Shown here: positions 1-64,000 of the stretch, in pieces
Layout: each line of letters starts with the position of its first letter
Numbering within the stretch: position 1 is the first letter of the stretch
Origin: Lepraria neglecta
Taxonomy: Eukaryota > Ascomycota > Lecanoromycetes > Lecanorales > Stereocaulaceae
Reading direction: 5' to 3'
DNA length: 64,000 bases
Assembly: GCA_033220425.1 (NCBI GenBank)
Contig: CM065646.1
Span: 3,479,501-3,543,500 of the forward strand
Position numbers and translations under genes: made by a program
Notes under the pieces: model-generated
What the model was told of the DNA's origin: nothing
The model's database searches: none
What the model saw: only the letters and a program-made list of their open reading frames with translations

Positions 1-302
1 CGGGTCTTAAAGCTTGAGCAGCTGCGTATAGATAGTATTGCGGTTCTTATAGGCTTAATACGTTCATACCCATATATAATATTACAAGTCCAGGTAGTAT
101 CCCTAGTCTTTAAATAGGGTGATAATCTAACTATAGTATTCAGGGAGCGAACGGCCCCCTATATACTTCAAACCTTTCCTTTCTAAGCGAAGTTACTCGC
201 TATAACGGGTTACTATAGGGCCCTACTAATTCGCCTATACCTGATTCCGCTTTGACACATTATCGTCGTGAACTACAAGGTTTAGCCACAAATTAGCAAC
301 TT

Positions 303-1062
303 AGTCACTACCTGGGAAAATTGCAAGAGATAACAGAAAAGGTATAGTAAGAGAAGGCCAAGGCGGTATAGATCGCTAATAGCCATACTCAGCTTAAGGT
401 TAAAATACGGGATATAGAGCAAGAGCTTTCTAATAAAAGCCAGAGGCTCTATAATATTACGGATTACCTCAAGAATATAAGCGAAAGTCTATTAAGAGCG
501 GAACTTCTTTCTAAGGAGTAATGGAGTATAGTTGTAAACCTCACCGGGGCCTTGCGTACATAAATCGTTGAAGGGAGGGAGATCGACGTGTCTAGCCTAT
601 TCTATAAGAAGGAAACGATAAAGTATGAGCTAAATAACTTGAAGGACTCTGTTAGTGATAAGTAGGCGCAATTGGACAGGAAGATATAGGACTTGGAAAG
701 TGCAAAGGCGGACAACGAAATTACTAGGACTACCTTGGAGTCTGCACTTACCGTTAAATAGCGCAATATTAAAAATCTCGCTAGTGAGCTCGGTGTCACT
801 GCCTAGAGACTCCAGCAACTGGAAGCGGTTAGTAAGCAATGGTCATCCGTGCTTGCGGCGAAGGATACTGAGATTAGTTACCTGTACTAGAGACTGTCGG
901 CATGGGAAAGCCAACCTAAGGTCGGTCCTGTACCGCAAAGGAAATACGCAGGACGTAATAGCAGATAATTCATTGAGATAAGTAATCATATCGTAGTCCA
1001 AGCGCACTCAGCATTTAAGGCACATATCATCTTGTCAGTCTTGGGCCTATATCTAATATAGC
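303..1062 (+). pseudogene. Coiled-coil protein remnant
   Basis: One forward frame reads as a long Glu/Lys/Gln/Leu-rich coiled coil, with stretches such as KIRDIEQELSNKSQRLYN and SLFYKKETIKYELNNLKDSV. It is crossed by roughly a dozen stops, all TAG or TAA, almost always where Gln would fit a heptad, which is what CpA to TpA mutation of CAG and CAA codons gives. No domain besides the coiled coil is visible and neither true end is clear; similar sequence (KLEQLR) starts at the window edge, so the gene may begin further left or be spliced. I do not recognise the family. The reading frame is well supported by its composition, the function is not. Confidence 0.5.
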
Positions 1063-1177
1063 GGGTTTAAATCTAGTTATAACATATAAGGAAGTAGAAT
1101 ATAAAGAGCAAAACACATATTTGCGGCTGTGAAAGTGAGCGAGTAATGTATACATAACCTGAAAAGATGACTGGCGT

Positions 1178-2061
1178 TTACTGGGTAGCCCGGCTTCCCG
1201 TTGTGCCGGTAAGCGATGGACCTACTAATAGACTCCCTTTCTGTTGTGAAATGTTCTGGACAGGCACCCAGACCGGGTGGACTAGACGGCGCGTGGTATA
1301 GCCGCTTTCGTCCACTTTGAGAAGAATAGGGATCCCCGTTACTAATACCGCCTCTAGAAGGGTAAAGATATCTGGGTTAATATCGAGCGTAAGAGCGTAT
1401 AGCGACTGGGGCCTGATCTCGGCGTTCGACGCGGTAATAGATGGGTTCGAGATGAATCGCGTGGTTTTAGAGGCCGACCGAAGTCGGCTAATAGTTATTA
1501 GCGGCGGCGCAGATGTATCCCCCAACTTCGATATTACTGGTATATGATAAGTAGATAGCTGCGGTATGGAAGGAGAGGATACGACTTACCTAAAGGCGAC
1601 TTGAAAGAGTCATACCATAGGCTACTTCGAGCTATAGAGGGACTCTATTGTGGCGTTAAGCTCGAGGGGAGGCTCCCCTGAGGCCTTCTAGTTACGCAAA
1701 GACTACTATCAATAGCGGTGTCAATCGACTCGCAGACCTCTAAGGATACTTGTGATATGGCAATTGGCAAGCGTCCCGCGCTCCTGCTCACCATCGCTGA
1801 TCCTTGGGAAACCCTTACATAGCTAGGCTCGTCTGGTACTACAGATATACCAGTAGTATATATGGTCGAGGGGGAGCTCTGCGTCAGTACCCATACGTTA
1901 CCGCCAAGGACATTGCTGTTACTGTCCGTTATGGTATATTTAAAGGTCGATGCTTTTTAGAGCGTAGTCACGCTTGCCGGAGGTATACTAAGACCTTGCT
2001 CACCGATCTTCCAAGACGGAGCCTCCATGAATGTAGTCGTCGTTGTGGCAGGACTTGCCAT
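1178..2061 (-). pseudogene. Ser/Thr-rich, possibly secreted protein remnant
   Basis: On the minus strand a frame starts at an ATG (complement of 2059-2061) as MASPATTTTTFMEAPSW and runs through a Thr/Ser/Val-rich stretch (TITDSNSNVLGGNVWVLTQ), then, after a few stops, into an uninterrupted 115-codon stretch (1178-1525). The composition resembles fungal cell-surface or secreted Ser/Thr-rich proteins, but I see no clear signal peptide. The plus strand of 1317-1547 is also open, so strand choice is only moderately safe. No family is recognised. Confidence 0.3.
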
Positions 2062-2400
2062 AAAAATACTAATTGTCAAGATTAATTCTGTAATGTAGCA
2101 CATGACGAATAGAAGATGATTTCGTTTGTAGGCGCTGTGCGCACTGGGAAGAAATAAGAGGCCTTAGTCTCCTACCGCGAAACTGGTAGTTGCTTAACTG
2201 AGGTCAGATTGTGGGGCAGCGCAATATTCGGCTTATTCCCTATATAGTCACACACAATATTCTACAGCCTCACAGCCGTTTCCTAACGGCCCCTTATTAG
2301 TGGGTGGGGTGTTCTATATTGAGAGGCAGATATTGCTGGCTATACTACGATAATTCACCTGTATATAGGAGCTATATTAAACTTAGTATTAACCTATAAG
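2062..2400. other. Stretch without a recognised gene
   Basis: No frame in this stretch gives a protein-like reading. It separates the minus-strand remnant on the left from the plus-strand gene remnant on the right and may hold their diverging upstream regions. Confidence 0.4.
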
Positions 2401-4223
2401 AGGGTCCTATTTAGCTCAATATCTTTACGAAACGCAAGCTCAAAGAATCATCGGTTAATCCGAGAATTAGTTTGCTCCGCTTAAATATCTTGTTAACCTA
2501 GGCCACACCTCTTCTAATATACCGACTATCTATTCAGAGAAAGGATAATCTTGAAAAAAGTTATCTTGACTATTTAGACTTCAAAGTCGGAATATCCGAA
2601 GCAAGTCCGGCCTAAAGCACGAACAGAATAGTTCAAGGGGCCGCGCAGGCTATTAAGCCTGTTAAATAATTGCCGCGGAATATTAATAATACAGAAGCGG
2701 CTTCCAATAAAGGTAGCGCAGATAATACAAGACATTAGAGTAGTGCTTAAGCTTCGGCAGAGAAAGGGAAGCATACCTTGACTGACGCAACCTAAGAATT
2801 TGCCGAAAATACAGATTACAATGAAGGCGGTGATAACGTGGAGACCGATAACGACGATAAGATGATTAAAGATGACCGACTAGTCCTAATGAATATAGAC
2901 CTACTCGTTGCAGACGCCTTTCGAGCGGACATTCATAGATAAGCCAAAGACGACTTGGTAATCCTCGTCAATAACCCTACGAATACTGCGGCAAGGCATA
3001 AAATAAACCAATTCAATGTCCAGATCAAAACGAGAAATCAATACGAGAATTATCCGCAGGACCGCATAGATGATTTCTTAATTAACCTCGACGCTTTGCT
3101 TCCGAATATGGAGATTGTGACCCGGCTCCGTGAAAAGGTAGCGAGAGATCCGGACCAGGAAGTGAGACAACAGTTAATCAAACAATGCGGAATAGTAAAC
3201 CAATTGATCACATCAAGAGGTTATCCGGAAGATTGGTCTATTAGTGCTCCAGAAGCAGCAGCGGACGGCGGAGCAGCATCCACCGGCGAAGCAGCATTTA
3301 CCGGCGAAGCAGCATTTACCGGCGAAGCAGCATCTACCGGCGAAGCAGCATCTACCGGCGAAGCAGCATCTACCGGCGAAGCAGCATCTACCGGCGAAGT
3401 AGCATCTACTAGCGAAGCAGCATCCACCGGCGAAGCAGCATCTACCGGTGAAGCAGCATCCACTGGCGATGTAGCATCCAACGGCGAAGTAGCATCCGGA
3501 GCGGCAGGACCCTCTGTAACAACCAAGCCGAGAACTGGGGGTGTCAAGACCAGAGTATCCGTTGAATTAAGGGATGAATCTGGCGGTGAGACTTCTCTTG
3601 GGAAGGTTATCTTTATCCAACCAATCGGGAACTATAGTGCACGAGTCATCGTCAATCGTGGAACAGAGATCAATCCATTGTATGAGACATACCCCGGTAG
3701 CATTTTTGGGCTAGGCATTGCCCGGCAATGGCACGCCGATAGAGATTATAGAATCGAAGACCTGCCCAAAGTAACCGGCGTAAAGGTGAAATAGGTTAGG
3801 CGAGTCACAGTCGCTTGTAGGGACTATGAACGAATCAGACGCAAAAGAGACAAACTGAATGCTAACATCCAGTATTACTTGATAGAAGTCTCGGGCAAGA
3901 TTTATATTGGCGCCAGAACGAAAGTTCTAAAAATAAAGGGAGTCGGCGCCAAAAATCTCGGTTTAATTAACAAGAGCTTAAGCAATGGGCAAGAGCAGTT
4001 ACGCGCGGAGCTTGATCAATTTCGGGCGAATAATCAACACCCGGACACCGGGAAGCAGCTAACCGCGGCGGATATTGATAAAATGCCATGGCTGTCATCG
4101 GACTCTATCCCCGAATCCGAGAATAAGGCAGGAGATGGGGACAGTGGCAACCACAAGGATGATAGAGAGCAGGGAGCTACCATCGAAATCCGAGATTTTG
4201 GTCTATCCCGGCGTCCTGGATAA
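2401..4223 (+). pseudogene. Hypothetical protein with AASTGE tandem repeat
   Basis: A single forward frame stays protein-like over about 600 codons, broken only by TAA and TAG codons, among them stops at 2940-2942 and 3792-3794. The best part is open from about 2943 to 3791. In order it holds a Lys-rich N-terminal part, an acidic segment (NEGGDNVETDNDDKMIKDD), a helical stretch (DDFLINLDALLPNMEIVTRL), the six-residue repeat, a compact region with KVIFIQPIGNYSARVIVNRG, and a tail with LIEVSGKIYIGARTKVLKI. The repeat has kept its frame. Stops fall where Gln is plausible, as expected from RIP. I do not recognise the family; no signal peptide or membrane segment is seen. A host cargo gene is more likely than a transposon gene. 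Confidence 0.6.
3277..3504 (+). repeat. 18-bp coding minisatellite, about 12 units
   Basis: Units close to GCAGCATCTACCGGCGAA follow one another about 12 times and encode AASTGE, with AAF, EVAS and GDVAS variants. The unit length is a multiple of three, so copy changes keep the frame of the surrounding gene. Confidence 0.9.
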
Positions 4224-4559
4224 CAAACCAATACCAAGCACCGCTTCCATCAAAAGGGCCTGGAGGGTGATTTTTTACTCAGTCTAAACAGTATTCCTCG
4301 ATCCAGCAATACTAAATAGTCATCCTATATAGATAGCATAAGATTTACGCACTCTCCTTAACCATTTTGTTCTTTATTAACAATCTTTCGTGGTAATCCT
4401 ATTATCATTATCCAAAGCTCACCAACGGAGCCATATATCGACCTGTACACTTACTCGAAGAAGCGCTCTCACTATACAATATTTAGGTCCTACACACGAT
4501 CAGGTAGCTTTTGGCTAATAAGAGACTCTAGTATAGGGAAAAGATTTGCTTGTACGGGC
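4224..4559. other. Convergent intergenic stretch
   Basis: This lies between the 3' ends of a plus-strand and a minus-strand gene remnant. I see no gene in it. Confidence 0.4.
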
Positions 4560-5875
4560 CTATCGACGCAAGAGCTCTTCTATCTCTTTATCTTCTTCTA
4601 TCACCCACCCTCGTATAATCTCCTCCTCCATATCCCATTCGTATTCCTTTATCTGCAGCGCTTACGACCTCATATCATCTTCCTTATCCTCGTTCTGATC
4701 CGTAATATCTTGCCACTCTTCATCTTGGTCGTCGTTTTCCCCAACGGCCACTTCTTGATTCAGTTCATAATCTGTAACGTTAGGACTACCTGGTCCGAAC
4801 ACATCCAAGGGATCCTACATCTTTTGCTCCTGTATTTCCTGCCTTAATCTATACACTAGCTTCAATAAGTACCCACTCTCTTTATGTCTCAGGTGATCGT
4901 TAATAGGATTCTGCTCCATATCTATTATCTTAAATCTACAAGCGAAGCAAATAAGGCGAGGGGCTCTAGGGCCGAACATCGACTTTTGGGAGGACTGGCT
5001 AAAGAAACCAGCTTCAGCCAATGTCTTCACAGATTGGCCAGTAGGGATATACTCGTCCTGTTTCCCCGCTTCGTCGAGGAATAAAGCCACGCGTTTCACA
5101 TAGGAAAACATGTTGAGTTCATTTACAAGATCCTTGTTTTGGAGGTAGACAAGCTGGGAGTACACCATCACCTCCTTATATAAAGGGACGCGTTCCGCAA
5201 GAACCTTCGAGAACATTTTTAGTTGGTTATTATAACGGTCCTCATCGGATTAAGTGGGGTTAATAGGACCGGGTTCAGGCAGAAAGGGCGAAAAGAGCGC
5301 CTCGGAAACGCTGATAGGCTTCCATTCTGAGGATCGGATTTAGAAGTATACGTCAGGCTTAGATATCCGTACCGTTGGAGCATAAAAGCCTACAGTATAT
5401 CGACCATCGGCGTTGATAGACCAGAACCGTTCCCCCCGGTCGTTTACAGAATAGCCCCAGGGCACGATATATTGGTTCATTCTGATAATCAAGATCAAGG
5501 GAAGACCTACCGCTCTGAAGAATTAATATAGAAGATCTAATATCCTGAAGCGTAACCACAGTGGCCTCGATCATGTATAGTGATTAAGGTATTCATATCT
5601 AGGTATAGCAATCCCTGGGTTTCGTTGTCAAGGGGTCAAACGTTAGCAGACCTAATACTCAGCCAGACAGCATAACGATCCCACCTATTCTTAGACGTCT
5701 TCCGGGTTATTACGAGCATCGTCAAGTCTCCAAATATAGATCTTAGAGCCTGTCTGGTTCGTATTGAACGGCGACTTTTTCAAGCATCTAAATATGAACC
5801 CTAGTTCTAGATAGTGACTTACCGAAGACTTAAATATAGGTCTCTCGCTCTAGGCCTCTCGACGTACAGCTTCAT
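4560..5875 (-). pseudogene. Hypothetical protein remnant, likely intron-containing
   Basis: Reading leftward from an ATG (complement of 5873-5875), the sequence gives MKLYVERPRARDLYLSLR, then a GTAAGT donor, then a second coding stretch around 5650-5790 (IFGDLTMLVITRKTSKNRW). A third stretch, from about 5540 down to 4560, reads MNQYIVPWGYSVNDRGERFW, then a long run including YSQLVYLQNKDLVNELNMFS, and ends in an acidic tail (EEWQDITDQNEDKEDDM, EYEWDMEEEII). The uninterrupted core is 4815-5216. Four or five TAA/TAG stops sit at positions where Gln fits. Splice sites are tentative. I do not recognise the family. Confidence 0.55.
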
Positions 5876-6886
5876 TCCAAGGTTAGCTAACGAGCCCGTG
5901 TTGGTCTAGTTAGCGTTAGCGTTGCTGGTTGGGGAGGCGGAGTAGAGCCATAATATTATCAATATTGCTCGTCCAAGGCTGTTTAATTATAAAGGTAGAA
6001 TTCTCTCAACCTCGCTCGAACCCAATGTCCTGCTTTTCGAAGCCTCTCTCTTATATCCACTCCATTACATTATCTCCCCTTTCCGCATTAGAACAATATC
6101 ATAATATCACCAACGGCAGTTAATGCCATTCTAGCGCGATCATTCAGTGAGAGAGACCAACAGCAGATGCAGAGCTTAGTGGCTAAAGCTAACGAGCTCG
6201 CGTCTTCAATGGATGCCCAAATTTTACTTCTAGTTAGAAGCAAGACAAATTTCACTGTCTATACATCACCCAATTGGCCCGAATTTGCCTCTGTACCCGT
6301 AAAGTATACATGCAGATTGTTGCGGTGCAGCAGCTGAATATTTGCCTTTTAGGAAGCCATGAATATGAATCATTGGAGGCCTGACTTCAACGTTCCAGAC
6401 TCAATATACGATGAAGGACCGCAAACAGAGGAAATCACGACAAAGTCGAAGCGGATGTCCTTGGCATATGTTTGCTCCCCGAATACATTCACCGATAGAG
6501 GTAGTGTTAATTCCCAGGCTACGTTCTGTAAACGTAATACTAATGCGTGATGGAATAGAATACCAGTATTCTCCGGCTGCAAAAAGGAGACCGTGAGCTC
6601 CTAGCTCGGACTAGCTCAATGCCGAAAGGTGCGCAGGTCACAATCTTGGACGGGGCTTTATAGCCAAACATTGAAATAAGGGAGGAGCTGGAGGCAAAGT
6701 GATTGACCGCAAAACCTAATTCGAATAGAACCCACCAATGTGCTCGTTGGCGGTCAAGCAAGGTTAATAATTATAGATGCCATTAACGAACTGTTTACAT
6801 CTTGCACTCTTAAGGATTCAATTATACTTAAGTAACCTCCCCTCTATTACAGAATGACCAGTAAGCCTAGCAGAATATAAATTGTA
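5876..6886. other. Intergenic stretch with short unassigned frames
   Basis: Several short frames exist on both strands. The most protein-like is a plus-strand piece near 6130-6330 (RDQQQMQSLVAKANELASSM) that resembles a short coiled coil. Nothing here can be called a gene with confidence. Confidence 0.3.
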
Positions 6887-9800
6887 CTAAGGGGACGGAT
6901 TGCCACGAGTCTCCCGAAATTCGCGGTTCCATCGTAATCGTCGTCTGTCCGAATATGGCTGTAAATCTTCGCTTACAGGTCTTTTGCCAATAACTGAGGT
7001 AGAGGCCTGACGCTGGTCATCGCGCCAAAGCTCTGACTCTGGCATTAGATATATCGTTCTCGTTCTATCGGCGACAACGGTTTTATAGTAGCTTATTAGA
7101 TGGAGCAGACTGAAATATGTATCGCAAGGCCTTATATGCTGCTTCAGATATTTTATCACCTCGTTCTTAACCTTAACTGGGCCGACAACGTCTTTGACGG
7201 CCTCCCAGCGGCCCTCCTTGAGAAGCCTAAATGTTATACTGATGTCTGCGCTCTCTCGTATATCGCTCTTCCCTGCTGATAGGGGTGGCGCTATAGTCGT
7301 AAGACCCTCACTTCCGTCAGGTACCTTATGTGTTTGGTCTGCTAAACTTTCAGAGATCTGGAGCTGTCCGCTTTGAGTCCTTTCATGATCGCTGCTGGAT
7401 ATTAACAGATTATCTAGTCCTGATGAATTATCTAGAACCTTGGCCAAATTAATTTGAGTCAAACGTTTTTAAGGATACTCGGTCGGGAGCTGGTGTTCCT
7501 CTTGTCCTGACACTTCTTCTTAATCCCCCCTTCTGATTCGAATAAGTCTTCCTAGCCCTATCTTTGTTGCTCCTATACCTCCTGTTCCTCTTCTGTCTAT
7601 CGCTGTTGACTTTCTTGCTGTAATACTGCAAGATTCTCTTCTTCTTGCCTCCGCTCTTATTCCTGTGCTTGCTCCCCTTCTTATTCCAGTTCTCTTCTAA
7701 ACTATTCTTGTTTCTACTACTCTTTTTGTATCTGCCTCTGTCGCGCTTCTTCTTCCAGCTGTTATCGCCTTTAATCTTGTTCTCGTGCTTACTCTTGCTC
7801 TTGTTCTTCTATTCGTGTCAGCTTCCGTCGCGCTTCTTCTTCCAGCTATTATCGCCTTTGATCTTATTCTCGTGCTTGCTCTTGCTCTTACTCTTCTATT
7901 CGTGTTATCCACCGTCGCGCTTCTTCTTCCAGCTGTTGTCGCCTTTGATCTTGTTCTCGTGCTTACTATTACTCTTGTTCTTCTATTCGTGTCAGCTTAC
8001 GTTGCGCTTCTTCTTCCAGCTATTGTCGCTTTTAATCTTATTCTTTCATTCGTGTCAGCTTCAGTTACGCTTCTTCTTCCAGCTGTTATCACTTTTGATC
8101 TTGTTCTTTTATTCGTGTCAGCCTCCGTTGCGCTTCTTCTTCCAGCTGTTATCGCTTTTGATCTTATTCTTTCATTCGTGTCAGCCTCCGTTGCGCTTCT
8201 TCTTCCAGCTGTTATCGCCTTTAATCTTATTCTTGTGCTTACTCTCGCTCTTGTTCTTCTATTCCTCTCAGCTCCCGTTGTGATTCTTCTTCCAGCTATT
8301 ATCGCTTTTGATCTTGTTCTTTCATTTGTGTCAGCCTCCGTTACGCTTCTTCTTCCAGCTGTTATCACCTTTGATCTTGTTCTCGTGCTTGCTCTCGCTC
8401 TTATTCTTCTATTCCTCTCAGCTCCCGTTATGATTCTTCTTCCAGCTATTATCGCTTTTGATCTTGTTCTTTTATTCGTGTCAGCCTCTGACGTGCTTCT
8501 TCTTCCAGCTGTTGTCGCCTTTAATCTTGCTCTCGCTCTTGTTCTTCTATTCGTCTCAGCTCCTGTTGTGTTTCTTCTGATTCTTATTCTTGCTACACTA
8601 CAACAGGGCTTCCTAGCTACTCCCCTGCTCCTTGTGCAAGCTCGCTATCCACTTCTACGACCTCTGTTCTGCGATGACCTATAAGGTATAAGTGAGTATA
8701 AGGGTTCAGGTCCTGTTCCTGCTCTTGCTGCACTACGACAGGGCGTTCTATCTCCTCCTCTCCACCCTGCGCAAACTCGCTGTCTATTTCCATACCCTCT
8801 GTTCTTCTATGACCCTGATTAGCTGCGAGCTGTAAATGAGTATAAGGGTTCAGAGCCGACGGAGCAAGTCCTAGTCTGCTGTAAAATTTCAAAAATACGG
8901 ATTTGCGAACGAAGAAGGAAGTAATTCCCTTACCTTGTTTCTGAGAAGTATCATACAGATTGTCTATAAAGAGAAATACGCGGTCTGCTTCGTTCGCTTT
9001 TGTACGTGGTAGACTATATCTCCGCTTCTTACTTTCCCCTGGACCGTCAGTAACGAGTGCAGGTTTGGCTCGCTTAGAGCTGAATATCATCGAATGGTGG
9101 TACTGCCTTAGTGCAGTGATCTCGGGAGACTCGAAACCCAAGCGGACGGCCAGCTTAGCAAATCCACGTAATACCTTTCTATCCGCCTTGATTGCCTGCC
9201 TCGCTAGGAGGTCTTTACGCTTAGATTCTCGGGGTATGTCGAAATAATAGCGCATAGCAAAAGCGTATAATTGTCGACACCCCAATTCCACCTGATCTGT
9301 AGAGCTTGCGGGTCTAGACGCAAAGATGGACTCGGTAACTTGTACTAAAGCCTGGTGTGCTTGCTGGTTCGCGCCCTTGAAGATGTCCTCTATTACTGTT
9401 GATACCGTGTCTCGTAGACAAATGTGTGTTAGCCTTTTCAAGCAATCCGCATAAACTTCGAGGGTCTTGATATCCTTAAAGAACGTAAATAGAGAGGGTA
9501 TTAGGCTATCGACCGCTGGCAATCGATCCCATATTCTCTCACGCTCTTGCTCGGTAAAATCGTTGAAAATCGTCCCACTCAGCAATTGGCCGCGAAGCGA
9601 CTTGGCGTCCAGTGTCGATGCCTGAGGCGCCGTGAGCTCTAGAGCCCGAATAGTAGCTTGGTCTACCCTTCCTATGGCGTTTCGGTCTTCCTACAGCAGC
9701 GTGTACCAGACCTCTTTTATATAATTAAGGTATCGCAAAATTTCCTACTAATGAGTCAGCGGAACAGAGTAGTGATAGTAATAAAGTATGTTGAGTTGAT

Positions 9801-10719
9801 TAAAGAAGAAGAAGCATGCAAATATAGTTGAAGATACTACTGACTAAGTATGACTAAGCAATTTCGATACGGGATCTACTCGCCTCATCGCATCTGAGAG
9901 CTATCATCTTGTGTAGTATACTGATCCTTATCCCTCCCCAAAGCCCTGGAATATCTAAGAGAGTATCGAAAGCAGCAGTGAGCTCATCATGCCGGAATAG
10001 CTACTTCAGATTCCTGCTTCTGTATAGAGTCAAACAAGCCTACTATCGCCGCTCGAAGCTGAGGTTCCGTTTATAGTAGTATTGATGTATCTTGCGATAG
10101 ATTTCGCCGTCGGTAGGCTTTTTCTCGTTAGAGTATTCCTCGATTAAGCATGTTTTCAGCTACCGACTCAGATCTAAAAACTTCGAGTATCAGTCAGGCC
10201 TATTCCTAATGGAGCTGATCTTACCGGTGAGATAAAGGTCGACAGTCTACCACTTATCCCAACGCGACAGGACCTCTCTACCTGCCTGAATTCTGTGTTA
10301 ACTGTAAAGATATTCGAGCTGGTAACCGGGCGGGAAAACTAACTCCGGGTAAAGGGTTTGTGCACGACTCAGCAGAGCTTCCCTCGCGAATCCGGATGCT
10401 TATATAGCCACATCAAGATGTTACTAGTCAATCAGAGCGACGATATAGTTACGTATGTCGAGCCGACGATAATTTTTCCGGAAGTCCGATTTCAGCTTTT
10501 CTACGTTCTTTCTATCGAGCTCTCTCGACTGGTTACTTCGGAAACCTAGCCACTCAAGCCCGACTCGAGCGGTGCCTCTATACTTAAGCCTCTTTTCTGC
10601 CTCGAGCTTGAGTTCCTCCTCTTAAGACCGACTTTGAGGTATTCTTAGAAGTTTCGATATCTGGAGAGAGAGTACTTAATAATACTACGAGCGGATATTT
10701 CTAGCAGATCCTCACCCAT
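6887..10719 (-). pseudogene. DUF3723-domain protein (Starship auxiliary gene)
   Basis: Followed leftward, one reading runs through the whole of a DUF3723 protein. Landmarks are GTARVGLEWLGFRSNQSREL and YRRLDIRNYIVALID (10.4-10.6 kb), ALLSRAQTLYPELVFPPGYQ (10.3 kb), KKPTDGEIYRKIHQYYYKR (10.1 kb), LFRHDELTAAFDTLLDIPG (9.95 kb) and EILRYLNYIKEVW (9.7 kb). A long open block follows (8617-9685) with LLSGTIFNDFTEQERERIW, then a Gln/Glu coiled-coil repeat (7.6-8.6 kb), and an open C-terminal block (6887-7462) with SADISITFRLLKEGRWEAV. Most stops are TAA/TAG at Gln positions, and a G-run near 7530 seems to carry an indel. The start at 10719 is tentative. DUF3723 has no known biochemical role but is one of the genes repeatedly carried by Starships. 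Confidence 0.85.
7645..8600 (-). repeat. Gln/Glu coiled-coil tandem repeat inside the DUF3723 gene
   Basis: About 14 degenerate units of roughly 60-90 bp are seen. On the coding strand they read as variants of QQLEEEAQRRLTRIKEQDQK with several TAA/TAG codons. On the plus strand the same DNA gives long Leu/Phe-rich frames that are shadows of the repeat. Confidence 0.8.
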
Positions 10720-10941
10720 CGAATTCGATGCGTTAAGATTCTACCACCCCCCTCAATCCGGGTCTCAGTCTTTAAATAGTAGCGTATTTATCCCTCGATA
10801 GTGGGCCACCGCACGCTCTCCCAATCGCACCGTCGACACCCTTTACTTCATAACCGTGCCTACACCGCATCTCGACATCCCTCAGCACGACGCTTACATA
10901 TTAAAACAATAACGTCTAATACTGATAAGCGCAAAACTTAT

Positions 10942-12080
10942 ATGGCCTTACATGAATTGGAAGGGTTCGAACAGCCTCTAGTAGTCTCTGGCCCACAAGA
11001 CGAGGTCTCAAAGCAGGGAAGGTCCTTCTGGGATCGTACGGTACCTAAGGCTAATACTACAAGGCTTTCTAAAAGGAAAAGAATTACCTCGCCTCAGAAA
11101 GACGACGGAAGAGCTGCGCCCCTAGAACTATACCTTCCGAAGGTCACCGCGGCTGGAATAAGAGTATACGAGTATGTGGGGAAGAAATTTGAATCCCCAT
11201 GGAAAAGTTTTCGCAGAGTCTATGAGCTAAAATTCGATGAATACACGACCGTTGCAATCCGGAAAACCTCACCGTGCGAGGTTGTCACGGTTAAAGGCTT
11301 TCCGGGGCCTGACGGCAGCGACAAACTCGACCGGCTGGGAAAGATTCACCATAAGAACTTCGTCTCCCTTTTAGAATCATTCCATTATCAGCAGTAGTCC
11401 TACGCCATTCTTGAGCACGTGTCCATCTCTCTTACCCAAATCGTTGCCTCCCCTCCATATCCTATAGAGCTTCAGCTGGCAGCGATACTCGGACAGGTGC
11501 GTCAGCGGATTAACGTTCTGAACATCACTTACTAAAGCAGATCTTAGATGGCCTTGCTTACCTCTCTTCGTAAGGGATAGCATATAGTACCCTAGCATAT
11601 TCGAACGTCCTTCTCAATTCACAAGGAATAATCAAGATCGGTACGTGGCTATGCTGTCCTCCAAATTTCACTAATAATAAGAATAGCTAAGCAAGAGCAT
11701 TACATGGAGCTTAGCTTATTAGAGTATGGCAGTTACGATTTGCGAGCTGTCGGGAGTATTACCATGGAACTTATGCAGAAATTCACCAAGGAAGACGGAG
11801 CTGTAGGCGTGGAAGACTTGGATCGTTGGCCTTCTGACTCTAAAGCCGTCGGCTTCCTTTCAGATACGACCTCTACCCCATCTATACATGAATTAATCAA
11901 GGTTGGTGCATTTCTCTGCAATGAATTACAGGCTAACGTTTCTAGTATCCTCTCATCAGATCTCCTTGGCGGCTAGAAGAGCTGAAGTGGATAGTCGGAT
12001 TGGCTAGCGTTTCAGTACACCGGGGCTACAAATTCTAGTGGAAAGCTTGGGTAGAGTCTACGAGCAGTAAGAACCTCTAG
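10942..12080 (+). pseudogene. Protein kinase-like protein, probably degenerate
   Basis: Starting at an ATG (10942) the frame reads MALHELEGFEQPLVVSG, then a kinase N-lobe-like section: EYVGKKFESPWKSFRRVYEL, TTVAIRKTS (beta-3-like) and KLDRLGKIHHKNFVSLLESF. After a TAG at 11395 it continues as SYAILEHVSISLTQIVASPP and GQVRQRINVL. An open block (11704-11976) follows with YDLRAVGSITMELMQKF and VEDLDRWPSDSKAVGFLS, and after a frame change KWIVGLASVSVHRGYKF. Usual HRD and DFG motifs are not visible, and that part is badly damaged, so this may be a pseudokinase family even when intact. It lies head-to-head with the DUF3723 gene (about 220 bp apart) and just upstream of the ferric reductase, all within a likely Starship cargo. 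Confidence 0.65.
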
Positions 12081-12119
12081 TGTCTTGGTGCCACTGCAAT
12101 ATTTGCCCCTGTTTATTTT

Positions 12120-12336
12120 TAGAGCTCTAGGATCCTTATGGTTCTAATTATAGTGCGCAACGCGAAGGCACCCCCCAAGCCTTTTTCTAGCTACCCTGTC
12201 TCTCCTAAGGTTTGCACTCCTACCCTTGCTCAATCGTTCTTATTGATTGTCCCGCCTGTTAAATCCTGCCACTCTGCCATCATTATACAGTCTTAGCTCT
12301 CTTACAGACCCTTTGTCTACCTAGGTTGCACTCAAA
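12120..12336 (+). promoter_or_regulatory. Pyrimidine-rich leader before the ferric reductase
   Basis: The 200 bases before the start codon at 12337 are rich in C/T runs (for example CCTGTCTCTCC and CACTCTGCCATC), as is common just upstream of filamentous-ascomycete genes, and the start context is CAAAATGG. No specific binding site can be named. Confidence 0.35.
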
Positions 12337-14116
12337 ATGGATATATTGCAGGCCTACGCTATTGCCGCGGGCGGCATATTTGTGCTTTTCATCATCGCCA
12401 ATTGGTTTCCTTATGTCATACGCTTCGTCTGGCAGGTCTCTCTTCTCACATCCAAGTACCTCATCTATCCATATCTCTTCAATCGTTATCGATACCTGGG
12501 TCTATGGACGCGAGCCGGTATCCTTATCAAACTGATCTACATCACAGCGAACCTCTTCTGTCTCGGCTTTCGATACTCCACAGTCTTGCAAGCTGGCCTT
12601 CGAGCCGCCACGCTCTCCTTGATAAATATGATCCCTTTGTTCGCTGGCCCCCACCTCAGCTGTCTTACTGACATACTTGGCATCTCGTTCGCAACATACC
12701 GACGGATCCACAGGTCAGTGGGCTTAGGATCATTCGCTCTCGTGCTTCTGCATGCTCTTATCGTTCTTATCGACCGAGGCTCCTTTTAATTAGCTACCAA
12801 CAGCCACCTATTTGGGCTTGTTGTAGGTTCTGATCGCTGGCGCCTACCGGTCTCTTACTGACTGCTACTAGGGGGGGTGGCTCTATGTCTTCAGATTTTT
12901 TTTTCCTACCCTGCATTCCGTCGGGTCTCTTTCGAAATCTTTCTACGTACGTATCAAGCGTTGGCTGTGCTTCTGATGTATTCCATTTGGCGGCATCTAC
13001 CAGCCGACGGACTTTTCCCTCGCCTTTACCTGTATATCTGCGTTGCCTTGTTCCTTATAATACTCCTATTCCAAATAGTAATCATCTTATATCGAAATGG
13101 GTCTTTCCGGTACAGTCGCTCGCGAGCCACTATCTTACACATCCATGGCGCGGTCAAAGTCAGCATCAGGTTATCGAAACCGCTCCACGTGGAACCGGGA
13201 CAGTACATTAATCTGTGGATTCCTTCAGTCAGCTTCTGGTCCTTTATACAAAGTCACCCTTTCATTATCATATCCTGGGCAGACGCAAAGCAGGATACTC
13301 TCGAGCTCTTTGTGGAGCCTCGCAAAGGCTTGACCCGAGAGCTCTTGTGCTACGCCAAGACCGGCCAGGAGAGCGGCGCGAATGGTTCTTATTGGGTGTT
13401 GTTCAGTGGGCCCCACGGAACGAGTGCGGCGGTGGGCGAATACGAAAACGTGATTATGATCGCTGACGGGTTTGGTATAGCGGCTCACCTACCTTACCTG
13501 AAGAAATTAATCTATGGTTATAATGCCCGTAAGGTTCGAGCTCGTCGAATCCACTTGATTTGGCAACTAGAGAATATAGGTAAATGGTTAGGACTGAGGA
13601 TACGTTATCCGGTAAAACTGACCGGTGTAGAAATCGGTATCGCGGCTCAATCACTGTTAAATCGTGCCTTGGACGACGATACTTTGGATCGAGGCTATGT
13701 CAGAATCCAACTACCATACATATCGATGATTTTGCTAATTTACTGCCCAGATTCTCTGTATATCGATCTATCTTGAATCTGGTAATGTTCAGAAAGTTTC
13801 TTTTGGCTGACGTGCTACCGTCTACAGCGGCGCTGCTAGTATACAGGAAATACTATATAAGGAGGTGGTGGGGGAGTTTCTCGATGACAACCCGAAAGAT
13901 GTCGAAAGGCTGCAAGAGGAGGCCTTGGCTCAGAATATAAGAGGAAAAACGCTGATTATGGGTGAGTTTTTTTTCGCCATGTGAAGCCAAAAGGTTAATT
14001 ACTATCTAGTATCTGGAACCGAGGAGCAACGAGACGATGTACGGAGGCTAGTACGCAATTATTTGGATAGTGGGGTAACGATGCTGGAGTCCGAATATCA
14101 GCCGATGAAAAAATAA
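12337..14116 (+). pseudogene. Ferric reductase (FRE) family protein, nearly intact
   Basis: This is an NADPH oxidase/ferric reductase-type membrane flavocytochrome, expected to reduce extracellular iron or copper. The N-terminus has several membrane helices (AAGGIFVLFIIANWFPY) with haem-region residues such as RIHRSVGLGSFALVLLHAL. An FAD-binding section follows with the diagnostic IQSHPFIIIS, then an NAD-binding section with FSGPHGTSAAVGEYENVIMI, and the C-terminus RRLVRNYLDSGVTMLE. Four short introns are apparent, near 12823-12871, around 13575-13635, near 13701-13752 and around 13962-14009; the first acceptor lies in a G-run and is uncertain by one base. Only two in-frame stops are seen (TAA 12787-12789 and TGA 13808-13810), so this is the least damaged gene of the left part. 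FREs are recognised Starship auxiliary genes. Confidence 0.9.
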
Positions 14117-14610
14117 GCAATGGCATAAGCAATCAGTTTATTTTTAGTCCTGGTCTATTTCGGCACAGCCTAGATATGATACTTTTCAGTCTTTATTCAA
14201 TTATAGTTCCAAAGAAAAAAAGCTTCTAGTGTCATTTGATTCGCCGCTAGGGGAACATTAGTACAGGCTATTGGTCATATTCAAACACTAAGAATAGGCA
14301 CTCGAGCTCTCATGGCGGCTATAGAGATATATATTGATCGACTTGCCGTTATAACATCGCCAAAGACAATTCAATATGAATCACTTTCGACCGCAATTCA
14401 CGAGTCTACACGATGGATCAAGATACAGCTCCTCTAAGCCCACTCCAGCGATACTTACTCCATCTGCGACGGTATCTTAACGCCTTCTTCCAAATTCTGG
14501 AGCGGATAGTCAGCAAGAGCTACTACGTACTGTTTCATGCAGGAAGAGAAGACGGAATTCTGCGTATAATTTTCATCAGCCTCTTAATACCTAGATACGC
14601 AAAGTAACTG
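14117..14610. other. Intergenic stretch
   Basis: A short open frame starts at 14413 (MDQDTAPLSPLQRYLLHLRR) but it is only 64 codons long with no recognisable family. Otherwise I see nothing here. Confidence 0.35.
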
Positions 14611-14619
14611 AGGAGAAGA

Positions 14620-14920
14620 ATGTTAGAGTTGCTGCACGGTAGACAAAGCTACTTCGGGGTCAAAATATATACGTCATGGACTCGTGGAAGAGGAGAAGAC
14701 AATCTCTTTCGTGGTACTACGTTACCTGGAGCTTTGATACTGAGAATGAAATCTAGCGGCAATCATATCATGTATTATCACACTGGCGGCGGTGAATTAC
14801 AGACTGACTAATGATACTATCACTAGTGAAAAAAGCATCAACGCTGATTACGGCTCCATTAACCCTCCAGTGCTTCTAGAATCTATTCGCTTCCGAGATC
14901 CATTCGCTCCCAAGTATTAA
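14620..14920 (+). pseudogene. Possible membrane protein fragment
   Basis: A frame near 14750-14920 reads LAAIISCIITLAAVNYRL, a likely membrane helix, and ends in a tidy C-terminus (PVLLESIRFRDPFAPKY, stop 14918-14920). Upstream, in another frame, lies SWYYVTWSFDTENEI. The combination resembles the start of a fungal multi-pass membrane protein, but the frames do not join cleanly and the family is not recognised. Confidence 0.25.
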
Positions 14921-15000
14921 GCTTTCCCTGCTCTTCTCATCACCTTGAAAATCTCAGTGGCTTGTAAGAATTAGACTAGGGTGTACTGGGTTGGCTTTAC

Positions 15001-15492
15001 CATTCTCGTACTCCTTAATATCCGCCGACTTTTTCGCAGTCATCGATTCGGAGGATGGCGATGTAATGTCCGTCCCTGGGTCGAGAGACGCACCCCGTTA
15101 CGAGACAAACAATAGGTACTTTGATTTCAAGCGACTCTGACTTTGTGAACGTATCGAGATTTCCCGTAGATTTGTATCTCTCTTGTGTTGCGGCCAACCC
15201 TGAATATTCCTGAGGCCGGCTACTAGAAAATTATATTCGTATTGTCGCCGGCCCCCTGATTTGCGGCGAGCCTCCTTTCCGTGGCGTAACAGCACTCCTG
15301 AACCACAGTATTACTATCAAGCTTGTACCATTCTCGGAACTTATAAACGACCCTTATCCGAGTCCTAGAATCCTACAGGAACGCTGAGAAGTCATTGTCA
15401 GCCTTCTGGCGGCCGTTGCGCCCCGCATTCATGCAACGTCGCACGCTGATTGGTACCTTGTAATCAAAGCGGTACGATCCCGATTAGTATAA
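15001..15492 (+). pseudogene. Unassigned protein fragments
   Basis: Two plus-strand pieces look protein-like: TILVLLNIRRLFRSHRF near 15003-15060 and, near 15316-15492, a frame with LVPFSELINDPYPSPRIL and APRIHATSHADWYLVIKAV, ending in a stop at 15490-15492. They are in different frames and may be parts of one spliced or broken gene. No family is recognised. Confidence 0.25.
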
Positions 15493-15770
15493 AACAGCCC
15501 CAGGACGTCTCACGTAATAATGAACGTGTAATTTAATCTATATAAGCGAGCCAAGCCGATCCTGTGGCTTGTAAGCCTGTGCAGCTGTCTGAGCGCACTA
15601 GCGCAGACCCTGAGTAAACTCACAAATGCTACTACGAAGACATCTAAATTCAACTTACCCCGCCCTTGACCCCGCCCGGTCCGCGCCGAACTCATTCCAT
15701 ATGATCGTCCGTTCACATTTAAATAGTATAATTCCTCTTCCTTCGCACCAAACGTCCAATCGTTCTCGCT

Positions 15771-16265
15771 ATACCTCCCAAAAAGTCGAAGCCGACCAAA
15801 AAACCGCAGCCGACCAAGAAATGGTCTCTATACCCATCACTTCACAATAATGTACTCGACCTCATTCGCGAGTATAGCCTTTTCTTCCAATTTCACGACG
15901 AAGACGATGACCAAAATTGTATAAGCAATTATGACACGCATATCATCGGTCGATTTACCTGTCCCAATCATTCGTGTCCAGCCCGTGTCTAGACTAGCAA
16001 GCAGGTAGCCGTTACTATACGAGAATATTCTAACGGGCGATACAATGCAAGAGTATATTATCAATCTTGCAAAAGTTGTAAGACACTGGTTGAACCAGAG
16101 CTGGATCATTTATACGCACAAAGAGTCGCTTACCGTATTAAAAAGTGGTGCGGAGTGCAGATAGACGCTCCTCCCTTCTCAGGCCAGAGCAAGGGTCTAT
16201 ACAGGAGCGATCTATGTGAAGGGTGCAAGCAGGGTCATTGTAGTGGACTGGGACTGCAACCTTAG
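15771..16265 (+). pseudogene. zf-3CxxC zinc-binding protein
   Basis: The frame from 15771 to 16265 gives a 164-codon protein with the three CxxC-type zinc sites of the zf-3CxxC family: GRFTCPNHSCPARV, YYQSCKSCKTL and LCEGCKQGHC, plus conserved YNARVYYQ and AYRIKKWCGVQ. A basic N-terminus (PPKKSKPTKKPQPTKK) precedes it. The natural start appears to be the ATA at 15771-15773, which fits an ATG changed by TpG to TpA mutation, and there is one in-frame TAG at 15990-15992, at a position where the family usually has Trp. Two RIP-type changes thus seem enough to inactivate it. Its function is unknown; zinc and nucleic-acid binding are plausible. Confidence 0.8.
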
Positions 16266-16518
16266 CGAGCCAGCAATCATGTCGCGATTCGAGTATTCTA
16301 AATCGATTAGATCAACGATAGTGGGTTAGGAGAGTCGGCGTGTCATACCTAGGCTCATAGTGATGATAAAGGCACAACAATAGATAACCTTGACACAGGT
16401 CAAGGCGGCGTAATGAATCGTTGCTCGTTCATTGCAGCGGGTCTTTTCTTTTCTTCATATGGCTCGCAAGTATCTCCTGAAGAACATCCCATTCAGCCTT
16501 CAACAATCGATTAGCGGA

Positions 16519-16737
16519 TTAAAGTCCTGCTAACAGCGGGTCGCCACCTGAGTCTTTCAAAATCTCAAACGAAACAGACAAGATTCTATTGATTGTCTGC
16601 AAATCCCCTAATTGCGTTGCATTCAATGCATATTGTCCACCCGAAATGTTGCGTTCGGCTTCAATTATTCGTGCCATAGCCTTAATGAGGGCCGGAGCAG
16701 CATCGGTAGCATAAATCACCTTCCTTATTCGCGACAT
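16519..16737 (-). CDS. Small hypothetical protein
   Basis: A 72-codon frame starts at an ATG (complement of 16735-16737) as MSRIRKVIYATDAAPALIK and ends LKDSGGDPLLAGL. It is helical and looks like a fragment of the N-terminal helical domains found in fungal STAND proteins, but this is only an impression. The frame is open for a further 15 codons upstream. It may be a piece of a larger, decayed gene. Confidence 0.35.
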   Translation of the reverse strand: MSRIRKVIYATDAAPALIKAMARIIEAERNISGGQYALNATQLGDLQTINRILSVSFEILKDSGGDPLLAGL

Positions 16738-16839
16738 TATAGAGCACAGGCGCAGGTGGATATAGAGTAGCAACGGATACATCCCGTTCTTTAGGATTTG
16801 GGTGGTGCGACTACTTCATCCGCAGAGGCTAGTATTGCT

Positions 16840-17161
16840 ATTATTCCCCGCACCTCAGGCTCTAACCACGCTTGTACAATAAGAAGCAGCAGAGATTGGC
16901 GACAAGCAGTCTCTTGAGCTGATCGAAGATGCAGCTACGGGTATCGATAGCCTGCTTAAAAAAACGGTAAAGGAAGTAATCGCAGGTCATCAGTACTCGA
17001 ATATTGGGATCAAAGGACAGGCCCACACTGGGGATACATATAGTAGTCACTGGAGTAGGGGTACGATTAGGGCATCTCATAAGTATGATGGCGTCGAGGT
17101 AGAGGAGGGTGGAAAGGCTCTAATCGGGAACAAGTATGGTGGAAAGGACTTCTAGGATTAA
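16840..17161 (+). pseudogene. C-terminal fragment resembling fungal STAND N-domain proteins
   Basis: The frame reads SLELIEDAATGIDSLLKKTV, then NIGIKGQAHTGDTYSSHW, ASHKYDGVEVEEGGKALIG and NKYGGKDF. The pattern of an IGD/TGD-type turn, HKYDGVEV and a final IGNKYGGK is typical of the C-termini of small fungal proteins that share a helical N-domain with NLRs. It carries TAA and TAG stops. The N-terminal half is not found on the same strand. Confidence 0.4.
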
Positions 17162-17712
17162 GCAGTCATACTGCGGACCATTTCTCACTCTAGCGCTATG
17201 GTTTGGAATATAAGAATAGTTTATATTTCCAGACCTTTCCAGGCCTACCTACAAAGCTAGTTATTAATATTCCAAATCTAAAGACCACATGCACCGAGTG
17301 AGATATTATTCGCTATAGGCCTTCTGTTCTTCCAGCGTCGCCAATATACACGATAAGGGTAGACGGAGAGAATCCACTGCGTTTTGATCGGGCATCAGGG
17401 CTTTCCCGGCAGAACGGCCTCTGCGAGGGTTTCACTAGCACAGTCACTCATGACTCAATATAGTAATAGAGATGGAGATAGGAACGATTGAATGGCGGCT
17501 CGATAACGTCGTGGCTGGTCATAGAAGTTTCTAGAAGAACACCACACTTCATATCAATTCGGTATAATGAAATTATAATACGACTAGCGTAACACTTATT
17601 ACCATCTTATGTAAGCGGAATACATTCGCTTAGCGCTCTATGTGCCTCCCCCTTTATTCGGATAAACTCGGCACGCAGGTTCCCTTGTGCTCTGTGTCCT
17701 CAAAACTTAGAG
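17162..17712. other. Stretch without a recognised gene
   Basis: No protein-like reading was found on either strand. It is less AT-rich than the retroelement region. Confidence 0.35.
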
Positions 17713-17794
17713 TCATATTTTTTCTTCATAGTACCTTCGTGCCGTGCCCCCGAAACCCGGAGACAAGCCAATAGTCATACTAGAGCAGGAGGAA

Positions 17795-18020
17795 CAGCCG
17801 AAGCGGCTTTCGACGCCGTCGGCGGGACGTTCGATAGTATGACCACAACCGCTATATTTTCTTACCGTAAACCGAATCCTGGTAGAGAAATAACTAAAGA
17901 ACAACGGCACACTGAGAAGAACTTTATATTCTCGCAAGGGAGAAATTTCAGACCCGTAAATAATGGATTTGTCTCGGCACGGTGGGTTTCTCTCCACGCA
18001 GGGACGGACGTTAGCGTCCC
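17795..18020 (+). repeat. Unknown conserved coding family, copy 1
   Basis: The plus strand reads EAAFDAVGGTFDSMTTTAIF, SYRKPNPGREITKEQRHT and FRPVNNGFVSARWVSLHAG without a stop up to 18030. A second, more damaged copy of the same DNA lies at 36505-36735. Agreement between the two copies in the plus reading frame argues that this strand is the coding one. The function is not known to me. Confidence 0.5.
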
Positions 18021-18315
18021 GCCGGACTGAGCGCTTGCTGCGGAACCAATTGCAGATTCTGAAGCGAGGTATCTTTGATCGATGCCTTGGACGGTAGAAA
18101 ACGAGTACGACGTACATGACTAAGGCTAAGGCGATTGATAAAGTGAATTAGGTACAAAGTCCTAGGCTGGAACTCGATCATAAATACATTATATAAAACA
18201 TTTTCAGAAATAGCTTATACTATGAAAAGAACATGACTTTCTGGAAGTTGAGTTTAGCACTATCTGGGTGAGAAGCTAAAGAGGCGCTAAATATAATCAA
18301 TTCCGACGTGATAGT

Positions 18316-20846
18316 TTACCCGTTATCAGGAGGTGGTCCAGAAACATGGATGTTCGCGAGGTGATCCATATCGGCGTTTCTATTACTAATCTTGATGGTC
18401 CTGCTGATTTTCTTAGTCTCGTTGACTTCATTGTCACTAATGCCTAGATCGTCCTTAGGGAGCCAAACCACAGGCTATACTGTGACTAGCGCATCGTCCT
18501 TGATCTCGCTAGACGCAGCGCCACTCGTGGATAAGTCAAACTTGGACAATTCGGTACTTCGACCAAGAATAGTGTCTAGTACTTCTAGTCGATCCACCTC
18601 TCGGAGGATGCGAAACATAGTACTCTTTTCAAACCCTGTTTGGGTGGCCTGGGCCTATTTCAAGTCTTGTATATTACCGACTCCGCTTAGTATAACAGGA
18701 AGATTCTTGAGCAGTGGACCGTATGCGTGGTTTAATATAGCCTGATAGACTATAGTGAGGCAAAGCACGATGATCATAATAACTCCCTGACCGATATAAG
18801 CCACCCGATTCTGTTCGTCACGGACAAGGAAGAAGAGCGCCACTAGGTATATTTCTATAACGTAGAGTCCGGTGAAAAGCTGGTTAATAGCTTTAGGATA
18901 GACTAAGCCCCCTGTATCTGTGTTGAACCTTGCGACATTTAGGATATTATACTATTGGACGACAAGGAAAAGGCTGAAGGTTATAATATTGAAGACCAAA
19001 ATCAGCGGTGAGATAACGGAATATATCAGCCCTATAGCTGCAAGGTTGGTATACACGGGGAAGAATATTCCCCATTTCATTTCGGGCTCCTTTAGTCTTT
19101 CCCATTTGTACCTTGCCGTAGTGTCCTATACGGGAGCGATTATATATCCTAGAAGACGGGTTAATTGAAGGAGTGCCGTAGCGCTGACTGAGAGTCCTTG
19201 GAGTAACATATAGGAGAAGAAATAATTGCCGGCCTTTGGTAGATTTTGCGCAATTATTGCAGCGAGGGACTCGAAGTCTTGGTTAAGACCACTGAGTATA
19301 GCTACTAAACTCGAAGATACTGAAACTACTAGGAAGATATAAAAAAATAGAAAGCTAAAGTAATAGTCCTAAAGTAGTAACTCCGCTAAGGTACTGGTAT
19401 AGACTCCTTGCTCTAGAATAAGACGCTCCAAAATGATCGGAAGGATGATCGTAATTGCAGCTAGAAGATATAGAGGTAGAACTCCTTACAGAATTCCCTG
19501 GAGCTAACTGGGCAGATCTTTCAACTAGACGAGCTGGGGCTATATGCTAGCAAGGTAGTTGAGCTGCGAAAGAATGCCTGTGAACGCAACCGGCATGACG
19601 TACAGAAGACAAAGAAATGCGGCCGACACGCTTACTAGAAGCGTGCGAATGTATTTTTCGTACCAACCCATCGATATATTCTTCCAGATGATATTATATG
19701 AGGTCTCTTCGATTTACTTTGGGATCATTAAATTAGGTGATGGGTGGTGGACAGAGCGATATACTATATATGTACCGAGGCTATCGTTGAATTGAATTAG
19801 AGCGGAGCTCTGCACTTTGAAGTCTGCCTCAGTGCTCTACTCGCGCTCGATCAGATGGTTCATAGCTACGAGCCTTTGGCGGCAATGATCGATAACGTCC
19901 ACGCGCTTCCGAACGAAACGCAGGGCAGGAAGCCAAGTTATACCAAAAACAGGTAATATACAGTATTCGCAATCATCTCGAGATAAGTATCTCGTCCAGA
20001 GTAGCTGGCCTAGCTAGTATTTTCCGGTTTTGCCTTTGGAAGCGTTAAATAATAGCTGAGCTTTTTGGATCAATCTTGTCTCTGCTGCTTCTAGTATTAA
20101 GGCCCACATATCGCGTTCTCGCAGCTTCCGAGTAAGCTTGCTGTAATCGCGTTGCAAGCACACCGTCCGCACCCCCCCCGGATATATACTATACATCCTT
20201 TTCAGGTCTTCGGCAGAATTCAGGCCCTCGGGTATATCGGTGACAAGGACTGTCCTCCCGGCTGCTTGGCTTAATTACGAAAGCATACGCTTCTGCTAAA
20301 GGCGGGTATAGCAATATGTTTCGTACTAGAAAATACGGCAAACCCACAAGACTACTACTAATAAGAGATATAGATGTGCCCAATAACGGTCGGTATAACC
20401 CGAAGCCACATTAGTCCAAGACATCCGATCCAGGCCATTAGAACCATAACCGCCGTAAAAGTTGATAGGGATCAATACGGGGAGAATAACGAAGGCCAAA
20501 GGTATAAAAATTCGAAGCAGCGTTTTGAGATATCGTAGGAAAAGGTATGTATCTAATCTGTATTGCTCGATTATATTAGAATCAGAGGTGGCAGAAGCTT
20601 CGTACCGCGTGACGTGTGGCCGACTTTTGTCTATTAGATAGCGAGTACCATCGGAAAGGCGAGAACTTACTAGATTCGCGGTAGTCTGGCCCTTAATAGC
20701 AGGAACAATAGGATTTCGACCGTAAAAATAGCGCCGGCTACTGTAAGGGAAGCTAAGAATGATTGTAATGATTTACCTTGGGTATATTGTGCTTTCGCGT
20801 TAAAGACGGCCGCCGCCGGCTATTCGGTTTTTATTTGGGGATCCAT
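18316..20846 (-). pseudogene. CSC1/TMEM63-type stress-gated cation channel
   Basis: Read leftward from an ATG (complement of 20844-20846) as MDPQIKTE, the first membrane segment is AGAIFTVEILLFLLLRARLP. Next come QYRLDTYLFLRYLKTLLRIF, SNGLDRMSWTNVASGYTDRY, the cytosolic PHM7-type loop (MYSIYPGGVRTVCLQRDYSKL, then AETRLIQKAQLLF), several more membrane segments, and the C-terminus with FFLVRDEQNRVAYIGQGVIM and VVWLPKDDLGISDNEV. This order matches the fungal CSC1/RSN1 (DUF221) family of calcium-permeable osmosensitive channels. Stops and frame changes are spread through the gene and introns are likely. The end at 18316 is a TAA after a plausible C-terminus. It is presumably cargo of the surrounding element. 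Confidence 0.8.
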
Positions 20847-21483
20847 AGCGACGAGACTTTTAGAGTACTCTCTAAAATAGCGGACCGGCCTAGGATAAAT
20901 AGTCAGAAATGACCTAATCAGTGCCAGCGGACAGCTCACACCCGTTTCGTGATGATATCGTAACATTTATGCTACATCTATCGATTTCCGGCGGGCTCGC
21001 GCAAGATACAGCCTACAGCCCGCCAATCGGGAGGCCTGTCTTTTTTGGTAGACTCTATTCTAAAGATATAGGACCTTACTTAACCGCGAGCGCGTAGGGT
21101 CTATAAGTATCTATGATAGTCTTCTCCCGTCTATAAATCATTGTCTTTGAATAAATCGATTATATATACTATAAATATATCTATATTATCTTCTCGAATA
21201 ATTCTCGACTTAACATTTTACACCTACGTCCTGGAGACGTTATATATTCAGTCTCGATATTTGGGCTCTATACGCTGCTGTGCTACGCCTAGCTAGGTAT
21301 ATACTCCTAGATCGCATTGAGCGTAAGCAACGAAGGACTATCTCGTTTTAAAGAAATCGATCACCAAGCACAGTATATTACCACTAGCTACGTCCTCTGT
21401 ATTATTAGACTAAACAGTCAAATAGACAATCATTATACAGGAGGCAGGCCGTAAGTAGTACAACGACTATAAACATCGCTACA
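20847..21483. other. Intergenic stretch upstream of the channel gene
   Basis: This lies between the start of the minus-strand channel gene and a plus-strand small frame, so it may hold both promoters. AT-rich segments such as TATATACTATAAATATATC occur near 21160. I recognise no gene. Confidence 0.35.
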
Positions 21484-21807
21484 ATGTCTACAAGCACCAC
21501 TATAACGTCTACAAGCGCCGCTGCAATGTATACAAGCACCACTACAACGTCTACAAGCGCCGCTGCAATGTCTACAAGCACCACTACAACGTCTACAAGC
21601 GCCGCTGCAACGATATGCGCTCCAATCCCTACGGCTTTCTGGATTCCGACAGCGTCAAATAACTTTACCGAGCAACATCTCCTTGGTTATCATGAAAATC
21701 CTGCCGATGTAAGCTCAAGCGTCGAAGTTTATACCCTCTTTTGGCTATTAGACTACCCTCAGGAGACAATACCTGGCGTTATTGATATAACGGACCAACA
21801 ATCATAA
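21484..21807 (+). CDS. Thr/Ser-repeat small hypothetical protein
   Basis: An open frame of 107 codons begins with ATG and carries about three 42-bp repeats encoding STSTTTTSTSAAAM, followed by a unique part (CAPIPTAFWIPTASNNF, VEVYTLFWLLDYPQET). A short mucin-like repeat followed by an aromatic C-terminus could suit a surface protein, yet there is no signal peptide at this start. The frame is also open for some distance upstream, so the true start may be earlier. It is free of stops, unlike its neighbours. Confidence 0.4.
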   Translation: MSTSTTITSTSAAAMYTSTTTTSTSAAAMSTSTTTTSTSAAATICAPIPTAFWIPTASNNFTEQHLLGYHENPADVSSSVEVYTLFWLLDYPQETIPGVIDITDQQS

Positions 21808-22613
21808 CCTGATTTCATAAGTTGCATATAATCGTGCACGCTCTTTAATTCTAATGATAATCTTCCAGGTAGCACTTACACAGGATGTTCGGGGGTGTCC
21901 TTTATAGCCGGTATCTGCTTCTTGAAGTACGGGCTTAACGAGTCCGTTACGCCTGTCTTTAATGGAAACGCCAGTTCTGCTATCTTGCATTTTCTTGGTT
22001 AGTATAGATGTATATCGAATAACGGTCTGTTCTAGAGCAACTCAGGTTTTTTTGCAGTCCTTGATCTTGCCTGAAATTTCTGAAACAGTCCATACTTGTT
22101 AGATTAGGGCTTTGTTGCTTGTTTCTTGAGTTTGTAATCCACTAGATAGATTGAATGGTTACCTGTCAAGAACATAAAACAATGCAGAACGTAGCTTAAA
22201 TCGTTTCTGGCTACAGGCGGGTCTACCAGAGGAGCGGCGGCGAATATGCCATTCCTGTCGCCGCCCGTGCAAGCCAAATCAGGCAGAGTAATCAGCGAAA
22301 GGATTGCGGGGCCCAGAGGATTGTGTGGCGTCGTGTGAGTCATCCTCTTTCGTGGGGCGGATGACCGTAGCTTGCACATAAAGCTTGGCCAATGACCGTC
22401 TATGCTTTTAGCGGCACTTTATAATAGCTACTTCCTCTTTAAATATACTTCAAGCTTCTTTTGAAGTCATTTTGTCATCCGGGTGCCTAGAATTCCTGTC
22501 ACCGTAAAAGTCTAGTTATCTCAAAAAGTGAAATTTATTTTATGGGCGCGATGTGATGGATTCGAACGCGGGTTAACCATTTCTAAATATCCTAGCTATC
22601 CACTATATTTCCA
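21808..22613. other. Stretch with unassigned minus-strand frames
   Basis: A minus-strand frame at 22104-22379 (ILSLITLPDLACTGGDRNG, VLHCFMFLTGNHSIYLVDY) and another at 21802-21990 are open, but they do not resemble a family I know and may be chance frames. A GTTCGAATC string on the minus strand near 22556 is discussed under rejected items. Confidence 0.3.
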
Positions 22614-24285
22614 CTAATTGCCGAATCGGGCAGCTATATACATATTTTCAGCGAAAGCGTTATTAATACCGCTCATCTCCTTAATCTCTGCGATCGCTCT
22701 ATTAAATTTTCTTGGCGATGCAGTCCGGCTAGCCCGTAGTATTATCAAAATGGCGAGCTTCTCGAAGGTTGGTATCGGGATTGAACGAACAATCTTGAAC
22801 GCCGATTCATTAGCCCTTGTAGGCTGATTAACGTCAGCTCCATACTCGATCAGCTCTTTGACGGTTTGGAATTTGTGGGGAAACTCTGTAGGGGCCTTAT
22901 GGGTAGGCCATATACACGCTTCGATTAGAGGCGTACATCCGTTTTAACTGTATACGTCAAGGTTGGTACCGTAGCTTACGAATACCCTTATAATCCTAGG
23001 ATCGTACTAAATCACCCAGTCTGCCCGTTCTTTCATCCAAGCCTCAAGTAATTAGGTATAGCCTGTATACCCTAGCTTGGCTCCCGCTTTGAGAGCAAAT
23101 TCTATTACCTTGCTATTACCCTATCTCAATACCAGTATAAGTGGCCAGAGCTCCCGTTGTTGGGGACTAAAATTTTAGAAGGGACGATTAATATTGGTAC
23201 CGTGCTCAAGGAGTATCCTGATAGTCTTAAGTCTTTCCCCTAGTCTTTGCTCGGCTAGAGGTATAATTCTTTCGTTCGAGAGCGACCAAAATCCCCCAGG
23301 TCTGCTTATTCGTGATATCGCGAAATATAACGAATCGTATTATAACTTGCTATTTCGGGCGTTAACGTCGGCCCTATACTGAAGAAGCATCCGTATTATT
23401 TCTGTCTGTCTAGCCTGAGTTATAGTTATTAACAGGGTGCAATCTTGGCTGCTCCGGTCTTCAATATTGGCGCCACGCCCGAGGAAAAGCTTAATCACTT
23501 CGAAGTACCCGTATGACGCCGCTTGATATAGAGCCGATTTACCTTTCTCTAGACCTAAATGCCAGTCGGCTCCATTCCTGAGTAGCAGGTTGACTATGTT
23601 GAGACTCTGGATGGCGCGATTCATAACGATTGAACCATGGAGAGTTGCGGTATCGACCTGGGCGCTATGATTAAGTAATAGTCGTATAATACTTTCGTTG
23701 CCTGAACGAGCTGCAAAATAGAGCGGGCATCCTGTCTTTTCCGACATGAGTGAAAATAGTGGTCAGCTCCGTTTCAGAGTAATCAGTCGCTCTAAAATTG
23801 CACCTCTTCTAATAAGATACTCTATAATACTGTACTGGCCTGATATCGATACATAATATAGCGCTGAGGTCGGGATACAAAACTCCCGGTGATACAATTC
23901 CTCCTTCTTGGCCGATAGTTGAGTATTCTCGGACGAGCACGCTAGGGTAAGGAGATTTAGATCTCCTATATCGGCGGCGGATGCTATAAGCTCGTACAGG
24001 TCGCTATAATCTAGTCCACATAATATTTTAACGATATAAACATGTATAATAGACTTCTAAAGCTCTAAAGAATTAGTTAATATCAAGAATTATAGTACGA
24101 GTTTTACGCGTACGGCAAACCTATAGCCAGCCTTTAAGATAAGCCTTATATATTACGAAATAATCCTCTTAATCGATATTAATAGAGCTCTTATTATTCT
24201 TCCTATCATTAAACTAGGCAAGATAGAAGCAAGAGTATAAGAAAATCTTATCTAATATCTCAAGCGGGAGACTATTAATACTTAT
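22614..24285 (-). pseudogene. F-box and ankyrin-repeat protein 1
   Basis: The N-terminus (24.2-24.29 kb) reads SINSLPLEILDKIFLYSCF, a clear F-box core; the codon before it is ATA, fitting a lost ATG. A linker with YSDLYELIASAADIGDLNLL follows, then ankyrin repeats: ALYYVSISGQYSIIEYLIRR, a fully open block at 23340-23747 (PLYFAARSGNESIIRLLLNH, ALYQAASYGYFEVIKLFLGR, IIRMLLQYRADVNARNSKL), and further repeats down to KELIEYGADVNQPT near 22.8 kb. Such proteins usually act as substrate adaptors in SCF ubiquitin ligases in fungi. Several TAG/TAA stops break it outside the open block. A second ankyrin gene lies directly upstream on the same strand. Confidence 0.75.
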
Positions 24286-24499
24286 CCTACTTAAAGTAAT
24301 CTCTAGTATTACAAGGAAGCTTAGCAGCGATTTATCTCTAGTGAATATTATAGATATATTAGGCCGTATAAACTCGGTAAGAAACCGGTGTAGGTCTAAA
24401 AATAGGCGCCTAGCTATCCTCTCATACACTAAATTTAGAATTTCTAAGTACTAGATATAGAAGATACTGCAAAAGCTCTTCTATATTAATAGAATGGTA

Positions 24500-26051
24500 A
24501 GACTAATATTACATCAAGTATCCGTCTATACTCGCGTCTAAATATCAAGCTTACATAAAGCCCTGCCTATCCTTTTACGTGCTTCTCGGGTACTAAGTAC
24601 TTATAGTACTCGAAGGATATCTAGCCTTGTCTTATACGATCTTCGTAAGAGCGGATGACCTTGACTAGTAACTACCCGTCCATATTGGATTTACTAATAT
24701 TAGTACTATACTTGAGCAGAAGTTCAAGAATACGAAGCTTCTTTTCTATCAAGCCCTCACTATATAGTTAAAGTGCTAAGTTAGTTAGGGGTATTCTTCC
24801 CCTGGTATTAAGCTTGTTGGTATTGGCGCCGTTGGCCAATAAGACTCGGATGATCGATATATCGATATCCCCCGAAAAGAATCCTGTGATAGAGCCTTCT
24901 AACGGTATCCACCTATATAGGTAGGACTTCTCGATATCTGCCCCTGCTTTTAATAGGATGTCCGTTATCTTAGGTTCGTTCTTATCTATCGATAGGATCA
25001 AAGGTATAATTAGGCGCCCTCTACCACTTATATCTACCCCGTACTCAAGTAGGACCCGAATAGTGGTTTCCTTAGTCTTGTTAGACCTGTAAAGGTTCGA
25101 ATAGTCGCCGATTATAGCCCAGGAGAGAGTATTATATCCTACTATATCCCTGGTCGCGTATATTGGACTACGATAATTGATATCCGATGGATACTTCTCG
25201 AGAAGTATCCGAGTTATAGCAGAGTAGCAGCCTCTAGAAGTCCTGTAAAGGAGCGTAAGACCCTTGTAAGTGTTGTAAAGCCTGGGCTTAGAATCAAGTA
25301 GTAACCTCAGGACTTCGATATAGCCACGATCAGCTACGTAATAGAGGACAGACTCATTACTAAGGGCTTTGATTATAGGGTCGGCGTTGTACTTCAGAAG
25401 TAGGTATACTCTTACGAGAATATTCCCTGTGTACCTAGAATGATCCTTATCTTGCTAAGGTAGCGAGCGAATTACCCTAAATAGAGCTGAGCGGCTACGA
25501 AAAGATAGTATTGAGTTTACAGATACCCCTTTTTCAAGTAGCAAGCGTATTATAGCCTTACTCCCTCCCTATTAGGCGCTCGTATATAAGGGCGTCACCC
25601 ACGTACCTATCGGTAACCTCCCGACTTCCGGCTCGATGCCCGGGTTAAACTCTGCTACTTCGTTATAACAGAGGGCGCGGTATATCTCCGTGTAATAATT
25701 TGGACGTTAAGAAGGGTATTTGCCCTGGATATCAACGCCCTTGTCGATGAAGAACGCTACTATAGAGTGAAAATTTTTAGCCGCCGCGGTGTATAATGCC
25801 TTAACCTCTAGTAGATAATATAGACGAGAATAATACCCGAAGTGGTCTATAAATTTCGAATCCGCAAATCTTGACAATACACCAGGGTATAGGTGCGCCG
25901 TGCTCCCTTTATAGTAAATACTAGAGAGTAGCTTAGCCTTCGTCGTGAGATACGCAAGCTTTATTACTATAAGGTTCCTATCGAATACGGTATCGTTAAT
26001 CCTGTAACAGAATTTCTTCGACGGCCAAGTCTCTATCTCCTTAAGCATCAA
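24500..26051 (-). pseudogene. Ankyrin-repeat protein 2
   Basis: An open N-terminal block (25707-26051) begins MLKEIETWPSKKFCYRIND and includes ALYTAAAKNFHSIVAFFIDK. Ankyrin repeats follow with few stops: IIRLLLEKGVSVNSILS, LYYVADRGYIEVLRLLLDS, LLYRTSRGCYSAITRILLEK, TIRVLLEYGVDISGRG, and an open block at 24768-25001 with ILLKAGADIEKS and IIRVLLANGANTNKLNT. The C-terminal end is indistinct near 24.5 kb. No F-box is visible at its start. Its arrangement with the downstream F-box/ankyrin gene suggests a tandem pair of related adaptors, possibly old duplicates. Confidence 0.7.
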
Positions 26052-26220
26052 ATGCTTGACTATAGATTGCTATTACCCTGCTTATCGATTTAGTTAAAGT
26101 ATAAATTATAGTAGAAAGTATATACCGTAAACTCCATAATACCTATGTAAATCCTGGGATACTAGGTCCGGTTGGGTCCCTAGCTGAGGACTATACCTTG
26201 CCCAATTATGACCGCTAGAG

Positions 26221-26451
26221 TTAGACCACTCGGAGCTTGTGTACGAAAGCACCTGTGAAATAGTCTCCGTTGGGATATATTCGTACTTTATTATTGCTTA
26301 ATCCTCTGGCGAAATATATAGAGATCCTATCCTTAAGGTTCTGAATTATTAAAATAAGAACTAAGAAATAAAAGACGGCTAAGACTATAATTTGGAATAA
26401 TATCAGCCTTAGAGTCGACTTCGAGCGGTATACGTACAGTAATTCTTCCAA
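26221..26451 (-). pseudogene. Possible membrane protein fragment
   Basis: A 76-codon open frame contains one strong hydrophobic segment (LILFQIIVLAVFYFLVLILI) followed by RISIYFARGLSNNKVRIYP. It could be part of a decayed membrane protein. No family is recognised, and AT-rich DNA gives such frames by chance. Confidence 0.25.
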
Positions 26452-26538
26452 GCCTTCCCACGTACTGAACTATAAATTTAGTTAGCCATTAGTCTATAGA
26501 AAGAAAACCCTACTAGCTAAGCTAATACACCCCACTTC

Positions 26539-26643
26539 CTAAGAGGTGTCACGACATCACCTAGGATAGTCACTGTTTGGATTATATAAGGGCTGTTAGT
26601 CTCGGTTAATACTAGTATAACGTACGGTGACACCTCCTCTAAG
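26539..26643. repeat. MITE-like inverted-repeat element
   Basis: Inverted ends face each other about 105 bp apart: CTAAGAGGTGTCACGAC on the left and, reversed, CTTAGAGGAGGTGTCACCG on the right, with TA at both outer edges. This fits a small non-autonomous DNA element but also a chance hairpin. No other copy was noticed in the window. Confidence 0.35.
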
Positions 26644-27334
26644 GTAGCGTTATACTATGGATAAGCGACATTTCTAGGTGAATTGGGATAATGGTGCCAA
26701 GGAATCATTGCCAAGACGCCAATTATGCGCTCACTACTATGGCCTACCTCGCGGGGGACAAAAAAGCCCGCACCTTCTAATAATATTTTGAGTGCCGGGG
26801 TACAAAGCCAACGAAGAGTTTTAACACGAAACTCTTGCACTCAAATCCATAGATCGCGAGACTCTGAACAAGTTATGTATATAATATTAGTTATGAAACT
26901 GTCCTGTGGAAGAGCTGTATTGGTGTAAAGTTTCAAGGGGTGCGGGTTTTGTTATCCCCTACGAGGCTACCTATTAGCTCCAAACATAGCAACCCTCATT
27001 CTTTACGGGCCGTGACTAAGAATTTTCTATTTGCGTGTGCCTCTTACTATAGACCGGGTAGCACGGATACTAGCTATATCTCGTAGATACTCGGCTACCC
27101 TTGCATTTTACCAAATCACGGAATTATATATCCGGATAATGACCATTTATAGTTTGAATATAGCTTTCTCTCTCGTCCTTATAAGAATCTTCGTGGTTCT
27201 TGTAACCGGCCGATATATATTCCAATAATAAACAAGCAAAATACAATCGTTGCTTTCCCTTTTCAAGATTGCTTAGCACGCTACCTACGAGTACTCTTCT
27301 ACTACCATTAGTATTATTAACCTTCGAGAGCAAA
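26644..27334. other. Stretch with unassigned frames
   Basis: A minus-strand frame at 26655-26880 (KILLEGAGFFVPREVGHSS, MIPWHHYPNSPRNVAYP) reads plausibly and can be followed past a stop to about 26560, but it matches nothing I know. The rest is AT-rich with short frames only. Confidence 0.3.
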
Positions 27335-27664
27335 ATGGCCGTGGCCGAACTTGCGTCAACTCAGCCTCTACTACCTACGGTTACCACTACGTCGAGGTAC
27401 ACTTGCTCTAAGCATTGTGCGATCATTATCCTCACAGCCGTGATTGTTCCAGCCACGGTCTTATGCATTATCGTCGCAGTACTATACTATATATGGGCTC
27501 GAGTCTCCCTAGAGTAGCGAAGAAGAATAGATAAGATGGAGAGGGCAAGAGTGGTACAGAGCATTCACGATGTTCTTTCGGACTCAAGTTCGCACTCGAG
27601 CAAGTACTCCCGTACAGGGTCCATCGACGATGAAGAACATTTATTATATGGTCAAACGCTATAA
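27335..27664 (+). pseudogene. Small single-pass membrane protein
   Basis: From ATG 27335 the frame reads MAVAELASTQPLLPTVTTTS, then one membrane helix (IIILTAVIVPATVLCIIVAV), then, after a TAG at 27515-27517, a cytosolic tail RRRIDKMERARVVQSIHDVL and SSSHSSKYSRTGSIDDEEHL before a TAA at 27662-27664. With the TAG read as Gln the protein would be 109 residues: a short Thr-rich outside part, one helix and a Ser-rich tail. The family is unknown. Only one break is seen. Confidence 0.6.
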
Positions 27665-28018
27665 GCACGGAAGACGTCTGGTGGCTTTATTATTTTGGTC
27701 TTGGAGCCAGCATGACTATCTACTAATGTAGTAATTAGTACCAGAATCCAGACCGTGATGCCGTCTTTCAATATATTGGCCCTTTAAATCGTAATCGAGG
27801 GTCAACTTGCAAGCTCTAATTCGAAGTACTAGTTGCACTGTTCTCTATACCTCTCTCTTTGATAGCTCCTACCGTTCTTCCTATAGCTTCCTTGATTTTC
27901 TTACTTATATATCTTGTCGTTAGAGTAGCCACCTCGTTGACGGATCCTTACTGCTCGCCGTAGAACTCGTTAAAAATCTTATATATTGGGAAGAACTCAT
28001 CAATACTGTTCATGGTGC
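27665..28018. other. Intergenic stretch
   Basis: I see no gene or element here. Confidence 0.35.
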
Positions 28019-28043
28019 ACCAACTATTTAATAAATAGTTGGT
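28019..28043. repeat. Perfect 25-base palindrome
   Basis: Two 12-base arms (ACCAACTATTTA and its complement) flank a single central A, giving a perfect hairpin. TTGCCTTTTTTT follows, and a third AGTTGG string lies 20 bases on. It could be a 3'-end hairpin, a protein-binding site or the tip of a small element. Confidence 0.5.
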
Positions 28044-28329
28044 TTGCCTTTTTTTGCATAGTAGTTGGAGGTAGTTAAATGATCTGAGCGTCGGGATTGG
28101 CTGAGGGATCGAGCTGAGGCTAGGATATATAGATACAGGTATAAGTTGGAGGAAGAGGCGTTTGTTATAAAATTTTAATTATAGCCGCCTAGAATCGAGT
28201 TTGGAAAATATAAGGCCTCTTCAAATCTATTTAGAATTATCCCATTCTCTACCTTATTATATTCGCACCTTAGTCTATCCTATTATACCTAGCTCCCTAT
28301 CTACCCCCAGAAGACCAGTAGAATAAATT

Positions 28330-28815
28330 CGCCACGATCGGTAGGGACTAATCTACTGACGAGCTTGTCGGGCTACTAATATTTGCTTTTCTTCTTCCTC
28401 GACTGCTATAATAGCCTCCAACGGAATAGTCTTCTAATTATAATACTTTGTCGAGAATTTTCTTAGACTCTTATTCTTAGGGAATATATATATATATAAG
28501 TATCCGATAGAGTTGTGGGGATGGGCGTGAAAGGTATACACGAAATCCTGAGGCTTGAGCTCTTTATACTCCTCTTCTAGTAAGGTAAAGTCTCGTTTCA
28601 AGGTCGGTAAGAGCTCCTGAAACTTCTTAAGCGTACCTTCTTTACGCTCGAGCTTAGCGTTCTAATCATCGAAAGCTAACTAGGTGTATCTGATCACTTT
28701 GGGGCTTCCGTGCTCGGTTTCCTAAAATCTAATAAAATGTTACTTCATGTCCTTCAGCCGCTTGTAGTCGTTGATAGTACCATCTAGGTTAATAACGTTG
28801 AAGATACGTTCCCGG
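28330..28815 (-). pseudogene. Helical protein remnant
   Basis: On the minus strand a frame with a few TAA/TAG stops reads INLDGTINDYKRLKDMK, HGSPKVIRYTQLAFDD, KKFQELLPTLKRDFTLLEEE, ELKPQDFVYTFHAHPHNSIG and IPLEAIIAVEEEEKQILVAR. It is strongly helical or coiled-coil in its middle. I do not recognise it. A plus-strand frame at 28830-29090 abuts it but is not clearly coding. Confidence 0.4.
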
Positions 28816-29585
28816 GAAATCACCAGCGTGTGGCCGAAGCCTTGGCCTTCTGGGGTGTTGACTCTAGGTTAGAACTTGGGGTCAAGCTATTGCGGATACT
28901 GGCGGCTATTATAGCTGGCCAGGTTACCGATAATAAAGGAGTCGTCGTCTTTACTCAGTATCAGGGATGGTTTGTTATATACTTCGAATTCCTAGAATAT
29001 CTTATGAGACTATTGTCTACTCTCTCTAAGGCATATGGACTTATAGAGAACTACGTATCCGTTTTTGCAAAACGCTGGTCCTATTTATAGGGACTTTTCG
29101 AATCGTTGCTATTTTCCGGAGGTCTTTCTCCGACCGGTTTTCCAACAAGACTTGCGGGAATCAATCCAGAGCCCCCTTTTTTCCCCGAACCCCTATATAA
29201 GTAGATACCTGGTTAATACGTCTGTTCATTCGATACGGGGTAGCAGTTGCTTCTTCGAGCATTTTGTACAATGCTACTTATAATTTCTCATACTCAAAAT
29301 CATTGTTCTATTTTTTCCACTCTTTCAGTTCTATAGCCCCTTTATCCTTTCTGAATCCATCGCGTATATAGCGATAGAGATTTTTGCGAGCTTAAAATTC
29401 TTCACCCATATTCAAGTAGTACGCTTAGTACGCTTAGTACGCTATTGCGCGAAGAGCAAGTAAGGATTTCTAGTAACTGTGCGCGTGCTGCGATCGATTT
29501 CCTTCCTAGGAGCTTAATTTTCCTAATCGCGCTCTCCTAGGAGCGTTGATCAAACAAAACCTTCTACGCCTCCTGGATAAATAGT
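28816..29585. other. Stretch before the satellite
   Basis: Only short frames are seen. Three tandem copies of the 9-mer TAGTACGCT lie near 29415-29442, and single CCTAGGAGC motifs appear at about 29503-29553, just ahead of the satellite that is built on that motif. Confidence 0.4.
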
Positions 29586-30038
29586 CCTAGGAAACTGTGC
29601 CTGGGAGAGCGTAGGTCCTAGGAGAACTCTCCCTGGGAACACTGAAATCCTAGGCACAGCCGCCTAGGAGCCCGCAACTACTGGGACAAGGTGGCGTCCT
29701 AGGAAACTGTGCCTGGGAGAGCGTAGGTCCTAGGAGAACTCTCCTGGGAATACTAAAATCCTAGGCGCATAGCCGCCTAAGGGAGCCCGTAACTACTGGG
29801 ACAAGGTGGCGTCCTAGGAAACTGTGCCTGGGAGAGCGTAGGTCCTAGGAGAACTCTCCTGGAAACACTGAAATCCTAGGCGTATAGCCGCCTAGGAGCC
29901 CGTAACTACTGGGACAAGGTGGCGTCCTAGGAAACTATGCCTGGGAGAGCGTAGGTCCTAGGAGAACTCTCCTGGAAACACTGAAATCCTAGGCGTACAG
30001 CCGCCTAGGAGCCCGCAACTATTGGGATAAGGTAGCGT
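29586..30038. repeat. 112-bp tandem satellite rich in CCTAGG
   Basis: Four head-to-tail units start at about 29586, 29698, 29813 and 29926 with lengths of 112-115 bp. Each begins CCTAGGAAACTGTGCCTGGG and contains further CCTAGG or CCTGGG palindromes and a GCCGCCTAGGAGC segment. The units are highly alike and more GC-rich than their surroundings. Isolated CTAGGAGCG motifs occur on both sides (near 29540, 30273 and 30430). Confidence 0.9.
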
Positions 30039-30479
30039 CTGTGCTTGGTATTATCTTTACGAGCGTGTGAGATAGGCGGGAACGTCAGAGTCTCGCCTTA
30101 GCTTGGGAAATTCTATTTTAATTCCCGCTCAAATGCGTGAATATGAAAGATTGTAACTTTTCTTCCTACTATCACTAAAACATTGAAAAGGGTTTTTACT
30201 TCCTGGTTTGACTAATCTTTATTAAAAGGGTTTGGGCAGGGCGATATAGGCGTTGCCGTCTTGGATAAAGATCTCTCCTAGGAGCGTAGAGGTAGTTATA
30301 TATAAAAGGATCTAAATAAGCTTATCCTCTTCAATAATGCTATAGCGGTTGACCTGATTTTGGGAGTTCTGTCGGCACCAACTTGTTGCAAAATCCCCAG
30401 GTCAGGGGGGAGTTCTTGACGTACCATCGCTAGGAGCGATCTCACGGATTTTGGCTCCACGAAATACCTCTCTTATTTG
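30039..30479. other. Stretch between satellite and P450 remnant
   Basis: No gene is recognised. Two more CTAGGAGCG motifs (near 30273 and 30430) link it to the satellite. Confidence 0.4.
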
Positions 30480-31114
30480 CTGTCCTTTAAACGTTGGAAG
30501 TTTCGCTTATCTCGAGTACCGTCATTACAGCTTCCAAATGGCTTAAGGCGTGGTTTATTCGCGCTTCTAGGACTATCGAAGTTGATTCCAGGGTGGATCA
30601 TAAAATGCACTACTTTACTTAACCAATCTTGTACCGTTACCTTCTTCGTTAATTCCCTAATACTGACTCCTCGCCTGCTTTCGAATCTCTAGCGCTGGAG
30701 CTTATCGTAGAACTCTACGACTACTGCGTAGCCGGGTATGAAACGACTGGTCAGATGCTGACTCGCGCTATATACGCCCTTTCGTCTCGACAGGATGTTC
30801 AAGACCTTCTTTATTCTGAACTTTATTCCTTGGGGGCGTGTCCCTTCTTCAACGGGGAAACTTCGAGAGTCTCAGCGGTATTATACGTGTTGTACTATAA
30901 TCCGCAGGTGTTCCCTTCGCCAAATGAATGGCACCTATTTTCAGGCGCCTGGCGTACCCGAAAAGCGAGGTAGAATGGGCAAGTCATTGGCCGGGATCTC
31001 GCCATATTCGAGATGAAAGCGGTGTTGGCTGCTATTTATGCGAACTACGAGACCACGTTGGTCGATAGACAGGCTGAAAGCGCCGACCTTTGCGCTTCTG
31101 GTGTGGTACTGTAA
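30480..31114 (+). pseudogene. Cytochrome P450 fragment
   Basis: The I-helix is clear near 30707-30750 (ELYDYCVAGYETTGQMLTRA, with the AGxET motif), followed by SRQDVQDLLYSEL. Then comes VLYYNPQVFPSPNEWHLF, the region before the haem loop, and GRDLAIFEMKAVLAAIYANY, the L-helix after the haem Cys. The segment between the I-helix part and the NPQVF part is shortened (the ExxR region is not seen), and the haem-binding Cys itself is not visible. The N-terminal half is unclear. It would have been a monooxygenase at the ER; here it is a broken piece of likely cargo. Confidence 0.7.
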
Positions 31115-32168
31115 TAGTTAAACATTTTATTCGCCCCGGTAGAAAGGTCTCAAGTAGTCTGAACGCAACGCTTCATTTACGGCTTTCATATAAATAGCTT
31201 AGTATCCTATACATCTCAGTGCAGCGCCGAAAAGCACTAGGCAAACCTAGCGACATTTAGAGGTGTGTATAACTCCTTAAGATACTGAATCTCATCCAAA
31301 ACCCAACTTTGCCAGTCCGAACTCCCAAATAATATGACAACTTTCGACCGGAGCGACCGAGGCTAGAGGATTGACGTTAGTCTTGTACCGTAGTACGTCG
31401 ATTTTGGGATACAAACTTTGTATATTCCATTTCGGATCGTCCAAATATGTTCACGGCGACGACTACGGACCTACTCTCGTTAACCTTAAGGTATAGAAGG
31501 ACGATAGTAAGATATTTAGTCCAAGAGTAGATAGTATCGTGTAAACTAAATAAGCGCACCCTGCAACGAAGACCTAAAAATATATAGTAATTGCACGTCG
31601 TCAAGACTCGAGATGAACTAAACACGAAGAATACGCTATATTATATAGTTATAGAACTACACGCATGCTAAGATAAGCAAGCTTCGGGGTAAGTAAGAAT
31701 GAGTAACACATAATTAAGAAGTAATAGATATTCACCCTAAATCCAAGAATGTCTAGTTAAAGCTTAATCCCCGCTAGCTGGGTTGGAGTTATAAAATCGC
31801 CTCCGTACCAATAGCGGCATGATTCTAGATAACGTCCTGAGCGTTGTACTTCAGCTATCCTACCGTTGATCGTCCTACCGGGATATAGAGGCTGCCGACA
31901 GTGACAGGACAAGGCCATTTACGATGTGGGGAAGGATACGACCAGAAATCTTTTTTGAAGCCAGAGGATCTCACGCATTAATTCTTAATATAGCATTTTA
32001 TTTGGCTCGCGCAGATGACCTGGATAAGGTTCACCGGCCCTGCTAATGGAGCCCTTCCTATACAAACACACATTGTACTACTAGCACTGCTACGATAGTA
32101 CTGCTAGTATATCATAAGCACCGTAAGGATTTGAGACTACATCCAAGTAATTTAGCCAACTGCTATCT
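31115..32168. other. Stretch without a recognised gene
   Basis: The longest frame is an 82-codon minus-strand one at 31377-31625 (LFSLHDTIYSWTKYLTIVLL) that matches nothing I know. Otherwise I see only AT-rich sequence with short frames. Confidence 0.3.
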
Positions 32169-32940
32169 TTGGATATATCTAATTCTTGTGATGACCCACC
32201 TTTAGTGCTGCCGGCTAATTATATACACGCATCTCTTTTTAGATCTTATATCCTTATCGTACTAATATGGTATAGCTTCTTGTATATCTATATTATAGGT
32301 GAACTATCAAAACCGGCACCCCTTCCCTTAGTCTTTGGAGTTCCTTATCCTGAAAGAATGCCTAGATACGTACCTCTCAAGAGAAAGCCAATATCAATCA
32401 TGAATAGTCTGTCTGACAAACCGTATAGTCTCCCTGTTACTGATTTAATTGTTAGACTAGTAATTAGGCCAAATGGGTCCTGGATTGTTCTTACGCTTAC
32501 AGCGATTCTATACAACTTTCGATGTTATAGCCGGCCTTACTTATGGCCTGTCGGTCGCGGTCCTTACGTTCGACGAGTTTCATCCAATATTATTAGATCC
32601 TATATATATAGCTGAGGGGCTACTCGTTAGCTCTATCTTATTCGGCGTTACTTCTATTACTATTACTACTATCCTCCTTTTTAGCTTCGAAGGCTACGAG
32701 AATATAACCTAGAAAGATCTTATTGTGGCTTAGGGTCCGTTATATATTATTAACTAGTCTATATTCGCTTTCCTAATAGGTCTACTTATCTAGTATATAG
32801 AGAAGAGCGGTAGGCGGGGGAGTATAATTCCGGGCTACGTTGCGATTATACTCGTTTTAGTTATCTTCTAGGCCGCCTTCTATACACTTTTCTTAGTAAG
32901 CGGCGGAGATAATAATTATAGAGAGAAATCACTATAAGAG
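32169..32940 (+). pseudogene. Multi-pass membrane protein of unknown family
   Basis: A first part (32169-32460) holds a membrane helix (YILIVLIWYSFLYIYIIG) and the motif PKRMPRYVPLKR-like ERMPRYVPLKRKPISIMNSL. A second part, in another frame from about 32505, has four further helices: FDVIAGLTYGLSVAVLTF, ILFGVTSITITTILLFSF, IFAFLIGLLI and GYVAIILVLVIF, with EGYENIT and two or three TAG/TAA stops between. The pattern fits fungal four- to five-helix proteins of unknown function. The frame change between the parts may be an intron. Confidence 0.5.
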
Positions 32941-34676
32941 GGAGGTTGAGAGATCTATCCTCAGACGTGTAGGGTTAGAATATCTAAATTTTTCGTTCTT
33001 AAATATATTCTTAGTAATAAAAACGTCTTGTGACTTAGCGTTCGAAACCACGGATGTTATTCTTGTATAAGAGTAACTATAGTATAGACGTACCGCTAGA
33101 TTTACGATGAAATAGATGACAAAGTTCTGGACATAGGTAGTAGTACTAAGCGCTGCAAGCGGAAATATAATCTAGGACCTATTTAGAATAATTAAATTAG
33201 TATTAGGAGACTAAGGGTCTCGTCACGAAAGGCTATTTATAATTAATATCTATCTTTAGGATAAGGAACTCTAAAGCCTAAGGAAAGGAATGCCAATTTT
33301 AACGGTCTACCTCTAAATTTAAGATCAGTAGGAAGCCGTACTATAATAATACGGCAAGGATAAGAGATATAGAAAGAGGGTATATACTTAATTAGCTAGT
33401 AGTATTAAAGCTGGATTATTACTAAGGATTGAAGGCGTCTAAAGATAGTAACTGGGTACCGGGTGATATAGTCTTGGCTCGAAGGCTAAAACACTTAGAT
33501 ATAGCCTCAAATCTTTACAGTGCCTACAATCTATAAGTAGTACAATATATATATATATACTATTCCGTCCAAAGGTATAAGCCTACTTGAAGCTTGCTAA
33601 GCCGGCAAGTCGATCCTCGCCCTCTCTATTAGAGTCTACGCCTCCTTCTCCTTAACCTGTACCAATATTAACTACCTGCCCAACGATCTTCGTTTCGGAT
33701 GAGTTGGACAAGCTACCCTATCAAATTTAAGCCGGTGCCGTCGTACCGATAGCGCGAAGCTATAGAAGATATGACGGAGGGGGGTCCGTCTATATATAAT
33801 TTCAGGCGTAATATCTTCAGCTAGTCCTTTTGGTGGAGAAGTCTATTATATACTAGTAACCTTATACTATACTTGAAAGAATAGAAGGAGTCCACGTAGC
33901 AATCCAAGCGCCCTGTTCAATCTTGTGCAAGTATACTTACAGGAAAGATTGTCTCCTAGTACCTAACGTCCCTCCCTATATAGCGAGATACCCTCCGTGC
34001 CGAGATATATAAGGAGTAACTTACTTTAACTTCTAGTAACTCGAAACCTGTATATACGTTGATATTCGCTATAATTGTATATAGTTAAGTTATATACTAA
34101 GTTATAGCTATGCATAAACATCCAAGAACCCTTCTGCCTAAAAATTACATTGGCATCGTCGCCTTCACGCCTAAGTTACCAAGAGCCTTCTTTTCGTGTA
34201 TAATGATAGTCCTTCGCTATAGTACTACTATAAAGCTCTTACCACTTATAATACTTATAGAGAGGTCTTATCCGATCCTTAGAGCCTTACCATAACGCGT
34301 GTTGAAATATCCTTGGACTGCAGAGGTGATTAGATGGTGTCATGGATCAAGCTCATGTAAACATGTCATCTGAATGCCTATACTGCGCAATTGTCTGCTG
34401 ATCTGCTTGATTGTCTACCGAAAACCTAGCTACGAATGCAGAGATTTCCTGTCTACTAGCGCCTTGGCATGCTTGTTTAGTTATTGACCCGGCAACCGAA
34501 AAGGGTTTGATTAAAGAAAGACTTGGTGAAATAAGCGAGGCCGCTGTCCCCTGAAGCTTCGTTTCCGTTCTCCTTCTCCTAATAATCCATCTTCTAATCT
34601 ATTAACCCTATCGCCTTTGCTAAAGCCGCCGGTGCTACCCTCTTCTTGTTGACTCCAACTCCTACCTAACTTCCTG
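32941..34676. other. Long stretch without a recognised gene
   Basis: Both strands were read; fragments such as RVYASFSLTCTNINYLPND (plus, near 33640) look coding-like but cannot be assigned. The DNA shows heavy TA enrichment. It may hold a badly mutated gene or transposon. Confidence 0.3.
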
Positions 34677-34698
34677 CCCCGCCCCGCCCCGCCCCGCC
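34677..34698. repeat. Short CCCCG tandem repeat
   Basis: About four units of CCCCG lie within a C/T-rich stretch some 230 bases before the kinase remnant, possibly part of its upstream region. Confidence 0.6.
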
Positions 34699-34913
34699 TC
34701 TCGACTACTTTATAACCGTCGCTATTCACGCGCCCTGTTACTCTAGAATTACATTCCCTTCCCCTCCCTATCCTAGGCCTCGCATGGCGTCTAGCCTAGG
34801 ACTATACCTGTGCGCGCTATAAGACCCTTTCTCTCCCTCTTATCACTTCTTAAGGTACCTCCTACCTAATACCTCGAAAAATTACGATCTCCAAGCAAAA
34901 TATATAATAATAC

Positions 34914-35652
34914 GATATTACCGAATACGAGACAATTTCTTGCCGCTGGGAAATTAGGGGTCGTATATAGGATTGATCCTGAAAGAGTCCTGAAAGAGTT
35001 CTACGATGGTAACGGGGGTGAAATTGAACGCCGGGTATATCAGCGGCTTGGTTTATACCCTAATATTGTAAAGGTGCTGGATACACGGACGGATGGCTCC
35101 ATTATTCTCGAGCGAGGTATACCCCTTCGGATGATCTATCGAGCTTCCTCTACAAATAAGATACTAATTCTAACGAAAGTTTACTGGCTAAGACACGCAG
35201 CTGAAGGCTATTAGTATTTATACGCCCGCGACATTATTCATAGCGATATTGGATGTAATAATCTAATTCTAACGGGGGAGGACTATATAAAGTTGATTGA
35301 CTTTGAAGGCTGCAGTATTGATAGTGGACCGGCAGGTTCCTGCTACGAATGGTTTAGCTACTACCTATCGATGCCTCGAGTGAGTCGACGTACGGATATT
35401 TTCGCATTCGGCTGTGTAATCTACGAAGTTTTGGCTGGGAGACTACTATACTATAAGCTCGAAATATCGGATGACCTATATAAGTAAGTTGAAGAGCTAT
35501 ACGCAAACTAACACTTTCCTGATGTTACGAATCTTCCCCTTGGTCAACTAATACGGAGTTGCTAGTATAGCGATATCAACTCTATAAGCGAGGTTATTCA
35601 AGAACTAGAAGCGTTTCGTACTAGGCCCCTCAGGTGAAAGGTGTTATTATAA
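34914..35652 (+). pseudogene. Small fungal protein kinase
   Basis: The frame reads FLAAGKLGVVYRI (Gly-rich loop region), VLKEFYDGNGGEIERRVYQR, GLYPNIVKVLDTRTDGSII, then the catalytic loop DIIHSDIGCNNLIL (HSD in place of HRD), LIDFEGCSIDSG (DFE in place of DFG), and TDIFAFGCVIYEVLAGRLLY (APE-distal region). It ends with FPDVTNLPLGQLIRSC and EVIQELEAF. Size and variant motifs suit the small fungal kinase-like proteins that often sit in accessory regions. A few stops are present, and the start is uncertain because no ATG lies at the expected place. The block 35293-35487 is open. Confidence 0.75.
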
Positions 35653-36504
35653 GCTATGAGATGAAGAGTGGTCGTGTTCTATAGCTACTAAAAATTGTAC
35701 GAGCTTTTAATGTTACTAGGACCTCTATCCTTCCCCCTTATCTAAGTCCCCCTTTCCGCCCAAATATTATTTTAATTGTCTTACCGTGATTGTCTTTCAA
35801 TTTGTACTTGACTTTCCGTCCTATAAAATAGCCCTCTACTCAATCTTTCTAATATATTGCTATCTAGACAGTAGTATCCACCTATCATTCATTGAATATT
35901 TAGCTAGCGTATATACGAATAGCGTATGGCTTGACTTAACCATCTGACTTGGTAGACTTCTAGCGCTATCCCTGAATCACGGTATGCTGGGCACGTACCC
36001 CCTTTCCTTGAAGGGAGCTGATCTAGCGCTATATTATGCGTTGGATTATTACAAGGAGGGTCTGGCTTAGGTGACCGTAGATATCTCTTGCGTAGGCGTG
36101 TCTCTATCTTATACTGTGGTTGCTTTGTGCACTCGCCCTGAACAGCACGTGTTATGCCGTAAGTATACATAGTAAAGAGGTACGCCTTGTCGCTATTTGG
36201 GGTAGTGATCTGAGGAAGTCTATTGTTCGCTTCGTAAAGATAAGCCGCCCGCGCTCCGCTCCGGCAATAACCAACACATGTGATTTCTATTTGGCATAGT
36301 ATATATTACAATATAATACTACGTAATCGCACTAAGTCGTTATGCTAAGATATATCGGCAACTTTTTCACCCGGAGAAACTCGGAGTATATAATTTCAAG
36401 GGCTGAGTGCCCTTAAAGCTTAGAGCAACTTTCTTTATTGATAGAACTATCGTCCTAATACGCCGAAATTTGAAGATATATAGATGGCTGCAGTGGAGTA
36501 GGGG
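35653..36504. other. Intergenic stretch
   Basis: An 88-codon minus-strand frame (35904-36170) is open but unfamiliar. No gene is called. Confidence 0.3.
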
Positions 36505-36735
36505 TGTAAAGCTGAAGCGGGTTTTGATGCTATGAACGGAACGATCGATAGAATTACCAATACTACCGTATTTTTCTCCCTACAGACTGAATTTCTAAGG
36601 ATAAATATCTAAAGAATAATAATGTTTTTTAACCGTAACTTTGAATATTTATGATGGAGAGACTTGAGATACCTAAATAATGGATGCGTCTCGGTAGGGG
36701 GGGTGTCTCGGTACCTAGGGAGGGACGTCAGCTTT
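36505..36735 (+). repeat. Unknown conserved coding family, copy 2
   Basis: This DNA aligns along its length with 17795-18020. The plus reading is EAGFDAMNGTIDRITNTTVF, then, after stops, a part aligning with the VNNGFVSARWVSLHAG region of copy 1. It is more damaged than copy 1, with more TA dinucleotides. Confidence 0.5.
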
Positions 36736-36839
36736 TCTGTACGACTATATTACTAGGACTTAAGCGACGTAAAGCGGGTCGCTCAGGACCGCCTGTGTGT
36801 ATGGTTCAAACCAATCATGTGGAGGTCTTGTGTACCTGG

Positions 36840-37319
36840 GCTGCATGCTTCTGCAGGTGCTCTATATTTGATAGGTTGATTTGGCGGCTTCGGTTGTACC
36901 TGCAGCCTCTGCAGCCTCCTAGCAATCGAGCGCGTGCCTAGCGACAATAGGCTGGAGGAGGTCCAATATCTCGGTGACGGCGCACATCTCCTGTTACATC
37001 CTCAACAACACCTCCAAAAAGTACATACTACTTACTAGAAGCCGAGCATATCTCGGATACTAGGCTTCCAAGGGCATACTACGATATATTCCAGACCGCC
37101 ATAGCCCACGGAGACCAGGCGAGGGCAAAGGGCTTTGCCGAAAGAGTATATGCTAGGCTGCGAGGGGCAGATAGTCCGGGGAGCTTGTAGATAAGACGAC
37201 TGGCAGAAAACCCGAAAAGCCATCGGTTATTTGGTATGTCGAAGCAATGGAGACAGAATGAGACGGAAGTTCCGAAGCGATTAGGAGACGAAGAGTTCGA
37301 GAAATGGCTTTAGAGATAA
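36840..37319 (+). pseudogene. SET-domain protein, C-terminal part
   Basis: Near 36877 the sequence reads FGGFGCTCSLCSLLAIERV, the CxCxxC post-SET zinc site, followed by DNRLEEVQYLGDGAHLLLHP. In the next frame comes EAEHISDTRLPRAYYDIFQT, AIAHGDQARAKGFAERVYAR, MSKQWRQNE and LGDEEFEKWL before the end. This succession is typical of fungal SET-domain proteins of the SET5 type (putative lysine methyltransferases). The catalytic N-terminal SET portion (NHxCxxN) is not found upstream, where the unknown repeat copy lies instead, so this seems to be a truncated gene. Confidence 0.65.
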
Positions 37320-37847
37320 AACATTTAGATGATACGAGATAGTAATGTGTAGTGATAACGAACCCCTGGAGGATATAGTAATACTGGTGGTTCTGCTAAT
37401 TCAATGGCGGGTCCAGTAAGGGAAATATAAAGCCCGCAGTATGATTTTTGAAGCCGGTACGCCCGGCGAACTCAGTATAGCTTCCCGAAATATAGAACGT
37501 AGCTAGGGCTTTCTATAAGTGCCTTTTTGGTCGAGTATATTCGTTTGTGCGCTCCCGATGAGACTTGCTTTCAAGGTGGGGGTAAACGAGGCACGGGGTA
37601 AGCTTGTATACCGCGAGAGGCAAGCTTTGATATATCCGTCTAAACCGTCTGTAGAAAGAAAAAGATATACAGAGATTAGAGACTTGAATACTTATTCAAT
37701 TAGAAAGAATCAATGTATAAGGGGTGACCAACTCAGCTAGCTCGATACTAGACCGAAGTATCTGAAAGATAACGGTGATTGGATCTTGGTTACTCCTGAG
37801 GTGGTCGTCTTGAAAAACAAAATACAAATTTGAAATAGGCGAACTGG
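37320..37847. other. Stretch between SET remnant and captain
   Basis: Only short frames without a family are seen. It lies downstream of the 3' ends of two converging genes. Confidence 0.35.
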
Positions 37848-40088
37848 TTAAGTAGGTATTTTGTACACTAGCGCCGCATGGTTCTGCAAATACATTATGC
37901 CTGTCAGATCCACGTCGCACCTCGGATGGGGGCATCGGATCAGCTGACCGTCTGGGTGATAGCGGAGGTGGTAACGTTGGAAATGCTTTTTCAGGTCGCC
38001 GTGGCTGGAGAAGGGCCTCAGGCGTCTCGCTGCCGGGAAATCTTCCTTGCCAAGGCAGAAAATATATTATATAGGTTTATATTCGATCGGGAGAGAGTCT
38101 AAAAGACTCCGTCCTTGAAGGGCGGAGGGCGGGGTCCGATCACGTCCAAGCTTGATAGTTAAAGCGGAAGGTTTCAGGCGGTATAGACGCTTGCCTTCCT
38201 GTAAGCGGCACAGGGCTGTTAGAGTATTGATCGCTTCTACCCGCCGTTTATACTCTTCCTTAGGGGATGGCGTCGCGAAGGTAAAGAGCGCGTTAATAAC
38301 CCGGACACGCTCTACAAAGACATAATCCTCTGCTGTCGCCGTCTCCGGTTCAACGGATAGTAGTCCTTTCAGCTGTCGTTGGATGTCGATTACCGGCTGC
38401 TCCCTCTTATACCTCGCTTTGACTGCTTATAAGAGAGTATCCTCCTACCGCCGTCTCGTATTGCGATAGGCGCGATAGGCTTCTTGATATTCGTCGTAGA
38501 TAGGAGTCCCTATTATACTGGCGATAGTTCTCTTCTTATCTGCGAACCACTACCTCCGCGATTGGAGCCTCCGACGTAGAAGCCTTACCTCGGGGTAACG
38601 GTTGACCTCTGCTTGTTGAGCGGTAGTAAGTCTCCTCAGCCGTCGTCGATCAATCGTGCGACTCATCCCACTAGCGGCTCGTATCAACGCGGTTTAGGGT
38701 TCTAAGCCGCGGTAGGCGGCGTGAGTGTCGGGTATATACTTCGAGGCGTAGTTCTCCTGGAATACTCTGGAGTTACGATGTTACAGGACTAGGTTCCGTT
38801 GCGATTCGGTGATAAAGCCTATATAACTATTAACCGACAGCTGGAGAAATAATCGACGGACTACTTACTGCTATTATTAAGGGCTTCGCCGTTACCCCGT
38901 CGAAAGGTATATAGACCGGTAGGAAGCTCTATACCGGTGATACTTCCAAGGTTAACTATCTACGAGCGGAGAGTACTGACGGGCAGAGCTTTATCGTCCG
39001 AAATTCGAACCCTATTTATAGTAGATTAGGATCGGCGGAAAAGGGGAACGTTTTGTATCGTATCCTTAAAAGGCACCGGCAGCTGTTTCTGTCCCGGTTG
39101 GATCCGGAGACGGAATAATTATTTAGGGGAAGTCAAATCGGGGGCGGCGAAGGCCTGATCGGTAAAGATTAATATAAGTAGGTTTAGCTGAGGATAAAGT
39201 AGCAGGCATGGTTCGTTAGGTATATCCGGGATCCCGAACTCGTTCCTGCTATAAACGTTAGCTATCCAACTAAAGTCCGTTACAAACAGGGCGCAAAGGG
39301 GAAGACCGACGTGTCTTTTTCCCCTAGGTAGCCTTTTGTATTTATAAATACGATCTTAATTAACCTTCGAGGAAATTCTCCTCTATTAGGATCTAGAAGT
39401 AAGGTAACCTTAATATATTTATAACGTAGAGCTAAGAGTATAGAAGGCCGGTTACCGGTAATGCCTACAAGTTATATAATCAAGGCCAGGTCTATACGGT
39501 GCCGCTTATAATTAAATATTACCTCGATAGAGAGGTATAGGGTCTTGAGGAGCTCGAACTCATCCTCGGTACGTATAATCGGCTTCTTCTTCTTCTCCGT
39601 TCGTAGCCTATATTTGATCGCTAGTTACTATCTTACCTGCTCCTATTTAGTAAAGGACCACGTATATAAGAAGGCGCTCGCGTACTCCTTGTATCCGGCT
39701 CTTGACGAGCGGATCGATCTGTAGACAGCCTGTCTCTTTCCTTCGCACTAAGTAAAATATATTCTAATATATTTGTAGAGTACTGGCTGTACCCAGGCTG
39801 TCTTTTTGAACGGAGAGTAACCAGTTAAAGAAGGCGTAGAGGATATTAATTAGAATCTTTTCGAGGGTAATAAGAGGGTCTTTCTTAGTGAATATACAGT
39901 ACCTATAGATATTAATCAGATCGCCTTAGTCCAGTCTACTAAAGGCAGGGTAAATCTCCTTACTAGTCCTAAAGGTTCTTGATCCAGCTCTGCAGATCCT
40001 TAGTACTCGCCTTATAGACTCGTTAGGTGAGAGTCAATACGTCAAAATCAGCTTCCATTTCCATATAGTATTCCGTCGAGTGTTCCAT
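37848..40088 (-). pseudogene. DUF3435 tyrosine recombinase, Starship captain
   Basis: From an ATG (complement of 40086-40088, MEHSTEYYMEMEADFD) the gene reads leftward through YRYCIFTKKDPLITLEKILI, RTEDEFELLKTLYLSIEVIF, LVGITGNRPSILLALRYKYI (first catalytic Arg, near 39448), NEPCLLLYPQLNLLILIF, SDDKALPVSTLRS, YTFRRGNGEALNNS (second Arg, near 38904), RNLVLQHRNSRVFQENYASK (His near 38779, nucleophile Tyr near 38750), then YRGLEPQTALIRAASGMSR and a helical arm. A C-terminal zinc-finger tail follows (HGDLKKHFQRYHLRYH, RCPHPRCDVDLTG). Two GT-AG introns fit well (38819-38868 and 39246-39310), and a third is likely near the N-terminus. About fifteen TAA/TAG stops, mostly at Gln positions, inactivate it. 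Captains sit at one end of Starships and are transcribed into the element, here leftward. Confidence 0.88.
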
Positions 40089-40640
40089 TGTCTGTTCCAC
40101 CGCTTTGCTATACCCTCGGGGAGCTATAGGGTCGATATACGGGGGCGGTAGGAGGTAGAGGTAGAGTATTTAGGAGTAGGGACGGCGATAAGAGTATAAG
40201 AGGATAAGGCGAGGGGTAGAGGAGTATAAAGGATATGGTTATTAGGGATAATTGGACAAAGAGAATGCCTGAAAGAAAATAGCCAGTTCTTGAGTCGTCG
40301 CAGAGGGACCAGTTCTAGATATATAGTGTAGAGGGGAGAGGGGGGACATGATATATATAGTATTAGACCGTATATAGGAGTAATAGAGACTGAATCGAAG
40401 TGCCGAGCTGGGCGATACGGTTGTCGATAGCCGTGACTATATAGGAGCGAAAAAGAATTAGGGCGGTGGGGGTGCACGGGTCCTTGGCGTTAGAGGGGAA
40501 GCAAGGGGGGAACCAGTAGGGCGGTAGAGGATCTGGTAAAAAGGCGCCCAAAAGCGGCGCCCGAACCTGCCGGAAACGGTAACCTTTTTGCCGTCCCTTC
40601 GTTTAATCTTATAATTTACTTTTATAGATCTAGAGAAAGG
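40089..40640 (-). promoter_or_regulatory. Captain upstream region, candidate Starship 5' edge
   Basis: The 550 bases upstream of the captain are polypurine on the plus strand and less AT-rich than what follows. Near 40545-40605 lie facing segments (AAAAAGGCGCCCAAAAGCGG and GGTAACCTTTTTGCC) that could fold back. Base composition falls sharply to very AT-rich at about 40610-40640. Since captains usually start within a few hundred bases of the element end, the Starship edge may lie here; this is inference, and no target duplication was identified. Confidence 0.35.
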
Positions 40641-41029
40641 TATAAGTATTCTTCTTTCCTAAATAAGAACGAAATATATAGCTAATAGGTCTAAGATAAG
40701 GGTTACTTTCTAGTACTAATAATTATAATAAGTCTATATTATATATTTTTTCTAGTAGAATAAATAGTATTAGACTTAGATATAAGAGTACGGATCTATA
40801 GAAACCTTTATCTATTAGTACTATTATTTTTATTATAATAGTGCTTTATTATATATTCGAAGAATATAAATATAGCTTCTATAGGATTAAGAGATAGGAT
40901 AGTATATTAGTTAGTAGTAAGTTAATCTAATACTCAAAGAATAACCTATCTTTCTTCTAATAACAGATTATCGCGATATTCGGAGCAATTCCGCACTTGC
41001 AGCCAATGAGATTGGCCCTATATTCTATA
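40641..41029. other. AT-rich degraded stretch
   Basis: Very AT-rich DNA with TA excess, probably an ancient RIP-mutated repeat; no coding reading is recoverable by eye. Confidence 0.4.
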
Positions 41030-41690
41030 TTCCCTCTCTCGGCTAGCGCCTTCAACTACCAAAACTTGAATTCGTATCGTAACTTCTTCGCACTACTTCC
41101 CCGCGCTATATATATTATATAATATCAAGATGATTTCACAAGTTTTAGAGTTAATTATTAGCTTGCTTGCGCATCAAGAATTTTTAGAATCGGTCTATTT
41201 ACGCAAAAGTTATAAGTAAAAGAAACGTTTTCGCTATGTTTTACAGGCAGCGCGAGCTCGGTAGCAAATGCTAAGCATTGAGCTTGGCGCCCCCGGACCC
41301 TGGAATATCAAAAGTTGAATGCGTACCGCAACTTCTTCGCAGTAATGCTCCGCGCTATATACGTTATATGATATCGAGATAATCTCATCAGTTTTGGAAC
41401 TAAGTATACGCTTTCTAATACCGTCAAATTTTTCAAAATCAGTCTATTTACGCAAAACTTATGAGTAAAAGAAGTAGTTTCGCCATATTTTGCGGGCAGC
41501 GTAAGCTCAGTGGCAAATACCAAGCATTAAGCTTGGCGCCCCCGGACCTAGAACATCAAAAGTTAAATACGCACCGCAACTTCTTCGCAGCGATACCCCG
41601 CGCCATATACGTCATATAATACCGATATAATTTCATGAATTCTGGAACCAAGTATGCACTTTCCAAGGCCGTTCGAATTTTGAAATTCGG
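41030..41690. repeat. Tandem repeat of about 248 bp, 2.7 units
   Basis: Corresponding strings AAAACTTGAA, AAAGTTGAA and AAAGTTAAA start near 41061, 41311 and 41558, each followed by a GCAACTTCTTCGC-like string and a CGCGCTATATA-like string. GCTTGGCGCCCCCGGACC ends the first two units. The third unit is partial. The family is unknown. Confidence 0.8.
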
Positions 41691-41971
41691 CTAAGATTTG
41701 GCTAAGGAAAGCTGAAAAAATATATTTTGGCCTCCGGAGTAACCTAAAGCTACCCCCGCAGCCACCCCCGCAGCCGCCCCCGAAGTACTAATATACTAAA
41801 TCCTTAACAACTTTTGACTTATTAGGATTAGGGCTTAACTTTATATATATAAAATATACTATAAATAGAGGGCTTTCTAATTTCGCTTAAATTTTCTAAA
41901 TAGAGTATAAAATAAGCGAGATATAGCCGGTTTTATAGTAATCTTCTGTGAAGATTACGGGCACTCACTTG
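41691..41971. other. Stretch between tandem repeat and retroelement C
   Basis: It contains a GC-rich run near 41750 with two copies of CACCCCCGCAGCC-like sequence; otherwise nothing is recognised. Confidence 0.35.
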
Positions 41972-43186
41972 TAGTAGTACTAAATTATAATAGGTAATAA
42001 AAGTATCTCTTCGTCTACCTTTCCTATTAATAGTATTAACCTATTAGCTATCTAAAGGTTATACTACTATAACTTCTTTTAAGTTAGTATTCCTATTATT
42101 TATACTAAGTCTTACGAAATAAAGTTTCTAGTAGCTCTAGAATCTATTACTATAATAGTCCGCTGTCCGTTAATAATTACTAGTATCTTTATATATATAT
42201 TATATTGCGCGGAATACAGATATTATCTAGAGGTTAATATATTAATCTCCTTATAGCTACCCCTACTATAAGGGATTAATCTTTTCTATATACGAGGAGG
42301 AATCCTATAAGTTATTTCTTAAACTTATATTTCTTATAGTCGTTATATAAATATATATACTATTACTATAGATAGTATTAGTTTGCTTCTAGACTCTAAT
42401 ATCTTATTTGGTTTCGATAGTATATCTCTTCCTTCTCTTTCTTATATAGAAAGTAGCTTAGTTATTATTTTCTTACTAAATACTAAGGGTATCCGTTATC
42501 ATTATACTTATAATACTAGTAATTACTATAGAATGATTTTGTTAGAACTCCTAGTTCCTTTCTATAGTTAATTCTATAATAGTCGCAACTATTTTCTATA
42601 TACTATCTCTAGTAGACTTCCTTATATTTAGGGTAATAATAGTTATATCTAAAGTCCGAGATACTAAAATTGTTCTAGAATTCTCTTAGTCTTTCTTCCT
42701 CTAAGTATTCCTTTCTCTCCTTAGATATAGTAGATCTAGGTTCGGGTACTATTAGTAGTTCTTTTCTTTTAATTATAACTTCCTATTCTAATTCTTCCTT
42801 ATCCTAATCCTTCTTAGGTTACTTCCCCTAAGTATTACTACTATCCCTAATATATAGCTTTCCTATCTAAGTATTGGCTTTATTTATAAATCTATCGTTA
42901 GAGAACTCCTTATCTCCTAAGTTAGATTCCTTATCCGGTTACTAACTATAGACTTCGTTCTATATTGGTAAAATTCTGCTAGAATTACTATCCTAGTCCT
43001 GTACTTTTTCTAGTATATTTAGCTACTATCGATATACTATATTTCTCGACTTGTAGTCTCTAGTAAAGTAGCCCGGTTTGCTATAGCTATAATATATAAG
43101 TATTTTCTTTCTGCCCCCTTGCTGCTTCTTACCCCTAGCTAGCTCTCTAAAGGCCTATTTACCTTTCTTCTCTATAAAGTCTAGTT

Positions 43187-43328
43187 TGTCACGATGCGGC
43201 CCAAGGGCTAGGTACTTGGCGTATATCGCTGCACTATGATGGCAAAAGAGTACAAACTAGATCCGCAGATCTAGTCCCTAAACTACTATATATAGTATAC
43301 GGCCCCGACCCCCGGCCAGCCCGTAATA
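43187..43328. mobile_element. Small LTR-like insertion in element C
   Basis: A 142-bp block beginning TGTCACG and ending in its near-inverse interrupts sequence that is continuous in element B at about 51500. Flanks of five bases (TAGTT and TGGTT) look like a target duplication. It is GC-richer than its surroundings (GGCCCCGACCCCCGGCCAG). A solo LTR or a terminal-repeat-in-miniature element would fit. Confidence 0.55.
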
Positions 43329-44102
43329 TGGTTCTATTAGCGCTAGTCTATAAGGGTTGTATTCTTTGTAACCTAGATAGTAGCTCTTCGATTTAGCGAA
43401 AAAGCTCGAGTATCCTATTCTATTAACTCCTCCGTTATACCTTTTTTCTATAGTCCTTTCAAATAGCTTATTATTAATTTTAATTACTTCTTTAATTAAT
43501 TTGTCGAGGGTATTAAGAATAATTCCTAACCTTATAAGTTCGTCCTTAACGTTATCCTTTAGATCTCTTCGGTATATAGTTATTAATATATTATTATCCT
43601 AGTTAGTCTTTACTACGTACTATTAAAATTATATCGAGTACTCTAATATAGATTTCTTCTAGATTAAATACTAAATAGTTCGTATTAATATATTGACTTT
43701 ATTAGATGGTCCGAATATACGGTAGATTTCGAGCCTGAATATTACTATACTTTCTATCTACTACTTAATTTTACCGTCCTCGTTGTCGTCTTCTATATAC
43801 TTCTTTAGGAATAGGTTAATCTACTTTTAGGCCCTTCTATATAAGTAAGTAATAGCGAAGGTAGGGTATTGTTATATAGGTATAAAGTCCCCTTAGAACT
43901 TTAAATATAATAATATCTAGGATAGCTATCCCTTAAGTTTATCTCTTTCTCTATAGTATAAGTCGGGCTAGGCTATCTTAATATATCTACTAAGTCCTTC
44001 GTCAACGGTAGGGCGTCTCTATCCGCTTCCTCCTTCTAAGGAGCTTGGGGTAGATACCCTAGAGTCTCTTAGTATAGTACTTATCCTTGAGGGTACTCAA
44101 AG

Positions 44103-44566
44103 TGTTACGAACTATACGTACCGGTATTATATATAGATTGATTCTTAATAGGGATAGAGGTATAATAGAGTAAGAGTGTAAAGTAGGCTTCTAGTAATAC
44201 TAAGCGAGTCTAGTATATAATTAGATAATATATATTTAGTGCCTAGCCTAAGAGATCTATCGTATATAGTAAACAATTGAATAGCAAGTTAAGCACGATG
44301 CTCCAAGTAGTAAGTAGTGCTCCGCATATATAGATATACGAAATCCATGCCAAGCATTTCTGATCGCACTGCGCTTATTGCGCTCATTATCTATGATCGC
44401 TTTGATCGCACTAATCGCACTACGCTTATTACACTCCCTGCGCTCATCGCTTAACATACCAAGCTTTCAGGGTCCTATCCGAGTCGGATACTAATTCGTC
44501 GACTCGAGCCATGACGGGCGCTACGCTCCTTGAGCGCATCCCTGATTATATTTCCTGATCGTAATA
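44103..44566 (-). repeat. 5' LTR of element C
   Basis: A 464-bp LTR with the TG/CA-type ends shared with the LTRs of element A. The internal AAGCGCAGTGCG-type strings and the TATATATAGATATACG segment of this LTR group are present. The CCCTA following it may be a target duplication, but the partner cannot be found because the other end is missing. Confidence 0.75.
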
Positions 44567-46080
44567 CCCTACTATTAAGGGGTCTTATAGTTCTCTATAG
44601 AAGATTACTAGGACAAAAGAATAGGAGAAGGCTATAATCAACCAATTACGGATAGGCTTAAAGCCGGTCAAGGTCCTCGCCTCCCTACGTCTCGGCTTAG
44701 ACGAAGAGAATCCTCTCCTAACGCCTTCTAATATCTATAATATCAAGGTAAAAGCAAGGGCAGAAGTACTTAGCATATTAACTCCGGTCTAGGCTCTTCT
44801 AAGCCAATTATATTAGCGAGATAATTGGTTTATAAGGTTAGATAGCAATTAGATAACTAGCTAGCTAGAGCTTCTATTCTTTGCTAGGAAGTCGTCTACA
44901 AAGATCCTACAACTTAACTATAAGGTATTAATTCTAGACTATACCTACAAGACGAATCGCTACTAGATCCTATTAATAGTAATTACTAGAGTTACGGCTA
45001 TAAATATATTATACTATATAGCGTTCGTATTCATAAAGAACGAGAGGATAGCTAGCTTTCAATAGGTTCTTTAGTAGCTAAAAGAGCTCTATAAAGAGCT
45101 TAATATTCTATATCCTAACGTCCTATTTACTAACTGCGATTTCGAGCTAATATAGGCTTATATTCGAGTCTTCCCTATCGCTAACTATATCCTCTATATC
45201 TAGTATATCGATAATAACGTTAACAAGAACTATAACCTTTATTTTAATACTAAACAGGAATAGAATAACTTCTTTAGAGACTAGTACCGAGTAATATACG
45301 CCCCTTTAGAGACTAAGTTCGATTACTAGTAGGAGACTCTATAAGCCGCCTACTCTAACGATTATCTAGAGGTAATCTAGTATCTAGTAGAAAATCTTCT
45401 CTCTATAAAGAAGAGATTTATATCTACCTAGACTAATAAGCTATTAACATTTAATAACTATATAACTTCTCGCGGCGAGAGTAATAATAGGAGGCTAAAG
45501 GTATAGTTAAATAGCTACTCTATTAGTAAGTAAGCCTATCTAAATAATTATTTATAAGCTAATATAGTTATAGATAATCTTAAGTATATTGTTAATAGTA
45601 TTAATATTCTCCTCTCCAACGAGCGTTTAAATTATAAGCTCGATATTAACGCCGCAAAGATAAAGCTTAGATGAGACCTACGGATAGCTATCTTTCGAGA
45701 GCTTTGGCGGAAGGTCACGCTATTTGCGCTGAGATCGATTCTACCTTAATACCTAAAGGTTACGTAGTAGTAGATGAAGCCCTATACTAATACTTTTATA
45801 AGATTAATAGGGTAGCTATATTCTTATAAGATAGAGATACGAATAAAGAAAGTCGGCGGTAGGGCGATAAAGATTGAAGATATACACCTTTATTAGCGAT
45901 TTGAGAAGCTAGGATAACCTCCTCCTCCTCTACTAGCAAGCTTTCCACCAGCAAGCCCTCCTCCTCCCTCCGCCCCCTACCTCTCTACTAAGTTAGATAC
46001 CTCCGAAGAAGAGCGAGTCGCTGAGGAAGAGGTAGAAGGATATCTCCGTATTAATAAGCTAGCTATTATTAGACCTAAAG
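44567..46080 (+). mobile_element. MULE DNA transposon, left part with transposase
   Basis: The plus frame reads RIGLKPVKVLASLRLGLDEE, NPLLTPSNIYNIKVKARAE, then the MULE transposase core: LILDYTYKTNRY (first Asp), YYIAFVFIKNERIASFQ, LYKELNILYPNVLFTNCDFE (second Asp), YILYI and NKNYNLYFNTKQE, then YRVIYAPLETKFDY, LLSIKKRFI and YITSRGESNNRRLKV (Glu region). The tail is Pro-rich (PPPPLLASFPPASPPPP) followed by NKLAIIRP. It carries many TAG/TAA codons of the RIP type. The reading is cut at 46080 by element B and resumes at 59448, so the gene is complete at its 3' end. The transposon's own inverted ends were not identified. Confidence 0.75.
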
Positions 46081-46545
46081 TGTTACGAACCACGTTGCGT
46101 ACTGTATATATAGATTGATTCTCAATAGGGATGGAGGTACAATAGAGTAAGAGTATAAAGTAGGCTTCAAGTGATACTAAGCGGGTCTGGTATATAATTA
46201 GATAATATATATTCAGTACTTAGCCTAAGAGATCTATCGTATATAGTAGATAGTAGATATAAACCAAAGTTAAGCACAATACTCCAAGTGGTAAGTAGTA
46301 CTCCGTATATATAGATATACGAAAGTCCGCCAAGCCCTCTTTGAGCGTACTAATCGCACTACGCTTATTACGCTCATTATTCTTAAGCGTACTAAGTATA
46401 CTACGCTCATACCGCTTATCGCTTAGTATGCCAAGCCTTAGGGTCTTATCCGAGTCGGACACTAATTCGTTCGACTTAGTACCAAGCCCGTTCGATAACG
46501 TTCGACAACTATACGTTCAGGATAGCATAGTTATAGCTTATAATA
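46081..46545 (-). repeat. 3' LTR of element B
   Basis: A 465-bp LTR matching 58980-59447 along its whole length, including the TATATATAGATATACG segment and the GTTCGACAACTAT-type segment at the outer end. Differences from its partner are mostly transitions, as RIP gives. Confidence 0.85.
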
Positions 46546-49500
46546 TTAGCTCCCTCTCCTAGATTTCTCGTCTCGAGAAACTATCTATCCTTTATATTAC
46601 CCCGTCGTACTAAATATTTAAAAGAGCAAGCTATCCGTCGAAAGGAGTTAGCTAGCGAGCTATCCAAGTTCGTAATACGGCCGTATTCCCGATGCGTTAG
46701 CAGCGGTAAGTAGTACCGGGTAGGTACTAAATCTGATTAATATTCTAACTACGTAGACGGTAGTAGGAAATACGACCTTGTAGTATCGGTCCTTAAGATA
46801 TATTATATCGAAAAGTAACGTAATAAAGTATAGTAAGAGCTATCCGATACTCTAGCCAAAGTAGGTCATTTATAAAAATAATTTAAGTTACTCGAGAAAG
46901 AGAAGAAGAAGATAGTAGACCGAGAGGTATAGAATATCGCTGACTTAGAGGAAGAGTAAAGGTCCTTCTATACTACCCCTAGGGGTCTAATATTTAACGT
47001 CTCGTCCGAGCGATTCGATCTCCCCGACGGGCTAGAAGCCCCTGAGAACTTCGACTAGTCTTCTCTTATCTCTAATAGAACTCTTATAGATATTCCCTAT
47101 AGTTCCCCGCGAGATTCTTAAGAGGTTTCTAGGTACTTTCTATTTTATTATACCCCTTCTATTTAACTAGATAGAACTAATTTCTTCTATCTAGGATCCT
47201 TATAACCTTGTACTCTATTTCTTCTTTAATATTATAATAGAATATCTCTTATAGCGGTATACTAGAATCCGCTAGCTCTAAGAGTAAGACGTAGAATACC
47301 GGATATACCTTGGCGTTAGGTAGTAGTTAGAGTTTATAGTTAACCGGTCCCTTTACTCGTTTAATTAAGAATAGTCCGACCTTAATATAATCTAGTTTCT
47401 TACTTAGTCTCGTCGTTCTTATATATTTTATTAGGAGGTATACTTTATCCCCCTCTTTTAGCTAAGGAATATTCTTTCTCTTTTTATTAACCTATTCCTT
47501 TAACTTACTATTTAAGCTTTTAATAGATCTTTATATATCTTTATATAAATCCCTTAGTTCTTTAGCCTTTACTAAGGCTTTTTCTATATTAGATCCTTTC
47601 CTTAGATCTAGAAATATATTTATATTTTTTCTATAATTGGCAAAGAATAGTATTAGTCCCGTCGTGTCTAACCTCTTATTATTATATACTAGTTATACTA
47701 TTAGAAGTAGTAAAACCTAGTTATCCTACTTCTAGTTCATGTAATATCTTAAGTATACTTCTATTATTTAGTTTATATATTCTATCTAACTATTAGTCTA
47801 TAGATAATATACTATCGATATCCGGAGTTTCGTTCCAATCGCTACTATTAGTATCCTCTAGTAGTTAGATATAAATAACTTATCTCTATCGGATATTATC
47901 GACTTCGGTATACTATAATCTCTTATTAGTTTATCGAGTAATATAAAGGCTAACTAATCCGCCTTATAGGTCTCTTTGAATAGTATTATAATTATATACT
48001 TCGTTAGTTTATCTATAATAACTATAATTAAGTTAAAGGTATCTTATATAGCCGGGTCCTTCGATAGTAGTAGCTTGACTATAAAGTCTATTATAATATT
48101 ATTCTATAGTAACTCTAGTATAGGTATAAACTATATCTATCTATACTTAGCGTATTATACTACCTTATTCTACTAGTACTCGATATATTCTTTAATATAC
48201 TACTTAACGTGTACTCGAAGCTTCGGCGCCGCGTATCCCCGCCCTAGGAGTTCTATCGTTTTAGATACTCTAGGGTAATCTTGTAAAGGGTCGTCGTGGT
48301 AATCCCTAATTACTTCTTTAACGTATATATTAGGTAAGTAGGTCTTATCCTAGTATTTAAGTAATACTAAACCCTACTAATTCTTCTTTAGGTTTATTAC
48401 GAATATATTATTATTATAGGCCTTTATAATCCTATTAGTTATATCGAGTCCTAATATATAAAGGGTCGTAGCTAATACCTAGTATAGTACTAACGATCCG
48501 TCCGCTTCTTCCTTTAGGATTAGTTATTCTATAATAGTCTTTTCTCCTATATAGTTCGATCGCCTACTAAGGGTATCTACTCGACTATTATCCTTTTCTA
48601 GGGTATAGGTTATCTTGAATTTATATTGACCTAATAGTTCTAACTATTAAACCTATCTTCTATTTAACTCCTTTATCGTTATAAAGTTAAGAAGGTTCTT
48701 ATAATCTATAAAGATAGTTAAGTCCGAGTAGCCTTCTATATATACTTACTAGTTTTATAATATATAAACTACGGTAAGTAGTTCCTTATTATATATATTA
48801 TAGTTCTATTCTACTACTAATATCTTCCTTGAATAGTAGGTAACTAGATACTACTTCTAGTCTTTTATTTAATATAGATATACTCTAATTATAAGATCCG
48901 AGGTATCTATCTCGATACGAGCCGATACGTTAGCCTAAAAGGTATAGAGTACTAGTAGATCTATATATACTCTCTTTAATATATCGAATAACTTCTATTA
49001 GTCTTTTCCCTATATAAACCCGATATCCTTTTTTATAATATCCGTTAGAGGTAGTACTTTCTTTAAGTAGCCCTCGATAAACTTTCTATTAAAGTTAGTA
49101 AATCCTAAGAAGCTTTATACTACTTTAATATCCTATAGTATAGGCTATTTAGCGATAGCCCTGATTTTTTCTAGGCTTATACTAATACCTTTCGTACTAA
49201 GTACGAATCCTAGAAATTCTACCGACTATTAATAAAATTTATACTTTTCTAATTTAAGGAGAAGTTTCGCTTGCGATAGGTATCCGAGGATATTCTATAT
49301 ATATAAAACGTATTCTTCCTTATTCTTAGAATAGATTAGTATATTATCGAGGTACGCTATCGTTATTTAATCTAAATATACTCGTATAATATTATTAATA
49401 AGTACTTAGTAGGTTACTAGTGCGTTAGTAAGTCTAAACGGTATTACTAAATACTCGTAGTAGCTATATCTTGTTCGGAAGGTAGTTTTCTATTCCTCGC

Positions 49501-52154
49501 CTTCCTTTATCCGAATTAAGTTATATACGCCTCTAAGATCCAGCTTAGTAAATATCTTTGCTTTACTAAGCCGATCCTATAGCTCCCCTATATTTAGTAA
49601 TAGATATCTATTCTTAATAGTAATATCGTTTAACTTTCGATAGTCGATATATAGTCTTAAGCTCCTATCCTTCTTTAGTATAAAGAGGATAGGATAACCT
49701 ACTAGTAATTTAGATTCCTGAATAAATCCCTTTTTAAGGTTTTCGTTAATATACCCGCGAAGTACTTTAAGTTCCTTTTCTAATAATACGTAAATAGGTC
49801 TAAATATCGGCTATTTACTAGGTTCGAGTTCAATCTTATAATCCTATAGCTAATACCTAGGTAATACTTCTATATTTGTCTCTTCCTCGAATAAGTATAC
49901 CTACTTACTATATTCCTGAGGGACGGAGGGTATATTAGTTCCTCCTTTAACTCTTACTTCTTTATCCCGCTAACCTTTACTAGTAATAGTAGAGTTAGAC
50001 TACCTTTTAGTACCGTCCTTATACGAAGTTAAGGTAATATATACCTCGACCGGTCTTCGGTTCGACTTCTTATCTACTATTATCCGCTATCGATATATAG
50101 GTTCGATTTTAGTAATATAACTAAATCTTCTAATTTCGAGTACTCCTCTTACCTAATTAATTTTTAGGTTATACTTCTTTAACTAAGGTATTCCTAAAAT
50201 TACGTAATAGATAGCTATCCTAATAATATTATAGATAATCTCCTTATAGTAGCGCTGAATTATAATAGGTAACGAAAGTATTTCTTCTTCTACCTTTCCT
50301 ATCGATAGTATTAACCCGTTAGCTATCTAAAGATTATACTACTATAACTTTTTTCGGGTTAGTAATCTAGTTAATTATACTAAGTCTCGCGAAATAAAGT
50401 TTCTAGTAGCTCTAGAATCTATTATCGCAACGGTCCGCTGTCCGTTAATAATTACCGGTATTTTCATATATATATTGTACTGCGCGGAACACAGATATTA
50501 TTTGGGGGTTAATATATTAATCTCCTTATAGCTACCTCTACTATAAGGGATTACTCTTTTCCCGCTTATAGGAGTAGGAACCCTACTTTTAACTTCGACT
50601 ATATATACTTCTCGTAGTTATTATATAGATAGGCGTACTATTCTACTAAATAGTACTCTCTTACGCTTAGGTTATAGTTTAATTCTTTAATAACCTTCTT
50701 TAACTATTCTTTATCGCGTCCTAGAAAGTATTAGTAAATCCTTTTTATCGCGAGGTACTATAGATATCCGTTCTCCTAATATTCGTAGTAATAGCTATAT
50801 CCGTAGGGTAGTATTCTTACTAGTCCCTTAGCAATATTCCTCGGCGTACTATACTATATATAGTGAAGCGATATATATTCTTCCTATAGTATACTCTTAT
50901 AATCTTAGTAATTCCGATCTATCCGATAGTCTAGCTATATATATTCCTTAGAGATTTCTTCTTCTTCCTTAGATATAGTAGTTTTAGGTATTATTCTCCT
51001 TGGTAGTTATACTTCTTTCTATTTAGCTTCTAATATACTAAGGGCTTCTTCCTACTCTAGATCTATTTTATTTTCTTCCTAATCCTACTTAGATTCTTCT
51101 TCTTAAGCCTTACTACCGTCTTTAGTATTTAGGTCTTCCTTATATTATTCCCTAATATATATATTAAATTTCCTTATAAAATTATTATCGCCGTTTTCGG
51201 ATTCTTTATTAAGTTCTTCTTATATTATCCTATTATACTAGGAACTAATATCTTCTTTAACTTTATCCTATACTAGTAGAATCTCCTTAGGCGTACCGTC
51301 TATATTATCCTAGGTCTATACTTTCTCTAGTATATTTAGCTACTATTAATATACTATATTTTTCGACTTGTAGTCTCTAGTAAAGTAGCCCGGTCTACTA
51401 TAGCTATAATATATAAGTGTTTTCTTTCTACCCCCTTACTATTCTTACCCCTAGCTAGCCCTCTAAAGGCCTGCTTTCCTTTCTTCTCTATAAAGTCTAG
51501 TTCTATAGGTATATATCTATAAGGGTTACGTTCCTTGTATCCTAGGCGATAGCTCTTCGATTTAGTAAAAAAGCTCGAGTATTCTATTCCGCCTACTCCT
51601 CCGTTATACCTCTTCTCTATAATCCTCTTAAATAGCTTATTATTAATTTCGATTACTTCCTTAATTAGTTTATCTAGGGTATTAATAATAATCCCTAATC
51701 TTATAAGTTTATCTTTAATATTATCCTTAAGACCTCTCCGATATATAGTTATTAATATATTATTATCCTAGTTAGTCTTTACTATATATTACTAAAATTA
51801 AGTCGAGTATTCTAATATAGATTTCTTCTAGGTTATATACTAGATAGTTTATATTACTATATTAACTTTATTTAACAGATCGAATATATAGTAGATTTCG
51901 AGTCTAAATATAGCTATACTCTCTATCTATTATTAATTTCGCTATCTTCGTTATTATCTTCTATATATTTCTTTAGGAATATATTAACCTACTTTTAGGC
52001 TCTTCTACGTAAGTAAGTAATAGTAAAGGTAGGATATCGCTATATAGATATAAGGTCCCCCTAGAACTTTAGATATAATAATACCTAGGATAGCTATCCC
52101 TCGAGCTTATCTCTCTCTCTATAATATAAATCGGGCTAGGCTATCTTAATATAT

Positions 52155-52662
52155 TATTAGGATTAGGAAATATAATCAGGGATGCGCTCAAGGAGCGTAG
52201 CACCCGTTATAGTTCGAGTCGACGAATTAGCGTCCGACTCGGATAGACCCTAAAGGCTTGGCATGTTAAGCGATGAGCGCAGTGGTCGCAATAAGCGCAG
52301 TGCGATTAGTACGATCAGTGCGATCAAGAAGGCTTGGTATGTTAAGCGATGAGCGTAGTAGTCGCAATGAGCGCAGTGCGATTAGTACGATCAGTGCGAT
52401 TAGGAATGCTTGGCATGGATTTCGTATATCTATATATACGGAGTACTACTTACCACTTGGAGCATCGTGCTCAACTTGCTATTTAATTGTTTACTATATA
52501 CGATAGATCTCTTAGGCTAGGCACTAAATATATATTATCTAATTATATACCAGACCCGCTTAGTATCACTTAAAGCCTACTTTACCTTTTATATAGTAAC
52601 ACTGCTATCCCTATTAAGAATCAATCTATATACAATATATAGTACGCAACGTGTTCGTAATA
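52155..52662 (+). repeat. 5' LTR of element A
   Basis: A 508-bp LTR. It includes the repeated GCGCAGTGCGATTAGTACGA-type block twice, whereas the 3' copy has slightly shorter blocks, which accounts for the length difference of about 18 bp. Confidence 0.85.
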
Positions 52663-55600
52663 CTTTGAGTACCCTTAAGGATAAGTACTATACTAAGAGA
52701 CCCTAGGGCACCTACCCTAAGCTCCTCAGGAGGAGGAAGCGGATAATAACGCCTAACTATTAACGAAGGACTTAGCAGATATATCAAGATAGCCTAGCCC
52801 GACTTATACTATAGAGAGAGAGACAAGCTCGAGGGATAACTATCCTAGGTATTACTTTACTTGAAGTTCTAAGGAGACCTTATACCTATATAATAATATC
52901 CTACCTTCGCTATTACTTACTTACGTAGAAGAGCCTAAAAGTAGATTAATCTATTCCTAAAGAAGTATATAGAAGATAACAACGAAGACGGCGAAATAAA
53001 ACTATAGATAGAGAGTATAGCTATATTTAGACTCGAAATCTACCGTATATTCGGTCCGTCGAATAAAGTTAATATAGCGATACAAACTATCTAGTATATA
53101 ACCTAGAAGAAATCTATATTAGAGTACTCGACTTAATTTTAGTAATATATAGTAAAGACTAACTAGGATGATAATATATTAATAACTATATACCGGAGAG
53201 GTCTTAAGGATAATATCAAAGACAAGCTTATAAGGTTAGGGATTATTATTAATACCCTTAATAAACTAATTAAAGAAGTAATTGAAATTAACGATAAGCT
53301 ATTTGAAAGGACTATAGAAAAAAGGTATAACGGAGGAGTTAGCGGAATAGGACGCTTAAGCTTTTTTACTAAATCGAAGAGCTATCGCCTAGGATATAAA
53401 GAACGCGACCCTTATAGACTAGTGCTAATAGAACTAGATTTCACAGAGAAGAAAGGTAAATAGGCCTTTAGAGGGCTAGCTAGGGGCAAGAAGCAGCAAG
53501 GGGGCAGAAAGAAAACACTCACGTGTTATAGCTATAGCAAACCGGGCTACTTCGCTAGAGACTACAAGTCGAAAAACATAGTATATCGACAGTAGCTAAA
53601 CGTACTAGAAAAGGTACGAGACCAGGATAGTAATTCTAGTAGAATCTTACCAATATAGGACGAAGTCTACGGTTAGTAACTAGACGGGGAATCTAACTTA
53701 GGAGACGAGGAGTTCTCCGACGATAGCTTCACGAATAAAGCCAATACTTGGATAGGAAAGCTACACGTTGGGGATAGTAGTAATACTTAGGGAAAATAGC
53801 CCGAGTAGGATTAGGATAAGGAAGAATCGGAATAGGAGGTTATAATCAAAAGGAAGGAACTACCGATAATACCCGAACCTAGATCTACTATATCTAAGGA
53901 GAGAAAGGAATACTTAGAGGAAGAAAGACTAAAAGGATTCTAGAACGATTTTAGTATCTTAGACTTCAGGTATAACTACTATTACCCTGAATATAAGGAA
54001 GTCTACTAGAGATAGTATATAGAAAATAGTTACGACTATTATAGAATTAACCGCAGAAAGGAACTGGGAGTTCTAACAAAATTATCCTATAGTAATTATT
54101 AGTACTATAAGTGCAAGGACGATAGATACCCTTAGTACTTGGCAAGAAAATAATAACTAAGCTACTTTCTACGCAAGAGAGACGAGGAAGAGATATACTA
54201 CCGAAACCAAATAAGACGTTAGAGTCCGGAAGCAAACTAATATCACCTATAGTAATAGTATATATATTTATATAACGACTACAAGAAACACAAGTTCGAG
54301 AAATAACTTATAGGATTCCTCCCTATATAGGGAAAAGAGTAATCCCTCGTGGCAGGGGTAGCCATAAGGAGATTAATATATTAAACCCTAAATAACATCT
54401 ATATTCCGCGCAATACGATATATATATAAAGATACTAGTAATTATTAACGGACAGCGGACCGTTGCGATAATAGACTCTAGAGCTACTAGAAACTTTATC
54501 TTACGAGATCTGGTACGAATAACTAGAATACTAACTCGGAAGAAGTTATAGTAGTATAACCTTTAGATAGCTAACGGGTTAATACTATTAACAGGAAAGG
54601 TAGACGAAGAGATACTTTCGTTACCTATTATAATTTAGTACTACTATAAGGAGATTACCTTTAATATTATTAGAATAGCTACCTATTATATAATTTTAGG
54701 AATACCTTAGTTAAAGAAGTATAACCTAATAATTAATTAGGCTCGAGGAGTACTCAAGATAGATCAATCCGGCAATATCACCATGATTATACCTATATAT
54801 TAGCAGCGTTTAATAGTAGATAAGAAGTCGAACCGAAGACCGGTCGAGGTATATTTTACCTTAGCTTCGTATAAGGACGGTACTAAAAGGTAGTCCGACT
54901 CTATAGTTACTAGTAAAGGTCAGCGGGACAATAAAGTAAGAGTTAGGGGAGGAACTAATATACTCTCTATCCCTCGGGAATATAGTAAGTAGGTGTATTT
55001 ATTCGAGAAAGAGACGAATATAGAAGTATTACCTAGGTACTAGCTATAGGATTATAAGATCGAACTCGAACCTAGTAAACAGCCGATATTTAGACCTATT
55101 TACGTATTATTAGAGAAGGAACTTAAAGTACTTCGCGGGTATATTAACGAGAACCTTAAAAAGGGATTTATTCAGGAATCCAAATTACTAGCAGGTTATC
55201 CTATCCTCTTTATACTAAAGAAGGATAGAAGCTTAAGACTATATATCAACTATCGGAAGTTAAACGACATTACTATCAAGAATAGATATCTATTACTAAA
55301 TATAGGAGAGCTATAGGATCGGCTTAGGAAAGCAAAGATATTTACTAAACTGGATCTTAGAGGCGTATATAACCTAATTCGGATAAAAGAGGGCGAGGAA
55401 TAGAAAACTACCTTCTAAACGAGATATAGCTACTACGAGTATCTAGTAATACCGTTTAGACTTACTAACGCACCAGTAATCTGCTAAGTACTTATTAATA
55501 ATATTATATAAGTATACTTAGATCGAATAGCGATAGCGTACCTCGACGATATACTAATTTATTCTGAGAATAAGGAAGAGTATATTTTATATATATAGGA

Positions 55601-58371
55601 TATCCTTAGATACCTATCGCAAGCGAAACTTCTCCTTAAACTAGAAAAGTACGAATTTCATCGACAGTCGGTAGAGTTTCTAGGATTTATAGTTAGTATA
55701 GAAGGTATTAGTATAAGCCTAGAGAAGATCAAGGCTATAGCGGAATAGCCTATACTACAGGACGTCAAAGTAGTACAAAGCTTCTTAGGATTTACTAATT
55801 TTAATAGGAAATTTATCGAGGGCTACTTAAAGAAAGTACTACTACTAACGGATATTATAAAGAAGGATATCGGATTTATATAGGGGAGAGACTAATAGGA
55901 ATCATTCGATATATTAAAGAAAGTATATACGGATCTACTAGTACTCTATACCTTTTAGACAAACGAGCCAGCTCGTATTAAAATAGATATATTAGATCTT
56001 GTAATCGGAGTATACCTATATCAAATAAAAGACTAAAAGTAGTATCTAGTTATCTACTATTCAAGGAAGATATTAGTAGCCGAATAGAACTACGATATAT
56101 ATAATAAGGAGCTACTTGCCGTAGTATATATATTATAGAACTAGCGAGTATACGTAGAAAGCTACTCGGACCTAACTATCTTTACGGATTATAAGAATCT
56201 TCTTAACTTTATAATAATAAAGGAGTTAAATAGAAGATAAGTTCGATAGTTAGAACTATTAGGTTAATATAAGTTCAAGATAACCTATACCCCAGGAAAA
56301 GATAATAGTCGAGTAGATACCCTTAGCAGGCGATTAGACTATATAGAAGAAAAGAACGTCACGGAACGACTAATCCTAAAGAGAGAAGCAGACGGATTAC
56401 TAGTACTATACTAGGTATTAGCAGCGACCCTTTATATAACGGGACCTAATATAACTAATAGGATTATAAAGGCCTACGAAGATAATACATTCGCAATAAC
56501 CCTAAAGAAGGATTAGCTAGATACTATATTACTTAAATACTAGGAGAGGACTTATCTACCTGAATAATATACCGAAGAGGTAATTAGGGATCACTACGAC
56601 GACCCTTTATAAGGTTACCCTAGAGTATCCAAGACGATAGAACTCCTAGGACGAGAATACGCGGCACCGAAGCTTCGGGCACGCGTCGAATAGTATATCA
56701 AAGAATATATATAGTGCTAGTAGAACAAGGCGGTACGATATACCAAGTATAGACAAATATAATTTACTCCTATACTAGAGTCACTATAGGACAATATCAT
56801 AATAGACTTTATAGTCAAACTACTACCTTCGAAAGATCCAGCTATATAGGATACCTTCGACTCGATTATAGTTATTATAGATAAACTTATAAAATATATA
56901 ATTATAATACCTTTCAAGGAGATATATAAGGTAGACCAGTTAGTCTTTATACTACTCGACAAGCTAATAAGGGATTATAGTATACTAAAGTCGATAATAT
57001 CCGATAGAGACAAGCTATTTACTTCTAACTACTAGAGAACGCTAATAGTAGTAATTAGAACTAAACTTCGGATATTAATAGTATATTACCTATAGACTAA
57101 TAGATAGATAGAACGTGCAAATTAAATAATAGAAGTATACCTAAGATATTATATAAACTAGAAGTAGGATAACTAGGTTTCACTACTTCTAATAGTATAA
57201 CTAGCGTATAATAACAAGCGGTTAGATATAACTGGACTAACCCTATTCTTTACTAACTATAGAAAGAATATAAATATATTTCTATAACTAAGGGAGGGAC
57301 CTAATATAGAAAGAGCCTTAGTTAAGGTAGAAGAGCTAAAGAATTTATATAAGGATATATAAAGGTCTATTAAGAGCTCTAATAAGAAGTTAAAGGAATA
57401 GATTAATAAGAAAAGAAAGAATATTCCTTAGCTAAAAGAGGGGGATAAAGTATACCTCCTAATAAAAAATATAAGGATAATAAGACTAAGTAAGAAACTG
57501 GATTATATCAAGGTCGGACTATTCTTAATCAAACGGTTAAAAGGACCAGTTAACTATAAACTCTAACTACTACCTAACGCCAAGGTATATCCGGTATTCT
57601 ATATCTTACTCTTAGAGCTAGCGGACTCTAATATACCTCTCTAAGAAATATTTTACTATAATATTAAGGAAGAAATAGAGTTCGAGGTTAAGAGGATTCT
57701 AAATCAGGTTAATTAGAAATATCTAGTTAAATAGAAAGGGTACAATAATACCGAAAACACCTGGGAACCTCTTAGGAACCTCCGGAACTGCCAGGACCTT
57801 CTATAGGAGTTCCGGGAATAATCGGGAAGGAGGACCAATCAGTTCCGGCTAGGAAGCCAAATTATTCGGACGAGACGTTAAATATCTAGTCGTTAGGAAT
57901 ACTTAGGATAGACCGCTAGTCTTCTTCTAACTCCTTAATATTCTATATCTCTCAGTCTATAATCTTCCGCTTTTTATCTTCGAGTTATTTATACTATATC
58001 TAAAGGCGTATTAGTATAGCCTAAAGACGTATAGACTCTTTCGTATTACGAGCCAACTCTTCGCGTATATTTTTTAACTGTAACTACGCCTCCTTTCGTT
58101 CCGTCTTGATACGATATATTTTAAGGGGCGATACTACAAGGTTATATTTCCTACCGCTGCCTATATAGTTAGAACACCTGTCGGACCCTGTACCTATCAA
58201 GTACTGCTTACCGCTGGCAACATATCGGGAACACGGCCGTATCACGACTTCGGTTAGCTTACTGGCCAACACCGTTCGGCGGACGGTCGGTTTATCTGAA
58301 CGTTTAGTATATTGGGGTAGTATAAAGGATAGATGGTTTCTCAGGACGAGAAATCTGGGAGAGGGAGCTAA

Positions 58372-58861
58372 TGTTAGGATCAGGAAACATGATCAGGGAT
58401 ACGCTCAAGGAGCGTAGCACCCGTTATAGTTCGAGTCGACGAATTAGCGTCCGACTCGGACAGACCCTGAAGGCTTGGCATATTAAGCGATGAGCGCAGT
58501 GCGATCAGTGCGATCAGTACGATCAAGAAGGCTTGGCATGTTAAGCGATAAGCGCAGTGGTCGCAATGAGCGCAGTGCGATCAGTGCGATCAGTGCGATC
58601 AGGAATGCTTGGCATGGATTTCGTATGTCTATATATACGGAGCACTGCTCACCACTTGGAGCATCGTGCTCAACTTGCTATTCAATTGTTTACTACATGC
58701 GATAGATCTCTTAGGCTAGGCACTGAATATATATCATCTAATTATATACTAGACCCGCTTAGCATCACTTAAAGCCTGCTTCACCTCTTGTGTGGTAACA
58801 CCGCCATCCCTATTGAGAATCAATCCATATACGATACACAGCACGCAACGTGTTCGTAACA
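58372..58861 (+). repeat. 3' LTR of element A
   Basis: A 490-bp LTR, partner of 52155-52662, less mutated than the 5' copy (more GC). It contains short tandem GTGCGATCA units near 58500-58600 and ends in the TG/CA-type terminus directly before TATAT. Confidence 0.85.
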
Positions 58862-58979
58862 TATATCTACTAAGTCCTTCGTTAATAGTTAGGCGTTATT
58901 ATCTACTTCCTCCTAAGGAGCTTAGGGTAGGTACCCTAGGGTCTCTTAGTATAGTACTTATCCTTAAGGGTACTTAAAG

Positions 58980-59447
58980 TATTATAAACTACGTTGCGTA
59001 CTATATCGTATATAGATTGATTCTTAATAGGGATAGAGGTATAATAGAGTAAGAGTATAAAATAGGCTTCAAGTAATACTAAGCGGGTCTGGTATATAAT
59101 TAGATAATATATATTCAGTACTTAGCCTAAGAGATCTATCGTATATAGTAGATAGTAGATATAAACCAAAGTTAAGTATAATACTCCAAGTGGTAAGTAG
59201 TACTCCGTATATATAGATATACGAAAGTCCGCCAAGCCCTCTTTGAGCGTACTGATCGCACTGCGCTCATTGCGCTTATCATTCTTGAGCGCACTAAGCG
59301 TACTACGCTTATACCGCTTATCGCTTAGCATGCCAAGCCTTAGGGTCTTGTCCGAGTCGGATACTAATTCGTTCGACTCGGTGCCAAGCCCGTTCGACAA
59401 CGTTCGACAACTATGCGTTCAGGATAGCACGGTTGTGGCTTGTAACA
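58980..59447 (-). repeat. 5' LTR of element B
   Basis: A 468-bp LTR, partner of 46081-46545. The leader sequence beside it (GGGTACTTAAAG on the plus strand) matches the one beside the 5' LTR of element A, so the two elements share the same primer-binding region and lineage. Confidence 0.85.
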
Positions 59448-59988
59448 TAAAGGTAGACTAGCTAGGGCACTTAATAGAAAGTATAATAAGAAGAGTCTAA
59501 AAAAGGGAAAGTATACTCGGTTGCAAGCTTTCGAAGAAACTACACGGCGATAGCCATCTAGATTTAAATACGTTGAGGGTATACGAGATATAATTACCGC
59601 TAGCCAAGCTGCTATTGCTGGGATAAATACTACCTTTATAGTAAGCTAGGTAGCTCGTAAAGAGGTGAATACTAAGGCTGACGTGTTCTTTGAAAGAGGA
59701 GGCACTACTATATCTACACTGAGAGGGGGTAGAGGTGCTCTACCAAGCCAGAGAGCTCGACTAGGGCAGGCCTACGGTGGAGGGCGGGGCGGAGCTGGTG
59801 CTCCACCAAGCCAGCCAGCTCGACAGCGCCCTTAGAGTCAGCGCATTCGGGCGGCGGTGACAGCAGCGCTGAGGCTCAGCCGCGGTGGGAGAGCTCGGGG
59901 TAACGAATCGACGGTCAATATCTACGGTGGCTATAGGGTGGCATATGGGGGGGCATATAGGGGGGCTTACGACCCTGACGCATGGTAG
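59448..59988 (+). mobile_element. MULE DNA transposon, right part with transposase C-terminus
   Basis: Directly after element B and the second TAAAG, the transposase frame continues GRLARALNRKYNKKSLKKGK, FEETTRRxPSRFKYVEGIRD and AFASQ-like ITASQAAIAG, then a Gly/Arg-rich tail (GGRGGAGAPPSQPARQR, GGYRVAYGGAYRGAYDP) and a TAG at 59986-59988. Skipping one TAAAG copy leaves the frame unbroken across the junction, which shows the insertion landed inside the coding region. The last 250 bases are GC-rich and little mutated compared with the left part. Confidence 0.7.
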
Positions 59989-60678
59989 CAAAGCTCCGAC
60001 CAATCAGATCGCACGCTGGGAGAAAATTTTCAACTGTAAAGACGTCGTTTTTGAATGATTTGGACTGAGATAGATCGATATCATATATTTGGAATTTTGG
60101 TGATCTGCGGCGAACGAGGTACCTCTGTTTAGGAGTATTTTGCTAGGTAGATTATGTACCTTGTTCTCGTTCTGGAAGGGTGTACGCCTAGTGAATTCGG
60201 GGGTGTACGCCTAGTGGGATAGGGTGTACGCCTACTGAGAAAGGGTGTACGCTGAAGGGAAGCCTTCATCTACGCCCTAACTTACTAGATAAATTTACCA
60301 ATACGTGAAAGCGCGTAATAATACCGAGCCCTGACTTTTCCACGCTAAGTCCTCGAACCAAGAAGAACGCCATGGAAGGATGATATGGTCACGTGGGTTT
60401 GCGCCTGAGACTGCGCGTCTTGCAAGCGACAAAGTTCTTCCGATTGCTCTCTTATTGATCCTATCTCTGTCTGCATTTGTTCTTAAACTTCATTTTTCAA
60501 AACCTCAATCTAATGCCTCTCCCTGCCTCTCGTCCCCTACAATCTCTTCCACTCCCGACATCTCCTTCAACGCGAAGCCTTCCCACAGAAACATCTCCAC
60601 GAGCCTGTCAAGCATCCCCAAACAGGGATTTAGAGGGCACAGGCTGTCCACAAAACGACAGCCAGTGGACAGTGGCTA
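59989..60678. other. Stretch between MULE remnant and NLR gene
   Basis: Contains the GTACGCC tandem repeat (60178-60258) and the presumed 3' flank of the NLR. A plus-strand frame starting at 60380 is open but has no recognisable family. Confidence 0.4.
60178..60258. repeat. Four tandem copies of GGGTGTACGCC
   Basis: Copies of TGTACGCCTAGTG-like sequence start at 60181, 60204, 60225 and 60246 (spacing 21-23 bp), the last one diverged. They lie 190 bases beyond the MULE transposase stop, so they could be subterminal repeats of that transposon. Confidence 0.7.
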
Positions 60679-63600
60679 TCACGATGACAAAGAGCCCGTC
60701 ATAATGCAACGAACAAACGTGACTCGGCCAGTGGCACTACCGGCGACAATCGTGTCGGCGTAGCTTGCCCACTTTCCAGGGCGATATTCGGGAGGAAGCC
60801 ACAAGATCCTCTCAGTAGACGAAGTGACCCAATCGTCCTTGATTGCTAGCCGACTTCCTAATAAGTTTGGAGATGGGTCAGGCGTTCTCGCGGAAGCGCT
60901 GGGGAATGGTATCCGTGGTGGTAGGGGCAATGACCTGCCGTTCACCAGAATCTGGGAGCCGTCCTCACTGAAGTCGACGTTATGTTCGTATGTGCCAGTG
61001 TCGTAGCAAAATATATCCGTCGAGCTGGCAACATCCCATACTCGCACCGTCTTATCGGCTGAGCCCGATGCCACTCGTGACCCGTCGGGCGAGAACACCA
61101 CGCTGTTGACTGAATGTGAATGACCTTCGAGCGTGTGCGTACACTGGCCCGTCTGCACGTCCCACACTCGTACCGTTTCGTCGATTGAGCCCGATGCTAC
61201 TCGTGACCCGTCGGGCGAGAACACCACGTTGTTGACTAAATCTGAATGACCTTCGAGCGTGTGCGTACACTGGCCCGTCTGCACGTCCCACACTCGCACC
61301 GTTTCGTCGTCCGAGCCTGATGCCACTCGTGACCCGTCGGGCGAGAACACCACGCTATTAACTAAATTAAAATGACCTTCGAGCGTGTGCGTACACTGGC
61401 CCGTCTGCACGTCCCACACTCGCACCGTCCTGTCGTCTGAACCCGATGCTATTCGTGACCCGTCGGGCGAGAACACCACGCTTTTGACCTAACTGGAATG
61501 GCCTTCAAGTGTCTGAATACATGCGTTCCATTCGTTAGGAACCTGTGACATTACCCAGATATCTTCTGGTGCTTCTACGCTAAACGACTGCCGAAGGATG
61601 CTCTGAATGGGACTGAAGACGAGTCCTGCACTATATAGCTGTAGGGGTGCTATACTGAGTACATGACTAAAGGTGTGTGTGAACCTTACTATATCTCGGA
61701 CTAAAGATTAGAGGGCGGGGGCGTTCTTGTCCTAGATCTCACGCTTTAGTACATCCCCAGCGCTCTCATGAACTATACTTACATCGATCAAGCTTTCTAA
61801 TTGCATCATCATGATCATTCCCTTCGGTAGCTTACCGACAAGGCTCATTGCCTCTAGCCAATAGAGGCAATACTCTTGGAGGAAGCGATGTACGGATCCA
61901 TCATCAATCAGTCTCATCTGCGCACGTTCTGCATAGTCTAGCCAGTATCGGCACGTATACTGAAGCGCGCTGAAGAGATGCTGTGTAATAACTGTAGAGC
62001 TAACATCTTCCACCAGCGTGCTAGGACTTTTCAGGCCGCAGAGATCTTTCCGGAGTACAGACATGACACGGATACTCCGTTCAGCTAATACACTATGCGT
62101 TACAGTTTGATCGACAAACAGATACTCGTTGCATCGACTTCGATCGTATAGGAAGTCCCGGAAGGACGGGTGATGTAATCGAATTGGACGTTCGGTACCA
62201 CTAGGTATATCTAGGATAGAATGAAGGTCAGCTAATGTCTGCTCAACCTCTTCCGTTTCATGACCGAGGAGATGACCCAGGCTAGCGACTGAGAGCGGGG
62301 CAAAGAGCACAGCGATGGTGCCCAGCGTGAGTCGAAGGTAGTTCGCAACATCTGCTTTCTCTTCATTGCTTAGATCATTACTAATTGCGCTCTCCAGCAC
62401 TATTAAGTATATTTGATCTAAAACCGAGTTCGGTTCACCGGGATCATGACGGCTTTCAAGAATCGATAAAAGTCTATTCTTGACTAACCTCCCACCCTTC
62501 GAGACATATCGACAAACGGTTGCCGCCTATATGAAGATGCTGCCAGACATTACGACAAGGCGATGGATGTCGGCATCGCCCGGCCAGTGTAGGCCGAGCC
62601 TGCGTGACTGACGGATTTTGGTGAAGTGAAAATGCAAGAAGATGAAAAGATCGTTCTGGACGACGAATTCAGAGATTTGGTGTAGGACTACATTGAGATG
62701 GCGCTGGCCCAGATCATGATTAAATCCATTGCGAATGGCGACCTCGGGTCGACTGGTCACGAATATTCGAAGAGCGGTCTGATTAACCCCTCGAGCATCG
62801 AGCAGGAGCTCGATAATATGGCTCATATCGTCGTCAGTCCCGCACTTATCTACCGCATTAATCACGAGCAGTACGCGCGCTGAAGAGGAAGTCGTTAGAA
62901 GCTCTGACAAAAAATTCTGGATCAATGCTGTCCACTGTGCTTTCTGTGTTCTGCGGACGATTCCTTCGTCTGCAGTAATGGCTTTTCGTAGGGCGCTTTT
63001 GTATGCTGGCCAACGGTAGCTCAGCTGCTTAGCAAGTGTGCTAACAAACTTGTGAATGTGACCAGCGTCGCCGCCTCCCCTGGAGAAGAAGAAGCTTCCC
63101 ATCTGCCATTGCGAATTGGTATACTCTTGTGTAATGGTACGAGCGATTGTCGATTTGCCCGTCCCCGCCCAACCACTCAACCAGTATATATGTTGCGGGC
63201 TGTCGCCATTCAGCCAGCTTCGGATGTCCTGTAACAAGTCGATTCGCGTGCCACGCAGGCAAAATGGATCATGGTCTCGTCCGATCGCATCGAATGCAGC
63301 TTCTTCAGTAATCTCCAGCCCAGTCGGAGGGTCTTCTGTCACGAGATGATTTGGTTAGTCAACTTCGGCGCGATACCCCTCGCGCTCTAAAGACTTGCCG
63401 ATCTCTTCTCGCAACCGTACGAATGCCCTTTCCTCACCTTCCCCGTAGAGAAGTGGCATATAGATGTCAAAGAGACCTAACAGAGAGTATGCCTTATCTT
63501 CCCGACGCTTCGTTGCGCGACGGCTCGCCCAAGAAAATCGGTCTTCAATCTTAAAACCTGCCACAGGTGCTCCGCGCAATGCTTCGATCGCAATCCCTGT

Positions 63601-64000
63601 GACTTCGTGGATAACCTGTACCAAAGATTTCTTACTGCCAAGTTGGTCGCCCTCTTGTGAGAAGAATTCGACCGAAGAGGGGGCAATCAGTTCCTGCAGT
63701 GTCCACCCTCGACTAAACCATCGACTCTTCCGAAATAACGCTTCCCACGTGTTCGGTGATAACCGTATATTTGTACCCTCCTCATACGTTGAGACATCGG
63801 GTAGATATACGTAGCATTTGTCCGCTTTTTGATACCAGCGAAACATCGAATTGATCGCCTCACTGAGCTCGGCGCTGCTCGATTTGTCGATGCAACAGGT
63901 GTCCACCCAGAAATATTGTAGACCATCACTGGCAGCTTGTGCTCTGCAGAATTCAATCTTTTTGTAGCCAATCTTGTTCCTACCTGTGCCTTCCGTGACA
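60679..64000 (-). pseudogene. HET-NACHT-WD40 NOD-like receptor, 5' end outside window
   Basis: A single leftward frame runs from the right edge to 60679, interrupted by about five in-frame TAA/TAG stops. It holds a HET domain (FWVDTCCIDKSSSAELSEAI, SRGWTLQELIAP, RREDKAYSLLGLFDIYMPLL; 63.36-64.0 kb) and a NACHT NTPase (Walker A GWAGTGKST near 63160, a Walker B-like VLLVINAVDKC near 62865 that departs from the usual acidic consensus). The winged-helix/helical part follows (IRLHHPSFRDFLYD), then four WD40 repeats of about 42 residues (FSPDGSRVASGSDDETVRVW type, 61.0-61.48 kb) and a C-terminal cap. The repeats are almost identical in DNA. This is the architecture of fungal heterokaryon-incompatibility NLRs, which sense non-self through the WD40 face and trigger cell death through HET. 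The start codon is beyond position 64000. Confidence 0.92.

Follow-up and report, generated by a model that had tools for sequence, protein, structure and literature searches.

The window, a 64,000-nucleotide stretch of DNA from Lepraria neglecta, carries a decayed, leftward-reading tyrosine recombinase gene of the DUF3435 type, on whose 3' side lie DUF3723, ferric reductase, CSC1-type channel, zf-3CxxC, ankyrin and kinase sequences. Its right part is occupied by three Gypsy copies (A, B and C), a MULE relic and an NLR pseudogene. The recombinase, a candidate captain, comprises the following features:

37,848–40,088, minus strand: DUF3435 tyrosine recombinase relic (PF11917 profile match)
39,249–39,310, minus strand: candidate 62-nt intron (GTCGGT...ATAG), which would account for the first change of frame within DUF3435
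38,819–38,868, minus strand: candidate 50-nt intron (GTAAGT...TATAG), which would account for the second change of frame within DUF3435
37,851–38,066, minus strand: Cys/His-rich C-terminal tail, an open stretch

Read in three frames, the relic covers positions 2–417 of the 418 in PF11917, in segments matching positions 2–95 (E 2.7e-15), 85–215 (E 1.5e-34) and 212–417 (E 1.4e-46); its candidate ATG is at 40,088 and the stop that closes it at 37,848. The initial annotation had placed a leftward DUF3435 recombinase at 37.8–40.1 kb, and both place and strand are borne out by this match, which is also the captain-profile hit that it had proposed to look for. Eleven in-frame stops, ten in the domain segments and one in the tail, are all TAA or TAG. 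Within the domain, and for the domain only, no frameshifts are required; the 5' splice site of the first candidate intron is a poor consensus, and a 65-nt alternative fits too. Upstream of the domain, the reading frame changes at least twice more (40.04–39.88 and 39.70–39.62 kb), and there we found no convincing intron. An arginine in TGNRP, the Tyr-x-x-Arg motif YTFR and a downstream tyrosine in ENYASKY are present, as assigned by eye; with the candidate introns omitted, the spacings between these hand-picked catalytic-type residues are about 159 and 34 codons, compared to 164 and 31 given for the Sanctuary captain, in which R427 and Y458 are 31 apart (PMC12506042). By analogy to the account of that captain, the Cys/His-rich tail is possibly a DNA-binding end. 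A PDB sequence search with the frame-1 reading of the recombinase returned no matches at E≤10, and beyond the recombinase the minus strand holds no other Pfam match up to 40.6 kb.

On the 3' side of the recombinase, Pfam searches covered the plus strand over 1–37.8 kb, except about 12.0–12.26 and 13.94–14.4 kb, and the minus strand over 0.6–40.6 kb, except 2.88–4.82 kb, 20.82–22.0 kb and two gaps of less than 60 nt. Right of 41 kb, they were confined to the minus strand over 46.0–52.6 and 59.45–64.0 kb and to both strands over 44.56–46.08 kb. The gene remains on the captain's 3' side are:

9,100–10,468, minus strand: DUF3723 gene relic, domain-matching span (PF12520)
12,610–13,584, plus strand: ferric reductase relic (PF01794, PF08022 and, in part, PF08030)
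15,942–16,235, plus strand: zf-3CxxC gene with one in-frame TAG (PF13695, E 3.7e-15)
18,325–20,592, minus strand: CSC1/RSN1-type channel pseudogene, a single frame with 15 TAA/TAG stops (Pfam)
22,617–25,454, minus strand: ankyrin-repeat gene relic or relics, open fragments (PF12796 and relatives)
30,698–30,823, plus strand: borderline P450 fragment (PF00067, 22.4 bits against a cut-off of 22.8)
35,032–35,493, plus strand: protein kinase-like gene relic (PF00069, E 1.4e-9)

Several of these genes had been named before, with varying success. The ferric reductase is recognizable by three domains, the NAD-binding match ending at position 48 of 156; the zf-3CxxC gene stands, and so does the channel, four domains of which exceed the cut-off in one frame, with homology to OSCA/CSC1 structures continuing through several masked positions. 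DUF3723, described as full-length, does cover profile positions 2–396 of 508, but is not intact: its first part (profile 2–183, 199 codons) contains ten in-frame stops, nine TAA/TAG and one TGA, while 9,100–9,687 contains none. Two kinases had been reported, of which the one at about 35.0–35.5 kb holds and the other, at 10.8–12 kb, is a weak trace below threshold (18.2 bits; cut-off 31.7). Similarly, the claimed P450 amounts to 42 sub-threshold residues around 30.7 kb. From the supposed F-box/ankyrin pair the ankyrin part survives, but the F-box, read at 24.2–24.45 kb, was rejected for want of Pfam support in the parts scanned, in which the claimed SET gene likewise found no match, nor did patatin. 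Rfam at gathering scores returned no RNA family match for the whole window, and ARAGORN returned no tRNA gene.

The initial annotation had described the region as decayed by RIP, which is confirmed by CpA depletion and by the nature of the stops, but the decay is graded. In 12 hand-chosen coding stretches, those of the NLR and Gypsy copies being whole frames around Pfam matches, 107 of 109 in-frame stops are TAA or TAG; in the ferric reductase and the kinase, some of the stops counted may be intronic or natural ends. The ankyrin frame at 22,002–26,471 (1490 codons), whose exons are undefined and which is mostly not demonstrably coding, was left out and counted separately (26 TAA, 23 TAG, 4 TGA). 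The composite RIP index falls from about 0.8 over the recombinase to 0.6 over 24–36 kb and 0.0 over 2.5–24 kb, and reaches 1.2–1.3 in the retroelement cluster, compared to -0.3 in the right-hand NLR. CpA depletion follows the same course, being strong in the captain domain and the Gypsy cluster, weak over 2.5–24 kb and absent in the NLR. We also considered recoded stops, given that nearly all are TAA or TAG, and rejected them because non-coding and retroelement DNA has the same CpA depletion. Along 1–41 kb the RIP level is thus uneven, with a step at about 24.0 kb and a change at 36–38 kb, so that this stretch need not be a single element.

Upstream of the captain, the DNA changes abruptly; the features of this stretch are:

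41,042–41,688: tandem repeat of 249 bp in about 2.4 copies, lying between the captain and the junction and showing little RIP depletion
41,938–41,958: perfect 9-bp inverted repeat with a 3-nt loop, about 8 bp inside the junction
41,967/41,968: junction, placed to within a few bases, where foreign DNA on the left meets truncated Gypsy A on the right
41,967–44,566, minus strand: Gypsy A, reduced to its 5' LTR and the beginning of its internal region, by homology to B and C

At 41,967 the homology that Gypsy A shares with B and C breaks off, while the latter two remain about 89% identical to each other past that point. Gypsy A thus lacks some 4.2 kb, namely the rest of pol and the 3' LTR, its 3' two thirds, corresponding to 54,650–58,861 in Gypsy C, where the LTR closes the element, and this remainder has no match of at least 60 nt at E≤1e-6 within 1–41.9 kb. 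Across the break, CpA+TpG over ApC+GpT changes from 32/35 on the left to 5/42 on the right. An abrupt Gypsy break, a missing remainder and a contrast in RIP are what insertion of a Starship into a Gypsy element predicts, making about 41,967 the best candidate for the element's 5' edge. For the border at 40.64 kb proposed earlier we found no support, the clearest discontinuity being the one at about 41,967. Short-repeat analysis yielded no credible partner in the window for a terminal repeat from 40.1–42.0 kb among the 40 best short matches listed, and the 22-base junction motif occurs a single time with up to three mismatches allowed. Matches to ATTAC and A(N)TAGT, taken from what is published on Starship repeats and targets, were dropped, both occurring within about 20 bp and being not discriminating. 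A single sub-threshold Rfam match in 40.0–42.1 kb (23 bits against 38, E 0.047) was taken as chance.

Based on these results, we favor the interpretation that the region is the captain end of a derelict Starship, to which we assign a probability of roughly two in three; that it is such a remnant and also has its 5' edge at 41,967 falls slightly short of an even bet. A DUF3435 element of more than 41.9 kb would have integrated into Gypsy A and cut it in two 2.6 kb from its start, so that the Starship is probably parked inside an older, smaller transposable element. Its captain would be transcribed leftward into the element from the edge at about 41,967, and the DUF3723, ferric reductase, channel, ankyrin, kinase and zinc-binding genes would be cargo that travelled together with it. 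RIP would afterwards have placed TAA and TAG stops in the captain and much of the cargo, in which case the element could no longer be moved by its own enzyme. The other end should lie left of the window, flanked by the remainder of Gypsy A. As regards the Starship reading of the initial annotation, captain profile, orientation, recurrent cargo and RIP fit, whereas the border, put at 40.64 kb, is shifted to about 41.97 kb, and neither SET nor F-box is confirmed. Counted against the remnant were a distance of about 1.9 kb between edge and ATG, the uneven RIP and the unexplained upstream frame switches, and furthermore the lack of a patatin gene, an NLR (HET-NACHT-WD40, 60.7–64 kb) located across the retroelements from the captain's 3' side, the frequent solo occurrence of DUF3435, and terminal and direct repeats left unpaired because the left end lies outside the window.

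The frequency of solo genes bears on the strongest competing explanation, which we consider rather unlikely: a lone DUF3435 relic, or what is left of a small element, that came to lie in a RIP-affected region by chance, its neighbors being ordinary accessory genes rather than cargo. DUF3435 genes are reported to be more usually solo than captains (PMC12134995), and in Verticillium only 21% of them were reportedly placed in identified Starships (PMC12289983); the RIP shifts at about 24 and 36–38 kb also suggest several segments. However, two gene families that recur in Starships are found within 31 kb, on the side where cargo is expected, and the DNA breaks upstream of the captain with loss of the retroelement remainder. 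Unlikely, and ranked just behind, is a Starship remnant next to a Gypsy A that was cut by another element or a deletion, with the true edge nearer the captain, for example at 40.2–41.04 kb. The strong RIP depletion over 40.15–41.04 kb and its near absence over 41.04–41.97 kb, much of which is occupied by the 249-bp repeats, indicate that the two pieces may differ in origin, but no credible repeat pair was found around 41.04–41.97 kb among the 40 best short matches listed. This alternative overlaps with the favored remnant, differing solely in the edge, and comes close to the border of the initial annotation. An ordinary repeat-rich accessory region, built from nested retrotransposons and duplications and containing no Starship, would suit the crowding of Gypsy copies, MULE relic and NLR pseudogene in the right part, but is highly improbable, as it leaves a near-complete captain-type domain, in the right orientation and together with DUF3723 and a ferric reductase, unexplained.

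Should the remnant interpretation be correct, the known Starships would gain a decayed member whose candidate insertion point is mapped within a Gypsy element. It would also predict exactly what to expect beside the far end, the 4.2 kb that Gypsy A lacks, by which the full element length could be obtained from one genome, relatives being unneeded. A captain domain broken mainly by RIP-type stops would also matter for searches expecting open reading frames. One can further speculate, as a long shot, that this captain lineage has its target site close to where gag meets pol in one Gypsy family, such that giant elements land in silenced repeats rather than in host genes; the uneven RIP would then record cargo blocks that were once multicopy (captain, 24–36 kb) and others that were nearly unique (2.5–24 kb).

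DUF3723 and ferric reductase are both named among recurrent Starship genes (PMC12506042), so that two of the four recurrent accessory families considered (DUF3723, FRE, PLP, NLR) lie on the captain's 3' side, and ankyrin genes appear in the Horizon gene list (PMC9594970). Such genes are described as not obligatory, most being reported missing from Gaeumannomyces elements. The minimum length of Starships is given as about 15–20 kb; given a junction that is the edge and a left end beyond the window, the element described here would be longer than 41.9 kb. In Gaeumannomyces tritici, type A Starships, called by starfish and synteny in nine strains rather than from a single sequence, likewise have a positive composite RIP index, averaging 0.2–0.3 (PMC11905480), whereas RIP here is uneven, with peaks over the captain and 24–36 kb. 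In contrast to Horizon and Sanctuary, only one end is visible, and the captain has decayed to a pseudogene, as has much of the cargo; the edge would lie about 1.9 kb upstream of the captain's candidate ATG, compared to about 350 bp in Sanctuary (PMC12506042). The derelict Horizon of Parastagonospora nodorum, a degraded former Starship known by fragments (PMC12506042, PMC12257634), was, unlike the region described here, identified by homology to an intact Starship. This region is likely a further example of the known Starship type and not a new kind: as in Horizon and Sanctuary, a DUF3435 recombinase reads inward, with DUF3723, ferric reductase and ankyrin genes as cargo, and both insertion into other transposable elements and damage to captains by RIP are among the features reported for Starships.

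The DUF3435 recombinase (the putative captain) that the initial annotation placed at 37.8-40.1 kb, reading leftward, was borne out by a Pfam scan of three-frame translations with stops rendered as X: consecutive PF11917 matches along the minus strand jointly covered profile positions 2-417 of 418, and both proposed limits held, with a candidate ATG at 40,088 and a stop that closes the gene at 37,848. Ten in-frame stops lie in the domain-matching segments and one in the C-terminal part, all of them TAA or TAG. As judged from the sequence, both frame switches inside the domain could be explained by candidate introns and need not be mutations, since two GT-AG stretches would join the frames:

39,310-39,249, minus strand, candidate intron 1, GT-AG, 62 nt (65 nt also fits), 5' site off good consensus
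38,868-38,819, minus strand, candidate intron 2, GT-AG, 50 nt, GTAAGT

At least two further switches lie upstream of the domain (ATG frame to 39.88 kb; 39.70 to 39.62 kb), and a search for a convincing intron at 39.70-39.62 kb found none. Residues resembling the active site, assigned by eye and by spacing, are kept: the Arg in TGNRP, the Tyr-x-x-Arg in YTFR and the Tyr in ENYASKY. With the candidate introns removed, these by-eye assignments are spaced by ~159 and 34 codons, compared with 164 (R260 to Y424) and 31 (R427 to Y458) for the captain of Sanctuary (PMC12506042).

The claim of Starship-type cargo left of the recombinase, on its 3' side, stood in Pfam for six features:

left of the recombinase, DUF3723
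left of the recombinase, ferric reductase
left of the recombinase, CSC1/RSN1 channel
left of the recombinase, ankyrin repeats
left of the recombinase, zf-3CxxC
left of the recombinase, kinase

It did not stand for the second kinase and the P450, whose matches fell under the Pfam cut-offs, nor for SET and F-box, which, along with patatin, had zero Pfam matches within the scanned parts of the window. The channel gene, a single frame of 756 codons with 12 TAG and 3 TAA, is clearly a pseudogene; its homology to OSCA/CSC1 structures continues across several masked positions. Two adjacent open stretches sharing a frame at 2943-4220 (plus strand), the first encoding ~13 copies of an 18-bp repeat of A-S-T-G-E-A type, gave no noteworthy Pfam match. 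At 29584-30039 a CCTAGG-rich 113-bp unit is present in four tandem copies. A sub-threshold match to the NACHT-associated C-terminal domain at 402-776 (plus strand; PF22714, E 0.038, 14.5 bits vs 27) is possibly an NLR trace at the left edge, or else chance.

Across 12 coding stretches of our choosing, TAA or TAG made up 107 of 109 in-frame stops, some of those in the ferric reductase and kinase possibly being intronic or natural ends; the two TGA lie in the ferric reductase and in DUF3723. The ankyrin frame (4 TGA among 53 stops, 1490 codons) was excluded because its exons are undefined. Depletion of CpA (observed/expected) is graded. The Gypsy pol stretch is extremely depleted (0.08) and the three DUF3435 segments strongly so (0.28, 0.37, 0.53); in the channel and DUF3723 (0.75-0.82), as in the tail of the recombinase (0.84), the depletion is mild. 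The ferric reductase (0.90) and zf-3CxxC (1.01) show little or none, and an NLR gene at the right edge (1.04) shows none. The composite RIP index is ~0.8 at the recombinase, 0.6 at 24-36 kb and 0.0 at 2.5-24 kb. The description of the element as RIP-decayed thus fits the captain and the 24-36 kb stretch but applies only weakly elsewhere, RIP-type stops occurring there too. Near 24000, in or next to the ankyrin genes, the index steps from 0.06 to 0.85 between neighbouring 500-bp windows, which may mark a joint of segments with different histories.

In the right part of the window lie three members of a single Gypsy family, B and C being heavily RIP-mutated, together with a MULE relic and the NLR gene:

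41,967-44,566, minus strand, Gypsy A, 5' LTR and first part of the interior only
44925-45188, plus strand, relic of a MULE transposase, situated between Gypsy A and B (PF10551, E 1.8e-11)
46,081-59,447, minus strand, Gypsy B, both LTRs, flanked by TAAAG (TSD)
52,155-58,861, plus strand, Gypsy C, both LTRs, flanked by TATAT (TSD), nested in Gypsy B in opposite orientation
60682-64000, minus strand, HET-NACHT-WD40 NLR gene, running off the edge of the window

The NLR gene is one frame with five TAA/TAG stops, at least two at positions usually occupied by Trp in proteins of this type; its WD40 part contains 126-bp repeats with ~85-90% identity among them.

Where Gypsy A ends, B and C carry on at ~89% identity in a three-way alignment, and self-comparison (matches of at least 60 nt, E<=1e-6) found no further piece of this Gypsy family to the left of 41.9 kb. 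At this junction CpA+TpG over ApC+GpT changes from 32/35 (41,501-41,966) to 5/42 (41,967-42,400). The simplest reading is that the DNA left of ~41,967 inserted into Gypsy A; the junction lies upstream of the captain, the side expected for a Starship 5' edge, and preferential insertion into other TEs is described for some Starship families (PMC12134995). It lies ~1.9 kb from the candidate captain ATG, whereas for Sanctuary the reported distance is smaller, ~350 bp (PMC12506042). Part of this distance is occupied by a tandem repeat (41042-41688, 249-bp unit, ~2.4 copies) with few RIP signs, despite the RIP-mutated DNA around it. Near 41.04 kb the same ratio shifts from 37/72 (40,151-41,040) to 40/40 (41,041-41,500), so that a second joint is possible there, which would count against 41,967 as the edge.

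We regard the locus, at odds of roughly two to one, as a derelict Starship, probable and short of proven because DUF3435 genes are frequently solo (PMC12134995 and PMC12289983). Starships, RIP-damaged captains, element-wide RIP and TE insertion are already published; to these the locus would add at most another Starship of published kind, its useful addition being the Gypsy junction and the prediction following from it.
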